Source of the DNA: Siphonodentalium dalli
Taxonomy: Eukaryota; Mollusca; Scaphopoda; Gadilida; Siphonodentaliidae
DNA: 64,000 nucleotides
Reading direction: 5' to 3'
Assembly: GCA_032622095.1 (NCBI GenBank)
Contig: CP136067.1
Location: 120,439,030 to 120,503,029, forward strand
Within the stretch, counting starts at the first letter, position 1, and every line of letters begins with the position of its first letter. Shown here in pieces: positions 1 through 64,000 of this stretch. The notes under the pieces are model-generated. The model ran no database searches. It had not been told where the DNA came from and saw nothing but the letters and a program-made list of their open reading frames with translations. A program made the translations under genes and the position numbers.

Positions 1-25
1 AACAACATTTGGGTACAGTATCCCT
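1..25. mobile_element. Right end of a truncated TTAA-flanked element (family T5)
   Basis: The first bases match the right end of the elements at 34026-34609 and 46255-47195: 'aacaacattt' followed by a (G)GTACAGTAYCCCT terminus. The element is followed by TTAA at 26-29. Only the terminus is in the window. The same TTAA also serves as the left target site of the next element, so two TTAA elements share one site. Confidence 0.6.
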
Positions 26-29
26 TTAA

Positions 30-476
30 AGGTACTCAATCTGATTTAACACTGCTAAATTACTATTTCTTTGGGCTTCGGGGGGTAAAAAATATTTGTT
101 TCTAGTTGAGGAACCCACCCATCAAAGCTCAGAGTGATCAGATATCAATTTTTTAAGTTTGTTATTTCAATTATTTGTGGCCCAGAAACACGCCGTCAAA
201 CGGATGGTCTCGGTCAAAATTGTGGACGAAGATGGACAACTCTAAAAACAAGTGTTAATACGGCCAAATTTCATGAATACTCAAGTGATAATACGGCCAT
301 ATTTCATTGAACAAAATGTTGATAAATAACACGTTTTGGGAAATTTGATACCATAGTTGACAGTGGTTAGCATTATTTTTTTGCAACTAATCGATTCTGA
401 TAACTAAAGCATATTTTGAAGAAATATTGTTGTTGTATCTTGATGATATGGGGACCTCTGATCAGATTGAGTACCT
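30..476. mobile_element. TTAA-flanked MITE, family T4
   Basis: Perfect 16-bp terminal inverted repeats AGGTACTCAATCTGAT (30-45) and its complement (461-476) are flanked by TTAA at 26-29 and 477-480. There is no coding content. TTAA target sites are typical of piggyBac-superfamily transposons, so this is probably a non-autonomous piggyBac-like element; the assignment is inferred from the target site alone. A diverged inverted copy lies at 21519-21912, and an end fragment appears near 51180-51235. Confidence 0.75.
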
Positions 477-558
477 TTAATGATTATCAGCTACATGTAT
501 AACAGAGTTATTTCTTATTCAAGTGACAATACATTACGGCCTTGTGGTTTCAAATTAA

Positions 559-765
559 CCCTTTCAGTGCCAAGTGCGATTTTTGTATCAACCCATATTT
601 CCTTGATCATTTTTCAAATTTATTGATTATAATAATGTGATACATTGATGGAAAGAGATCTAAGAGCTCTTTCCATCTATGTATCACATTATTATAATCA
701 ATAAATTTTAAAAATGATCCAGGAAATATGGGTTGATACAAAAATCGGACTTGGCACTGAAGGGG
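559..765. mobile_element. Palindromic TTAA MITE, family T2
   Basis: The whole 207-bp element is an almost perfect palindrome. It starts CCCTTTCAGTGCCAAG and ends with the complement (one extra G), flanked by TTAA at 555-558 and 766-769. The centre is near 661 (gatctaagagctc). A transcript would fold into a single long hairpin. It is probably a piggyBac-like MITE. A left-end fragment of a related element is fused to another family at 15865-15908. Confidence 0.85.
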
Positions 766-884
766 TTAAGACAATGTTGGCAATGCCTTAGGAAGAGGAG
801 GGTATTCTAAGTGATTTAGCACTTGTCCTCCAATCCCTTTTGTCATAAACTAATTTAATTTATGAACAAATAAAATATGTTTAA

Positions 885-1264
885 CCCTTTACCCAACAGA
901 ACGGCCCTGTGCCAATGCATTATCTTATATATGCGAGTCGACCATAGGTCGCCTCGCATATATAAGAGAATGCATTGGCTTAACACATTAATAATTATAA
1001 AATTGTTAAAGAATGTAAGAAAAAATGGTAAAAAGATTTTTTTTAGGCCAATGCATTCTCTTATATATGCGAGGCGACCTATGGTCGACTCGCATATATA
1101 AGAGAATGCATTGGCACAGGGCATAACTGTAACTATCCCAATGTGGTCAAGGAGCCGTTTCCAATGATATCCATATTTGTATGGTTCTATTGAGACAGAC
1201 CGAAGATATTTTAGGCTGTTGAAGCTTTATTTGGCCGGTTTTGGCCGGTTTGTTGGGTAAAGGG
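885..1264. mobile_element. Double-hairpin TTAA MITE, family T1 (copy 1)
   Basis: The termini are CCCTTTACCCAACA (885) and its complement TGTTGGGTAAAGGG (1251-1264), flanked by TTAA at 881-884 and 1265-1268. Inside are two hairpins (about 914-984 and 1048-1117), each with arms of the type CCAATGCATTCTCTTATATA. They are separated by an AT-rich spacer and are reverse complements of each other, so the core is a palindrome made of two palindromes. The right third is unique sequence containing 'gagacagaccgaagata'. Nearly identical copies lie at 20212-20604, 21003-21386 and 37464-37855. Confidence 0.85.
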
Positions 1265-1268
1265 TTAA

Positions 1269-1671
1269 ACAAATGCCTTGCTCATTTATATCGATATATG
1301 TTACCGGCTATCCACATCAGAGGGTTTCACATCACTTTAACTTGGGCAACACCGGGTAAACCTGCTAGTGATTTGATATACATGTACGTTGCCGGCTTTT
1401 GACCTATTTCACATTTCACTTTCTGCGGTTCCCATGCATGCACATTTCCATTCATCACGTCAGAACTAAAGTGTTCTATCTCCATATTTTCAATTTTGTG
1501 GGAAATCGAGTTTAAAGTTTTGACGCCCCCAGTTCACAAGTTCTCATTCTGTTTTGGAAGAGTGTAAAAATACTATTATATGACAAGTTTCGAGTCAAAA
1601 CATATTATATGTTGGGTTTAATCCCAAAAAAAACAATTTGCATAAAATTTTCAGCTTTTTTTTTTGTGCTA
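1269..1671. other. No gene seen; possible truncated T6 end
   Basis: No convincing coding sequence. Positions 1326-1340 (tttcacatcactttaa) match the right terminus of the T6 repeat family (19847-20177, 44673-45039, 46449-46811), so a truncated T6 copy may end at the TTAA at 1337. The remainder is unassigned. Confidence 0.35.
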
Positions 1672-1673
1672 TA

Positions 1674-3155
1674 CCGTACCGGCCGGTGGATAAATCGCAT
1701 CGTTGGATAATTCGCATTGAATTTTGAAGCTTAAAATGTTGCCCTTTGGCTCTTTCTATTGTATATGTCGCACCTATTTCAGTGGCTTGTAAGGGAACAT
1801 CAAAATGACAGATTGACCTGGATTTAGAGTTATTTTAAGAGCAGGGGAAGCATTTAAAAAAAATAGAATTTATCACAGACGTAAAAATGAACGAACATTC
1901 CACCAATGCTTCAGGTATTCCCAATGTGATTTGGGGGAATTCCCAAGCAGGGGAGATAACATTGGTTCATTTTCATTAGGAGTGTGTGGGAACATGGATT
2001 ATAAAACTTATTATTTTGACCTGAATGATGTTTGGACTAACTCTGGGTGGTTGAGAGTAAAATCAATGTATTAATTAACATTTATTCATCATCAGAATGC
2101 AGCTTTGCCGCGATTTGCTCGTTTGTCTCTACGCATGGCAAAAATCAGTCCCTGATTATTTTCTCGCTAACACCAAACTCTCGTTCTGCGAGCCGATTAC
2201 CATGTTTATTTGCGAATTTTATCACTTTCAACTTGTATGAACTTTCGTAACTTAGACGTTTCCTTTTGATGCCACATTTATCCATTTTGAATTCGAAGAA
2301 AACTGATAGGTATAATGAAGCATGATGTCGTTTGAATAGTTTTAAGGTATGAGGAAAGACACAAAATATCATATCATTTATAGGAATATAAAACTGAGAC
2401 TCGGCTTACTGTTGTTTTAGGATAATGGCCTCGTTAATTTAGTTGTCGCCTGATTGTCACGAAGCATGAATGAAAACGCTTTGGGCTAATAGTGATGCAA
2501 TGTACTCTTCAGTATTAAGTGTCAACTATACTCAACGTGGGGATTAAATGTTTGCGTACAGCATAAAATAATGTTTAGGTAATATAAACAGGAGTTCGCG
2601 GCTTCGCACATAAGCCTCATTAAAATATGAGAACACGCTGTCCAGACATGCATTTAGAGTCAGGGCTTTTATTATGCTCATTCCCAGGCTTTAAATAAAC
2701 ATTCCGATGTGACGTCATCTGCCAGAAGTTTGCAGACATCAAAGGGATCATACCGCAGTCATTGAACGTGGGTCACTCATGCACGTGTTACACAGTCAGG
2801 TCAAGGACGCCCACTGTTTGTGAATTTGCTGCTGTTTGCGGTTGAATTCTTAGATATTAATACATATAATACGATATATATGTTTTAAATGTCGGACAGG
2901 GAATAAAATAAACACAAAGTGCATATGAGGATGGGGTATTTATTTATTTTTTGTATACCGAATTGTATTATTTTATCGCGTTGCAGTTAGTTTGCGTCGG
3001 CATTTTGTCCCGTTGTTTACCTGTGATCGCAGTTGATTCCTCAAAATTCGTCTGAAAATATGCCCCTCATTGACTTACCGATCTATAAGTCGCAGGAGGA
3101 TTTTAGTAGGGCAAATTGGATTAAAAAGATGCAACTTATACACCGGCCGGTACGG
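1674..3155 (-). mobile_element. pogo/Tigger-like DNA transposon (degenerate)
   Basis: Perfect 15-bp inverted repeats CCGTACCGGCCGGTG (1674-1688) and CACCGGCCGGTACGG (3141-3155) are bordered by TA on both sides (1672-1673, 3156-3157), the Tc1/mariner target site. The termini continue with imperfect 'ATAARTYGCATC'-type sequence, a style seen at pogo/Tigger ends. The interior contains a short remnant of a DNA-binding domain on the minus strand (next entry). At 1482 bp with no long ORF it is a dead or internally deleted copy. Confidence 0.8.
2145..2285 (-). pseudogene. N-terminal HTH remnant of a Tigger/Brinker-type transposase
   Basis: From the ATG at 2285 the minus strand reads a basic start followed by RLSYESSYKLKVIKFANKHG and AEREFGVSEKIIRD, then a stop. 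The 'SY..SYKLKVI.FA..HGN..A.R.FGVSEK..RDW' pattern is the BrkDBD/pogo-type helix-turn-helix found at the start of Tigger transposases. The tryptophan expected after RD falls at the stop, and nothing recognisable follows. Its position inside a TA-flanked element supports transposase origin over a host exon. Confidence 0.6.
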
Positions 3156-3702
3156 TAGTGGTTTTTGTGTTTTTCAATCATATAAACGTACAAAAATCCC
3201 AAATCACGACATTTTCTTTTAACCGAATAATTATCCTAGAAATAAGATATTCACACCTAGGTGTGAGAAAACATTATTTCCAACTAGTCACTTCACTGGC
3301 ACTCTGCCAATTTCGGGTTCCATTGCTTTCTATTGAAGGTCAGATAACATTTTAGCACTGAAATGTATTTAATCACGTGGTACAAAATAAATAGATTCAT
3401 TGGTCCAGAGTGGAGATAGAACAATATAGCACTGTCAAAAAAGTGATTTTTTGAGATGGAACATATTTACAGAGCCTATCATTCAAATTTGGTATGCGTT
3501 AGACACAATATCTGGTGATTTTCGGACAGGAAATCCTGTGCCGAATCGAAAGATACCAATATCTCATTTTCCCGCCAAAATGGAATTCTGATGTGACGCA
3601 TTGTCAATTTTGTCCAACTTAAAATTTATCCATTTAATATTTTTGTGCAGGTTTCTTTATATTTTGTTTGGGTCGTGAGATAGTCACAGCTAAGAAACTC
3701 AC

Positions 3703-3796
3703 CAGAGAAGTGTTGAAATATTCGGATATAACTGCTGAATCTGTGTACCGTCAACCACTGTGCTACTTCACTTGCCGATGACGTAACTTGCAATGG
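3703..3796 (-). CDS. TFCP2: TFCP2-like exon 11 (start of SAM-like domain)
   Basis: The 94-bp exon between TTTCAG and G|GTGAGTTT encodes [20 protein letters not shown] followed by FQHFSG. It aligns with the 'EAQQWLxxxRFSxFxxxFxxFSG' start of the SAM-like oligomerisation domain of LSF proteins. It ends in phase 1, so at least one more coding exon is required. I did not find it between here and position 1. Confidence 0.85.
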
Positions 3797-6700
3797 CTGA
3801 AAGTTAAATTCTTGTTGAATGTCTTTGTTTAACACTTTCATGACACGGCCTGTACTGTTGCAGCATTAAATATCCTGGGCTAGTGTATTCTCTTATATAT
3901 GCAAGTCTCCCATAGGGAGCCTTTCTATAATGAACGTATTCTCCACCCATTTACTAAAGTATACATTGATGGTCTATTATTCATCTGGAGGGGTTTTCAG
4001 GAAAAAGAACAGATATTGCAAGAACAGATGGAGTCCTATTTATTTATTGGAGGGAAATGATCAGGCTATTTAAAGCACCTCAAGGAGTTCTCAATGGCAA
4101 TATCAAGTTATTGGAATTTTGAATCTTAACTAAAAAACACAAGTTCTACGAATGACAATGTATTGGTATATCACCTATAATCATACCCATTTCTTGAGAT
4201 GTCCAAATTTTGCTCATTACAGTATTTACCAGAATATTTATGCCAAGTGCTGCATTAGGCATTTTATTTTTTATTACTTGGTTCATGGATTGTTTTGGCT
4301 AAAAGGTAGAGGAGGTGGGAGGGGAAAAAAATAAAGGTAGAGGAGGTGGGAGGGGAAAAAAATAAAGGTAGGGGAGGTGGGAGGGGAAAAAAATAAAAAT
4401 AAAATCTGTATAATTATTTTTAAAATTTAAATTGTCAAAAAATAGGGTTAGGAGAAATAAAATACTTGCTGTATAATAATCTCCTCATCTAAAACAAGCC
4501 ACCATATCACCTATAGCTATGGTTTGCCCTTGTCCACTTGTAGAGGCAAATATTTTTTTTTTATTTGGATGTGTCTTTAAAGCAAGATACTGATAGATGA
4601 AAAATATCGCCAAAATCAAAGTCTATCATGTTGTTGACATTCAATACCATAATGATCGCCAGGAGGCTTTGCTGTTCAACTGATGTTGAATATTGTATGC
4701 AAACTTACACTTTAAAAAAAAAAAAATTATGTCAGCATTAATATTCCCATTGGCAGAAATAAAAACAACCAAAAACTAAAATTTTATTATTTTTGACAAA
4801 CAGCTATTTTTTGGGTAGGGAAATCCGTAAACCAAGTAATAAAAAATAAAATGCCTTACAACTAATGTTTTCTTGTGTTTTAAAACCAAGAGATTACTTT
4901 CAGATGACTTAAGTGCTGCCAAAACTGTTGAATTTTAAAAATTAATTTAAGACGAAAAAAATGCAGCGCACCGCAACTGATCATGATCAAGGCTAGTTGT
5001 ATTTTAGAGTTATTGTTCCTTGCTTAAAACACAACACAGGCTTTCCAATTACACTAATGTCTGCAAACAATGGCTTCTATTTTTCATGTTCTTCTAGATT
5101 ATACTGGTTTAACAAACTTTATATAATTTTTCAGCTGTACAGACGACGAGTGGCTTCCGTATATTTAACTAACATACCGGTACCCCGATTACATATTACC
5201 TGTAGATGAGATGAGGGTGAGGTGGGTGAATCTTTGATGGTCGATGATGACACCAGGGATAGGACGTCGACACAATCCTGGAGTCGCAGCGCCGGACTGG
5301 ATGATATACTTGATTCAGCACTAATTGGAGATCTGTTGATATAAAAATAATTTCTCCCATTCAATTATATAACCCTTTCATAACGTGAGCGGCGCTTGTG
5401 TAGCATTAAAGATCCTGTGCCAGTGCATTCTCTTATATATGCGAGGCTCCCTTTATATATAAGATAATGCACTGACTTGCACAGCTCAAAGTAAATATCG
5501 TTAGGTCAATATATTCTCTTATATATGTGAGGCTCCCTATAGGAAACTCGTATATATAAGAGAATGCATTGGGTTTTCGCAAAATTTCAGAAAGATTCAG
5601 TCACGGAAGGGTTAAGTCAAGCTGCAAAACAGAGTTCAGTCCCCTCGCTACGCTATTTCTGACCGCTGCCGGCATGTGTATTTTCTTAATTAAATCTAAC
5701 ATTTTTTATTGAAGCGTTTTGTCAGTTGCAATTCATTCTGGCTTGATCTAGACCATGGTTCGCGCTGCCACTTGCCAAATTTGCCAATGGCAAAAATAAT
5801 TCACATTTGGCAAAAAATATTTTCATTTGGCAAGTCAATTTTTAATTCCTCAAGCAATTTGAAAAATACTGGTCAATCAATACCATTAATTTCAGGAAAC
5901 TCTTACAACATAATTATATTAGTGGTGTTTTTATAAGGTTTAGGAAAAGTGACGTAATGGCCGTAACTCCGCACCAAAGTAGGCGGACCTGGTCGGTTTT
6001 CAAACTCAATCAAGATATTGTGGAGCAAGTCTTATGTTCCGAATATCAACAAAATCAGTTGATATTTGTTCAAGTTATCACACTATTGCCATCAGTAGAT
6101 GCCTGCAGCCCGCGAATGGACATCGCCGAACAAAAGTTCAAGATTTGGAAAAACTCAACCAATAAAATTAAATACTAACGCTGCATTCAGTGAAAATTTT
6201 GATGAACTGTGGGAAACTGATGAGGTGTATGTCCCTGGCGTCCCGGGGTCACCGTTAGCATAGCTCGTAACAGGCACGGGAGACATAGGTGGTTCACAGA
6301 TAGGAACCTAAAAATAGACACAGCAAAACGAACATTAAAGTTATTGCATAGCTCATTGGTTCATAGTTATTTGGTGTAGAAATACAAGATAGTTACGAAA
6401 CGATTTAATAGTAGACAAAATACGCATGATGCAGATTTATAAAACCAATCAACGATTAAAACGTGGTCATTGAGTTCATTTTCAAAGCCAAAATATTTTG
6501 AAATTTTTGCTTAAATATTGGAAAAGAGTGGAGACTTGGATTCAAATTGATTTCGGAAGATTAACATTAGAACTGTCATTACAAGTAGAAATTTATTGAT
6601 AAATATTGAGTTTGAAATCGATGGTCTGTTTCCTGTTTTAAAGCATGGCCACCGACCAGTCCTCTCAATGATTTTTTTGTTCATCATCCATTTTATCAGT

Positions 6701-9700
6701 TGTTGAACAATTTAACCCGGAATTGTGTACCAGATTTTAAAAATTTACTCGATTGATTGGCATTATAATTTTAGGAATCGGTTCAGGTTTATATATATAT
6801 ATTTGTTTTACTCATTTTAATAACATGCTCCTGTGGCCTTGATTGCCTTTATAATTGACCTAGATCAACCCTGTGTGTTACTCAGATACTCACTTCTGCA
6901 AGAACTGTACATTCATATGATGGCTGATATTTTCCCTGGAAATATAAATGAACAAATAAGCAGGAATGTAGCTAGAAGGTCTCGTTGGGCGGGGGGGTTC
7001 ACAAACCAGACCAAACTCCCATAATTTGATAATTTTAACTGGTACTCAAACTTTCCATCTGTTGGAACTTTCAACCAGATACTAGGGCTTCACGGTATCC
7101 ACCTTCAATATACCGACTACGATATGTATAGGATATTCCCCGAGCTGTCGGGCATTCGGAGAAATAATTATTTGATTATTTGGACGAATGCCCGACAGCG
7201 AGGGTAATATCTGGCTTAATCCTCAGTATTTAAAGAATAACAAGACGAAATTTAATTTTACCTATATTTTTACTTTGAAATTTGTCAATGACATTACAAT
7301 GTATGATATATTTAATTAAAGGTAAATGAAAAATTTAACGAAAAATGTGAACATGACCATTAAACAATTTCCGAGTCTGTCAGACAAATAAAGATTTGTA
7401 CGCAAATTCAGTTGCCACTTTAAATAGTGATCTGGAGATTTGGAATTAAAATCGTCATTAAAAATGTGTCAATCGACCCCCCCCCCCATTACATAGTTAT
7501 GTGTTATCAGCATGGCGTTCATTTTATAAGCGAAATAAACATCACAAGCACCCGGAGGTAAATGACAATCCAGCCGATGATCCAACTGATGTTTCCGTTA
7601 ATATTGGAATAAAAAATATATATAAAATTCTTTCGAGGAGTCGTTTTCGTATTGTACTGATTATCGGATTTATTTCCATGAATTCGAAGTTGGATTTACA
7701 AGGAGTTCTTGACCAACGTAAGTTATCGAATGAGGTTTATTTACTATAAATATATAGTAGTCATTACCTGTATAAAACGATCTTCAATTTCAGCATTTTG
7801 ACATAAAATTCTTAACATTTTATTAAAATTCATGTAATCAACGTAACTAATCCACTTAAGTTATAGTGTGGTGTACCCAACATTACAAACTGATTTGGAT
7901 TATCAACATTTAAATATTTAACATTTACCAGAAAATTATAGCGTGCGAGTGATTCCGTGTTATAAGAAGGCTCCACATTCGTAAGTTTTTCATTATTAGA
8001 ACAAGTCTCAAATACAATGAAAATGTGTCGTTAAAGACACGGGCGGCGTTGGCGGTGGGTATGCTGTTAAAATATTCACATCCGTCAAAAAACGCCATAA
8101 ATAGTGAAATATAGACAGACTTTGTTCTTATAGCAATCAGAAATATGACATAAACAGTATGTTATTGTCGATTTTTCCCCTTGAGTATGTAAACAAAAGC
8201 AAAACACGTTACGTTTCCTGGCTTTTGTTTAGATCCGGATATGGTAAACATAAAGAGCGTTATTTATTACTGTTTTCCTGATATGGAAATAATAAAGAGC
8301 GTTTATATCATTGTTCTGGTGGAAGTGACGATTATAAAATAATTTACCCCCCCCCCAATAAGTGAATTCTTTAACTATTTCTAGGCTACAGTCTCTATAC
8401 TTGAATGTGGGAAGATTTTTCGACCATTTCTTCGTGAAAATCATTAATTGTTTTTTTTTTGTATTGACTTGAAGTTTCCAAGCTTCTGCATAATCGACAA
8501 AGGCGAGGAGAGCCCCACTGATATACCGGCTTCGTGTGCTCTGAAAATAAATGTTAATATAACATATATTTTCAGCTGTTTTAAATATTTCGCACACAAG
8601 TGAGAGAAAAACGCTCTTTATTCATACCATACCAGGAATGTATTAATAAGGAACGCTCTTTATTGTTCCATGCCAAGGAAGTTGGGGAACCGAACTTTCT
8701 CAATTCAATCTGTTGAACTAGGCTCTATGTGGCATACAAATTTAAGGCCTTATACGAATATGACAAACGCGAGCATAATTTAGACCTTCAAACCACTTAT
8801 TCCCATAATCACACTGATAACTTAAATTATAAATATTAAATATTTGTTTGTTCGCAACCAAATTACGACACTGACTTAACATATGTGGCGTTGAGCAATG
8901 CATTTGCTATGCATATTGTCCAAACTCACACAAGAGCAGACTTCAATTTTAGCTTGTACATTGTTTTTAATTAGTTGTGGAACTCAGGGGACTATTTGTT
9001 AACAGCATCAGTTTGCCCTACCATCATCAGAGCAATTCAGCAGGACCCAACCGCATCATAGCAGATAGGATAGGATAGGATAATTTTATTTACAATACAC
9101 ATATGAATAGTACAATAAATTAACATATAACTAGGTAATAATTCAGTATATTGCTGGACCACTTGACCGGGGGTGATATATATTTTTCTAGTCCGAATTG
9201 TCTAACATTGATGTAAAATTGTTGTTATTACATTAAACAAATTCCACCCACCGTCTTTCTTGGTATCCCTATGATCATTATAATCACTTAACACTGTTCA
9301 GTTTCTTATTTGATTGATTGATTGGTCACACCAATTTTACATTCCGGTGTGTCAGCAAGTGGAGAACACATCAAACAATTACTTGCAATTGTTATGATAA
9401 TACCTGGGGAATATTTTAATATTCCAGTTATTGTTAAAATAATGCACACTTATTGTTTAAATAATCCACAGCTATTGTTACCAGTGGGCAATCAGCTGGA
9501 TATTGTGCAAGGGAGAACAATAGAAAATATGGCGACTGTGGATTAATTGATGAAATACCGCGGTATGACTAAATACCATCAAGAATAATTTCCAAACATT
9601 TTGCTAGTCAAGATCCTTTGGAATATGCAGTACGCAATTTAATATTTGAGTGTGAATGTAGTGTCACGTCGACACACGCAAATAGGACAACGCAATGCAT

Positions 9701-12700
9701 TTCACTTGTGATCATAACTAATTTGAGCTGCATATATGAGACGACTATAAACACACACCCTTCATTATACAACTCGTTGACACTCCCTTTGTTGTGAATG
9801 CTTTTAGCGCTTTCTTCAGTTTTGCTCTGGGCGTCTTGTTGGGTTGGTTATACCTTCTCGTATCGCTGGTTATCGTTTCATCTCGCTGGTTCTCTTTCAT
9901 TACTTACAAGCACGCGTTATTGCCTCAGAATATATTAAATTTGTTGACATTTGCTGTTGTAAAACCGACTAAAAGAAGAAAATATAGCGTGCCGCGATAT
10001 ACCAACTATTCAAGTAATCCAATACCGACTACAAGGTATTAAAAATAAAACCGCGGTATGACTAAATACCGAAAAACCGTGAAGCCCTACCAGACACCCA
10101 CCTAAGGTACGTTGGAAAATTATGATATTTCCTGGTTACGGCATAAAATTTCTTATATTTTTATTAACTGTATTTCCCCAAACCATGAGATTATATGGAG
10201 GTTGGGGGAGAATGGGGTTTAAGGCCTCAAATCTGGAGACTCACAGGCAAAACTGGAGATTATACAGGCCTGATGCCAAAGGGTTAATTGTGACTCACAA
10301 TCTAACGCCTAAAAGAATATTATCAATCAGAACATCAGGCGTGCTAGCATCACCAAATTCATCCTCGAGGGACCTCATGCTGCATGGCTTCATCGTCTTT
10401 TCAGTCCAAAAAAGCTTTGAATATCGGTTGGGTTGATGCTGTTTTGGACCGAGTGCTGTCCCGTTACTCTTCTATAATGGGCTTTAGTTCAAAATACATA
10501 CTATATTAAGGCATGGAGCTGGGGCATTCACATGAACTCCTGCATGTGATTAATCATCAGACATGTCCGTCATTAATCTGACTTCAAAATGATATATCAT
10601 TTACCGTGATATAAAAAGGTAAAGTGGTGATACGATCGATTAATGTAATGTTTACATACATTTTTCTGATAGCCCGACAAATGAAAATTCTCTGGAAAAC
10701 AATGCTTTGTTTCCTTATAAATCCTGTCACGCTTGGGAAAGGCAGGCCATTTGACCTATCCAAAGACATGCAAGCATGATAACTCCTGCCCACGATTCGG
10801 GGCATAAAATCCGTTATAGAAGAGTAACGGGATAGGACTCGGTCCAAAACAGCATCAACACAAATGATATCCTAAGCTGTTTTGTACCGAGAAGACTTGG
10901 TCTAGTATTCTGTGTGTTTTAAAAAAACAAACAAAACAATTCATAAGATTGGGCACCTCGATTATACATTGTGTCAATTTGTGGATATAGAGAAAATAAA
11001 CTACAAAGAACAGAAACTTTCTAAAGAAGTTTCTAAAGAAATTAAAAAAAAATAATTCGATATTAAAGCAGGCCTAAGCAGAATGAGGTCCCCAGAGGGT
11101 GAATTTGGTGATGATAGCCTGCTGTGAGGGTAGTGTCAATAAATTCACCCTCAGGGGACCTCATTCTGCTGTTCAGCACCATATTTTGAAGCCTGCATAG
11201 CATACCTTATCAGACTCAGATCTCTTTTCCAGCTTGTCTCGGTCCGTTTTGTTTTTTCTGTCAGCACCTTTTGGCTTAAAAAGAGAAAAAGAAATAAAGT
11301 CAATTACCAAATAATTAATATATATATGGAATGGACTCAGTTTGAGCATTGAATGTTTCAAATGTAACTGCCTCAGTGAGCACGAACAAATTGAAATGGT
11401 CATGTATCGATCAGAATGGCACATTTGGATGTCCCTCAATTCAGATCAAGCTTGAAAATCGGTCAAAATCGGTCCCGATTTTCATCAATGTCGGCATTCG
11501 AACCCATAGCAACCTCATCTAGTCAAGATTATGATGAATTTATCCACGACCTATCCACCTCGGATATGGCGACATCATTAAAAAGGAAACCCTTTCACTG
11601 AGAGTTGAGAAGCATAAAACAAAAGCTTTAAAATATCTGACAGCCCGCAAAGGTGGCTACACTGCTGTATCTCAAAACAGTTAGAGAATATGGGTCTTAT
11701 TTAACAAAGTCTCTACACCTAATTATTCTACACATACACCATATAAAACGACCCCCCAAACCGCCAATGATATAATGAAAATATGCCTCTTAAAAGCTGG
11801 TTAAAAATGATATGCACAGTAGACAAATTTTGGACTTACCTTAAATACTTTTACTTGACAAGATGCACAGTTGATAAGTTTTGGTTTGCCATCACCATGG
11901 CTGTAGGTCTCCACTTGTATTCGAAATGGAACCCCTTTCTCGCCACCATGTTTCTTGGCAGTGAATTCGGTGCTGATGCAGTTGACCTTTGCATGCACTC
12001 CCGCTTCTTTGGATGGATCCCAAAAGAACTCAGCTGTGTTGACCTTCTCAAGGTCATGCCTCACATCCCAAATTCCGTATGAACCAGGAATATCTGGAAG
12101 AAAAAAAAGAAGACAATAAACACTACGAAGTGATGGAGAATTGAATTACTGTTTAACCCTTTGCAGTCCATAAACATGTGGATTGCATTTAATTATTGCT
12201 TGATATAACTTCATTTTAATTCTTATTTAACCCAAGACCTTCGAAGCGGGTTTATGTAAAATAAAAAAGATTCATGTGCGAAAAGTTTGTAAAACAACTA
12301 TCATCAACAAGTACATTTCAAAAGAAAACGACAATGTTCAAATTGTATTTATTAATAACTCTCAAAAAATGAGATTTTGCATATGTAAACATTATGTAAA
12401 CATTATGTAAACATTATGTAAACATTATGTAAACATTATGTAAACATTATGTAAACATTATGTAAACATTATGTAAACATTATGTAAACATTATGTAAAC
12501 ATTATGTAAACATTACAGGTTAGAGTACATTACCGATCAATGTCCAATTGGTCAAATAATATTCCAAAGTTTAACAAAAACTTGACATTAAACATTGAAA
12601 AAAGTCAAAGCATTGAAAAATAGTTTTAAATTAATATGTAGACTAAAATATCGAAATTATTTTATAAGCTATAGTGCGATAACTTTAACAGTTTTGTTAA

Positions 12701-15700
12701 CATAAGAATAGTTTCAACACACAAAAATATGTTATCAGTCATTAATATACGAACAAAGTTTATCTTTTCCTCCATGTTCTTCTTGGTGGTGATGTTTCTA
12801 CAGACTTTTATAATTTTCTTGGGTTATCAGGTGGAACGACATCATTCACTTGGGGGGCCACTAAATGGTCATAGACTCAGGCCTCAAACTATGGTGCTGG
12901 ACATAAGCAGAATGAGGTCTCCAGAGGTCCATAGTGTCACTAAATTCATCCTCTGGGGACCTCATTCTGCATGGCCTCATCTGCTATGGGAGACCTAAAC
13001 ACAGATTTAAGTTCCCAGATGGTGAACATGGTGATGTGCACCCATTGGGCAGCTTGATTATGTATTGTGTCGTTCAGGGATATAGAGAAACAAAACTAAA
13101 AAAGAAAAAGAAACTTTCAAAAAGAAACTAAAAAATTTGATAATTTAATAAAGAAACTTTCCAGTGAAGATGAGGTCTAAGCAGAATGAGGTATCCAGAG
13201 GTGAATTTGGTGATGCTAGCCCAATTCACCCTCTGGGGGACCTCATTCTGTAAATGTCCGGCACCATATTTTGGGGCCTGCATAGACTCATAGTCAACTC
13301 CAAGACATGTTCTATGCATTAAATATATCGTATTTGGTCAACAATATTTTGATCATGACACAGTTCTACAGCTATACATAAAGTAATTGACCAACTCTAA
13401 TGCTGTGTCACCCCGATAATAACATGGTATTATACCGTGATAACCTCCAACACTGCGGTAAGATTACCGGTTACTATCACTTCATCACCACAGTTACACC
13501 GCGATGCATGTGGTCACAGTTTGTGATACCAGGTTGATTTTTATGGACAATACACTAGGCAGACCTGGCATTATTTATGGCTCTGCACACTCATTTTTCT
13601 GCGTGCCTGAGACTAAGTCAAGCCCTGTTCCATGTGTAAGGTGGATAATACATCGGTTCATAGTATTCTAAGTACAGGATATGAGAATGCTTGATATAAA
13701 ATTTGTATATAGTGGGTTAAATGTAGCATGCCATGAACTTCACACATCGCCTGGTGTCATGCCAAATTGATTGGCATTACACATGCAGGCATGAAAGTAA
13801 AATGCAGTGATTCATCTTATATCTGTGGAACTTTTAACATATTATTTTTTTCAACATTCGGTCTGACGACCGCTAATAGACCGTGGTATTAAAACCGCAT
13901 GGTATCGTAGCTCCACCCCGTTTTTCAGGTCAATTACTTTGAGGATAGAGGCAGTTCTAATTACCAATATCGAGGAGACGTTCTCCCAGTCTTGTTAGCT
14001 TCCAGTTTTCTAACATTTCTCTTTCCATATATTGCTCTCTCCGTCCATGAAATAGAACTTTGACTATACTCTGAAAGCAGATAGAAACACCGTTTGCCAT
14101 GAGGAACAATGAAGAGTAAATACAGTAATGCCCTAAGTAATCGACTCATTAACCACAGCAGATTTATGGGTAACTTTTCAGGATTTAGTCGGAAATATGG
14201 CTTGTTGCAATTTCCGATGATTGGCAACAAGCCTTATTTCCGACTAAATCCTGAAAAGTTGCCCATAATTCTGCTGTGGTTAAGGAGTCGATTACTTAGG
14301 GCATTACTGTATATGGCATACTCAATGCCAGGAATCTACGTCACCAATCAAGTCTCTCTCCAACCCAACACTGTTTTTATTTAAAATTTGTTAAAAACAT
14401 ATTTATACCACGATCGCCTATCTTACTATATAAATAAAGCCATCTGTTTAAATTTTACATTTAATCAACATAAACTTCGCAGAGTGGATTAAACTTTCTC
14501 CATACAATTTGAACGGAAAAGTGTTTATCCATCGCATTGTAAAGATCGTGGCATAAACTTCGCAGAGTGGATTAAACTTTCTCCATACAATTTGAACGGA
14601 AAAGTGTTAGGATAGGATAGGATAGGATAATTTTATTTACAATATACACACATGGAAAGTACAATTACAAATAAATATAATATTTATAGACTATACATGT
14701 ATATTGTTTATACATCGCATTGTAAAGATCGTGGAATAAACAAAATATACGCATAGTGTTTCTGAATAACAAATTTAATCCACTCGTGGGATTGGCGATT
14801 TACACCACTCTCTGAAGCTCGTGGTGTAAATCGCCAATCCCACTCGTGGATTAAATTTGTTATTCAGAAACACTATGTGTATATTCTATATATGATCATT
14901 TGTCTGACAGAAAAACTAGTAATTGAGCTGTGGAAATTCACAATATACATTAAAAAATCATGAAAAAAACATATTTATAACTGAAATTTACAAGGACAAT
15001 AGGTATCGATTGTGCCCCGATTTTGAATATCGAACACACCCCATCCATTTAATAGATGTTCGTAAAATGCACATAATTCGTGTAGGTACAATAACTCCTG
15101 CAACAAATATCTAGCTCTTCCACTGCATCCGTTCCAGATAGGAGCTGAAGTGACAGCATAGAGATTACATTAGTGATATAGGTACCTGGCCCTGATATAA
15201 GATAATAGGTATCTTGGACACTGAACTCAGTTGGAACCAACGTCGATTAAACAATTCAAACACACAGAAGGGGAAATAATAAGAACATGAAATGTCCCAG
15301 CCATTGAATTTATAGAAATGGCTGATCAGGTGGCTGGTGTCCGGTTGGTTATTGGGAATCAGGAATTGGGAGAGAACCTCTAGGCATTTGCCAGTGCACA
15401 AATAAACATACCGTAGGTATTTCTTATCGAGTTTGTTATGCACCTGATTGTGGATTCAGGTGCGCAATTTTGCTTTGGCACCTAATGGGAAATAAAAGTT
15501 ATAACCAATGCGTGTGCATGTAACTATGTATCTAATACACTCAGTGCTGTGTGCTATTTTAATCGAATAACACTTCAAACAAAATAAAAATGTTCCTTGG
15601 TAGTGTTTCATTGTGACTCTGAATCTATATCACCATGTGCTTACGAGTATTGAGCGATGATTTTGTAATGTCATTGATTGTTTTGACAATGTTGTCTCTT

Positions 15701-18700
15701 CGATTCCTTTGATCGCATGCAACACACACCTATTGAACAGCACGCACTGACCATTACGGGTTAAAAAACACTGTTGTATAGCCTTGTATGCTGACATCTC
15801 GGACAATCATTGTTAACTCAACCCTTACTTTGCTGCATTTTATTAGTTAATTATTGAGTAAACTTAACCCTTTGAGTGCCAGGTCGATTTTTGTAGCAAC
15901 CCATATACCCTGTGCCAATGCATTCTCTTATATATGCGAGTCGACCATAGGGGCGCAACTTTTTGTGCTCTACTTTTCAATTCCAGGCATGCAATGGCAT
16001 GCAAGAGAAATTGTGCACCTCAAAAACGAAGGCCTGTCAATTGACTACTTATCGACTAGTGACCATCGACTAGTAAATTCCCTAATAATTTCAACACTAT
16101 TAGTATCTCTGTCAATTATATCTTGGACACTGAACTATTAGTTATATCCTTCATGAATGCTCTGCATTCATAGAAGAATTAAACAAAAATCGAAAAAAAA
16201 TACCTACGGTACGTTTATTCATTCACCGGCAAATGCCTAGAGATTCTCTCCCAATTCCTGATTCCCAATAACCAACCGGACACCGGCCACCTGATCAGCC
16301 ATTTCTATAAATTCAATGGCTGGGACATTTCATGTTTGAATGAAAATGTAACCATGACTAGCAAGACTAGTTTGATTAAAACCAGAGATAGCCAATATAG
16401 AAATGGAATACTTCGTAATAAACAATTAAATTCAATACCATGTGCGGATGCTTTGAAAATATTTTAGGGAGCCTCGCATATATAAGAGAATACATTGGCC
16501 TAACAATAATTACCTTGACCTTGTAAGCCAGTGCATTCTTATATATGCGAGGCTCCCTATGGGAGACTCGCATATATAAGAGAATGCACTGGCACAGGGT
16601 CTTTAAGGCTGCAGCAGCACAGCTCCCATCATGAAAGGGTTAAGGTACATGGTATATTCAGAAAATTTGAAATGATGCAGCAATTTGAAAAGATTGAATA
16701 CATTACATGTACATATTTCTCTTGTGTGTCGATATCTCCAATTCTCTTCAACTGTATTTCATATGATTGCCCTGTAAGAAAAACAATTAAAAACTAGAGA
16801 TGGGACTGTCACAGTGTCACTAAGGAGTAAGTGCAGTGCAAATTGACAAAATTGATAGTAGCCATAATAAAATTATTATCTTCTTTTTTTTTAAACATAG
16901 TATAAAAGCTCAGAAAAATTATACATGTTGCTATAAATTTTAAGTAAAAAAGAGGGATAACTCCACTAAAAAAGTCAGACGGAGCTCATAATCGCAGGTT
17001 CCCATAATACTAAATATATGTGCCAAGATTTTTAAAAATTGACAGAAAAATGTAGGAATACAAGCTTGGACAAGTTGCATACACACGACACACAAAATTT
17101 AATTTTTGAAAAACTTGCAATAATGAATATAAAAACAAAGTTTATCTATTTCTATGACAGGCTTTAATATATTATTGGACATTTACCCACTGCTAGTGGA
17201 TTGGGTCCCTTTAATGATTCAACTTTCATCTCTTTGTACTTGGCGTTCAGTGGTTGTGAGCATTAGATGGTTTATAAACAGGCCCTGCCAATACCTAACA
17301 CGCAGGCCTTAAAATGCATAAAATTTTGCGAGATTCAAAATATAGCATTTCTACAGAGATTCAACTGATTTATTGAGAATCAAATTGAGAACAATGATTC
17401 CGATTCTCGTCATATTGTAAGCCCTGAAAATGGGGCTGTTTGCAGGGCCTAGGCCTGTAGGCCTAGGCCTGTAGGCCCCGTCAAAATGCAAAGCATGGAT
17501 GAGGTACCTTGATTGAGGTATGTCAGTGTCTCTTCATTAATCTTCACGGCCGGTGACGTAGCTGCACACAGAATGTACTGGAACCTGGATGAAAACAAAA
17601 TAGGACAATAAAAACATGTTTGTTTGTTTTCTCCATGTTGTCTCGCCAGGCTTTGTGGCAGTTTTGTCATAGCCCAACTTCTTATTAAATTTTTCTATGA
17701 TAAACGGCCAATTTGAATGAGAAACAGTCTCATTTCATGTGATTGAGCAAATCCCATAGCAGGAATTACTCAGAAGCTTAATCACCAACAATAAAGCAAT
17801 ATTTTAAGAATAATTTTGTCACATAATATGTGTTTTTACATTTAATCATATATTAAGTTATAATACATATATTATATTAAGAGAATGCATTGGCACGGGG
17901 TTTTCTCAAAATTTCAGGAAGTTCCACCCATGAAAGGGTTAAGGCGCTTTAACCCCGAGATTCGACGGGAGCTGCTCTGGTGCAGATTAAATATCATGTG
18001 CCAGTGCATTCTCTTATATATATATATATCGAGTCTCCCATAGGGAGCCTCACATATATAAGAGAATGCCAGTCCTTCGAATTTGGAAAACGTAGGTGCG
18101 CGATATATCGCTCGGAGCTTTTGGGATTTGCGTGCGCCTTTTTTGAGGGAGCACAATTCAAATTAACATCGATGAAATGATTACTGAATAAAGACAAACA
18201 CAAGTATAATGATACACACGTATAATTCCAAGTGTGGCAACAGAAACAGAAATAAAAACATGTTTATATTATACAATAGTCCACATGATAATAACATCAA
18301 CAATCCCGGTGAATCTGATCACGGTAATTAGTCGACTTCCGCCTCTGAGAGCGCATGCTCATCAGACTCGATTAAAGCTTCAAACTCGGAAGTGGAATCC
18401 GAATCGCTACCGGAATCAGATTGCCAGGAAGCAAACTACTTTTAAAATTTTGATTAGTATATAGCTAGTCAATTATTGTAATTGAATAGCATCCATTCCG
18501 AATTGAATAGCTATTTTTATGGGCCTAATATCTCGGTGAATTAAAAGTAATAATGTCACACCTGTGAATTACGTCCCAGTGAGCACAAGCGACAGCTTGT
18601 CAGGGACTAATTTGTCACATATTATCTTTAGAATTAGCGCTTTTAAGATTGCACACTTTTGCCCTTTTAGGCAGTGTCACCATCACTATCCGACATGAAT

Positions 18701-21700
18701 GATGATACAGTATAAACCCTAATCTAATATTCAAATGAATCGGCGAATCCCGCATGCCGAAACATCAAACGAGGCCGCCAATGAATTGACACGCTTTTTG
18801 CGGGAACTCGCATGTGCAGCAGTTGTGATGAGGTGTCACCCCAATCATTGAGTGCGAAAGACGCCGCTTTGATCTTTGTCACCAGGTTCGTAATCAACGT
18901 CATCCCTGCTGAGAAAGATACATGGTGAATAGTCTTGTCGGCGTTTAACCATTGGTGTGTTGTTTGTTAAAATCTCGTACACTGGTTGCAATTTCCGAGG
19001 CGCGCATTTGAAATTTTCGGCGTACGCATTTAATAACTCGCTGGTTTTTAGATCCGCGCGCGCCAGGGCGCGCAACCGCAATTGCGCGCCTCAAAATCGA
19101 AGGACTGGAATGCACTAGCTTACAAGGTCAAGTTAAATATTGTTAGGCCGATGCATTCTCATATATATGCGAGGCTCCCTTTGGGAGACTCACATATATA
19201 AGAGAATGCATTGACACAGGGTTTTCGCAAAAGTTCAGGAAGTTCCAGTCATGAAAGGGTTAAGGCAATTTAAACTGGAGGTTCATGACAGGAGCTGTGC
19301 TGATGAAGCATTAAAGATCCTGTGTCAGTGCATTATCTTAAATATGCAAGTGTCTCCCACAGGGAGCCTCACATATATAAGAGAATGCACTGGCATACAA
19401 GGCCAAGATAAATATTGTTAGGCCAATGTATTCTCTTATATATGTGAGGTTCCCTCACATATATACCGTAAGATAATGCATTGTACACGGTTTTCACACA
19501 ATTTCATGAAGCTGCCGTCATGGAAGGGTTAAATAATGAAATAACACTTACTCCATTTCCTGCTTAAACACGGGTAATGCCATCAGAGCTTCACTGTAAT
19601 AAAAATAAAACAGTAAATTTTTGTAGTATTATGTAGTATTATGTATTAATATGTAGAATTATGTAGTATTATGTAGTATTTTGTAGTATCAACAATACCT
19701 TTTCAGCATAGATTTTTTCTGGGTGATTTTTCAGTTATCAATATGTTTGCATTGCAACGGCGACTGATAGATGCTGTTCCTTGATGGCAGCAGTGTAATC
19801 TGGCTATAAAACGGGGAACTGCTAATTGGTGGTAGTATGTCTTTAAAGACATATTATGGCCTTGTTCAGTTGTGTGAAACAGATTAGTTAGTACTACATG
19901 TCAACTGGAGGAATGTCGCCAAACAAACCGACCATTCTACTCCATAGAAGACATCGTCTGAACTACGCTCAATTTTAAATATTTACTCATCGATTCAGGA
20001 TGCAACTATCGGCAATAAACTAATAAAAACAATTATGCAATCAAGAGCAACAGCACATAGTAAATATATAACAATGACAGTGTGCATTGTCAATTTGGAT
20101 AATATATTTGTAAAAATAACTACTTTGAGCAAGATTATTCTCCATGTCTATTTGACATCGGATTATTTTACATCACTTTAAATGTCTTCTTGAACAGTGC
20201 CAGTCTTATAACCCTTTACCCAACAGAACGGCCCTGTGACAATGCATTCTCTTATATATGCGAGTCGACCATAGGTCGCCTCGCATATATAAGAGAATGC
20301 ATTGGCTCAACACATTAAAAATTATAAAATTGTTAAAGAATGTAAGAAAAAATGGTAAAAAGTGTTAAAAAAAAGAGTTTTTTTAAGCCAATGCATTCTC
20401 TTATATATGCGAGGCGACCTATGGTCGACTCGCATATATAAGAGAATGCATTGGCACAGGGCATAACTGTAACTATCACAATGTGGTCAAGGAGCCGGTT
20501 CCAATGATATCCATATTTGTATGGTTATATTGAGACAGACCGAAGATATTTTAGGCTGTTGAAGCTTTATTTGGGCGGTTTTGGCCGGTTTGTTGAGTAA
20601 AGGGTTAATATATTATTTTGTCTCAGCACATTGAGCAGAAAGCCATATTTTTATAAACACAATACAAGAGGTTGCACATCATCGGGTGCTAGCATACCAC
20701 AATGATGCCAAATTGAAAGATGGAAATGACCGAATTTAATTTTAAATAAATGAGATATCTGCAAAAATGGACAAAATACCAAGATTTCCAGATAACCAAA
20801 GAAGAATAACTCTAGAATGGAAACACAAATGCCATGTTGAAAGCAGTCATAATGGTGAACATCCATGTACTAAATTTCAAATTCAGATCCGATGACCCAT
20901 GTCTGAGATATACATGTATGTCCCAAAGGACAGAAAATCACTATTTCACGATGAACAAAGAATGATAACTGTAGAACAGAAATCGTGAACAATGTCTTTT
21001 AACCCTTTACCCAACAAAACGGCCAAAACCGTCCAAATAAAGCTTCAACAGCCTAAAATATCTTCGGTCTGTCTCAATAGAACCATACAAATATGGATAT
21101 CATTGGAACCGGCTCTTTGGCCACATTGTGATAGTTACAGTTATGCCCTGTGCCAATGCATTCTCTTATATATGCGAGTCGACCACAGGTCGCCTCGCAT
21201 ATATAAGAGAATGCATTGGCCTAAAAAAAATCTTACTTTTTACCATTTTTTCTTACATTCTTTAACAATTTTATAATTTTTAATGTGTTAAGCCAATGCA
21301 TTCTCTTATATATGCGAGGCGACCTATGGTCGACTCGCATATATAAGAGAATGCATTGGCACAGGGCCCTTCTGTTGGGTAAAGGGTTAAAAGTACTCCG
21401 ATGCCGAAATTCCATACCAATTTCATTCAGATCAGATATATGCCAGACAGACGAACTGCTAGAAAGACGGACAAAGTAAATCCATCAGACCACTATTTAT
21501 AAATGGGTCTGTAGTTAAAGGTAGTCAATCCTATTCGATGGTCCCCATATCATCAGATTCCAACAACAGCAACATTTTTATTGCCCAAAAATAATGCTAA
21601 CCATTGTCAACTACATGTATAGTATAAAATTGTGCAAAACGTGTTATTTATCAACATGTTGTTAGACGAAATTTGGCCTTATTATCAACACAAAGCCTCT

Positions 21701-22321
21701 TGATTTTAGAGTTATCCATCTTCATCCGTAATTTGGTCCGAGACCGTCAGCTCTCGATAGTGAAAAATAATATATTTCAAAAATTGATATCTAATAACTC
21801 TTGAGCTTTGATAGGTGGGTTCCTCGACACAAACCAAATATTTTTTGCCCCCCCCCCCCCCCCCGAATCCAAATAAATGGTAATTGAGGGGCACTAATGT
21901 GACTATGCACCTTTAACTTAGACTGGGTATCGGAGACTCGAGAATATTTTGAATGGCCAATGATCCCAGGAAATGCAAGGAATAGTCATATTATTTTGAA
22001 AAAGGAATAAGTACCTTTGCAATGATGGTATTTTGTTATTATTTTAAAGGCGTCAGGTCACAACAAATCAAGGAGTATAACAATGAATATAACCTCATAT
22101 TATATGTTTCTGCTCCGAGTTCTGAACCAAGGCCCTGGAGTGAGCCATCAAAATCTGCCGCTAGCCCACCATCAATGTCCCATGAGTTAGCGGCTCCAAC
22201 GGTACCACCGAGTTCCGGGTGAGCTTCGATGAGCCCGTGGTCGGGAGACATTTTGGTACGCTTTGTTGTGCCGCTGTCATCTTCCCAGTTAAAACAGGAC
22301 ATCTGGCTTAACCAATTGTCT
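3703..22321 (-). CDS. TFCP2: CP2/LSF-family transcription factor gene, eleven exons (3' end missing)
   Basis: This is a sequence-specific nuclear transcription factor of the grainyhead/CP2 superfamily, LSF branch. Exons, 5' to 3' on the minus strand: 22321-22094, 19593-19552, 17584-17508, 16771-16707, 14070-13965, 12093-11840, 11274-11206, 6935-6894, 6307-6180, 5332-5200, 3796-3703. All junctions are AG/GT and all phases match. About 406 codons are visible from the ATG at 22302. Residues about 1-84 are the N-terminal region with a [20 protein letters not shown] motif. About 85-290 is the CP2 DNA-binding domain ([34 protein letters not shown]). About 290-375 is a Ser/Pro-rich linker, and the SAM-like domain starts at about 376. 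That domain points to LSF rather than Grainyhead. An acceptor just upstream of the ATG implies an unseen 5' exon. The symbol is given for the family, as invertebrates may have one co-orthologue of TFCP2/UBP1/TFCP2L1. Confidence 0.88.
3829..3935. mobile_element. T3 MITE, left fragment
   Basis: The sequence 'aacactttcatgacacggcc ... cagcattaaatatcctgggc' followed by a degenerate hairpin arm (tctcttatatatgcaag) matches the left part of T3 elements such as 5373-5611. The right half is missing. It lies about 30 bp upstream of the exon 11 acceptor, in the intron. Confidence 0.6.
3940..4120 (+). pseudogene. Possible reverse-transcriptase fragment, decayed
   Basis: The plus strand reads [17 protein letters not shown], resembling the 'YIDDixFIWxG' catalytic block of Penelope/DIRS-type reverse transcriptases with the second Asp replaced. 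A related but more decayed segment lies at about 55390-55490 (shared 'ggtctattattcatctg'-like wording). No flanking motifs are visible, so the call is weak. Confidence 0.35.
4302..4394 (+). repeat. 31-bp polypurine tandem repeat, three copies
   Basis: The unit starts 'aaaggtagaggaggtgggag' and is repeated at 4302, 4333 and 4364 (period 31). It is almost pure purine on the plus strand. It lies in an intron of the TFCP2-like gene. Confidence 0.85.
5200..5332 (-). CDS. TFCP2: TFCP2-like exon 10 (linker)
   Basis: The 133-bp exon bounded by ATCAACAG and CAG|GTAATA encodes [18 protein letters not shown] and then [15 protein letters not shown] and a Ser/Pro tail ending SSHLQ. The first base completes a codon with exon 9, and it ends in phase 0 as the SAM exon requires. 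The low-complexity linker is typical of the region between the DNA-binding and SAM-like domains. Confidence 0.7.
5373..5611. mobile_element. Double-hairpin MITE, family T3
   Basis: The element starts CCCTTTCATAACG, ends CACGGAAGGG, and is followed by TTAA (5612-5615); the left site is diverged to ATAA. It contains two copies of the TTATATATGCGAGGCTCCC-type hairpin (about 5420-5470 and 5511-5572). The hairpin arms are the same as in T1, but the outer sequences ('attaaagatcctgtgcc', 'gggttttcgcaaaatttcag') are T3-specific. Confidence 0.75.
6180..6307 (-). CDS. TFCP2: TFCP2-like exon 9 (linker)
   Basis: The 128-bp exon from TTTTTAG to a GTTAGT donor encodes a Pro/Ser/Thr-rich linker starting [20 protein letters not shown]. 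The sequence is not conserved enough to identify on its own. It is included because strand, splice sites and phase (0 in, 2 out) fit both neighbours. Confidence 0.68.
6894..6935 (-). CDS. TFCP2: TFCP2-like exon 8 (micro-exon)
   Basis: The 42-bp exon between TTTCCAG and GTGAGTA encodes [14 protein letters not shown], matching the 'YQPSY..T.LTE' motif that ends the CP2 domain. It is phase 0 on both sides. It is separated from exon 7 by an intron of about 4.3 kb that holds a 3-kb hAT-like element and an H2 MITE. Confidence 0.85.
8031..8310 (+). repeat. Dispersed repeat T7 (copy inside the hAT-like element)
   Basis: The segment starts 'gttaaagacacgggcggcgt' and continues 'ggcggtgggtat', 'gacagactttgt', 'cataaacagtatgttattgt' and 'gtaaacaaaagca', ending in an AAAGAGCG dimer. 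It aligns over about 270 bp with 45187-45478. The termini are not defined. Confidence 0.6.
8252..8303 (+). repeat. 42-bp dimer motif, copy A
   Basis: AAAGAGCGTT occurs at 8252-8261 and 8294-8303, exactly 42 bp apart. TTCCTGATATGG precedes the second core and GGATATGG precedes the first. It lies at the end of the T7 repeat. Confidence 0.75.
8355..8525 (-). pseudogene. Reverse-transcriptase fragment (non-LTR type)
   Basis: The minus strand reads [20 protein letters not shown] followed by [23 protein letters not shown] sequence. This fits the thumb region of LINE reverse transcriptases ('L..YAEAW.L.VN..K...F', '.LE.V.EFTYLG'). A homopolymer C tract at 8347-8356 breaks the 3' side. The 5' side is preceded by 'tttattttcag', which resembles a splice acceptor. 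It is a short, dead fragment. Confidence 0.65.
8610..8661 (-). repeat. 42-bp dimer motif, copy B (inverted)
   Basis: The cores on the minus strand are at 8661-8652 and 8619-8610, 42 bp apart, with TTCCTGGTATGG between. It faces copy A, with the RT fragment between them. Confidence 0.75.
9064..9180 (-). mobile_element. 5'-truncated LINE tail, (AGGAT)n family
   Basis: The sequence 'ataggataggataggataat' followed by 'tttatttacaatacacatat' matches the 3' end of the intact element at 60778-60850 (same microsatellite tail, same orientation, and a shared 'gggggtg' block about 100 bp in). It is a severely truncated copy. The boundary away from the tail is approximate. Confidence 0.7.
10217..11200. 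mobile_element. H2 hairpin MITE copy A, interrupted
   Basis: The right end (11084-11200) contains a hairpin with arms GCAGAATGAGGTCCCCAGAG / complement, then 'gcaccatattttgaagcctgcatag'. The left part has 'ggcctcaaat' (10220) and a hairpin arm at 10340-10385. The spacer at 10950-11080 matches copy B (12872-13290). An inverted-repeat element (10432-10858) interrupts it. The right terminus lies directly beside the exon 7 donor of the TFCP2-like gene. Confidence 0.65.
10432..10858. mobile_element. Inverted-repeat element inside H2 copy A
   Basis: Arms of about 48 bp begin TTGATGCTGTTTTGGACCGA and end with the complement GGTCCAAAACAGCATCAA (10841-10858), with a few mismatches. The interior of about 330 bp shows no coding potential. 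No clear target duplication was seen. A degenerate repeat of the terminus (agctgttttgtaccgag) follows at 10874-10890. Confidence 0.6.
11206..11274 (-). CDS. TFCP2: TFCP2-like exon 7
   Basis: The 69-bp phase-0 exon encodes [20 protein letters not shown] then SDK and follows directly on the KVFK of exon 6. The acceptor is CTTTTTAAG and the donor AAG|GTATG. A hairpin MITE of the H2 family begins 5 bp into the following intron, so the donor is embedded against transposon sequence. Confidence 0.9.
11840..12093 (-). CDS. TFCP2: TFCP2-like exon 6 (core CP2 domain)
   Basis: The 254-bp exon lies between a polypyrimidine tract plus CCAG and the donor AAG|GTAAGT. It encodes 84 complete codons including [40 protein letters not shown] and ASCQVKVFK. 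This is the most conserved part of the LSF DNA-binding domain and the anchor of the gene call. Confidence 0.92.
12383..12514 (+). repeat. 11-bp minisatellite, 12 copies
   Basis: ATGTAAACATT is repeated exactly twelve times (132 bp) without visible variation, indicating recent expansion. It lies in an intron of the TFCP2-like gene. Confidence 0.92.
12872..13290. mobile_element. H2 double-hairpin MITE, copy B
   Basis: The outer repeats 'gactcaggcctcaaactatggtg' (left) and 'gcaccatattttggggcctg' with 'catagactc' (right) are imperfect inverted copies. Just inside each is a GCAGAATGAGGT-armed hairpin (12909-12972 and 13186-13251). The spacer holds 'tatgtattgtgtcg...ggatatagagaaa', shared with copy A. 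Confidence 0.7.
13965..14070 (-). CDS. TFCP2: TFCP2-like exon 5
   Basis: The 106-bp exon runs from CTTTCAG to GTAATT. It encodes [20 protein letters not shown] then [15 protein letters not shown]. It matches the 'VVFHDRRLQY...GW.WNRPGDR.LD' segment of the CP2 domain, but the usually invariant WNRPG is replaced by LTRLG. Exons on both sides are well conserved. The terminal G joins AT of the next exon to give Asp. Confidence 0.82.
14123..14309. mobile_element. Tc1/mariner-like palindromic MITE
   Basis: The termini are CAGTAATGCCCTAAGTAATC (14123) and the complement ending GGGCATTACTG (14309), flanked by TA on both sides. The whole 187-bp unit is a palindrome centred near 14213. CAGT termini with TA sites indicate a Tc1/mariner-type MITE. 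Half of another copy is at 22868-22967. Confidence 0.85.
14469..14735 (+). repeat. 82-bp tandem duplication split by a LINE tail
   Basis: The block starting 'cataaacttcgcagagtgga' occurs at about 14469 and 14551. The second copy is interrupted after 'aaaagtgtt' by the LINE tail (14608-14705) and resumes as 'tttatacatcgcattgtaaa'. The intact first copy shows what the site looked like before insertion. Confidence 0.75.
14608..14705 (-). mobile_element. 5'-truncated LINE tail, (AGGAT)n family
   Basis: The sequence 'aggataggataggataggat' then 'aattttatttacaatataca' matches the 3' end of the LINE at the right edge. It inserted into the second copy of an 82-bp duplication, leaving a short TGTT repeat on each side. 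Confidence 0.7.
14744..14885. repeat. 142-bp near-perfect palindrome
   Basis: The arms run AATATACGCATAGTGTTTCT inward to GTGTAAATCG/CGATTTACAC, with a loop of about 12 bp (tctctgaagctc). No terminal motif or target duplication is obvious. It is probably a foldback MITE; no known family is recognised. Confidence 0.75.
15286..16336. repeat. Long inverted repeat with arms of about 135 bp
   Basis: The left arm 15286-15421 ('catgaaatgtcccagccatt ... accgtaggta') and right arm 16199-16336 ('tacctacggta ... aatggctgggacatttcatg') are diverged inverted copies. In addition 'atcttggacactgaact' is present in direct orientation at 15212 and 16121. A minus-strand ORF over the left arm has no recognisable family. 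Nature unknown. Confidence 0.6.
15865..15952 (+). mobile_element. Chimeric MITE fragment: T2 end fused to half a hairpin module
   Basis: Positions 15865-15908 match the T2 left end (TTAACCCTTTGAGTGCCAGG, 'tttttgtagcaacccatat'). They run straight into CCCTGTGCCAATGCATTCTC and half of the T1-type hairpin, up to 'tcgaccatagg'. In T2 (559-765) nothing like the hairpin is present, so this is a junction of two families. Confidence 0.6.
16466..16639. mobile_element. T3 MITE, partial, inverted
   Basis: It ends '...cagctcccatcatgaaaggg' next to TTAA (16640-16643), which is the T3 left terminus read in reverse. It holds one full hairpin (16528-16592) and half of a second. It lies just downstream of exon 4 in the intron. 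Confidence 0.7.
16707..16771 (-). CDS. TFCP2: TFCP2-like exon 4
   Basis: The acceptor is TTTCTTACAG and the donor chosen is CAT|GTAATG. It encodes [20 protein letters not shown] followed by VH. A donor two codons earlier (TAT|GTACAT) is also in phase; the longer form was chosen because it keeps the spacing to the next exon's SIVKV as in relatives and has the better donor. Confidence 0.82.
17508..17584 (-). CDS. TFCP2: TFCP2-like exon 3 (start of CP2 domain)
   Basis: The 77-bp exon is bounded by CATCCAG and GTACCTC. It encodes [19 protein letters not shown] then LTYLNQG, the hallmark opening of the CP2 DNA-binding domain, nearly unchanged from vertebrate relatives. One base at its start completes Glu with exon 2, and one base at its end begins Gly with exon 4. 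Confidence 0.88.
17878..17938. mobile_element. T3 MITE right end (first unit of a tandem chain)
   Basis: Half a hairpin arm (gagaatgcattggca) then 'ttctcaaaatttcaggaagt' and CATGAAAGGG precede TTAA at 17939-17942. Only the right end is present. It is followed after 10 bp by the next T3 unit. Confidence 0.65.
17953..19259. mobile_element. T3 MITE (second unit), carrying an inserted element
   Basis: The left side begins after TTAA (17949-17952) with 'ccccgagattcgacgggagc' and enters the hairpin at 18001. It is then interrupted by 18070-19107 and resumes with the second hairpin (19145-19212) and the 'ttcgcaaaagttcagg ... atgaaaggg' right end before TTAA at 19260-19263. Without the insert it would be a normal T3 element of about 260 bp. 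Confidence 0.65.
18070..19107. mobile_element. 1038-bp TIR element inserted in a T3 hairpin
   Basis: The termini CAGTCCTTCGA (18070) and TCGAAGGACTG (19097-19107) are flanked by the 6-bp direct repeat GAATGC (18064-18069 and 19108-19113). That sequence belongs to the T3 hairpin arm, so the pre-insertion site can be read. The interior has a minus-strand ORF (19081-18845) and a separate acidic Ser/Asp stretch (about 18435-18330) that I cannot assign. The 6-bp site does not settle the superfamily. Confidence 0.7.
19274..19528. mobile_element. T3 MITE (third unit)
   Basis: It lies between TTAA at 19270-19273 and 19529-19532, with two hairpins (19325-19391 and 19423-19484) and the 'gcattaaagatcctgtg' and 'catggaaggg' ends. 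It sits head-to-tail with the previous unit, separated by 'ggcaat', and ends 19 bp from the exon 2 donor. Confidence 0.7.
19552..19593 (-). CDS. TFCP2: TFCP2-like exon 2
   Basis: A 42-bp exon between TTACAG and GTAAGTG encodes [15 protein letters not shown], matching the 'LALPxFKQEE' stretch that follows the N-terminal motif in CP2 proteins. Phase is 1 in and 2 out, consistent with both neighbours. A T3 MITE ends 19 bp beyond the donor. Vertebrate relatives have more residues between this point and FQY, so another small exon could be missing. Confidence 0.75.
19619..19689 (+). repeat. 10-bp minisatellite, about seven copies
   Basis: Imperfect repeats of TTATGTAGTA. They lie about 25 bp upstream of the exon 2 acceptor on the gene strand. 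Confidence 0.75.
19847..20177. mobile_element. T6 dispersed TTAA element
   Basis: It starts 'agacatattatgg' after TTAA (19843-19846) and ends '...catcact' before TTAA (20178-20181). Shared internal blocks with 44673-45039 and 46449-46811 include 'gtcaactggaggaat', 'aaatatttac' and 'tcggcgataaactaa'. The inverted repeat is very short (AGxxA). TTAA sites suggest a piggyBac-like non-autonomous element. Confidence 0.7.
20212..20604. mobile_element. Double-hairpin TTAA MITE, family T1 (copy 2)
   Basis: Same orientation and nearly the same sequence as 885-1264. The left flank is ATAA (decayed TTAA) and the right flank TTAA at 20605-20608. Hairpins lie at about 20231-20304 and 20389-20457. Confidence 0.82.
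21003..21386. mobile_element. Double-hairpin TTAA MITE, family T1 (copy 3, inverted)
   Basis: A reverse-oriented copy flanked by TTAA at 20999-21002 and 21387-21390. Together with copy 2 it forms an inverted pair 400 bp apart in the first intron seen of the TFCP2-like gene. Hairpins lie at 21153-21220 and 21294-21361. Confidence 0.85.
21519..21912. mobile_element. TTAA MITE, family T4, diverged inverted copy
   Basis: Flanked by TTAA at 21515-21518 and 21913-21916. The interior matches the reverse complement of 30-476 ('tcaaaattgtgga' region, 'aggaacccaccc', 'ttgatatct'). It contains a 17-base C run at 21848-21864. Confidence 0.65.
22094..22321 (-). CDS. TFCP2: TFCP2-like exon 1 of those seen (N-terminus)
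   Basis: The exon is preceded by a good acceptor (ATTTTTCAG at 22330-22322) and ends at AG|GTTATA, a weak donor. The likely start is ATG 22302-22300; the frame is open back to the acceptor (DNWLSQ), so translation could begin in an earlier exon. The 69 codons from ATG are acidic and end in [20 protein letters not shown], the conserved N-terminal motif of LSF-type CP2 proteins. The exon ends in phase 2, and the next exon supplies T to make Ser. Confidence 0.8.
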
Positions 22322-22867
22322 CTGAAAAATAATAAAAGAGGGCCTTTTAATTATTAATAATCACACACCATCTACATTCACACAATTAGCTCCCATAGGA
22401 ATCAGTACATTTCGCCATTGAATTCGAACTCAAAAATAGATTTTCACGCGAGGAACAAATGCATGGGCAATTCATAATTAGTTTATTTTTTAAGACAAAT
22501 CGAAAATCGCCATTATATGACAATAGATCTGGCTGTCATATCGGTCGACAGGCACATCGTTGGCCAAAACAGGCATGTCAGGTCAGACAAAGACGTTACA
22601 AATTATCGCTGGAGAAACCTCATGTTGCGTTAAACTTGAAGGGTTATTTCCACCACGTTTAGGAACAACTGCATTGAAGTAACATTGTGACCGCATTGCG
22701 TTAACACTAGAACCGCATTGATTTTTCAACGCGGTCTAGAGGCGACTCTTAAGGCGGTCAAAGGAAACATTTATTTTGAGAATGTGCAGCTGTAGGGCTA
22801 TTCAATTTCAATGCATCGCGATTCTTTCTTTGTATTGCATTATGCAATACAGAGAAAGCCCCGAGAG

Positions 22868-22967
22868 CTTTCCGATGAATGGCAACAAGCCATATTTCCG
22901 ACTAAATCCTGAAAAGTTACCCATAATTCTTCTGTGGTTAAGCAGTCGATTAATTAGGGCATTACTG
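22868..22967. mobile_element. Half of a Tc1-like palindromic MITE
   Basis: The right arm only of the 14123-14309 family: 'tccgatgaatggcaacaagc' through GGGCATTACTG, followed by TA (22968-22969). The left arm has been replaced by unrelated sequence. Confidence 0.75.
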
Positions 22968-22975
22968 TAGGTATA

Positions 22976-24861
22976 TATACATGTATGGTAGGCCGAGTTA
23001 GGCATCGAATTCTCAGTTAAAATTTCACTGTGGACAAATTAAAGTATGATAAAGACAACTTAGTATGTTATTTTCAGCCCTGCAGGTTTCAAAATAATGT
23101 GTAACCTATTTTTCGTTCGCCTGGTTTGTGCTTAGGCCAGATAAAATAGTACCTTCGTTTCCGGTAACGGAGGGCAAAAAAATAGGGTAGCTTCTTCTTT
23201 TTTTGTCTTTTTTTTTTTTAAATTCCCATAACGCACAAGGTAATAACAGCCCTTAATGTATTGTAGATACAGATATACTATGTAATAATGTATATAGTCT
23301 ATCTAGATATAATATTGTAAAGAACTTGCAAGGCACTTTATTTACTATTCTTTTATTTAAGTTTTTATTTATCATACGGCCTCGCAATAACAGGAGTCAG
23401 ACTGCTCTTTGTACAATTCTCGCATATTGGAGTGGCTATCTTGAATCTTTTGTCTAAGGGAAACTTTCACCACACCACTACCTTCCCCACATTGGACACA
23501 AAAATACTAAGTCAATACCTCTATAAAACTGATATAGACTTTATTTAGTAGTTGAAATTATTATTTACAAATTATAGTCAGGACTATTATATATGATTGA
23601 CTCTTGGTATAATTTAGTACATGCATGAAGAATTAAGTAGTTATTCCATAATAACATGTTGCGTTATAGCATGAGTTCCCTGTATGTGAACAATATTGAC
23701 TTGCTAAAAAAATTCCCACCTCCCTGCACCTTCCCACAAATCATCAATGTTTCATCCAATTTCCATACTGGGGTTACATGCTTCAGTGCCTAACTATCAG
23801 AAAATTTAACAACAGATTGTAGAGAATTTGTATGAAACAATCAATTGCCATCTATGTCCAAAGCCATTTAATTTCTAATAATCAACACCCCCAAACATAT
23901 CAAATTGAGTTAATAAACATATCCCATACCCATCAGTCTAAAACACTTTGGGTTAAAGTTGCCTATTTTCGAGGAATCGTGTTTTTGGATGTTTGTTAGC
24001 CCATTATCCCTGGTTTGGTGTGTTTTGTGAGTGCAATTTTGCAAGTTAATTAGGCTAATGACTCATTGAATTGAAACCAACAACTTAAACTAATAGAAAC
24101 TGGAAGAATAAAGTCAAGTTGGGAGAATGAGATTGGTAATTTTCAGACTGTAAATTGTGAACTTTGGAATTTTTTTATTTTACAAATAAAAAGTTTACTA
24201 GTACGTGGGGCCATCTGGCGAACGGGAGGGAGGGTTAGTGGAAACAAAGGTATTTTTTGTTTATCCCTTAGGTAACCTATATCACAGGTTAGCAGGAGAG
24301 TTGCACAAACTGCTATAATCACTACAACTGGTATTATTAACTACAGATGGGCATCTCATTGAACTACCATAATAAATTTTAATGTCTCATTTTGGGACTT
24401 GATTGAGTAAAAATTAAGGTGAGAATTAGTTATTGCGATACCAGCATTTATAAAACTTTGGCATGACCTGTTTTTCGTTCGAGGCATTTTCATTTTAGAT
24501 AACCTTCAGGCGAACTGAACGTTCATTTGCCTCAAATTTGCAGGCCTGATTTTTATAATTGTCAGCGACGCCCAGGCAATTTAAGAACGTAAGCGACACG
24601 CCCAGTAGTTTCCCATTTCCGTGTTGACTAGACGCTGGTTCTATTATGCCCTGCTTTGTTTGCCACCTTGACTATGTGCAGTGAAGCGACGTAGCTTTAT
24701 AGAGCCAATGTCTAGTAAAATTTTTGCTTGAAATACCTTGAATGCTAATGAGTTTGTCAGAAATGTGAAATAATTCAGAAGATTTTATCAAACATAATTC
24801 TCCACAGTATTTAATCATATCCCGATATGTTTTCAATACCGTAGTCGGTCAATATCGTGAA
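22976..24861. other. Region upstream of the TFCP2-like exons; no gene recognised
   Basis: About 1.9 kb with no ORF or splice-bounded coding segment I can support. A 5' non-coding exon and promoter of the TFCP2-like gene could lie here, because the first exon seen begins with a splice acceptor, but nothing marks their position. Confidence 0.3.
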
Positions 24862-26072
24862 GTGCTAAGCAGACATTGCTATGGAAATGCAAAAGTTATG
24901 GCATAAAAGACAACATCTTGGAATGGATTGAGGATTTTCTATTCAATAGAACAGAGAGTCACCTCTCCAAAGCAACAAGTGTCACATCAGGAGTATCACA
25001 AGGATCTATTATGGGACCATTGCTGTTCCTCGTCTACATCAATGACATTCCAAAAATTGTCAGAGATACACCAAGACTGTCTGCAGATGACTGTTTGCAA
25101 TAGAGAGCAGTTAAATCGATAGAAGATGCCAAAATATTCCAGGAAGACTGTGACAATCTACAGATAAATGGAGTTTAATGCAGACAATGTGAAACAAGAA
25201 GGATAACAAATAAAAGAAAACATCTTGGAAACTCAGTACACCATCCACGGACAACCACTAAGATGTGTAACTTCAGCAAAGTACCTTAGTGTCACCATCC
25301 AGAGTTGGAACGACCATATTTCCAAAACGTGCAAGAAGGCAAACTCCACAACAGCCTGTATTGGGAGGAACCTGACCGACTGCAGTTCCACCATCAAAGG
25401 TTAACTTTTAACTCATATTATTATGCACCCCAGTTATCACCCTGAACATCCTAGATAGCCCTGTGTCACATGCACGGTGCTGTCCGCGAATGTGATGCAG
25501 TACTGTCGCAACAACCTCACTAGTTTTGTTTCAATATCTTAAACTTGTCCAAAATCTCTATTACGGTACAGAATTGTTCAAAACTCAACACAGTCTTGAT
25601 TAAAATGAATACATAAAATATTAAAGTAGGCACCAACCGGCCATCCAAATACCAAATAGTCTGTGTCAAATTGTAAATACGCCATTACATTTATCATTCA
25701 GGGGCAGCAGTAAGACGGCCAGCTAGGTCATGCTGCTCCTGTGCAATAATATACTTTGTTTACTATTTTGTTATTGTATTGTATTTTAATATTATTGTGC
25801 AAATAAAGATCTATCTATCAAAGAGCAGTGCTAGGAAGCTATGACGAGTCCCAACAGTAGAATACTCATCAACAGTATGGAATCCATGTGCACACGAGCG
25901 AAAACATCACACAGATAGAAAAAGTGCAACAGAAAGCAGCCAGAAGGTCAATTACATGTACCGTACAAATACCACAGGAGGATGGTGAAAATCCATGGAC
26001 GGAGATCACTTGAAGACAGATGAAAAGATGCTTCTTTGACAACGTTTTTCAAGTGTATCCAAGGACAATCAT
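24862..26072 (+). pseudogene. Broken non-LTR reverse transcriptase, split by two later insertions
   Basis: The plus-strand fragment begins near CKSYGIKDNILEWIEDFL and includes GVSQGSIMGPLLFLVYINDI and a RLSADDC catalytic block. Frameshifts and stops follow, then KYLSVTIQSWNDHISKTCKK. The ORF is interrupted at 25400-25816, then resumes with EYSSTVWNPC and NITQIEKVQQKAARRS. These are RT palm and C-terminal motifs of Jockey/CR1-like LINEs. It is 5'-truncated, non-functional and older than both insertions. Confidence 0.85.
25400..25816 (+). mobile_element. Truncated LINE 3' end (ATCT tail) inside the RT pseudogene
   Basis: A 417-bp insert ends 'gcaaataaagatctatct', a LINE-style tail, and is flanked by the 7-bp direct repeat ATCAAAG (25393-25399 and 25817-25823). 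Reading across the pre-insertion site restores a continuous RT C-terminal stretch (IKEQC...EA) apart from one existing stop. No coding sequence of its own. Confidence 0.8.
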
Positions 26073-26080
26073 GAAACTAT

Positions 26081-27230
26081 TAGTGATGAGCCGATGATCG
26101 GAAACGACAATCGGATTCGGCCGATTGTGGCCCATCGGATGACAATCGGTACTCGGGTTTCAACATCGGCATTTCTGATTGTCTAAATAATAATCAGGTG
26201 CTTGTTTTTCTTCAATAAACTGTGTTAAATATAACAATGTTTTGTTAAATAAATGACCAGTAAACATTGGAAAGTGTAACCAAACACAAATTTGATGATA
26301 TACAGCCAGGTCCTGATTAACACAGGTATAAACCCCCGAAAGAACATGTCACCCGACACATAATTTTACGCAGTTCACTGCATTCACCACGCTTCAGTTA
26401 TTATATATCGAATGATTTAAATAATTATGTAAAATAGCCCGACGAGACCCATTATATAGTGTAGTGTGTTTACAACATCTCCATTGTTCACCAATTAACC
26501 AGTATTCAAACTGATAATCAGGTCAGCCAGTGACCTCAATGACCTCTTATCTATAAGCCGACATAAAAAATCTGTAGACAGTAAACAAGTGTTGCGTCAT
26601 GCCCCGTTTCCTTGGTATTTTCTCTACAGTTGAGTTCAGGATAATGTGGTATAACATCAAAATCCCTTCCTCAGACGGAGGTCTCATGTATTATTCTTGT
26701 ATTTTATTAATTGGATAGGGATAAATACACTGGTAACAATTATTAATATTATAATTGTTTTTATTTGTAATTAAACATTACGTTCTTGTTTGGATGTGAA
26801 CGGTCATGCACTCTTCTGATTTGTCATTGCGGCGAATGCCAAAACTCACCACTGTCTGCAATTGTAGCCAGAATTCAGACCCCCTATTGACTTACAGAAC
26901 TTTGTATATGGCACATGCACATTTTGAGGGGAAATACTGGGTCAACAAGTAGCGACTTATAGACATAATTATACGGTAAATTGAGCATAATTTAACATGT
27001 GTATCGGTTGTCAGGACGCAGAAATTCGTTCACATGTCCACCCATACCTACCTGTATACTTACCCAAATGGTATATTACTGATGTTGTTGCTTCCAAATT
27101 GAAGTACAGTATATAACACATATAACATATTTTGGTATAATTATTACAATAATCGGTATCGGCACCTGAATTGTGATCTCAAATAATCGGCAATCGGCCA
27201 AGGCTCTATTTGGCAATCGGCTCAACACTA
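26081..27230. mobile_element. hAT-like non-autonomous transposon, 1150 bp
   Basis: The termini TAGTGATGAGCCGAT (26081) and, at the right, ATTTGGCAATCGGCTCAACACTA (complement TAGTGTTGAGCCGAT) are flanked by a perfect 8-bp duplication GAAACTAT (26073-26080 and 27231-27238). The pentamer ATCGG recurs close to both ends, as expected for subterminal transposase sites. No transposase ORF. Around 26880-26985 a segment resembles a pogo/Tigger right end ('agcgacttatagacataatt'). Confidence 0.88.
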
Positions 27231-27508
27231 GAAACTATCAACTCCACTTGTAAAGAATTGTAGCTGAATTTAGCTAGGATAGCTGTTATATACTTTTGTA
27301 GATGAATTTTCACATTTCCCAGACCTGATGTAGAGCTGTCCATCATCCTGGAGTGATAATTATCAGGTTAATCAAATTAAGTTTGAATCGCGATGGAAAA
27401 TCTTGATCAATGACAATCACAATGTGCATCAAATTGTGAACTCTGAGCATCGCTGCAACGTCAAATGGAGGTTAATATTTTGATTTTTTAATGTAATTAG
27501 GGAGCTGT

Positions 27509-27592
27509 GCACAATGGCTGACTGGTTAGCGTGTTCGACTACTGGCTTGACGTTTCACTTGGACCCCGGATTGATTCACCTCGATCCTCAAC
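27509..27592 (+). repeat. tRNA-derived SINE head, interrupted
   Basis: 'atggctgactggttagcgtg' fits a pol III box A, and 'ggattgattcacc' about 45 bp later is a degenerate box B. It has the layout of a tRNA-like SINE head with extra bases between the boxes. It is cut at CCTCAAC by the next element and appears to resume at 29108 (acaaaaacaaaagt). Confidence 0.5.
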
Positions 27593-28335
27593 CAGGGTTT
27601 CCGCCAGGGGGGAATTAATGAGTCCGTATTGGGGAAACACATAACGCGACAAGACGACCATGGTTCGTCCTGTCGGGCGAAAATTTTGTTTTTGACACTG
27701 AAAAGAAGCCATTTCCTTGCACCTGAGTGTCCCACAATGCAATCCAAAGCTACGTATATTATGCAAGTCGATCATTTCCGTGGGTGCATTAATTCTGTTG
27801 ATGGTATTCAAATAGTTAGTCATTTAATTACGTACGTAAGACTGCCGTCTGATTGAAGACTATATAAATGAACGAGCTACGAGTTTAATACAGTGTTTAC
27901 AAATTTATAACTTACAATAAGATTCCAACAGGTATATATAATGAATCTAAACACTAAAAAGCATCTACGCATTGACCAATAATACCTAGCAAGGAGAATT
28001 GAATAAAGTATTTCTTAGAATGCTCTGTCAATCGTAAAACTATTTGTGCGCGGTGACGTCATACTGCAGGGTTTGTCTGCAGGAGATATTTATAGCGGCG
28101 AAATACGAATGGTAGCAAAATCTTTCACCCGGAACGCGTAGCTTGTTCAATAGTCTGTATTAGTCCAACAACTGATGACCGCAGCTATAGAACATAGTTT
28201 TAGCCAACGTATTATAAAATATAATTGAGTTTTTGGCGGGAAATGTGAACATGTGCTTCGTTGATTATTGTGCTTGGGGACCCAGGCGGGACAACAAAAC
28301 TATTATTGACCTTACTTTGACTTTATCTCCATATT

Positions 28336-28357
28336 GGGGGGGGGGGGGGGGGGGGGG
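28336..28357 (+). repeat. Homopolymer run of 22 G
   Basis: An uninterrupted G tract, prone to length change and to assembly or sequencing error. Confidence 0.9.
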
Positions 28358-28630
28358 TATGTGTTCGTGTTTATCCTCCATGCATGTAATATGGCTCAAA
28401 TGAATGGTGTTCTCATGCACTATGAATTCCCGCTATAAAGACTGATTTGGGACAGGTTCTGTGTTATTGTGAAATAAATCACTTTGGGATTTTGTTAAGT
28501 ATGCATGGCAATATACGCATAATAATCAACACACGTAGAGAATCACATGTATTTTTCAGGAACTTCGCTTACTGGTACATCGAACTCAAAAACAAATGGT
28601 AATACAGCAATAAGATAAATGATCAACATT

Positions 28631-28900
28631 GAGTAGTTTCATCCACGAAAATCCCGTACATAAAAATATCCCCGACTCAGCAATTGGGTGTTCTTTGATC
28701 CAATTATGTAATCGTACGATAGCACGGGGTCGTAATCATACGATAGCACAGGGTTTTCGAGCGTGAATAGTTTCATCCATGGAATCCCGTGCACAAAAAT
28801 ATCCGCACTCAACAGTCCGGCATTCTTTGATGTTACCGCGACATGTATTACGCTGTGCCGGTATCTAATGTCGCTATTTGACATGCTCTTTCTTATAGTT
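28631..28900 (+). repeat. Diverged tandem duplication of about 135 bp
   Basis: 'gtagtttcatccacgaaaat ... aaaaatatcc' (28631) and 'atagtttcatccatggaatc ... aaaaatatcc' (28767) are related in order. A shorter duplication 'tacgatagcac(g/a)gggt' lies between them. It is internal to the hAT-like element. Confidence 0.6.
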
Positions 28901-29577
28901 TTTTCGGGAGATGGACTGTGTCGCTTTCATTTTGTCAATATTAATGAAAATAAGTGTAGATATATAGCCTGTTGACACAGACAAGACTGAAAAAGTTTTT
29001 AATAATGTCATTTATTTGTGTAGGAGCGGGATTTCATGCAACGACCGACGGGGGAATGGGTCTGTGGGACGGACCCGCAGCAGGCCTAGCGGAAACCCTG
29101 CCTCAACACAAAAACAAAAGTAGGGTGTTCCGAGCATGACTATATAAGTACTGCATATGCCTCGCTGAGGTGTCGTTAAGCGATAATCCTCTCCCGCCCA
29201 GTGTCATGTACTAGTACAGGGATAACAATGGCCATGGGTTAATTGGGTAAATTTCCTGTCAAAATTACTCCTTTTGGGGCATAAGTTGATAAGACATTTC
29301 AGGTGATGGTGTAATAGAGTTATCTCTCATCAGTGACCATGGTGGTGGAATATACAAAGCTGTGGTATGTATATAGCGTGTGGTGGTGATGTTAATTTTC
29401 AAATTTCAGATATAGTCTATACTAGTAGATACATGTGGTGATGGTGATCTTACTCGCAAGAGGTTGCCAATGCGGCCGAATAGATACATGTACATGAAAG
29501 ATAAGATAAGATGTCAGGGTATAAAACTGTATAAGTCTGTTCTAAGTCTTGAAATCTCCGGGTGCAGATCAAGAGTT

Positions 29578-29984
29578 TGAAGTCGGTGGCCGAGAGGTAG
29601 CGTACTGGTCCCTCGTGCTATCGGACCGGGGATCGCAACCTGGTCAGGGTATTCTGACAAAAATCAGAACTCGGTCAGATACCAAGTTAGTCAGGATGAA
29701 AAGTCTCATTCGAGATCACTGAATAAAGATCCGAATGCAAAAATGCCGACTTCCCCCATTACAACACTTGTCCAGGTATGTTGTCGTGGGTGCAGTACGC
29801 TGTCCGATCGGGTGCGGGCATTAATGGCTGACCCGTGTACACGCCTCGGTGTGTGCACGTTAAAGAAAGCTACTGGAGTGACCACAAGGTTATAAAGTTA
29901 CTCGGCCGTGGTAGCACCTGGACCTCCCATAATCCTCAGCACATTGAGGGCGATGGAGTATCAAGTAGATAGATAGATAGAACT
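29578..29984 (+). repeat. tRNA-derived SINE of about 400 bp
   Basis: Box A 'gtggccgagaggtagcg' (29586-29602) and a box B-like 'ggggatcgcaacc' (29628-29640) are spaced as in a tRNA gene. The body contains 'gtgtgcacgttaaagaaagc', a conserved-core segment known from metazoan SINEs. It ends in a (TAGA)n tail at 29966-29981. No clear target duplication. Pol III transcription is inferred from the boxes. Confidence 0.8.
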
Positions 29985-31085
29985 TAAAATCATAAAGAGC
30001 GGTCATCAACACAGATATTTCGAAAACACCCATTGAATCAATCGAATAAAATAAAAAAAATCATCTTCTTATTTACCACAGGAGCTTTCTTATAGGGTGG
30101 GCCAAAATTGCTAATTAGCCTAATTATTGATCAAGTTCCAAGCTCCTGTGTAAAGTGTTATTTACAATAGTATAAATCAGTAATACAAACAATTGAAAAA
30201 TGAAATAAAGATCACATTGGCGATTGCGCCTAAACTAAACAACAATGCATGTAACTGACGCACAGCGTCTATGAACATCACCTTGTGTCATTTAACGGAA
30301 AAATAAAGCTATAATTGTAGCACACGACTTGAAATGTGATAGTTGTTTTTGTTTGATAGAGAAAAGGTGCTAATTTGTCACAATTTTTTTCATTTGCTTT
30401 TTCAAAACGGAAATCGCTGGGTTGGATTAAAAAACGGAATATGAGTTCATTGGTAGCGGATCATTTTGTGCTCTGGTATGTGATGGCTTACCCGCGGTAT
30501 CATTATGTATCTGCAGCATAATCTGCTGTACATTCGAAAAAAGAAAACCCACCCAAGTTTGGAATTTGAAAAGTTGAATGGTTATGTCATTGTTCGATGC
30601 ACGCCATCAATACAAATCACCCCGGCGCATTGCCACACTGTACCGGTATATTGACGTATATGTCTGTAAATATTTCAGTGCAGGAACCAATTCTGGTCGG
30701 CGATAAATTAAAGATAAACGCCCTTTACATTTTTTCGACCTATATTTTTATCCCGGGCACCTGGTCGGAATATGACACGTGCGCTCTCTTTGTCATATTT
30801 CTTCTCTTTATTGGTACCGGTATATCAAAATAGCATAAATTCCTTCAGGTGGTGTATTAGCTTAACAATTAAGTAGTTTTATGTATATATAAGCCCATGT
30901 ACGCTTTCCACCTCCTGACATTGCTCAGGTGTGGAAACCCCTCAACCAGGTGCTGTATATCAATATAAATGGACATCAGTAACAATCAACAGTTTGCCAA
31001 CAAAATTGTAGTTTAGCACACTACATAATAGAGTTATCGATCATCATACAGTCCTGTAATTCTCAATAAGTCTTTTTTTCGAAGT
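29985..31085. other. No gene recognised
   Basis: About 1.1 kb of AT-rich sequence with short ORFs lacking family features. A small palindrome 'tttccacctcctgac ... gtgtggaaac' is at 30906-30942. Confidence 0.3.
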
Positions 31086-31261
31086 CGCGGCCATGTTGGA
31101 TCCATCCAGCCCCGTTCAGCACTTTCAGTGCTATAGGTAAAAGTTCTGGAGGTGCATTCCATATATGGAGCTTTTGTAGTCATGCATTCCATAAATGGAA
31201 TATATATTGTGTGAAGTCATTAATACCATGAACTGTTACATCAAAGAACTATTTTAACCCA

Positions 31262-32085
31262 ATAAGATAAGATAAGATAAGATAAGTTTATTGGCTCTTG
31301 AATCATGAAACATTGTAACAGAGTAAGAATAGGTAACATATGTATATGTGTTATATGAGGTTGTAAATAGAATCTAGATGTGACTGTAGAGTATAAATGG
31401 AATCAGTAATAAAATAAGTATAAGCAGATTCAGTGTGACATGTCACAGAGTGGGACAAGTTTCATGAGATCTAGAGCCAACAGGGTTGCACAAAAAGCTG
31501 GCATAGCCAATTTGATTCCATTGTGGACCCTGCTGACTTCAGATCACATGACTCCTCGACCACACCATGAAAATTGCTTCCAACTATATATACTATGTAA
31601 ATGACAAAAATGATCAATCAAAGGGGGATTTGCTTAATTCAACCTTATTTCAAAAGTATTTATAAATGCTTTCATCGCTTTGTTTGATATATATCCAGAT
31701 TCTTTCAACAATGTCGGCTCTCCATTGTTTCTCATTACATGAAGGATCTAAATATTTTACAACATTATTCCAGCATTTAATGCCGGAATACATAAAACTC
31801 TTCGAACCAAAAGGTCCAACAGAGGGGATATTATATTTGAATTTTCCAGATCTTGTGTCATGGGAAGGATTTGCTAAGGTAAACATAGAATTGAGGTAAT
31901 TTGGGCCATTATTATCATAGATCTTTTTCATGAGTATCAATTTTCTTTGAATTATCCTATTCTCTACTGGGAACATCTTGAGATGTTGAAAGTGATCTAA
32001 ATTTATATGACTGAAACTTTCTAGACCAAGAATAAATCTAACCATCCTATTTTGGGAGGTCTGAAGTTTTCCTTTAGTTTTGACT
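31262..32085 (-). mobile_element. 5'-truncated LINE with (GATAA)n tail
   Basis: Minus-strand 3' end 'caataaacttatc' then (TTATC)n at 31262-31286. The body extends to about 32085 and carries the RT C-terminus (next entry). It is a different family from the (AGGAT)n LINE, judged by tail and protein. Confidence 0.75.
31650..32075 (-). pseudogene. C-terminus of a LINE reverse transcriptase
   Basis: An open frame of over 130 codons reads LQTSQNRMVRFILGLESF, then LKMFPVENRIIQRKLILMKK, YLNSMFTLANPSHDTRSG and SKSFMYSGIKCWNNVVKYL. The 'Q.RMVRFI', 'L.M.PVENRI', 'H.TR', 'F.YSGIK.WN' series is the standard C-terminal region of CR1/RTE-class ORF2 proteins. It is truncated upstream, so inactive, but it has no internal stop. 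Confidence 0.78.
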
Positions 32086-32332
32086 ATTGGTATTCAGGTC
32101 AGTCCACTCAAGTTGGGAGAATTCAACAATAGACCACATGTGTTAGAGATAGCTGGTAAGCTAATACATAATATTCCATATATAGAATTCATGAATATTA
32201 AAAAGCTCAACAAAAAGGGCACCGACCGCAACTCTCCTATATATAAAGCTGAACTGAAAGTGATATAATATCATGCAGCGAATATATATATATACCCCGC
32301 ATGCGTGATCCACGAGTGTCAGTGCATGCTAT

Positions 32333-32395
32333 CAGGGAGCCTCGCATATATAAGAGAATGCATTGGCACAGGGTTTTCGAAAAATATTTTATAGA
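32333..32395. mobile_element. T3-type half hairpin fragment
   Basis: 'cagggagcctcgcatatata' then 'agagaatgcattggcacagg' and 'gttttcgaaaaat' match the right-hand part of T3 elements. The remainder is absent. Confidence 0.6.
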
Positions 32396-32446
32396 ATCAA
32401 ATTGTTCAAAATTTTGATTATCTCTTATAGCCAAAATGACAAATGT

Positions 32447-32900
32447 GACCCGCCATATCAAATCCAGTCGGAAGGCGGGATTTTTTTTACCCTGTGCCAA
32501 TGCATTCTCTTATATATGCGAGTCGACCATAGGTCGCCTCGCATATATAAGAGAATGCATTAATTGGCCTAACAATTTTTTACAATTTTAATAATTTGTT
32601 CTTGTATTCTTTAACAATTTCACCCATACAGAGCCCCAGACAAACATGAGCAGACGACACTCTTCTAGGTGCTTCTATATATGTGTGGGGCTCCCTGCAG
32701 GGTAATGGGTGTTGTTTTTATTTTATGTCCTAAAAATATATTGTAAGAAACATTTATTTAAAAAACATGATAAAAAATTGTTAGGCCAATGCATTCTCTT
32801 ATATATGCGAGGCGACCTATGGTCGACTCGCATATAAAGAGAATGCATTGGCACAGGGTAAAAAAATCCCGACTTACGACTGGATTTGATATGGCGGGTC
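32447..32900. mobile_element. Hairpin-module MITE with different termini (GACCCGCC family)
   Basis: The termini GACCCGCCATATCAAATCCA and its complement are flanked by the 8-bp direct repeat ACAAATGT (32439-32446 and 32901-32908), suggesting a hAT-type element. Because that site is partly self-complementary, shorter duplications (AAAT) are also possible. Inside is the same hairpin pair as in T1 (about 32493-32567 and 32783-32856), starting at CCCTGTGCC, plus a spacer with 'ccccagacaaacatgagcag' not seen in T1. Confidence 0.8.
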
Positions 32901-33114
32901 ACAAATGTGTACGTAATTCTGTCTCTGATATTTTGAAGTTATGGACGTTACTTCAGCAAAATTTAGTGCGTAAAAACTATGATGTTAGTGTAAAATAATC
33001 AGGACTCGTACGATGACTTGTAATCGATATTTCTTAACTGGTACTCAGGAGTTGTGCACCCCTCTCTGTTAACTGTATTTAGGATTCACGGGGTTATGAG
33101 TGACATCCTTCCCC

Positions 33115-33640
33115 ATAGAACATGCCATGCGTGAATCTCTATGCCCGTAGAGATCACATTCCATGCACCATGCATGTACAATACCTTGGAACTTTTTGAA
33201 GTTTTGACAGGGAACCTTATAAAGTCGAATCAATAACGCGGGCAATATTATTTCTTAGTTATTATCTGTTCCATTTTCCATGAATTAATGTACCTACTAA
33301 AAATTGCATGCTTTTATGTGACTTGTGTGAGCCGATATCGCAATAAACATTGAATTAATTATCCAGGAGAAATGCCATAATTGTAAGCGACGCAAAGCAT
33401 AATCGCTCACAATTTCCCTTAAATCGTGAAATTCGAGTTGGGACCTTCACCTGCAGTGAAGTACATTATGAAGGAATAGGTATTAACTAAGAAATATATT
33501 CCCCGCATTATTTTTTCGACTTTATAAGGTTCCCTGTCAAAACTTCAAAAAGTTCCCAGGTTTTGTATATATATATACTGGTGGAATATGATCGAGCTGC
33601 GAGCGTTAACCAAAGTAGAGATTCATGGCATGATCAAATC
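33115..33640. mobile_element. Inverted-repeat element with arms of about 80 bp
   Basis: Arms at 33183-33265 ('ccttggaactttttgaagtt ... ttcttagtta') and 33479-33562 are inverted copies. Outside them 'catgccatgcgtgaatctct' (33122) and 'gtagagattcatggcatg' (33616) continue the inversion. A related right half lies at 44139-44330. Confidence 0.65.
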
Positions 33641-34025
33641 CTTCCCCTGCAGGGGGCTTTGGTTTTTCGCTTATTACTTTACCGTTGCCATGGTTGTTGA
33701 CCAAGAGGAGGGGCACCATATATTCCTTGGTAGAACGTATACATATGGCAGAACACAAACACGCGCGGGTATATGTCCTCCTTTGTAGAATATATATAAT
33801 CAACTGGTATGGCATAACTTCCGGGCAGTGGCACGTGACATTCTCCACATGCAGTACACGAACGTGCCTTGAAGGTGATTTGTATATATACGCACCGTTC
33901 CATTCAGTTGGGACATCATGTCCCAGCAATCGTGATTAAGAATTCATTTAGAGTTCGTTATCATGAGTGAAGGGAAATGCGATGAAATAAACTTTAACAC
34001 TTTCTTTATTAAATTGATTATTTAA

Positions 34026-34609
34026 AGGGGTACTGTACGCCATTTTCATAAAATTTCCGGTTACAACAACGATCTAATATCGATAATATATAGAAACATA
34101 AGTAATTTGAGTCAAAGATGTATTCTGTAAACGCTCAGGTTAATAGGCTATCTTAAAATTTAATAATTTAAAAGTTAATAATTTGATATAAATTGAATTT
34201 ATGACTGGAGCCATAAAATGGCGTCAATTAAATTACGAATTACCGTAATCAAAAATAGTAATTGAGGGATACTGGATTTTTAAAACCGATCGCACACACG
34301 ATTGCTTAAAATATTATGATGATACGGTGAGAACACTCAAGCCACTCACTGACTAGCGACGATACAATAACTTAAATGATTATATGGGACTAGTATGCAT
34401 ATAATATAACTTTTATTTGATTCATTTGGTTGAAAACTTTACAAAAATTACTCGACAACGACAATTTGTATTTTTGCATTCCGGTAAATTTGTCATCCGT
34501 AACATGACTTCGTACTCAACAGACTTTCAAATAATGGAAAAATTGTTACCTTATTCTCCGACTCGGAGACTATAGAAACCAACAACAACATTTGGCGTAC
34601 AGTACCCCT
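34026..34609. mobile_element. TTAA element, family T5
   Basis: Inverted termini AGGGGTACTGTACGCCA (34026-34042) and TGGCGTACAGTACCCCT (34593-34609) with TTAA at 34022-34025 and 34610-34613. Non-coding, 584 bp. Copies: 46255-47195 and the fragment at 1-25. Confidence 0.85.
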
Positions 34610-34613
34610 TTAA

Positions 34614-35040
34614 TTCAGTTATAAAACTACGCAATTGAATTTAATGGTCGTTTTTTCATCTGGGTGATGTTCAGGTAATAATAACAAAAGACAGACCAAA
34701 TATACAAGATACAAGTGAAGAATGATCCATATTCATTGGCACATGGTGCATATCCATAAAGCATGGCCATGCATACAATTGGAATATGATATGTCCTTGG
34801 TTCGGGAGACTTCTCTGCGCGTATACATGTATATAGTTCTGTATAATGAATGTCGGTGATGCCATTCTGAATGAGTTCTCTTGGATAATTGTTGTTTTCC
34901 ATAGAATGTTTGTAGTTCAGACAGTCTGTGCATGGTATACATCGTTGTGTTTCTTTACTGGCAATTGCGCAAACCCGTTGCGCGAGACAATATGTATATT
35001 GCGTTTTGTGTGTGACTGCATGCATGGTGGCACGACCGGA
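34614..35040. other. No gene recognised
   Basis: The overlapping ORFs on both strands share no recognisable family and lack splice-site support. Confidence 0.3.
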
Positions 35041-35058
35041 AGTCCAGCTATAAGCGTG

Positions 35059-35299
35059 ATCACTGAGTTGTGGCCGTACTGGATTCATCCAGCCCCGTTC
35101 CGTGGTTTCCGAGATTCATCCAGCCCGCGATTCCGTGGTTTTAGTGTATCAAAGTTCTGAAGTAGCATTTCCATATAATTATGGAGCTTTTGAATATAGG
35201 GAAATACTATAATCCAGAACTTTCACATGTAGCACTAAAACCACGGAACCGGACCTGCATGCATGGTGGATCCAATATGACCGCGAGTTATAGTGACTG
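35059..35299. repeat. Palindromic element with CCGCGGT-type ends
   Basis: The left arm 'gagttgtggccgtactggat ... ccgttccgtggttt' and right arm 'aaaccacggaaccgg ... atccaatatgaccgcgagtt' are imperfect inverted copies around 'tggagcttttgaatatag'. A related left arm is at 31086-31180 ('gtcgcggccatgttggatcc', 'catatatggagcttttg'). Confidence 0.55.
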
Positions 35300-35605
35300 G
35301 GGCGTATTGGTGTGTATATATCTGTCAATTTACAGTATATATCCGTGTTAAGAATGTTTTTGTCAGCCCAAACAGGCATATATAGAAACGGATTTTTTTC
35401 TCTGCTCCGTTCCGAAGTGAAATTGATTGATGGATGCAGCGAATTAACAATTGTTGGGAACTAGTCTAGTGTTTCTTCCGAATCCTCCCATAAACAATCA
35501 TCGAAATATCGTGTCCAAGTGATATGTAGACTGATATTTTTTTCGGAAATGAAATATTCCGGTATGTTTTATACATATAGTTGGGATTCGAGATACCCTA
35601 TTACT

Positions 35606-36214
35606 AAAGGCCCGTAAAGACGGCGACGCGAGCGATCCATGCGAGTAATGCGGAAATTCCGTCATCATACGTTGGGGTCGATCCTCTCGATCGTTTTGCG
35701 TTTTCGAATGGCAACTTTGCAGCAAGTCATCACATATACAGTATATATATGTTGTCGTTTTCCACAAGGGCCTGTGGGCTCATTAATTGGTCCAACACAA
35801 GTCGAGTCAATATCAATGAAATAGTCTTGTGAATGTCATGTCCATCCATATCCCATACGTTCTGTGTGTGTTTCTGTATGATGCAGAGTCTTGTTATATA
35901 ATACTTCATACTTTATATTTCCGCTAAAAATGTTGGATTTGAAGTAGCCATTCTGTTTACTTTGAATGAACTTGGAAATGTTGATGGATTCCACATCCGA
36001 TTACTTCGTCTACCTCCGCGTAACTGAAAAAGCCGAAAACACTGGAGTAAACGCTCTGATCGCGTCGCTCAATTAGTACAAATCCCATATCCTTGCGACT
36101 GACGCTCTGATCGCGTCGCTCGATGCCGTATGAATACCTCAATGATATTAAGTTTGCCTAATTCAGCGTCGATGCTGAAGTAGCATCGCTCGCGTCGCCG
36201 TCTGAATAACCCTT
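35606..36214. mobile_element. TIR element with GACGGCGACGCGAGCGAT ends
   Basis: The left end 'aaggcccgtaaagacggcga' with 'cgcgagcgat' and the right end 'atcgctcgcgtcgccgtctg' with 'aataaccctt' are inverted repeats. GCGTCGC motifs recur internally at 36058-36125 ('gctctgatcgcgtcgctc' twice). Target duplication and superfamily are unresolved. Confidence 0.6.
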
Positions 36215-36434
36215 AAGTTGGCATAGATTGGGGCCATTTTCGTCCCCATATAGCGGTTCCTTTGATTTTCAATTTTTGTCATTGAAAATGAAATTATTGT
36301 TCTCCAAAACTATGTCCACACAGTTAAAACTTTTGTATATCTATGGCATGAGGGAATAATTCAACGGACCAGTTGTGCACTTCGGGTATGCTTCTTCACG
36401 AAATTTTCAAAACAAATCCAATACTTTAATTTAC

Positions 36435-36566
36435 TTGCTTCCTGTACAACACCATCGTCACATTCATTATAGCAGCTGTCTCCACAATGGGAGGGGCTCC
36501 CACATGTTCCATAACTTGTGCACAAATTTCCCTCAACACCGCCCTTCTGTACGTAATTTGCAACTG
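36435..36566 (-). CDS. Unidentified host-gene exon candidate
   Basis: A 132-bp open segment lies between ACATAG and a CAA|GTAAAT donor on the minus strand. It encodes QLQITYRRAVLREICAQVME then HVGAPPIVETAAIMNVTMVL and YRKQ. The hydrophobic and charged pattern looks like real helical protein rather than transposon debris, and both splice sites fit with complete codons at each side. I do not recognise the family, and no partner exon was found nearby. Confidence 0.45.
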
Positions 36567-36613
36567 CTATGTAACATTGTATATTTTGGGTTACAATAAA
36601 TAAGTTCAGCCAT

Positions 36614-36869
36614 GCAAGCCTTGAAATAGGGTGTCTGTCATTTGCAGAATGAGGTCCCCAGAGGGTGAATTTAGTGATGCTACCCCGCATATCGGGCTAG
36701 CATCACCAAATTCACCATCTGAGAACCTCATTCTGCTGAGGTGTAAGCAGAATGAGGTCCCCAGAGGGTGAATTTGGTGATGCTAGCCCGCTATGCGGGG
36801 TAGCATCACTAAATTCACCCTCTTGGGACCTCATTCTGCAAATGACAGACACCCTATTTCAAGGCTTGC
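36614..36869. mobile_element. H2 double-hairpin MITE, copy C (compact, intact)
   Basis: Outer inverted repeats 'gcaagccttgaaatagggtg' and complement are flanked by AGCCAT (36608-36613 and 36870-36875). Inside are two adjacent hairpins with GCAGAATGAGGTCCCCAGAG arms (36643-36737 and 36749-36840) separated by about 11 bp. This is the cleanest example of the architecture and nearly the whole 256 bp is self-complementary at two levels. Confidence 0.82.
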
Positions 36870-37463
36870 AGCCATGCTGTGTTTGAATGACCTAATCAAG
36901 TCGTCCAACCATTGTATTGGCAATTAGCTGTAACCATCGTATTAGAACATGTTTCGATTCACTCCTAGATAATTGGAGATAAAATCATTCACATCAACCA
37001 AACTGCCACTACAATCACCCAAATCAGATAAACGAACCATACAATTGATGAAGCTTCTTTGAGTATAGATGTCGCTCATTGAAGCCGGGTGGACATGTGA
37101 TACGGGTACATTGGTTCTTGTCGCCCACCTGTATGAAACACCCTTTGTCTCACCTGGCGGGACAGGTAACTAATGCTATTGATGTCGGGTGTTTGGATGG
37201 TACTATTTTATATGTTTCTTCCTTCAGGCGAATTCCCAGGAGTTTTATTAAACGAAATTAGCACAGTTATTTCGCTCAAACTGTGCGCTTTTGTGAAACA
37301 GAGCATTCGATCGTATAGTTTCAGTTTAAATAATCTGTCACTGATGTTATGAATTCTTTTTTTTTCTGTGAAAGTTTCTATAGTTCAGTGTCGATAATAG
37401 AGTCCACTTGGAGATGACGAAGTGGACCACAATATAAGCCCGATCAAAACTTTTGCCATCTAG

Positions 37464-37855
37464 CCCTTTACCCAACAAACCGGCCAAAAACGGCCAAATA
37501 AAGCTGCAACAGCCTAAATTATCTTGGGTCTGTCTCAATAAAACCATACCAATATGGATATCACTGGAACCGGCTCATCGACTACATTGTGATGGTTACA
37601 GTTATGCCCTGTGCCAATGCATTCTCTTATATATGCGAGTCGACCACAGGTCGCCTCGCATATATAAGAGAATGCATTGGCCTAAAAAGATATTTTTTTA
37701 ACACTTTTTTACCATTTTTTCTTACATTCTTTAACAATTTTATAATTTTTAATGTGTTAAGCCAATGCATTCTCTTATATATGCGAGGCGACCTATGGTC
37801 GACTCGCATATATAAGAGAATGCATTGGCACAGGGCCGTTCTGTTTGGTAAAGGG
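37464..37855. mobile_element. Double-hairpin MITE, family T1 (copy 4)
   Basis: Same orientation as copy 3. Termini CCCTTTACCCAACA and TTTGGTAAAGGG are kept, but the flanks are CTAG/CTGA rather than TTAA, so the target site has decayed. Hairpins lie at about 37613-37681 and 37762-37829. It abuts the gag-like fragment that follows. Confidence 0.8.
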
Positions 37856-37865
37856 CTGAACTAGC

Positions 37866-38230
37866 TCAAAGGAAAGAACTAATAGCAAAATTACAAGAAT
37901 CGTTTAGACAAATCCGTACAACGACAAGTCTAAATCGACAAAGAGACATCACAGATAACAAATCTCATTAATCGTCCGATTCCAGATCCGCCAACACCAC
38001 CATCCGAATCACCGCCCAAAAAGAAAAGATAATTTAAGATATAGAAAGAAACAAAACAGCCGCTAACACCCCACATCGCCTTGCCTCCAGTCATCATCAA
38101 CACCCACCGCCGACATCATCGATCATCATCGAAAACGCAAAGAAAATGTGATCGGACTTGCATAATGCAGTCCGATCATCCTACCCGGACTTCGGCCGGA
38201 AACCACTCAACAACTTGCCATCTAAAAGAC
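37866..38230 (+). pseudogene. C-terminal fragment of the gag-like ORF (second copy)
   Basis: The plus strand reads AQRKELIAKLQESFRQIRTT, then after a frameshift NLINRPIPDPPTPPSESPPK and a basic end. It matches the C-terminal part of the split ORF at 39882-43844 (AKVQES, LINR, SPTSPSEPPPKK). The 3' non-coding 'atgcagtccgatcatcctac' and 'ttcggccggaaac' blocks are shared too, so this is a second, truncated copy of the same element in the opposite orientation. Confidence 0.65.
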
Positions 38231-39689
38231 TAACGGGTGCATGGCTGAATATAGACAGGTTACTAACTGTACAAGTTCCCGTTCAGATGGCTAACGTATA
38301 GGGCTGTAAGTTCAGTTACGGAAAATTGGTAGTATATATATGGCGGGACTTATATTCGATATAGTTCATAAATGCAAATAGCCGACATGTCAGTTTCGAT
38401 CGAATGATTGGTCAATACTAGATGAAGAACACCTGCTTTTATATGTTTGGGTACGAAGTTCTTATACGTATTTTGTGATATACAGATTACCGAACCTGCA
38501 TGCGCCGCACGGTGTACAAGTTGTAAACACAAACAAATTCGACCTTCCATATAGTTTCATTGTGCGACGATAACCTTGCACAAAACATCGTGCCTAAACA
38601 TTGTTATAAGGGCGCTACATATTTATAGTATATATATCGATTGACTGGTAATTGGGGACATACAGATTACAAACGTATCGCCAAGGTGAATCTACTCTCA
38701 TTACCTAAAAAAAAAATTACGTGACATATACAGCACGAGTAATGTACGTTTCCCGTGATTGCTGTTAGCCGTTTGAACGGAACTTTCCTTGTACGTATAG
38801 GTCGCGGTGTGCCTAATTTAGCATCAAGTATAATGATATATTTGTCAAAATTTTACCATCGAGGGTTCGTGTGTAATGTCGTGTGGTGTCAGTTAAATTC
38901 CAGTCATCGATGAGGTCATCAGCTTATTGTCGAACCAATCACTTAGAAGAAACATTATTCAAGCCATAAAACGTGTTTGTTGATATTCATAAGCTGTCAT
39001 TCGACACAGCGATACGATAAAGGCGTCTTATTCCGAAATCCCTAAGGTTTCCCTTGAATAATTCATCGTTAGATAGAGCGGCCTCAACGGATATTGATGG
39101 ACTGTCACCCTGGGTGATATCGGGATCGCCTGATGGTCAAAGGTTTCATCTCGCGGTCTGCTGGTCACTTGTCCCCAGGGTGCACTGCACGAGGGCCATT
39201 AAAATAACATTAGTTTTGTTGTTATCGCCATCTTTGTGTTTGAGATGAGGCCACGTGCTGTGCGCTCCGGTCGTTGAGCACAGAAATGATATAAACATGT
39301 AATATTGGGACGAGACCAATATGCACCATAAGAGGATTGGTCACAGAACAATCATGCACGCGCGGTTGGCACCATGGAACATTTTCATATACACCACACA
39401 TGCTATTCACATAGCCTACATGTAGCAACAAAACTGATAAATCAGGCGTTACTTTTGTCCTAATTCAGTCATAGCAAGTTTTTTTTATTGTTTATTGAAT
39501 AAACAACTCTCAATGATGAATGTCATATACAAAATGATTAAGGAAATGTAGTTATATAGTTTTATAGGTTAACCAATACAGGTAGGTGGTTGTCTGTCAA
39601 GATGACACATCTGTCCGGGTCAACGAAAATTACACCTAGCTCTCCGGGATTACAATAACAAGTCAGAATGGAGCACTGGCTACGGACCC
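38231..39689. other. No gene recognised
   Basis: Mixed sequence between two copies of the gag-like element. ORFs here show no domain, and no repeat borders were found apart from the downstream edge of the next element. Confidence 0.3.
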
Positions 39690-40295
39690 TAAGGCCTTGT
39701 TGGGTCGTTTCAGGCCGAAGGCCGGTTAGGATGGTCGGACTGCAGTATGCACGTCCCTTCATCCTTCCTTGTTAATGTTTTCCGATGGAAATCGGTCATT
39801 TTGGCTTATGTAGGTGCTGTGGTTGGAGGCAAGACGGCGAAAGTGTGGCGGAGGAGTCTTAGCGGTGGTTGTTTCGTTTCTTTCTATATCTCTTTTTTGG
39901 CGGTGGTTCGGATGGTGATGTTGGCGAACTTGGGGTCTGACGATTAATGAGATCTTCGGTCTTTTTGGCTTGTTTCAACATTTTGGCTTGTTGTAATTCG
40001 GCTTGTCTTATAGTGATTCTTGTACTTTCGCTAAAAGTTTCATTGTGTGCGCTTGTCTTTCTTCTTCTTCGGAATCGGATGCGTCGTCGGAGTCGGAATC
40101 AGATGTGTCTTCGGAGTCGGATGTTGGTGCTTCATTTGCTGTAGGAGAGGCAGGTGAAGACTCCGGTTCGATGTATTCCGGCGTCTTCGGGGTGAAATGG
40201 GAGGTGTCCGCTTCTATCCGTGGCGACGGAGAGTCCATTAATTACCACTTCGGGCGGTGCTTCGATCTCGGTTGCGCGGGAGGTGTCGCCTGGTG

Positions 40296-41487
40296 CAGGG
40301 TTGGGGTAATCGTAATCAGTAATCGTAATCAAAGTAATCGATTACACAATTTGGAGTAATCGTCTGTAATCAGTAGTCATGACATTTCTTTATTACTAGT
40401 AATCGTAATCGTAATCGATTACTTTCAAATGTACCTGTAATCATGATTACATTTTGATTACTTTTTGATTACTTTTACTAAAATATCCATATGGATGGCT
40501 ATTGGATATTCATAGTCTCATACTGTGGTACTGTGGAGTGTGCAAAGATACAAAAATATTAGAACGTTAATACAAATTTGTCATGTGTGATGTGAGTGGT
40601 ACAGTGTGTATGTACATTATGGCAGTGAACACAGATAACAACACACAATTGTTGAATACAGCATCAATGGCAATAAACTTGTGATACAGACAATGAAATG
40701 TTCTAATATGAATATATAGGCTAACCGTCTTCGATTGGGATTAAGTTGAATGGGGACTACTGCAGACAATGGCTGTAGAGTCACACTGGTACAATAGGGC
40801 TAATTAACTGAACAAAGCAGGTGTGATGTACATCGTTAGACCTATAATTAGCTGGTTTGTAATTTACTGCACTCATGGAGTTAAGCCTCATTTAATCCTC
40901 ATCAGGATTAACAACGGATGATCATCAAATAAATCTTAGTGTTATCTTCATTGTGTTGAGTATTGAATCTAACAGAACATGCAAATAATTTATAATTGCT
41001 TCTGGTGATATTTTCATAAATATTATGCGTTAGTTTGAATGCATGTAAGAAAATCATAAATATATTAAAATATATTTACATAAATAAACACACATAAAAC
41101 ATAATGTATTCCCAATAAGTTGGTGCATAACTTCATGATTAAACCTTTCCAATACATGTAAATGTAAAAAGTTTATATGTTTATTGGTGGCTTCTTTATA
41201 TTGTTTCAGTCGTTTCTTGTTTCCATGTTATGCAGTGATGTCTTTATTAAATCAAATTTGATATGTTAATTTGAATTATTTCATTATCTATTTCTATGCG
41301 ATCAAAATGGTTGGAAACTAACAATTGTAATCAGATGTAATCAAAAAGTAATCGATTACATTTACTAAAGTAATTGTAATCGTAATCGATTACATTGGAA
41401 AAAATGTAATCAGTAATCGTAATCATGTAAATCAAAAGTAATTGTAATCGTAATCGATTACATTGGCATGTAATTGCCCCAACTCTG
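40296..41487. mobile_element. hAT-like transposon with GTAATC subterminal arrays
   Basis: The termini CAGGGTTGGGGTAAT (40296) and ATTGCCCCAACTCTG (41473-41487) are flanked by the perfect 8-bp duplication GCCTGGTG (40288-40295 and 41488-41495). Both subterminal regions (40307-40475 and 41330-41465) are dense in GTAATC and its complement, often as GTAATCGATTAC, which looks like clustered transposase-binding sites. Non-coding, 1192 bp. Confidence 0.9.
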
Positions 41488-41758
41488 GCCTGGTGTGGCA
41501 TCAGTCGATTTCCTCTTTTTCCACGCAGCCAATCTCTCTGTGTCTCTCTTTTTCCTGGACGGAGTCTTTTTCTTTCGACGCTTCTTCCTGGCTGATTTGG
41601 TTGTTTCCAGTCCTCTCCCAGTAGAGAGCCCTGATAAGCTTAAGGGCTGTGCCGGACAGGACTGGAAGTCCAAAATCAGCTGGTATCCGCCTTTGTGTGC
41701 ATGGAGTGACCAGCTCACATAAGGCGCGATATGCATGGAGTCCGGCATTGTTATAATA

Positions 41759-43810
41759 GCGAGTTTGCGATTTCAAACGGGTACGGGTACCGGTACGGGT
41801 ACTGGTAGCTACCCGTACCGGTACACGTTTTGAAATCGCAAACTGTTTTACGGGTAGAATTAAGCACATCGACGGGTAATGTATGGTGAGCCAATTGCAG
41901 CAAAATATATATGATAGAGAAATTGTTATCCGCATTCGACATTATACTTGATGTTATGGTTATATGATGGACCTCTGCGAGGATAATGAATTGCATTCAC
42001 CTGGGACGAAGCCAAAATGGAATGGATTGGCGTCTTTCTTGGACTCATTTTGGTAACATTTTCAATAATTGGCTTTCATTAGTAATTTCCCAGACCGTTC
42101 TAGTTTCGTCTAGAACAGATGGAATTTTCAGGCTGAGAAAATATGTTATGATAGCACAAATATACAATTTAATAATCCAACCATTATTCGGTGTAAAATA
42201 TGTTGTTTTAGACACAGGGTCCAAGAATGTCCTACATGCATGTACTTTTAGTCAGATATAAGACCGAAATTGCCCCTTACTTATATTAGTTGGGGAATAT
42301 ATAGTCATATAATTGATACTTGATTGGAATCTTTCGAAGGGTCTGGCAAGGGAATATTTATCCCAAGAACTCGGATATTTGTCTGGGTCTAAATCCGGAT
42401 GTATAGGTAGAAAAATTAAACTTTGTTAAATATAAAAGGTGTTTAATGGTACAATATTCATTATATGGTTTGAATAAAGAGCGTTCAAGTTTGCTTCACT
42501 TGTATGCCAAACAAAGAAAACAGATAAAAGTCGCGTTGACGACGGTAAAATTGTGCCGAGTATGAGGTGTGTATATCAGTATTTTGTGTCACTATCGGCC
42601 ACTATACAAATATACAACAGTCTTGAGGTTCAAATGCGCCATGTCCGTTCAAATGTCAAATATCTATATTAAAATGAGAAATCAGTCACCACATAAGATA
42701 TAATAACTGAACGGTTGTATTCAATCGTGTAACACATTCACGGTGTATTTATGCCCACGCACAAAGGGTCGATAGGGGACGTGGCGAGAGGGTTGGGGTG
42801 TTTCACACCAACTTCTGTCAAATTGTTTAACAGTTGGAAATTATATATACCTAACACACCAAACATACGTTGACATTATTCTGTCATGTTGGAAATATCC
42901 AACAAATGTAAAGCTTGAGGAAAGTCTATAATTGATAAATTTTCATGTTCAGATTTCAAAACGTTCTCCCACCAGACCGAATCATGGTCGACCCGGTATG
43001 TCCTGGTCTATCCACATTCAGTGGCTCGTCAAAACTGATAATGAATTTGTGAAAAACAATATAGGGCGTGAATTTGCCTGGTGTTAGACCACTAGATGTT
43101 ATGATTTTGCAATTTCCAGGTTCATATCTACAAAATTGTTCTCGTTCTGGTCGGCGAGGTGGAGCCTTCATTATATGACTTCTTTAACAAGACTACTAAT
43201 CCATTTAGAACAGACTAGAATAATATTCAGGACAGTGAAGGATCAGTTTGGGGGGGGGGGGGGAATCAGAGCCCAACGGGGTGCATAATTGGAATTCCGC
43301 ACAAACCTCTGATTGGTGTGGTTCAATTGTTAGGGAATGTGAAGGTGGACACCCCTTCTCAACGCGGAGATCCTCTATAATCACGTCCCTGTGCCGAGAC
43401 TGCGTATAGCACCATCAAATAACTCCCTTAATCATAGCATGTCATTACTTGAGTGAAGACCGTTGTCAGTAAACAAATCGGCGTTCCATAGTTATCTTAG
43501 TGATAGAAGCCGCCTCGACACTTTGAACATAAAACATGGCTTAAATGACAAATGTATCAATGAGATTTGGCCACGTAATCGTGCAATAAATATATTAATA
43601 CATAGCTGACTGTTATTTCATAGAACTAATGTACTTTTGAGTGAGAAAACTTTAGTGAAAGACTACCAGTCAATGGGATACATCTACCCGTTCCAAATCC
43701 CTATCGCTTTATGTGCTGCATTCAAAGTACGCAAATGACCGTGACGAATTTCACCAATCTACCAGAATCTACCGGTACCCGTACCCGTCGAACGGGTATC
43801 GCAAACTCGC
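41759..43810. mobile_element. 2052-bp TIR transposon, unclassified
   Basis: The termini GCGAGTTTGCGAT (41759) and ATCGCAAACTCGC (43798-43810) with TAATA at 41754-41758 and 43811-43815. CGGGTACGGGTACCGGTA-type sequence lies next to both termini, and the left end also folds on itself (41759-41845). No transposase ORF. The 5-bp duplication does not decide the superfamily. Confidence 0.8.
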
Positions 43811-44138
43811 TAATAGCATTCGGGATGATCGGTGGCGTAGTCATCCTGAGAGGTGGCGATCCTAACTCTCTGGTGGTCCGACCGAGTGTGGTGAGTGGTG
43901 GGACCCTAAGGCCTTTCAGTTTGTCAACATAAGTATAGTGAAAGAAATGATGGATGTCATACGAAAGGGGAGGATGCTATCTGCTTTGAGCAAGTTTATT
44001 CAATGCGCGCCCCATGCAGTTGGGTGTTTCACGTCACTTTAATAATCTATTACACATTAGGGGGGCAGTCCCAGCTCGAGATTGCGTGATCTATGTGACC
44101 CGGCAGAAATTATATATAGTTGAAAGCGACCAAAAGCA

Positions 44139-44330
44139 AAATCGGCTTACAAAAAATTCCTAAATGACATGCACAATATCGACTGGGAACTTCGCCTGCT
44201 GTGGCACACATTGTTAAAGAACAGACATAACTAAAAAGTTATCAGAGCTTCAGAAAGGTCCAAGGTTTTGAACTGGTGGAATATCTCTATACGGGCGAAC
44301 CAAGAGTGGAGATTCGTGGCATGATCTATA
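44139..44330. repeat. Diverged copy of the right half of the 33115-33640 element
   Basis: Shared order of blocks: 'gggaacttcgcctgctgtgg', 'ccaaggttttg', 'actggtggaatat' and 'gtggagattcgtggcatgat'. The left half is missing. Confidence 0.5.
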
Positions 44331-44672
44331 GAGTAATCAAATATGCAAGAAATGCCAATACCTCATCATCTTTCATATTGGGTCGTTATTGGTTGTCGTA
44401 TATCGGTTGGGATTTCATTCAAGTCAATCTCATTTCTGTCGCTTACAATACGACATTTTCCACCAGAATGGTTTCTCTATGACTTTCAATGGGACGGCTG
44501 CATCGTTATTATTCTCTTATAATTTGGTTCGAGTTGAGGTCCTCTTTGCTAACCCATTCCAGAACGCAGATATTGCGTCTGAAGCCCCATGATTCAAAAC
44601 CATATACCTTTATTGTATGGGCCTTTTCAGACTGATATTTCGACGCCATGCAGATTATGCATGTGTAATTAA

Positions 44673-45039
44673 AGACATATTATGTACTTGTTCGTGTGCG
44701 AGAAACTGGTAAGTTAGTATTCAGGTGATATGTCAACTGGAGGAATATAGCATTCTACTAACATTACCGAAAATCTCAAGCAAATCGACCGTACCACTCC
44801 ACAGAAAACATTGTCTGAACAATGCTAAATTGTAAATATTTACTACTCGAATCGGGACGCTTCTATCGGCGATAAACTAATGAAAACGATTTCGCCATCG
44901 ACAGTCACTGAATTAATTAATATATAAGAATGACGGTGTGTGTTGTCATTTTAGATATAATATTTGTAAATATAACTACTCTGAACAATATTATTCTCCA
45001 ATTCTATTTGATCACCATACCGGAGTGTTTCACATCACT
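44673..45039. mobile_element. T6 TTAA element
   Basis: Between TTAA at 44669-44672 and 45040-45043. It aligns along its length with 46449-46811 and 19847-20177, including 'ggagtgtttcacatcact' at the right end. Confidence 0.75.
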
Positions 45040-45186
45040 TTAAGATAAACATTTTCTATTTCATATGAGCTACTAAAACTGCAAACATTGATTCATGTAT
45101 CTTCATTCGAACTGAATCGACAGGTACCCAAATTTACGTTTGAAATATAGACGAATTTGTACTCTTATAATGTTTGCATTCTTACT

Positions 45187-45478
45187 TAAAGGTACGGTTG
45201 GCCTTGGCGGTGGGTATCCTGTGAAAATATTTCCACCCGTCAAAAACCGCCACAAACAGAAAGAACAACAAAATGTAGACAGACTTTGTCCGTATACATA
45301 TAATAAATATCGCATAAACAGTATGTTATTGTCATATATTTGACCATTGTTATGTAAACAAAAGCATAAAAAGTTACTTTTCTGGTGTTTGTTTATATTA
45401 TGATGGTAAACATAAAGAGCGTTCTTTGTTGGTGAATTCCTGATATGGAACGAATAAAGAGCGTTTATGCCATTTGTG
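45187..45478 (+). repeat. Dispersed repeat T7, second copy, with a 42-bp dimer
   Basis: Matches 8031-8310 ('ggcggtgggtat', 'acagactttgtc', 'cataaacagtatgttattgt'). It ends in AAAGAGCG cores at 45414 and 45456, again 42 bp apart, with TTCCTGATATGG before the second (dimer copy C). Confidence 0.7.
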
Positions 45479-46254
45479 TGTGATTAGCCAGCAGCATTGT
45501 GCTGTCTTCTGTAACACAATCAGGCTCGTGCTTAGGTAAAATATAGTAAATCTTTATGATAACATGCTGTTTACGCGATGGTCATGGTATATATGAACAA
45601 AACTGTATGCGTGTTAATGTTTTTCTGTTTACGGTGATTGGAACAAATATGAATATTTTCGACAACTAAGGCCTCACGTGCCTTTAAGGAAAGATCCGCC
45701 AATGCAACAAACCTCGGCACACGAATTATATATATAGCATTGTCACCGACACTCGGAGTCCCCCCCCCCCATTCATCCCTTGGGCTGGATCACCACTTGT
45801 CCTTCAATCACTTTGTCGTTAATAACTGTGTGACTATGTATTGAATTAGCGTTCTTTAGTTGGTATCAATTAAAATAAATTTTATTTAAAATTTCTGATC
45901 CACGGGAGAGTTTATGGGCTATTTTTAGAAAACGTTTAGAGCATACCAAGATTGTACCAAGAATGACAACTCTTATCTTGTTCGCAGTGTCAACCACGAC
46001 AAATTGTATTTCAACTATAGATTTACCACGATCGAAATAAACCACTGTATTATATGTCTTTATAGACAAACAATACAGCCAGTCCATCTTTAAAACCAGA
46101 TCGGAGACGAGTATAATTAATTATACTGTATATATAAGGTCCATATACATATATTTCGCGTATGTATCGACCTTTATGATGTCCCTGGGACCCTTCTACA
46201 CATTATTACATAAGCATCATTTTAGGTTAAATTAAATGAGCCAGGAGCGTTTAA

Positions 46255-47195
46255 AGGGAGACTGCATGTACGCCAATTTCAATAAAGTCTCAATAATAAC
46301 AACTATATAATGTCGATAATATATAGAACAATAATTAACTTGAGTCAAAGATGTATTGTGTAAACGTGCAGGTTAACAGGTTATCTTAAAATGAAATTTA
46401 ATAATTAAATATAAATTGATGTATTGCTCCAGCCATAAACTAAGTTAAAGACATATTATGGACTTGTTCGGGTGCGTGAAACTGATAAGTTAGTATTCAG
46501 GCGCTATGACAACTAGAGGAATGTAACATTCTACTAACATCGCCGAAAATTTGAAGCAAATCGACGGTACCACACCATAGAAAACATCGTCAGAATTATG
46601 CTCAATCGTAAATATTTACTACTCGATTCGGGACGCATCTATCGGCGATAAACTAACGAAAGCGATTACGCCACCAAGAGTCACAGCATTTAATTCATAT
46701 GTAACAATGACGGTGTGTGTTGTCAATTTGGATATACTATTTGTAAACAAATTTGAACAAGATTATTCTCCATTTCTATTTGATCACCATACCGGAGTGT
46801 TTCACATCACTTTAAGAATTTTCCATGTACAAGGCGTAAACAAATTTATTAACGGATAGTGGATTGGGCAACGCGTGGCACACATCGTGTAAGAATTATG
46901 TCGATACCGCGAGTATACCCAAGTCACTCACGGACTATACAATAACATTAATGAATATCTGGGACTATTATGCATATAATATAACATTTATTTGATACAT
47001 TTTACTGGAAACTGTAAAAAAAATTATCGATGGATGACGAGCGTTCTTTTTTTTCTTTTTGCATTCCGGCTAGTATGACATCTGTAACATTATACTTCGT
47101 ACCCAGCAGTCAAATAATGGAAATCTGGTTACACCCAATATTCTACGAAGCAGATCATTTAGAAACCAGCAACAACATTTGAGTACAGTTTCCCT
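46255..47195. mobile_element. TTAA element, family T5, carrying a T6 insert
   Basis: The left TTAA at 46251-46254 is intact and the right has changed to TTAG (47196-47199). The sequence matches 34026-34609 on both sides of the T6 insertion at 46449-46811, giving a relative age: T5 before T6. Confidence 0.75.
46449..46811. mobile_element. T6 TTAA element nested in T5
   Basis: Flanked by TTAA at 46445-46448 and 46812-46815, 363 bp. It is close to 44673-45039 in sequence. Confidence 0.8.
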
Positions 47196-47200
47196 TTAGC

Positions 47201-49470
47201 ATGGACGTTGATATATAGGAATCAGGGAGATAAATGTGTTCCAGAGTCGGGGAGCGAGTACACCGTGGAATTGCTAAAGGTGAAGGTAACTGAAGAATGA
47301 CCTTTTTTTGAGTTGGAAATTGATTTAACTAGCTGCAGTAGTTCTGGGTTTTTCCAGACCAAATTTGGCTGTGGGATAGCCCTGTTGTACACTTGGGGAT
47401 TTATTTAACAAAGTAAACACATGACCTATGATTTTTCTTGCATTTTCGTGATCAACTGGTGTCAATCTAGCTAGGTAAACACCACTGGAATAGCCTGTAG
47501 GCTTCAATTCAGAGAATTCGGTCGAAACGTTAACACTGTCGCCTCCTCCCACCGTCCTGTAAAAGCCAGCTTTGGTCACCAGGACGTAACAACTACAGAT
47601 ACAGATACAGATGGGAAACCATTTAGTTCAGTGATTCCTATATACGGTAGATGCAGTGCTGAGCTAACCGTCGCTACCACGGAAAGTCCATGAGTAGCAT
47701 CCCTTCATTTCGCAATTCTTCAATCAAATCACTGTAGATAACCACAAAGGACGATTTCAATAAGGAAACGAGTTGGTAATCTCTTTTATGAATAGGGAAA
47801 CAATGATGAGGTCTGGTTTAGTGCGGCCATCCTTGCGAGTTTGTAGCTCTTTCTCTCGTCCATCAATCGGAGATTGGCAGCACGCGACATATGAAATGGA
47901 GACCGACCACCGAATTATACGCCTCTGTTGCCACGAGCAGAGAAGCATCAATTCGAGAAATTGTCCAATTCATTAGATGTGACATGTAGTTCACCAAAAT
48001 TGAATATTGTCCCATTTAGGTGAAATGACCCGCGAAATTTAAGCGCGTGCATGCATTTCACGTGAAACCCCGTAATAGATGTGCATGTTAAGTTCTTACG
48101 GATTGGTGTGTATATATAGCTGAATCGGACCAATTTTGGTTAATTTGGTTCATTGACTACTTGGGCATCGGCTCATGTGGATATTAGACAGGTTCAGCCA
48201 CATGCACGTATATAGGTGTAACTTGTAACGTGCATGTGTTGTCATTGTCAACGGAGGTAACCTGTCCCACCACGTGATCCGTGACCTTTTAAAAGTTTTG
48301 TGTCCGACGTGTAGCATCCGAAACTTGTATCAAAGAATAATAATTCTGATAATCGAATGAGCGACCGTGCAGGCATATATCTTATTTTCACACTGCGTAA
48401 ACTAAAATCTTCCTCTGAGAGGATCGGCGTCCTCTGAGAGGCAACATGAAGTCTCTAAGAGCTAAATTGAGTTCGGAATCAGAATAAATTTGTTGACACG
48501 ACATTTAAATTTTGTTTCCAAATTCCACATAGCTCGACTCCACACACAGGGACATTAGTTAGACAGTTATTTCTAGCACACCTTTCGTGAATGCATATTT
48601 CGATCTAATGTTCAGATCTTTTTTGAAATCGCTACCAAAGTTAGGGGACCCAAATGGTATTGCCAATTTTCGTCGAAGGAAAATTACTATCATAAATATT
48701 TGCTTAAACGTTATTTTCTGAGTCAAATCTCGATAAATAGAAAGAATGACACAAGTATGTGATCTGGTTAAAGTTATTGCCCGGGTTGTGACGCGATGGT
48801 AAAATGAGAACCACAGGTTCGAGTTTTACCTCGCGGCACGACACACGGGTGCAATAACGTTAACATGTTCACAAGACTGCATTGTTCTATGTTTATTACA
48901 CACTCTGAAGATTGTAGCTTGTAATATACTGAAATTAGGTCGTTATTGTTTTACTTTAAAATTGAACAAACGTGTGATGTATATAGACTATATCGCACGA
49001 AACCCCTATACTATCATTAAAAAGGCCATTGCATATTTCCTTATCGGTCACTAGTTATGACTAGGCGCGTCATTTCCCGGGCTGCGCGCGTGCAAATTAG
49101 TTACATATCACTTGGCATCGCGCCAACAGAATGATCGCGCGTCTTTATATTGATTCAGGCGGATTAAATTTTATTTAGAAAAGACGCCATGACACCAATG
49201 ACAGCAACACCAGACAATGCAAAATGATTGCCTTGTTCATTAAAGTTAAATTATTGTCCAACTTCGTTGCTCTATACGAAAATGGACACAAAACAAAGGA
49301 GCAAATTGGGGGACTATATTTTCCGTCACCAGCCCCAGAGCGCGCACTACTGTCGTATACGGTTATGAAGCGTCTCAGCCAACGCTGTAAATGTATGCAT
49401 TTTGCAGCATCTTTTAAAGATTTTGATTTGTTAAAAAGGCATAAAGTTCTATTTTTTTTATGTGATATAC
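47201..49470. other. No gene recognised
   Basis: The ORF on the minus strand at 47579-47325 (about 84 codons) has fairly normal composition but starts at a non-ATG codon and matches nothing I know. A box B-like 'ggttcgagttttacc' at 48827 lacks a proper box A. No other feature supported. Confidence 0.3.
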
Positions 49471-49562
49471 AAGATTTTATGAAACTCGTTTGATAGATTT
49501 GATTCACAACTCGTCTGCGAATTGTTGTGAATCAATTTATCAAACGAGTTTCATAAAATCTT
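49471..49562. repeat. 92-bp hairpin
   Basis: The arms 'aagattttatgaaactcgtt ... gattcacaac' and 'gttgtgaatcaattta ... aaaatctt' are inverted around a short loop 'tcgtctgcgaatt'. No terminal features; probably a foldback repeat. Confidence 0.7.
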
Positions 49563-51460
49563 ATATATCCCAACATAACTCGTTGGAGATCTTCTGTATA
49601 CCTCATAATTTAGCGAAGACAGTTTCTGTTAAAGTTGACGTCGCCAATGACGTTGAGTTGTTGACGCAATCGGTTTGTATTGTTCAAGGACAATACAATC
49701 TTAGGTATTTGTTTTTTTTCGCAAAAATAAGCGAATGGGTGTGCAATAAATGTACACCCCATGCACCACAAACTTCTTTCATCTAAGTCACTTATTATGT
49801 TTCAAGTATTTAATTTTTTTCCACTTTATTATGTCATTTTTAATATACAAAGTCTTCAGTTTTATCTGTATTTTACTCACAAAATAGTTATGTGTAGTCT
49901 TGAGATCGGGATTTATAATTATGTTGTTGTAATATTGTGAAAGAGATAGACCATCTTTATGTGTCGCGATGACTCACGTCACCCTGGTCCATTTCTGTTT
50001 ATATTCGAGTCTTCCGTTTTATCGACAGACCGCTCGACAGTCGTACCCCTGTCGACCTGCTTGTCAATCAAACGAGCATTATTGTCGAATTTCTCGGCTT
50101 TCGTTGCGTGATGGAATATTAACTAAGATGACTAAGCCTGATTAAGGGCAAAAATTGGTCGGATTGACATAACAAACGATCCGACTCCAAATCCGACACG
50201 CGCGCCAATAGTTATGCCAATAAAATGGCGGCAAAATGCACAAGGCCAATCGGCATAAAAAATGTCGGTGATGTTCGGAGGTCAGAGGTGACACAATAGT
50301 CGATGCTTCTATTGATACGGTCCTAATTGGGGTTCGACCATAATGGGTGCCTCGACTAATCGAATAAGCACAAGGAAATGAGGTTTTTTTCTCTCGAAGG
50401 ATTAGGCGCGCGGTTGGGCAATTAGTCGCTCGGAATTGTTCAGTTCAGCACAACACCCAACACTCACCAGGGTCGAAATATGTGTTTGTCGTATTAAGGG
50501 GAGACGCACGTTTTGCATAAATCCAGCCAAAAAATGGCAAAAGATTTTCAACAAAGAATTTCTCTGGATCTATTTTTCAGAGGTTGAGATTATAATTTTC
50601 TCTTTTGTCCATTTCGGTGACAAGAACTGCTAGAATAGTTAATAATCTCACACAACACTCCAATCTCCAAATAGCTTATTGTCTAAAAATATATTTAACA
50701 GAAGTTCTTGATACCTTAAAACAGTGAAATTTTAAATATTTAGCATGCCTTAAAAGTTATTTAAATGAGGTTATAATTAGGAGATAAAAATATACCACCC
50801 GTGCAGAGATCAGAACACAACCGTTCAAAACCGGGAAATATATTTCATTCTTACGGTCTTTGTGGACCCATTTTTTTCCAAATAAAGGATTCTGTTCACG
50901 TATATTAGTAATCCAGAAACCATGCCCAATGATGCAACATTTTAAGAGTATACTTCATGGTGGATTATGTTAGAAATACAAAATGTGAACTTTATAGAGT
51001 TTAAAAAAAATAATATTTACAGGCAATGGTCCAAGAAAAACAAAGTCCATATCTAAGAATCAAATATGGGAATGTGTACTGAACACTGTGAAGAATGATG
51101 AACTATAAAAACAAATATTATATTTCTTGAGTGTTCTTTGAAAAAATTACTTTGAACCAGTTGTTTCAAATATTTTTTACCCCCGAATCCAAATAAATAG
51201 TAATTGAGCTTAATCGGATTATGCATCTTTAAACGATACTCTCGAAAAAAGGTTTTTCAACTGAAGTGAAAATCACATGGCAGTTTGTGCTCCAAAATAC
51301 ACCTAAGATGATTCGCTTTTGAATTTACCCCGGTATCGAGATATAGGTTGACAAATGCTTGAACTAGCTTTCTTCGAGAAATTTAGATACATTGAAGTCA
51401 TAAAAAATACAACTGTGAACACGATGTTTGTGCCCCAAACAAAAACAGCAATGTGCACGT
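49563..51460. other. No gene recognised
   Basis: Short ORFs only. A T4-like end fragment ('ccccgaatccaaataaatag' to 'tgcatctttaa') is at about 51180-51235. Confidence 0.3.
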
Positions 51461-51471
51461 CATGGAACAGA

Positions 51472-51523
51472 AAAGAGCGTTCATTGTAAATCTTTTCCTG
51501 ATACGGTAGACATAAAGAGCGTT
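51472..51523 (+). repeat. 42-bp dimer motif, copy D
   Basis: AAAGAGCG cores at 51472 and 51514, 42 bp apart, with TTCCTGATACGG before the second. The flanks do not resemble T7, so the dimer occurs outside that repeat. Confidence 0.75.
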
Positions 51524-52004
51524 TGTTCAATTTATGTGCGAAAACAGCTGGAAAATGGCTATCACCATGGTAAGTAATTTTCTGAACATATGAAGCCGGT
51601 ACATCAATAGCTTATGTTTGTCAACATATCTTATACCTCCTTCCAAATTACGTAGACAAACTTTGGCAACTCGAATAATCCATGTCCCTTGGAACAAATG
51701 CCATTCGTTTCTACCTATACAAGTAATAGCAGAAATAAACTGAAAAGAAAACTGTCATTGTTATTCCCTGCTATAGAAAATTCGAGCCCACGATATTTCT
51801 AAATTATATTACTTAGAACAAGACTTTCTCTGGCATAACGTCTGTATTAAGGAAGTTATATCGGACATAATTCTGAAGTTACAGCTCCAAAAATAAAAAA
51901 CAAACGTTTAATGTTAAGTTAAATTGTACTGCTAAAATTAACTTCCATGTGTCCCTGAAATGCTTCCAAAATCGATATCCAACGTTTATCAACATTATTT
52001 TTGA

Positions 52005-52092
52005 AGAGAGCGTTCAAGTGGCGAGATAAAGCCATGCATTAAAGAGCGTATCGTGTAAGTTATTTCCCGATATGGCAAAAATAAAGAGCGTC
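52005..52092 (+). repeat. 42-bp dimer motif, copy E (with a third core)
   Basis: Cores at 52041 and 52083 (spacing 42) with TTCCCGATATGG between, and an additional upstream core AGAGAGCGTT at 52005 (spacing 36). Confidence 0.7.
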
Positions 52093-52105
52093 TATACGTC
52101 TAACA

Positions 52106-53127
52106 TCGAATAACAGGGAACAATTATACATTTATAGTAAAGTAAACATATACACTTTTCCGGCAAGTGTGTAGAAATAAAGGCATAACTTAAGAACATA
52201 CTTCATTGTCTGAGTGGTTAGATTGTATACTCTTTTCACTATTATATATAATACCTATATCTTCCAAATTTGAATTTGCAAACACTACATGGACCTTTAG
52301 AACCCACACACAGTACATGTACATCGATTTTGTAATCTATATGCAGGCCCGCACAGTAGTATTTGCTCTGCTGTCCCTTTGTTTTAGTCAAATGAAGACT
52401 GCAATGCATCTACATAATCTACAATCAGTATTCATTTCCAACGCATGAACGGGCAGGTGGCTTGCACGGTAAATGGAAGCACAATGCAGTGAAATTATAA
52501 GCGACTATGTGATTCACTCCGGATACAGTGTAAATTGAAGAATAGCCGAATAATGAACCCTCAAGTGGTATGCGTGCGAGTCGAGCCACAAAAGTGACTA
52601 ACTCCAAAATGTGTAATTATGTGCCCATTGTATGATATGTCCCACGTCGACAGCAGGTTATTAAAACATTCTGTTCCGAGCAACCCATATAATTTCACCG
52701 AGAAGTTAATAATTTAACATGCTGGTATTAGGCGAGGTTGTCATTTTTTCGTGATGCGATTTCGGATGTCACACGAAGGTGCATAAAACACTGAACGTTT
52801 CAAATACCACGTATATTAAATATGACGAATGGCAGCCACGTGGGTATTGTTTTCTTGTCATTTGTGCATTTTTTCGTTTGTCAGCCTTTATGTGTTTCCG
52901 TGAATGAAGGCCTATACATACTTATTCGAACAAACCCATGTCGATCATGGGTTGGGGCAGTAAAATTTATGTCACGGTGTCACGTTTTGCAAAATATTTC
53001 AAATTTAACAAAATCTTTATTGGGTTCTCTAAAGTTATGGCAATTCTTGTTCGGATGTATTCAAAATGTGGATATAGGCCTTTTCCACATATTGTTGTCT
53101 TTTCAAATATTCGCGTCTAATGATGTT
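52106..53127. other. No gene recognised
   Basis: No supported coding segment. The ORF starting at 52822 runs into the GA microsatellite and is not credible as a gene. Confidence 0.3.
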
Positions 53128-53139
53128 GAGAGAGAGGGG

Positions 53140-53171
<32 letters not shown>

Positions 53172-53174
53172 AGG

Positions 53175-53261
<87 letters not shown>
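53128..53261 (+). repeat. (GA)n microsatellite
   Basis: Over 130 bp of almost pure GA with a few interruptions. It yields spurious Arg/Glu ORFs in both plus frames. Confidence 0.95.
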
Positions 53262-53264
<3 letters not shown>

Positions 53265-53409
53265 TTATCTATGAGACCGGAGTGAGACCCAACTGTATAG
53301 CTAAATACATTTTAAACTGCAGTATTTGGGCTTCATAATTATGATTGCGTAAAACTCGTGCTGGTCTGGTTCAAAACAACCTCGTGTGCGTTTATATTTT
53401 CCCAATTGA

Positions 53410-54640
53410 CGAAGTGATGACGACGACCACGACGACGATGATAATGATGATGACGATGATAAACACAACGACGACGATGATGAAGATGATGTTGAATCTT
53501 CTTGTGTATGATTCAGGTCTAACGGCTTCTGCATGCCGATGCTGGTGGTGATAATTACGTCGACAGGGACGATGATGATGATGATGTTGGTGATGAGTCT
53601 TCTTGTCGATTGATCTAACGATGATTATGCAGCTGTCGATGATGATGTCGACGGGGACGATGATGATGCTGCAGATGGTGATGGTGATGATGACAATGAC
53701 GTTGACATGAACGACGACGACGCTGATGATGTTGACAATGATGATGGCGATGAGCCATCTTGTGAATTCAGATATAATGACGATCGTGATGCTGCCGGTG
53801 ATGATGATGATGATGATGATGATGGTGATGAGCCATCTTGTGAATTCAGATATAATGACGATCGTGATGCTGCCGGTGATGATGATGATGATGATGATGA
53901 TGGTGATGAGCCATCTTGTGAATTCAGATATAATGATGACTGTGGTGAAGGTGATGATGATGATGATGATGACGCGATGAAGACGAGACTGATGACTGTG
54001 GCTACGGTGATGATGATGCGATGAAGACGACACCGATGACTGTGGCGACTGTGATTATAATGATAGCGACGCTATGAAGACGACACTGATGACTGTGGTG
54101 ATGATGATGATGATGATGCGATGAAGACGAGACTGATGACTGTGGTGACGATGATGACGATGACGCGATGAAGACGAGACTGATGACTGTGGTTACGGTG
54201 ATGATGACATCGATGATGCATGGTCTTGTAGATCAAGATCTAGCGACGCTAAGAAGACGACACTGATGACTGTGGTGACGGTGATGATGATGACGATGAC
54301 GCGATGAAGACGACACTGATGACTGTGGCGACGGTGATGATGATGATGAATATGCACTTTTTTGTAGATCAAGATCTAGCGAAGCGGTAAAGACGACACT
54401 GATGACTGGTTACGGTGATGATGATGATAGCGACTCGATGAATACGACACTGATGACTGTGGTTATGGTGGTGATGATGATGATATGATGACGAAGACCA
54501 AATGATGATATGATGATGAAGGCGACACTGATGGATGTGGTTACGGTGATGATGATGATGATGATGATGATGAAGGCGACACTGATGACTGTGGTTACGG
54601 TGATGATAATGAGATGATGATGATGACGGCTATACGATGT
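53410..54640 (+). repeat. GAT/GAC-rich complex minisatellite
   Basis: A long field of GATGAT/GACGAC triplets. It includes a 78-bp unit repeated three times from 53751 (53751, 53829, 53907) and, from about 53960, many copies of a unit of about 40-60 bp reading 'gaagacgacactgatgactg' followed by 'tgatgatgat'. The 78-bp unit keeps one frame open (DEPSCEFRYNDDRDAAG plus an Asp run), but no promoter, splice or family evidence supports expression. Confidence 0.85.
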
Positions 54641-54649
54641 GAATCTCAC

Positions 54650-56939
54650 GAATCAATGAGTCAGTGCTTGATTCAGATTAAATAGTCCAGACTGTCAGAT
54701 GGCAAGGGGAGGTAATTACACAGCATCACAGAGCCAGTAAAGGATGGGCGTGGCTGCGTACCATGTGAACCTTTTTCATTTTATTGTAGAAGAAATTGAT
54801 CAAATAGGAGTGACTCGGGAGAATATATCCAAGCACACAAAAGAACTTCTTCTGGTAAGAATTTACTATGTAATTACACTTATTCTCCGATATACAGGTT
54901 GGCAAACAGAGAGAACAGTTCTTTTGATGTTACGGATACATAAGAAAAAAGAGCGACGATAAGAAACGGGTGGTGTTTTGTGATAATTGCTTTTTGTCGT
55001 ACGCTCATTGCCAATAATTGGGTGCCAATTCGACAACAACAGGTGAACTGCAGTTGGAAATATTGATTTAGCGGTGAGTTGTGTCATATTCATGGGTTGC
55101 AGGCAAACATGTGCATATTGGAGTTTTATGTTTTATGTTCATGTTTTTGGGCATGGAAATGATGATTTGTGAAACATGACTTGAATTGAAAGTCAAGTGC
55201 AAAGCTTTCAGCATAGTTATATATGGCCAAACAATGGCTCTATATAATTTGGCAGAGGAAAGGCAGGTCACACGCACGTATAAACACCTATCCCCCCGTA
55301 AACCACATATACCCCCGTAAACCACCTATACGCCCGTAAACATGACTTTACTAAGTAGAATTCTCCCATTCAGTCATGCTGTTATACATTGAATACAAAT
55401 GGTATATTATTCATCTGCATGGATGTTTAGGAAATACAAGCACACAATTCCTATACAGTGGTGGGAAATGTTCAGATAATAAGCTCAAATGGCGGTTTTA
55501 ACTTGTTATCTGGACATTTCCTATTACTCGTCAATGAGTATTTGGTATGTATAATGAAGGTATAAGTATAAGTGAAAGAAATAATGGCTAACAACCTATC
55601 CTTCATATAATTTCCCCACATAATGTATGTGGTGCATAAATGTATGGATGTCGAAAGAAAGGGGAGGTTGTCTGCTAGGCTTATTAAAGAAGATTCGAGG
55701 CTAAATATGATGACGACCAAGGTCCCAATTTCTCGCAGACAAATTGCTCCTCGTTCTGATGGCATGAATTTTGAGGTGGAAGCTGGATCCTGGAGCGGTT
55801 TATTGGAATTTTGAAAATAGTTTTAGAACGTACCCAACAAAAAAAAGATTTCATTTTATGCCAAAAGTAGAATTTATACATTTTTGGAAATTACTCCCAG
55901 TGAGTTACAAAGATGCCAAAATGTTTTGATAAGATCATCATCAGTTGCAGATTGCTGACTATATGCCATGCTAAGCGCATGTCACATAACGTTTCGACTC
56001 GTTAAAGACTGTCCTGTGCTATATTTGGACTCCATTAAACCATCATATGATGTACGTAAAAACTTACCATACCAGATAATAGTTAGATCAAACACACGTG
56101 TGAACCCAATAATAGAAGGATTTGATGGCCCGATATAGACTTTTAACAGAGAAAGTTTTAACACGTTCTGATTATTGTCAGCCAAGCAAACATTACATCG
56201 ATCGCCTCTTATAACGGCTGTCCATAGTCCCTTCGGCCAAAAGATAAGATAATAAAGAGCGCTCTAAATTACATGTATTACAGCTAACAGGAACTAGTGT
56301 AAGGCAGCCACAAATATACTGACGCAGTATATTGGCGCTATACTTTCCTGCATACTGCATCCATACTGAAACATTGCCTATAAGGCGCGACGTTAGATAG
56401 TGAACTGTCATTGTTTAATGCACATGGCGTGGTATATAGGATTCACAAGACCGTTAAATTTAAAAGCTTTTTACATTTAAATGTACTCAGCATGCAAGGC
56501 ATGGGACGCAATTATGACAGACTCGAGAACTTTCCCAAAAGGAGGGCATGCATTCAAATTCAATCATCAGCACTTTGAAGAAAAGAGAATCTCAATCGAA
56601 TGTCGTTGTTCTGTGAAACAAAATTCCAACTAATGCTCTCAACAAATCAATCAGTCGAGCGAAAAATTATCACTCGAACAACGCGCTGTGAGAACTTCAA
56701 TGAGAATCGGGGCGACTTTTATGCATTAGACGGTGATACAACGAGCTGAATCGACCAGCGATGCGATTAGAGTTCATACTATGTTGGTTCCATCACCACT
56801 AATGCCCTCTCCGAATGCTAGCCGGATAATCCTTCGCGGGAGATTGAATAGCAGGCGCAGATAACAAAACCTTAAAACGCCGAGGGAGGGTCTAATTATT
56901 GAGAATATAGGAGACGTGCTGGCTGAATGTCTCTTTAAT
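54650..56939. other. No gene recognised; minor repeats
   Basis: Contains a short tandem 'ccccgtaaaccac' (three imperfect copies, 55291-55340) and a decayed segment similar to 3940-4120 near 55390-55490. A single AAAGAGCG core without partner is at 56254. No exon is supported. Confidence 0.35.
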
Positions 56940-57168
56940 ATGTTTATGTCCCGGTCGATGCTTCGATGAATGGAAATTCCATTTGTAAGATTGCTGTGGA
57001 AATTGCTACATTGATGACGGACGATGGCAACAATTTGAATGTGAGAGGCATTGGAGCGCGTGGTAATTGTAAATCGATGTCGTTCGTGAGAGTGGGTCTG
57101 TCCGCGAAACTCTGGTAAGATTACTACTGTGATTCCACGTCTCTAAGTAATAGAATGGGATTACTTAC

Positions 57169-57253
57169 CAAATATCCCATGGAGGAAATAGTCTCGATTC
57201 TAGCAAATTGCATTGGAATTGTCTGAACAGATATGTTCTGGTCAGTTCCATGT
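57169..57253 (-). CDS. Exon candidate in tandem unit 1
   Basis: Bounded by ACATAG and TTTG|GTAAGT on the minus strand. The open frame encodes HGTDQNISVQTIPMQFARIE then TISSMGYL. The sister segment at 58060-58154 keeps the same frame. No family recognised. Because six differences in the shared 75 bp are mostly amino-acid-changing, selection is not evident and this could be a duplicated non-coding segment. Confidence 0.3.
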
Positions 57254-57386
57254 CTATGTTATTATGCATGTTCAGAGCTATAAAGGTGACATTTCAGAGC
57301 TTATACAAAATCACATATAATTTTAGCTATATTGTTCTTTATTTGCTGTGAACACGCCTGCATAACCATGCATATATATGTAGAGA

Positions 57387-57848
57387 ATCCAATATCTTGA
57401 TATTTTAAATTCCAGTATGTCGTGCTTAGCACCTCAAGATTATGACATTGAGAAATTATGGATTGTATCGACAAAGTGGTTGATAAGAAGACAGCCAATC
57501 CTGATTATGCCCCTCCCTCACAATAATTACAGCTGATTTTTGAATTATTATTGATGCTTTATTATAACTTAATTATTGTGCAAGTAAAACATGGAGTGCG
57601 TAGTAATTGTAAATGGTATATATTTATACATGTATATGTAAATAATCCAATATCTTGATATTATAAATTCCAGTATTTCGTTGTTAGCACATCAAAATTA
57701 TGCCATTGAGAAATTATTTATTATATTGACAAAGGGATTGACAAGACAGCCAATCCTGATTTTGTCACTCTTCACAATGATTACACCTGATTTTTGGAAT
57801 TATCATTGATGCTTTTTTGTAACTTAATTATTATGTGAATAAAACATT
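57387..57848 (+). repeat. Tandem duplication, period about 258 bp
   Basis: 'aatccaatatcttgatattt' at 57387 and 'aatccaatatcttgatatta' at 57645 begin two diverged copies, each continuing through 'gacagccaatcctgatt' and 'tgatgctttattataactta'-type sequence. Confidence 0.7.
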
Positions 57849-58059
57849 TAACAAATACGTAGCATACAAATTGAAGATAGGATATCTCTATTCTGTAAGT
57901 TTAATATGGATTCTGAGAATGAGAAAATGCGATGAACCAAGGACAACATCAACATGTAGTTGATCAGCGAATCTCTGGTAAGACTGCTGACATGATTCTA
58001 CGTCTCTGAGTAATTGATAGCTAGATTCATTTAATGGAACAAATCACGGGATTACTTAC

Positions 58060-58154
58060 CATATATCCCATGGAGGAAACGGTCTCGATTGTAGCAAATT
58101 GCATTGGAATTATCTGAACAGATATGTCCTGGTCAGTTCCATGTCTTCGTTGTT
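58060..58154 (-). CDS. Exon candidate in tandem unit 2
   Basis: Bounded by ACATGCAG and TATG|GTAAGT on the minus strand. The third frame is open and reads RRHGTDQDISVQIIPMQFAT then IETVSSMGYM. The other two frames contain stops. It is the sister of 57169-57253. Confidence 0.3.
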
Positions 58155-58191
58155 CTGCATGTATCAGAAAAATATAGGTGACATTTCAGAG

Positions 58192-58194
<3 letters not shown>

Positions 58195-58224
<30 letters not shown>
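58195..58224 (+). repeat. (TA)n microsatellite
   Basis: A 30-bp alternating TA run within tandem unit 2, absent from the equivalent place in unit 1. Confidence 0.9.
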
Positions 58225-58228
<4 letters not shown>

Positions 58229-59680
58229 CTTATTCTACGTGCATGCATGCATAGATACATCTATATATGATATATCTATTCCGTACTTTTTATATATATT
58301 GTTATGTAAAGCAACACATAGATAGGTATATGAGTCTTTACTCATCTGGTAATACACAAGCGATGCATACACATGTAGCGGATCGGCGACCTGAGTACCA
58401 GAGGTGATGCTCTATAACACTCAAGATGGAACCGAGTAAGCATACTTTGTTAGTGAATCGTGGTGTCTTATATACTATTTGTGGTGCATATTAAATGAGG
58501 TACTTTTGTAATACACCTCAAGATTGGCTCCTCTACTATTGTAGTGCCCTACAACCATATTTGGAGGTGGTGCTTCGTTGTATGATAATCGGTGCTTGCT
58601 GTTGGACGTGAGGCGAGCGTCTGTTATTCAGGTCTATGTTCCATGTTTTAGCTGATATGATTATTGTTATTGGTCCTTGAATCAAGCGGTGTGAATCTAG
58701 TGGGGGTTCTAGTGGATGTATAGGTAATTACGTGACAATATTCTGTGAATGAGGCAAGGACAACAGCAACCATATGTATGACAGCGAATCTCTGGCAAGA
58801 CTGCTGACATGACCCCATGTCTCTAAGTAGTCTGTTAGTGGTGCGTACGAACACCACCCGGACCAGACCGGACCAGCCCCAATGGTGCACATTGGTGATT
58901 TTTGTGGCCATAAAACTTCTGTGTTGCCGCGATCCGCGGTCCTTGTATGGGTCTGATTCCATGATAGTCCGCACTATTATATGTTATGGCCACTAAAATC
59001 ACACCACAGACAGACACCACAGTGGCGGTACGGGCTGACCCGGGCTGGTCGGGTGACTAGTTACACTCGTCTGCTAGCTAATTACAGGAGTCAAACTCAT
59101 AAATAACGACATTTGTATATCTTTCATTACATTTTCTCACATATAAAATTGGACAACATCCAACACTTAAGATTGTGGTGCAGCAACTGTTCCTATATTA
59201 TAACACGTCTATGACGGCAGTGTCACGTGGCTGTTGTTCACCGTGATTGGAATAGAGTGCGTATGTAGAACAGTGAGACATGTGCATTGTATAAGTAGTT
59301 TGTCGTTCACATCTTGGCACACAACATCCATATATACGTCAAATTGCTTGTAAACGTACGCCAAGTGATCTGATTTAAAGCGAACCTTCTGGTCACTATT
59401 TTCCTTTTACGTTGATTGTGAGAAATAAAATACATGAGACAAGGACATCAACCAAGAGATGTTGGTCACCAGAGTTGGTCTGTCTGCGAATCTCTGGTAA
59501 TATTGGTGCCTTTAGCTCACGTATCTAAGTGATAATTTTGGATTATATGTCAAATATTTCACGGGAAACCATTCCATGCAATGATAGTAATTTACAATGG
59601 GTATATTTTGTTTTAATGTAAACATATTTTATTTGTTAACTCTCAAATACGAAACAAATCATATACATAAGCAACAATGG

Positions 59681-59782
59681 AGAGAGAGAACAGAGAGAGA
59701 GATCGAGAGAGAGATGTGGGTGTCAGAGAGAGCTAAATAGATAGAAATAGATAGATAGATATATATATAGATAGATAGAGAG
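59681..59782 (+). repeat. GA/TAGA simple repeats
   Basis: 'gagagagaacagagagagag' followed by TAGA/TATA repeats to about 59782. Confidence 0.85.
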
Positions 59783-60012
59783 ATGGTAATGTTGTTGGTG
59801 AAACAGAAGTGGACGTAATCTGCATCTTTCGTGGCAGAAACAACATTCCGGCAACGGATATATCGTCGACGCTACGGTAAGTTGAACAATTTGAATCGCA
59901 GCACAAATTATGATTTGTTACATTGTATGTCAGACTTAGCTGGGCAGTATGGACTTGTCAACAAGCTTAACCAACTCACTCTCTTGACTAAACTTTTTGG
60001 CACTTCATTAGT

Positions 60013-60391
60013 TTGAGAAGAAAAGAAGACGTAAATACAAAGATGCACCGTCTATTTCTTATGTACCTACCCGCCATACTGATATTAATTTCACCAGACT
60101 GCGAACAGAATCCGGGCCCTATTGGAAACCAAAATATCATCGCGTCATGTGTGCAAAAGCAACAACAATGGGACAGAGAGCAATGTGCTATGACGATTGC
60201 GTTACGTGGTAGCATGTGCAGGTATGTTCACTCCAGTCTACGAATCATACTCAGTCCAAGATGAACCATGGACATGCTACGCTTGTGGAATGCCACAGTT
60301 TTCGCCAACGTTATTTGGCAGTACGTCGTCAATTCCTTTACATTTAGTCTCTGACACCCCATCCACCTCATCCACATACAATTTCGACTAA
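60013..60391 (+). pseudogene. N-terminus of a LINE ORF with 2A-like motif and PHD-like finger
   Basis: One frame reads LFLMYLPAILILISPDCEQN followed by PGP. A hydrophobic run ending in DxExNPGP is the 2A-type ribosome-skipping motif found at the start of some CR1/L2-class LINE ORFs. Further on, after at least one frameshift, RAMCYDDCVTW and ACAGMFTPVYESYS, then DEPWTCYACGMPQFSPTLF give a PHD-like zinc finger of the kind that follows in those proteins. The reading frame is broken, so it is a dead fragment in the opposite orientation to the LINE on its right. Confidence 0.7.
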
Positions 60392-60548
60392 TAATTAAGT
60401 ATTTTAAGAACTATAGATTATCAAATTATAGAACAGGAAGTATTAGCATGCCTTGAAAACTACCAACACAAGACTATTTACTGCAAAAGTCACTTTATTA
60501 AATAAATGAACAGAAATATAATTAATTTGACCATACTTAGTTCATAAT

Positions 60549-60776
60549 AATTGATTGATTGATTGGGGTTTATTGTCGCTTTAGCTAATAATGCCATATC
60601 ACGACATTGCCAGTTTTAGTGGTGGAGGAAATCCGCTCACTTGCGACTAATCTAACAGTAATTTCAATGGCTGATAAACTCGTCAACCATGTGCGGCAAA
60701 CCACCGACCATCGGCGAGTAACTGGCAACTCCACCAGATAACGATTTCGAGTTACAAAATCCACGATGGAAACATG
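60549..60776 (-). mobile_element. Truncated retroelement end with (TGAT)n tail
   Basis: 'ttgattgattgattggggtt' with 'tattgtcgc', and later 'gtggtggaggaaatccgc' and 'ggcaaaccaccgacc', resemble a repeat widespread in molluscan genomes (from memory, not checked). In the minus orientation the sequence ends in (ATCA)n. No coding content. Confidence 0.55.
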
Positions 60777-60777
60777 T

Positions 60778-63700
60778 GGATAGGATAGGATAGGATAGGA
60801 TATTTTATTTCAATATACATATAATAATTAATACATAATACATTTGACAAATATTGTAATGTATATTCGAGGGGGTGGCATAGTCAGGCTAGACTGTCTT
60901 ACTGTCACCCCCTTAGAGATGAATAAATGTTAACATATATAGGCGGTCAAGATTTATTGTACAATGCACGGCTATGAAATTATGTATTACATAATGGTTG
61001 CATTTATAGGATTATATAATTATATAATTATATAATGGAGGGTATACGTATATATAAATTGTTTATTGGTTACTCGATGGTTTGTCTCTTTCTTGTCAGT
61101 GTCATGTTCTTTGGAAGTCGAGTAGGAGTGTGCTGAGTGAGGTTGTAGATTGCGTTATATGTACGGGAGGTTACACTATTGACGAGCTACCACACAGTCG
61201 GGACATCTTTGATTGTTGCATTTAATTGTTGCAGCATATTTTTTAATGCAATCGGCATGTACACGGCGTTTGAATGTGTGTCTGGATTGGTATGATGTAA
61301 ATTCATTATCCAAGTTGTTCCATGTAGTTGGATAAGAATGGAATGGTAGTTGTTGGGACCAAGATGTTCTTGGTTTTTTTAAAAATAGTGGGTGCTTTTG
61401 CCGGGTGTCTGGTCCGTTTTTGCGTTTGGTAAACATGTCGGTGAATGATTCTATTAAGCGCATATGATACCAATCATGCATGAAAACAGCCGCTTGGACT
61501 TTGTGGATGTCGTATATTTTGAGTATATTTTCTTTTTTAAAAAGAGGTTCTGTGTGGCTTCTATATTTTTTATTACATAAAACTCGTATCGCGCGTTTTT
61601 GAAGCATGAAAATTTTTTTGACCGCAGGGACGTGTCCCCATATTTGAACACCGTAGACAAGATGGCTTTGTATTAGAGCATAGTATAATGTTTTAAGTGC
61701 GCTACCAGGAAAGAAGTGTTTAACTTTATTGATGTGGTATATGGCATTCACCATTTTAGAACAAACAGAGGACACATGTTTTTTGAAAGTCAGGTTTTCA
61801 TCAATATAGATTCCTAAGAATTTTGTGGAGGATTCGTGCTCAAGATTTCCTATCTTTTTTAGTTCTGTATTATTCAAGTAAACTTTTATAAAGTTCCATT
61901 TGTCATCATTGTTCTCTGGGTGTATTAGCATATAGTTGCTTTTTTTAGTATTGATCACTAACTTATTGCTACAGCACCAAGCAAATATGTTGCGTAACTC
62001 ATTATTCACATAACTTTCTACAAGGATGCCATTTTTTCCACCAGTTACTAGAGTAGTATCGTCCGCGTATGATAAGATATCCATGGTTGTCGAATTTGAC
62101 ATATCGTTAACGTAAATTAAGAAAATTATCGGTCCGAGAATTGATCCCTGTGGCACTCCACACGTCACTTCCGTTAAATTAGATTTGTTACCATTGAGTT
62201 CAACATATTGCCTTCTATTTTGCAGATAACTCTGAAACCATGAATATGCTGTGCCTCGTATGCCATAGTGATCTAGTTTATGAAGTAAAATATCGTGGTT
62301 TATCGTGTCAAATGCTTTTGAGAGGTCGAGAAATAGAGCTAAAGTTGAGTCTCTTGTCATTTTGTCATTATTTGAGACAACTTGATCGAGGAGGTGTAAT
62401 ACAGGATGGAAAGTTGAATGATGAGGGCGGAAGCCGTATTGGTGTTTATAGAGTATGTTTTGTTCATTTAAAAAGTCTAGTAATCGTTTATGCATTATTT
62501 TTTCGAGGATTTTAGAGATAGCTGGAAGAATGCTGATAGGTCTGTAGTTGGAAATTTCATGAGTGGTAGTATTTTTAGGGATTGGGACTACTTTAGAAAT
62601 TTTCATTTTGTTAGGGACTATTCCATGCTTTAAGGACAAGTTAAAAATATGCAACAATGCTGGCGCTATCTCCTCAATTGTTTCCTTGATAAGTTTAGTT
62701 GATATACCATTGAAATCCCTTGATACTTTCCCAGTCATAGAGAAACATGTGAGGATGATCTCCTGTATAGACGTCGGAATTATTTTGAAATTTATGTCGT
62801 CTGGTTTGCGGTTATGGAGAAATTCTGTAAAATGAGAGTCATTTTCATGTTCATTGAGTTGGCTAGTTTCCCGCCCAATTTTTGAGAAAAAGTCATTGAA
62901 CTTTTCCGATATGAGTTTGGAATTTTCAAGTTCTATTCCGTTTTCGGTAAAGGTCTTGGGGTTATTATTTGTGTTTACATTTATTTTCAATGCACCCTTA
63001 AGTATTTCCCATGTTTTCTTTAAGTTATTTTTATTTACTTCTAAGATATTTGTGTAGTATATATTTTTACTCCTTCTGATTAGTTTATTATATAGGGTAC
63101 GATAACTCAAATATTTATTTACGTTCGTTTCCGTGGGTTTATTCAATTTGCGTAAATATAACTGATTTTTAACAATACTTGACTTAATCAATCCAGATGT
63201 CATCCAAGGTTCGCGTTTTATGAATTTTTTGGGTATATGTCGACTTTTGATGGGGAAAGCTAGTTCATATGCATTCATATATATATCTAAGAAGATTTCA
63301 TATGCTTGGTCGACACTTCTACAGGATGTAACGGAGTCAAAGGTACAAGAATTTAAAAGATTTTTGAATCTAATTATATTATCAGGACTAAAACTTCTTT
63401 GGTTAGTGATAGTTTCATTATTATTGGGGCTGTTTTGTCTCTTTTGGTTAGATTCGGAATAAAATATGCCGAAGTGATCGGAAACGTCGCATGTGATTAT
63501 GCCAGATTTATATTCGCCTTGTAGGTTATTGGTATATATATTATCGATGAGAGTTGCTGAATGATCAGTCATTCGAGTAGGTTTAGTTATCCTTGGCACG
63601 AATCCTCTTGTGAAAATGTTATTTATGAAGTCATTCGTTTTTGTATGCGAGTTGAAATTGAGTAGGTCAATATTAAAGTCTCCTGATATATATGATTTGT

Positions 63701-64000
63701 GGTTATTAATTTTTTCTAGAATATCGTCGAATTTTTTTAAAAATTGATCAATGTTGGCCTTTGGTGCGGTATTTGGTCTGTAAACGCAGCCGATTATCCG
63801 AGAGTCATTTTTCCCTGGGTTAATTTCCACGAATATTGTTTCTATTACGTGTGGAATAAATTCACTAAGGTCGGGTCGATTTTTATAGTGAATGGAATCT
63901 TTTATGTAAAGGCACACACCACCTCTACCATCATCGTCATCAGCTCTACACTTGAATTCCATAGGGTGATATCCCGGTATTTGAAAGTGCGATGCTTGTC
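60778..64000 (-). mobile_element. Non-LTR retrotransposon, (AGGAT)n-tailed, apparently intact in window
   Basis: The minus-oriented element runs from beyond the window edge through a single long ORF to a 3' UTR of about 400 bp (60803-61175) and a microsatellite tail of five GGATA units (60778-60802). Truncated copies with the same tail and adjacent UTR sequence are at 9064-9180 and 14608-14705. The 5' end is not in the window. Confidence 0.85.
61176..64000 (-). CDS. LINE ORF2: AP-like endonuclease plus reverse transcriptase (5' partial)
   Basis: The protein nicks target DNA and copies the element RNA at the break. The frame is open to the window edge; the ATG at 63962 is internal, since IPGYHPMEFKCR-type sequence precedes it. 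Counting from that Met: GRGGVCLYI at 12-20, GDFNIDLL at 94-101 and SDHFGIF at 161-167 (endonuclease). Then NYRPIS at 472-477, FLDLSKAFDT at 544-553, GVPQGSILGP at 602-611 and the YADD catalytic site at 632-635 (reverse transcriptase). A Cys cluster sits at 905-923 near the C-terminus. There is no stop or frameshift in over 930 codons. Placement in the CR1/Jockey group is from motif style only. Confidence 0.93.
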   Translation of the reverse strand, partial: QASHFQIPGYHPMEFKCRADDDDGRGGVCLYIKDSIHYKNRPDLSEFIPHVIETIFVEINPGKNDSRIIGCVYRPNTAPKANIDQFLKKFDDILEKINNHKSYISGDFNIDLLNFNSHTKTNDFINNIFTRGFVPRITKPTRMTDHSATLIDNIYTNNLQGEYKSGIITCDVSDHFGIFYSESNQKRQNSPNNNETITNQRSFSPDNIIRFKNLLNSCTFDSVTSCRSVDQAYEIFLDIYMNAYELAFPIKSRHIPKKFIKREPWMTSGLIKSSIVKNQLYLRKLNKPTETNVNKYLSYRTLYNKLIRRSKNIYYTNILEVNKNNLKKTWEILKGALKINVNTNNNPKTFTENGIELENSKLISEKFNDFFSKIGRETSQLNEHENDSHFTEFLHNRKPDDINFKIIPTSIQEIILTCFSMTGKVSRDFNGISTKLIKETIEEIAPALLHIFNLSLKHGIVPNKMKISKVVPIPKNTTTHEISNYRPISILPAISKILEKIMHKRLLDFLNEQNILYKHQYGFRPHHSTFHPVLHLLDQVVSNNDKMTRDSTLALFLDLSKAFDTINHDILLHKLDHYGIRGTAYSWFQSYLQNRRQYVELNGNKSNLTEVTCGVPQGSILGPIIFLIYVNDMSNSTTMDILSYADDTTLVTGGKNGILVESYVNNELRNIFAWCCSNKLVINTKKSNYMLIHPENNDDKWNFIKVYLNNTELKKIGNLEHESSTKFLGIYIDENLTFKKHVSSVCSKMVNAIYHINKVKHFFPGSALKTLYYALIQSHLVYGVQIWGHVPAVKKIFMLQKRAIRVLCNKKYRSHTEPLFKKENILKIYDIHKVQAAVFMHDWYHMRLIESFTDMFTKRKNGPDTRQKHPLFLKKPRTSWSQQLPFHSYPTTWNNLDNEFTSYQSRHTFKRRVHADCIKKYAATIKCNNQRCPDCVVARQ

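Follow-up and report, generated by a model that had tools for sequence, protein, structure and literature searches.

A hairpin module recurs in the 64-kb stretch of DNA analysed here (the window) inside elements that have different termini, which raises the question of how such elements came to hold one core. An earlier note had put its occurrences at more than 20, and the window indeed contains 33 occurrences of the tag CCAATGCATTCTCTTATATA when up to three mismatches are allowed, against 0.03 in dinucleotide shuffles. Exact CCAATGCATTCTCTTATATA occurs 157,048 + 157,062 times across the whole assembly, where the reversed control gave 0, and the exact 20-base core tip has 152,002 copies in the 2.23-Gb genome. 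At up to six mismatches, 16 of 20 fixed-place 10-kb regions are without the hairpin. The carriers named in that note were recovered: four T1 copies, the GACCCGCC element, the T2 fusion and, from 3829 to 19532, a series of T3 copies and T3 remnants (Table 1). Several families of non-autonomous DNA transposons (MITEs) have the module as their common core.

Table 1. Core-bearing elements and related features in the window.
Feature	Position	Strand	Remarks
T2-type palindromic MITE without core, 215 bp	555..769	.	
T1 composite (TTAA, CCCTTTACCCAACA ends)	881..1268	+	core 905-1121
T3 left end with half hairpin, truncated copy	3829..3922	+	
T3 composite, diverged core	5369..5615	+	
T2 left end fused to outer half core	15864..15952	+	truncated T2 composite
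T3 end with hairpin remnants	16465..16643	-	
T3 remnants: two ends, partial hairpins	17870..18074	.	
Two neighbouring T3 copies with hairpins	19109..19532	.	
T1 composite	20208..20608	+	core 20232-20461
T1 composite	20999..21390	-	core 21146-21366
Outer half hairpin, T3-like flank GCACAGGGTTTTCG	32334..32373	-	
GTGACCCGCC-ended element (= GACCCGCC element)	32445..32902	.	duplication AAAT/AAAT, full-length core inside
Full-length core	32490..32858	+	369 bp; hairpin-spacer-hairpin; TA at both outer sides
T1 composite, TTAA decayed	37460..37859	-	core 37607-37835

The core is an inverted repeat, each of whose two arms is a hairpin; its border-to-border length is ∼ 220 bp in the window's T1 copies, and the full-length form reaches ∼ 350–380 bp. 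The sampled carriers have the border CCCTGTGCC...GGCACAGGG in common, with CCTGTGCC instead in most T3 left ends, so that the shared part begins where the earlier note had placed it, and an identical border was seen in seven end types. The core sits within at least four terminal sets, namely T1, T2, T3 and the GTGACCCGCC element. Genome-wide, the exact 20-base tips adjoin the T1 long-arm junction in 38,884 cases, a GTGACCCGCC-type junction in 19,768 and a T2-type junction in 13,655, and these three end sets together account for 72,307 exact core junctions. The sampled loci, L001-L008 and L029-L048, come from exact matches to a 20-mer near the start of contig C1, and family proportions among them are therefore biased. 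Five overlapping or duplicate loci (L003, L004, L005, L007 and L008) were left out of the junction-dinucleotide and hairpin-consensus counts given below, and L030 includes a duplicated segment that is counted twice. The hairpin consensus does not differ between T1, T2 and GTGACCCGCC elements, and therefore points to a recent passage of the core between ends. T3 elements contain a diverged hairpin: compared with the T1/T2/GACCCGCC consensus, their right-end consensus (16 copies) differs at 7 of 69 positions and their left-end consensus (11 copies, many of them decayed) at 11 of 69.

T1 copies are flanked by TTAA on both sides in 14 of 16 paired cases, as found with a search pattern that itself includes TTAA (up to two mismatches); these 16 do not include the copy at 37460 in the window, whose TTAA is decayed. 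The T1 tip, CCCTTT, with TTAA at both sides, agrees with the CC[C/T]T plus TTAA by which piggyBac MITEs are recognised. For two T1 copies, related empty sites with one TTAA were identified, and in these the ends and the core form one insertion unit. The core junction dinucleotides of T1 are GG (18/18) and TG (15/17), with TA in none. A degenerate pattern for the T1 long arm without a core gave 607 matches against 245 for the reversed control, and the six loci inspected proved to be unrelated sequence. Shortened T1 spacers and a single-hairpin derivative (L047) were also observed.

The T2 fusion in the window is a truncated member of a T2-plus-core family and no one-off, because ten T2 ends were found in the sample alongside the 13,655 exact T2-type junctions. 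At all ten of these ends the junction dinucleotide is TA. T2-type copies that lack the core also exist, both in the window and at L029:9644-9831. At T3 junctions the dinucleotides are AA (16/16) and GA (10/11), the remaining one being TA, and G4, a relative of the T3 left end, has TA at 2/2 ends. T3 ends occur with the young type of core as well as with the old T3-type one (L031:902-1825).

The GTGACCCGCC element had been credited with an 8-bp target duplication. The putative repeat, ACAAATGT, can be decomposed as AC + AAAT + GT, and reading the terminus as GTGACCC leaves 4 bp. This shorter duplication is exact in 4/5 two-ended copies, the fifth having ATAT/AAAT, as against 2/5 for the 8-mer, and the 8-bp duplication was rejected. 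All five copies are without TTAA and have a duplication of 4 bp that is W-rich, which sets them apart from the TTAA elements of piggyBac type. TA is the core junction dinucleotide at 12/12 GTGACCCGCC ends, and an exact search with a gap of up to 14 found no GTGACCCGCC palindrome devoid of the core.

The carriers thus differ in target duplication (TTAA or 4-bp W-rich) as well as in their ends, which upholds the proposal that one core is shared by elements with different termini and argues against a single family with a single TTAA mechanism. It could be supposed that all carriers descend from one TTAA family whose ends have diverged, since T1, T2 and T3, with tips CCCTTTACCCAACA (T1), CCCTTTGAGTGCCA and CCCTTTCATGA, have TTAACCCTTT in common and the TTAA ends begin with a piggyBac-like CCCTTT. 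However, beyond CCCTTT the end sequences, judged by eye, are unlike each other, yet the T1, T2 and GTGACCCGCC hairpins share one consensus; moreover, T2-type ends occur without the core, and the GTGACCCGCC element, with its 4-bp duplication, lacks TTAA in every two-ended copy. On this last ground a single diverged TTAA family was rejected, and its probability is taken to be very small. The genome contains 128 matches to the piggyBac domain PF13843, many of them within long stop-free reading frames.

Cores outside any known host bear directly on the origin of the module. A free core at L011:6946-7305, set in unrelated flanks, has TA on both sides, and two others (L045:1030 and L046:255) have TA at the single side retained. 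Among the cores compared, from which L045 was left out as its identities include flank, the free core of L046 is nearest (96.0%) to the GTGACCCGCC core of L046; judged by their sequences, free and hosted cores belong to a common subfamily. A pattern that excludes the known hosts retrieved 854 exact tips genome-wide, a figure that should not be taken as a count of free cores, because the filter is estimated to pass about one-tenth of random contexts. Among 100 such tips listed, 61 differ by no more than one letter from a 7-mer of a known host, and TA ends 8 of the other 39. Exact free tips seem to be uncommon and to lie for the most part away from TA, and non-TA contexts predominate among the unusual tip contexts listed. 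Roughly five or six independent events underlie the cases with TA, and TA, being palindromic, could belong to the core instead of being a duplication.

The earlier note had proposed either a parasite that inserts into MITEs or repeated swapping of ends, and had asked whether the module has its own borders and target duplications within each host. A common border is present, and TA accompanies it in T2, in the GTGACCCGCC element and in the three free copies, as insertion would predict; against this, TA is absent from T1 and found at only 1 of 27 T3 junctions, and the free tips are as described above. The explanation tentatively preferred is that the core was once a separate TA-inserting MITE with CCCTGTGCC ends and now hitchhikes in other MITEs. 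The outer ends would decide which transposase mobilises each carrier, the TTAA carriers being moved by a piggyBac-type transposase and the GTGACCCGCC element by some other enzyme. The core may formerly have been a free MITE with CCCTGTGCC ends and target TA, which perhaps inserted into other MITEs before a recent amplification of the composites; TA in T1 and T3 may later have been lost through drift or recombination, and the core may now spread chiefly by hitchhiking.

Nearly as likely, if slightly less so than an origin as a TA element, is an exchange of the core between MITEs by gap repair, gene conversion or template switching, for which the long palindromic core would be the recombination substrate and no transposition of its own would be needed. 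The missing TA at T1 and nearly all T3 junctions, and its minority among the listed exact tips in unusual contexts, agree with exchange, as do the single consensus hairpin across different ends and the presence of old and young cores on T3 ends. The L047 and short-spacer T1 derivatives likewise suggest internal recombination or deletion. Recombination alone, however, fails to explain the common CCCTGTGCC border in different ends, or the TA at both sides of the core in the GTGACCCGCC element and L011. A stronger version of the insertion model, in which the core is a hyperparasite, a small palindrome that enters non-autonomous transposons from different superfamilies at TA sites and exploits unrelated transposases (piggyBac-type and another), most copies being hosted and not free, is doubtful.

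The core might also be retained because it aids transposition in any host, for example as a subterminal enhancer or a pairing hairpin, so that its sharing would reflect selection among MITEs; this is improbable, although it is compatible with the other explanations and does not exclude them. The occurrence of one core in three end sets, at so many exact junctions, fits such a role, and a role for the internal region has been proposed by the authors of the CMITE study discussed below (PMC2872659). A T.C mismatch in the stem occurs in 39 of 40 distinct hairpins (oriented so as to show the mismatch), and two stem pairs are altered on both sides between core types. Apart from these two pairs, however, the changes in the hairpin are nearly all one-sided, as under neutral decay, and a maintained hairpin structure was rejected on that basis. 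T1 arms diverge by 4.0% and hairpins by 1.2% in a sample that had been selected through matches to the hairpin and restricted to intact ones; unselected T1 copies show no clear difference between core and arms, and a clear excess conservation of the core was likewise rejected. The existence of T2-type copies without the core also argues against the aid. Rfam returned 0 matches, as did viral and bacterial contigs when searched for an exact 21-mer. A CP2-family exon was seen, which, with the size of the genome and its repeats, suggests that the genome is probably that of an animal.

The earlier note knew of no described family of this kind, a statement that must be revised. The closest precedent in the open-access literature, going by the accessible portion of the paper, is the coral CMITEs (PMC2872659). 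These are TTAA MITE families of Acropora with different ends, mostly starting with CCCTTT, and with a common internal region that is better conserved than the ends and whose origin that text leaves unexplained; tandem arrays, piggyBac-like genes and a nested derivative, CMITE-IN, are described, and A. millepora is estimated to contain about 1,600 copies (PMC2872659). T1, T2 and T3 resemble them in sharing an internal region among TTAA MITE families with different ends. In contrast to the 75 bases reported for CMITEs, the double hairpin here spans ∼ 220–380 bp, is also found in a non-TTAA element and free at TA, and is far more numerous, as the 152,002 exact tips indicate. The two cores are unrelated in sequence, the CMITE internal region giving a best match of E 0.15 in the 346 kb made up of the window and the loci. 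The origin of a core common to MITE families with different ends remained unsettled for the coral elements, as far as the accessible text goes; the present assembly contains cores both hosted and free, as well as T2-type hosts that lack one, and models of insertion and of core exchange are therefore directly testable.

The carriers resemble piggyBac-type (TTAA) MITEs in their TTAA, CCCT tips and high copy number, but differ in that the core is common to several families and one carrier is non-TTAA. This suggests that one sequence exploits more than one transposition system, and a selfish piece of DNA can then spread by riding several different transposons. A foreign insert spread within a MITE by host transposition is also known from MER6, in which, according to the available part of the source, a SINE-derived domain was amplified within a Tc1/mariner MITE (PMC6887750). 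MER6 involves a single host family and a retrotransposed insert, whereas here one insert is found in several end sets.

The core, a double-hairpin module common to several MITE types, measures approximately 350–380 bp at full length and runs from CCCTGTG to CACAGGG, between which an AT-rich spacer separates a 69-nt hairpin from the inverted hairpin. The single-strand DNA fold predicted for the full-length core of L035 has an energy of −128 kcal/mol, against a shuffle mean of −32.6. All four T1 copies in the window have cores of 217–230 bp, with 80-nt arms (98% complementary) separated by 59–72 bp; by eye, their spacer looks like a shorter form of the one in the full-length core.

The 2.23 Gb assembly comprises nine contigs, the window being part of contig C7. 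The 20-mer CCAATGCATTCTCTTATATA occurs 33 times in the window at ≤3 mismatches (0.03 expected) and 314,110 times exactly genome-wide, compared with 0 for the reversed control. Exact copies of the core tip (its outer 20 bases) number 152,002 genome-wide, and TA directly precedes 43,988 of these. Junction strings for three end types placed 38,884 of the exact tips beside the T1 long arm (GTTATG), 19,768 in the GTGACCCGCC type (TTTTTA) and 13,655 in the T2 type (CATATA). Some of these tips may lie in other contexts because the strings are short; L011, for instance, a free core in flanks unrelated to known carriers, bears TTTTTA. Core density is very uneven, and 16 of the 20 fixed 10-kb regions (L009–L028) held no hairpin at ≤6 mismatches.

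In the sampled loci 93 core tips were found at ≤4 mismatches: 18 at T1 short ends, 17 at T1 long ends, 10 in T2, 16 at T3 right and 11 at T3 left ends, 12 in GTGACCCGCC elements, two in G4 (a T3-left relative) and seven in other contexts. Four of these seven are free ends adjoining TA (L011 twice, L045 and L046); T1 inner arms account for two more, and the last has a T3-like flank. In the unselected set (the window and the 20 fixed regions), all T1 long arms (7/7) and GTGACCCGCC arms (3/3) found run straight into the core, and T2-type ends are also present without it. Some T1 elements seem to bear the long arm on both core sides, as judged from junctions that face each other on contig C1.

T1, T2 and GTGACCCGCC elements have one identical hairpin consensus, with a mean divergence among intact copies of 1.0–1.4% within each. 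T3 hairpins are more diverged (9.6% and 15.2%, from small samples with 8/16 and 4/11 copies intact). The hand-entered T3 reference hairpin differs from the common hairpin at six positions, forming three stem pairs; paired change is frequent at the two loop-stem pairs (12 and 13 of 40 distinct hairpins) and present in two of the 40 at the third. Locus L031 combines T3 ends with the young core type, which indicates that the same ends can hold different cores. As judged from these sequences, this is a single core that appears to have been exchanged recently between end types.

TTAA flanks both sides of 14 of 16 paired T1 copies, the pairing pattern itself including TTAA (≤2 mismatches) and missing one window copy. 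In the GTGACCCGCC element, which the earlier note had given an 8-bp duplication, a 4-bp duplication is exact in four of five copies (AAAT, ATTT, ATTT and ATAT; the fifth has ATAT/AAAT), and the 8-mer reading is exact in two of five. Related empty sites were sought with 44 joined flank pairs. Those of T1 copies L047 (in L009) and L019 (in a window repeat) each keep one TTAA; a third T1 copy, L039, aligned to a related site in L025 at which no TTAA is clear. For one GTGACCCGCC copy, alignment to a related site left a 2-nt ambiguity. The L002 match was taken instead for a repeat beside the element.

Features located in the window and in the sampled loci
Sequence	Positions	Strand	Feature
Window	37460-37859		T1 copy missed by pairing pattern
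Window	19843-20181, 44669-45045, 46445-46817		Dispersed repeat, 73-87% identity; insertion target of L019 T1 copy
Window	45035-44770		Related empty site for L019
Window	36613-36870, 11075-11170		Other palindromic MITE-like family (AGAATGAGGTCCCCAGAGGGTGAATT)
L046	~200-240		Stretch related to AGAATGAGGTCCCCAGAGGGTGAATT family, adjoining free core at TA
Window	11801-12145	-	Exon-like ORF, CP2 transcription factor family, E 6.9e-24
L029	9644-9831		Second core-less T2
G000:C1	7629271-7629512, 7788009-7788281		Facing T1 long-arm junctions
G000:C1	~842598-920842		Long tandem array, unit including T2-type composite junction; T2-type core junction at eight successive places, spacing 11,174-11,176 bp
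L031	1020-1260		T3-ended element, spacer with several copies of ~31-bp AT-rich repeat (about one in other cores); possibly ancestral long core
L030	1597-1956, 3074-3724		T3 element, hairpin unit in tandem every 97 bp, in segment itself duplicated ~1.47 kb apart

Two origins were weighed for the distribution of the core. That it originally inserted at TA and later hitchhiked in its hosts is suggested by the TA adjoining it in T2, GTGACCCGCC, G4 and three free copies (on both sides in one), and by the common subfamily to which free and hosted cores belong; we put this at somewhat below an even chance. Exchange through recombination alone is given nearly as much weight. Against the TA-inserting origin, T1 junctions lack TA and only one of 27 T3 ends in the sampled loci has it. 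A pattern excluding known hosts matched 854 exact tips genome-wide; among 100 of these tips listed, 61 differ from a host 7-mer by at most one letter, and TA ends just eight of the other 39, which also argues against the TA-inserting origin. Exact searches undercount free tips, three of the four seen having a mismatch in the 20-mer.

The closest kind found to the core-bearing elements is the coral CMITEs, which the text consulted from PMC2872659 describes as TTAA MITE families with differing ends and one common internal region, itself of unknown origin. The CMITE sequence was not found in the 346 kb of the S. dalli genome searched. That text does not mention a non-TTAA carrier, a double-hairpin structure or free cores beside TA, all of which occur here.

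Among candidate transposases, PF13843 has at least 128 genome matches, a lower bound with 116 of 649 candidates scored; all among the matches listed exceed the curated cut-off, and many lack an internal stop and lie in open frames of ∼500–720 residues. The CP2-family ORF in the window suggests that core modules may lie close to or inside a gene.
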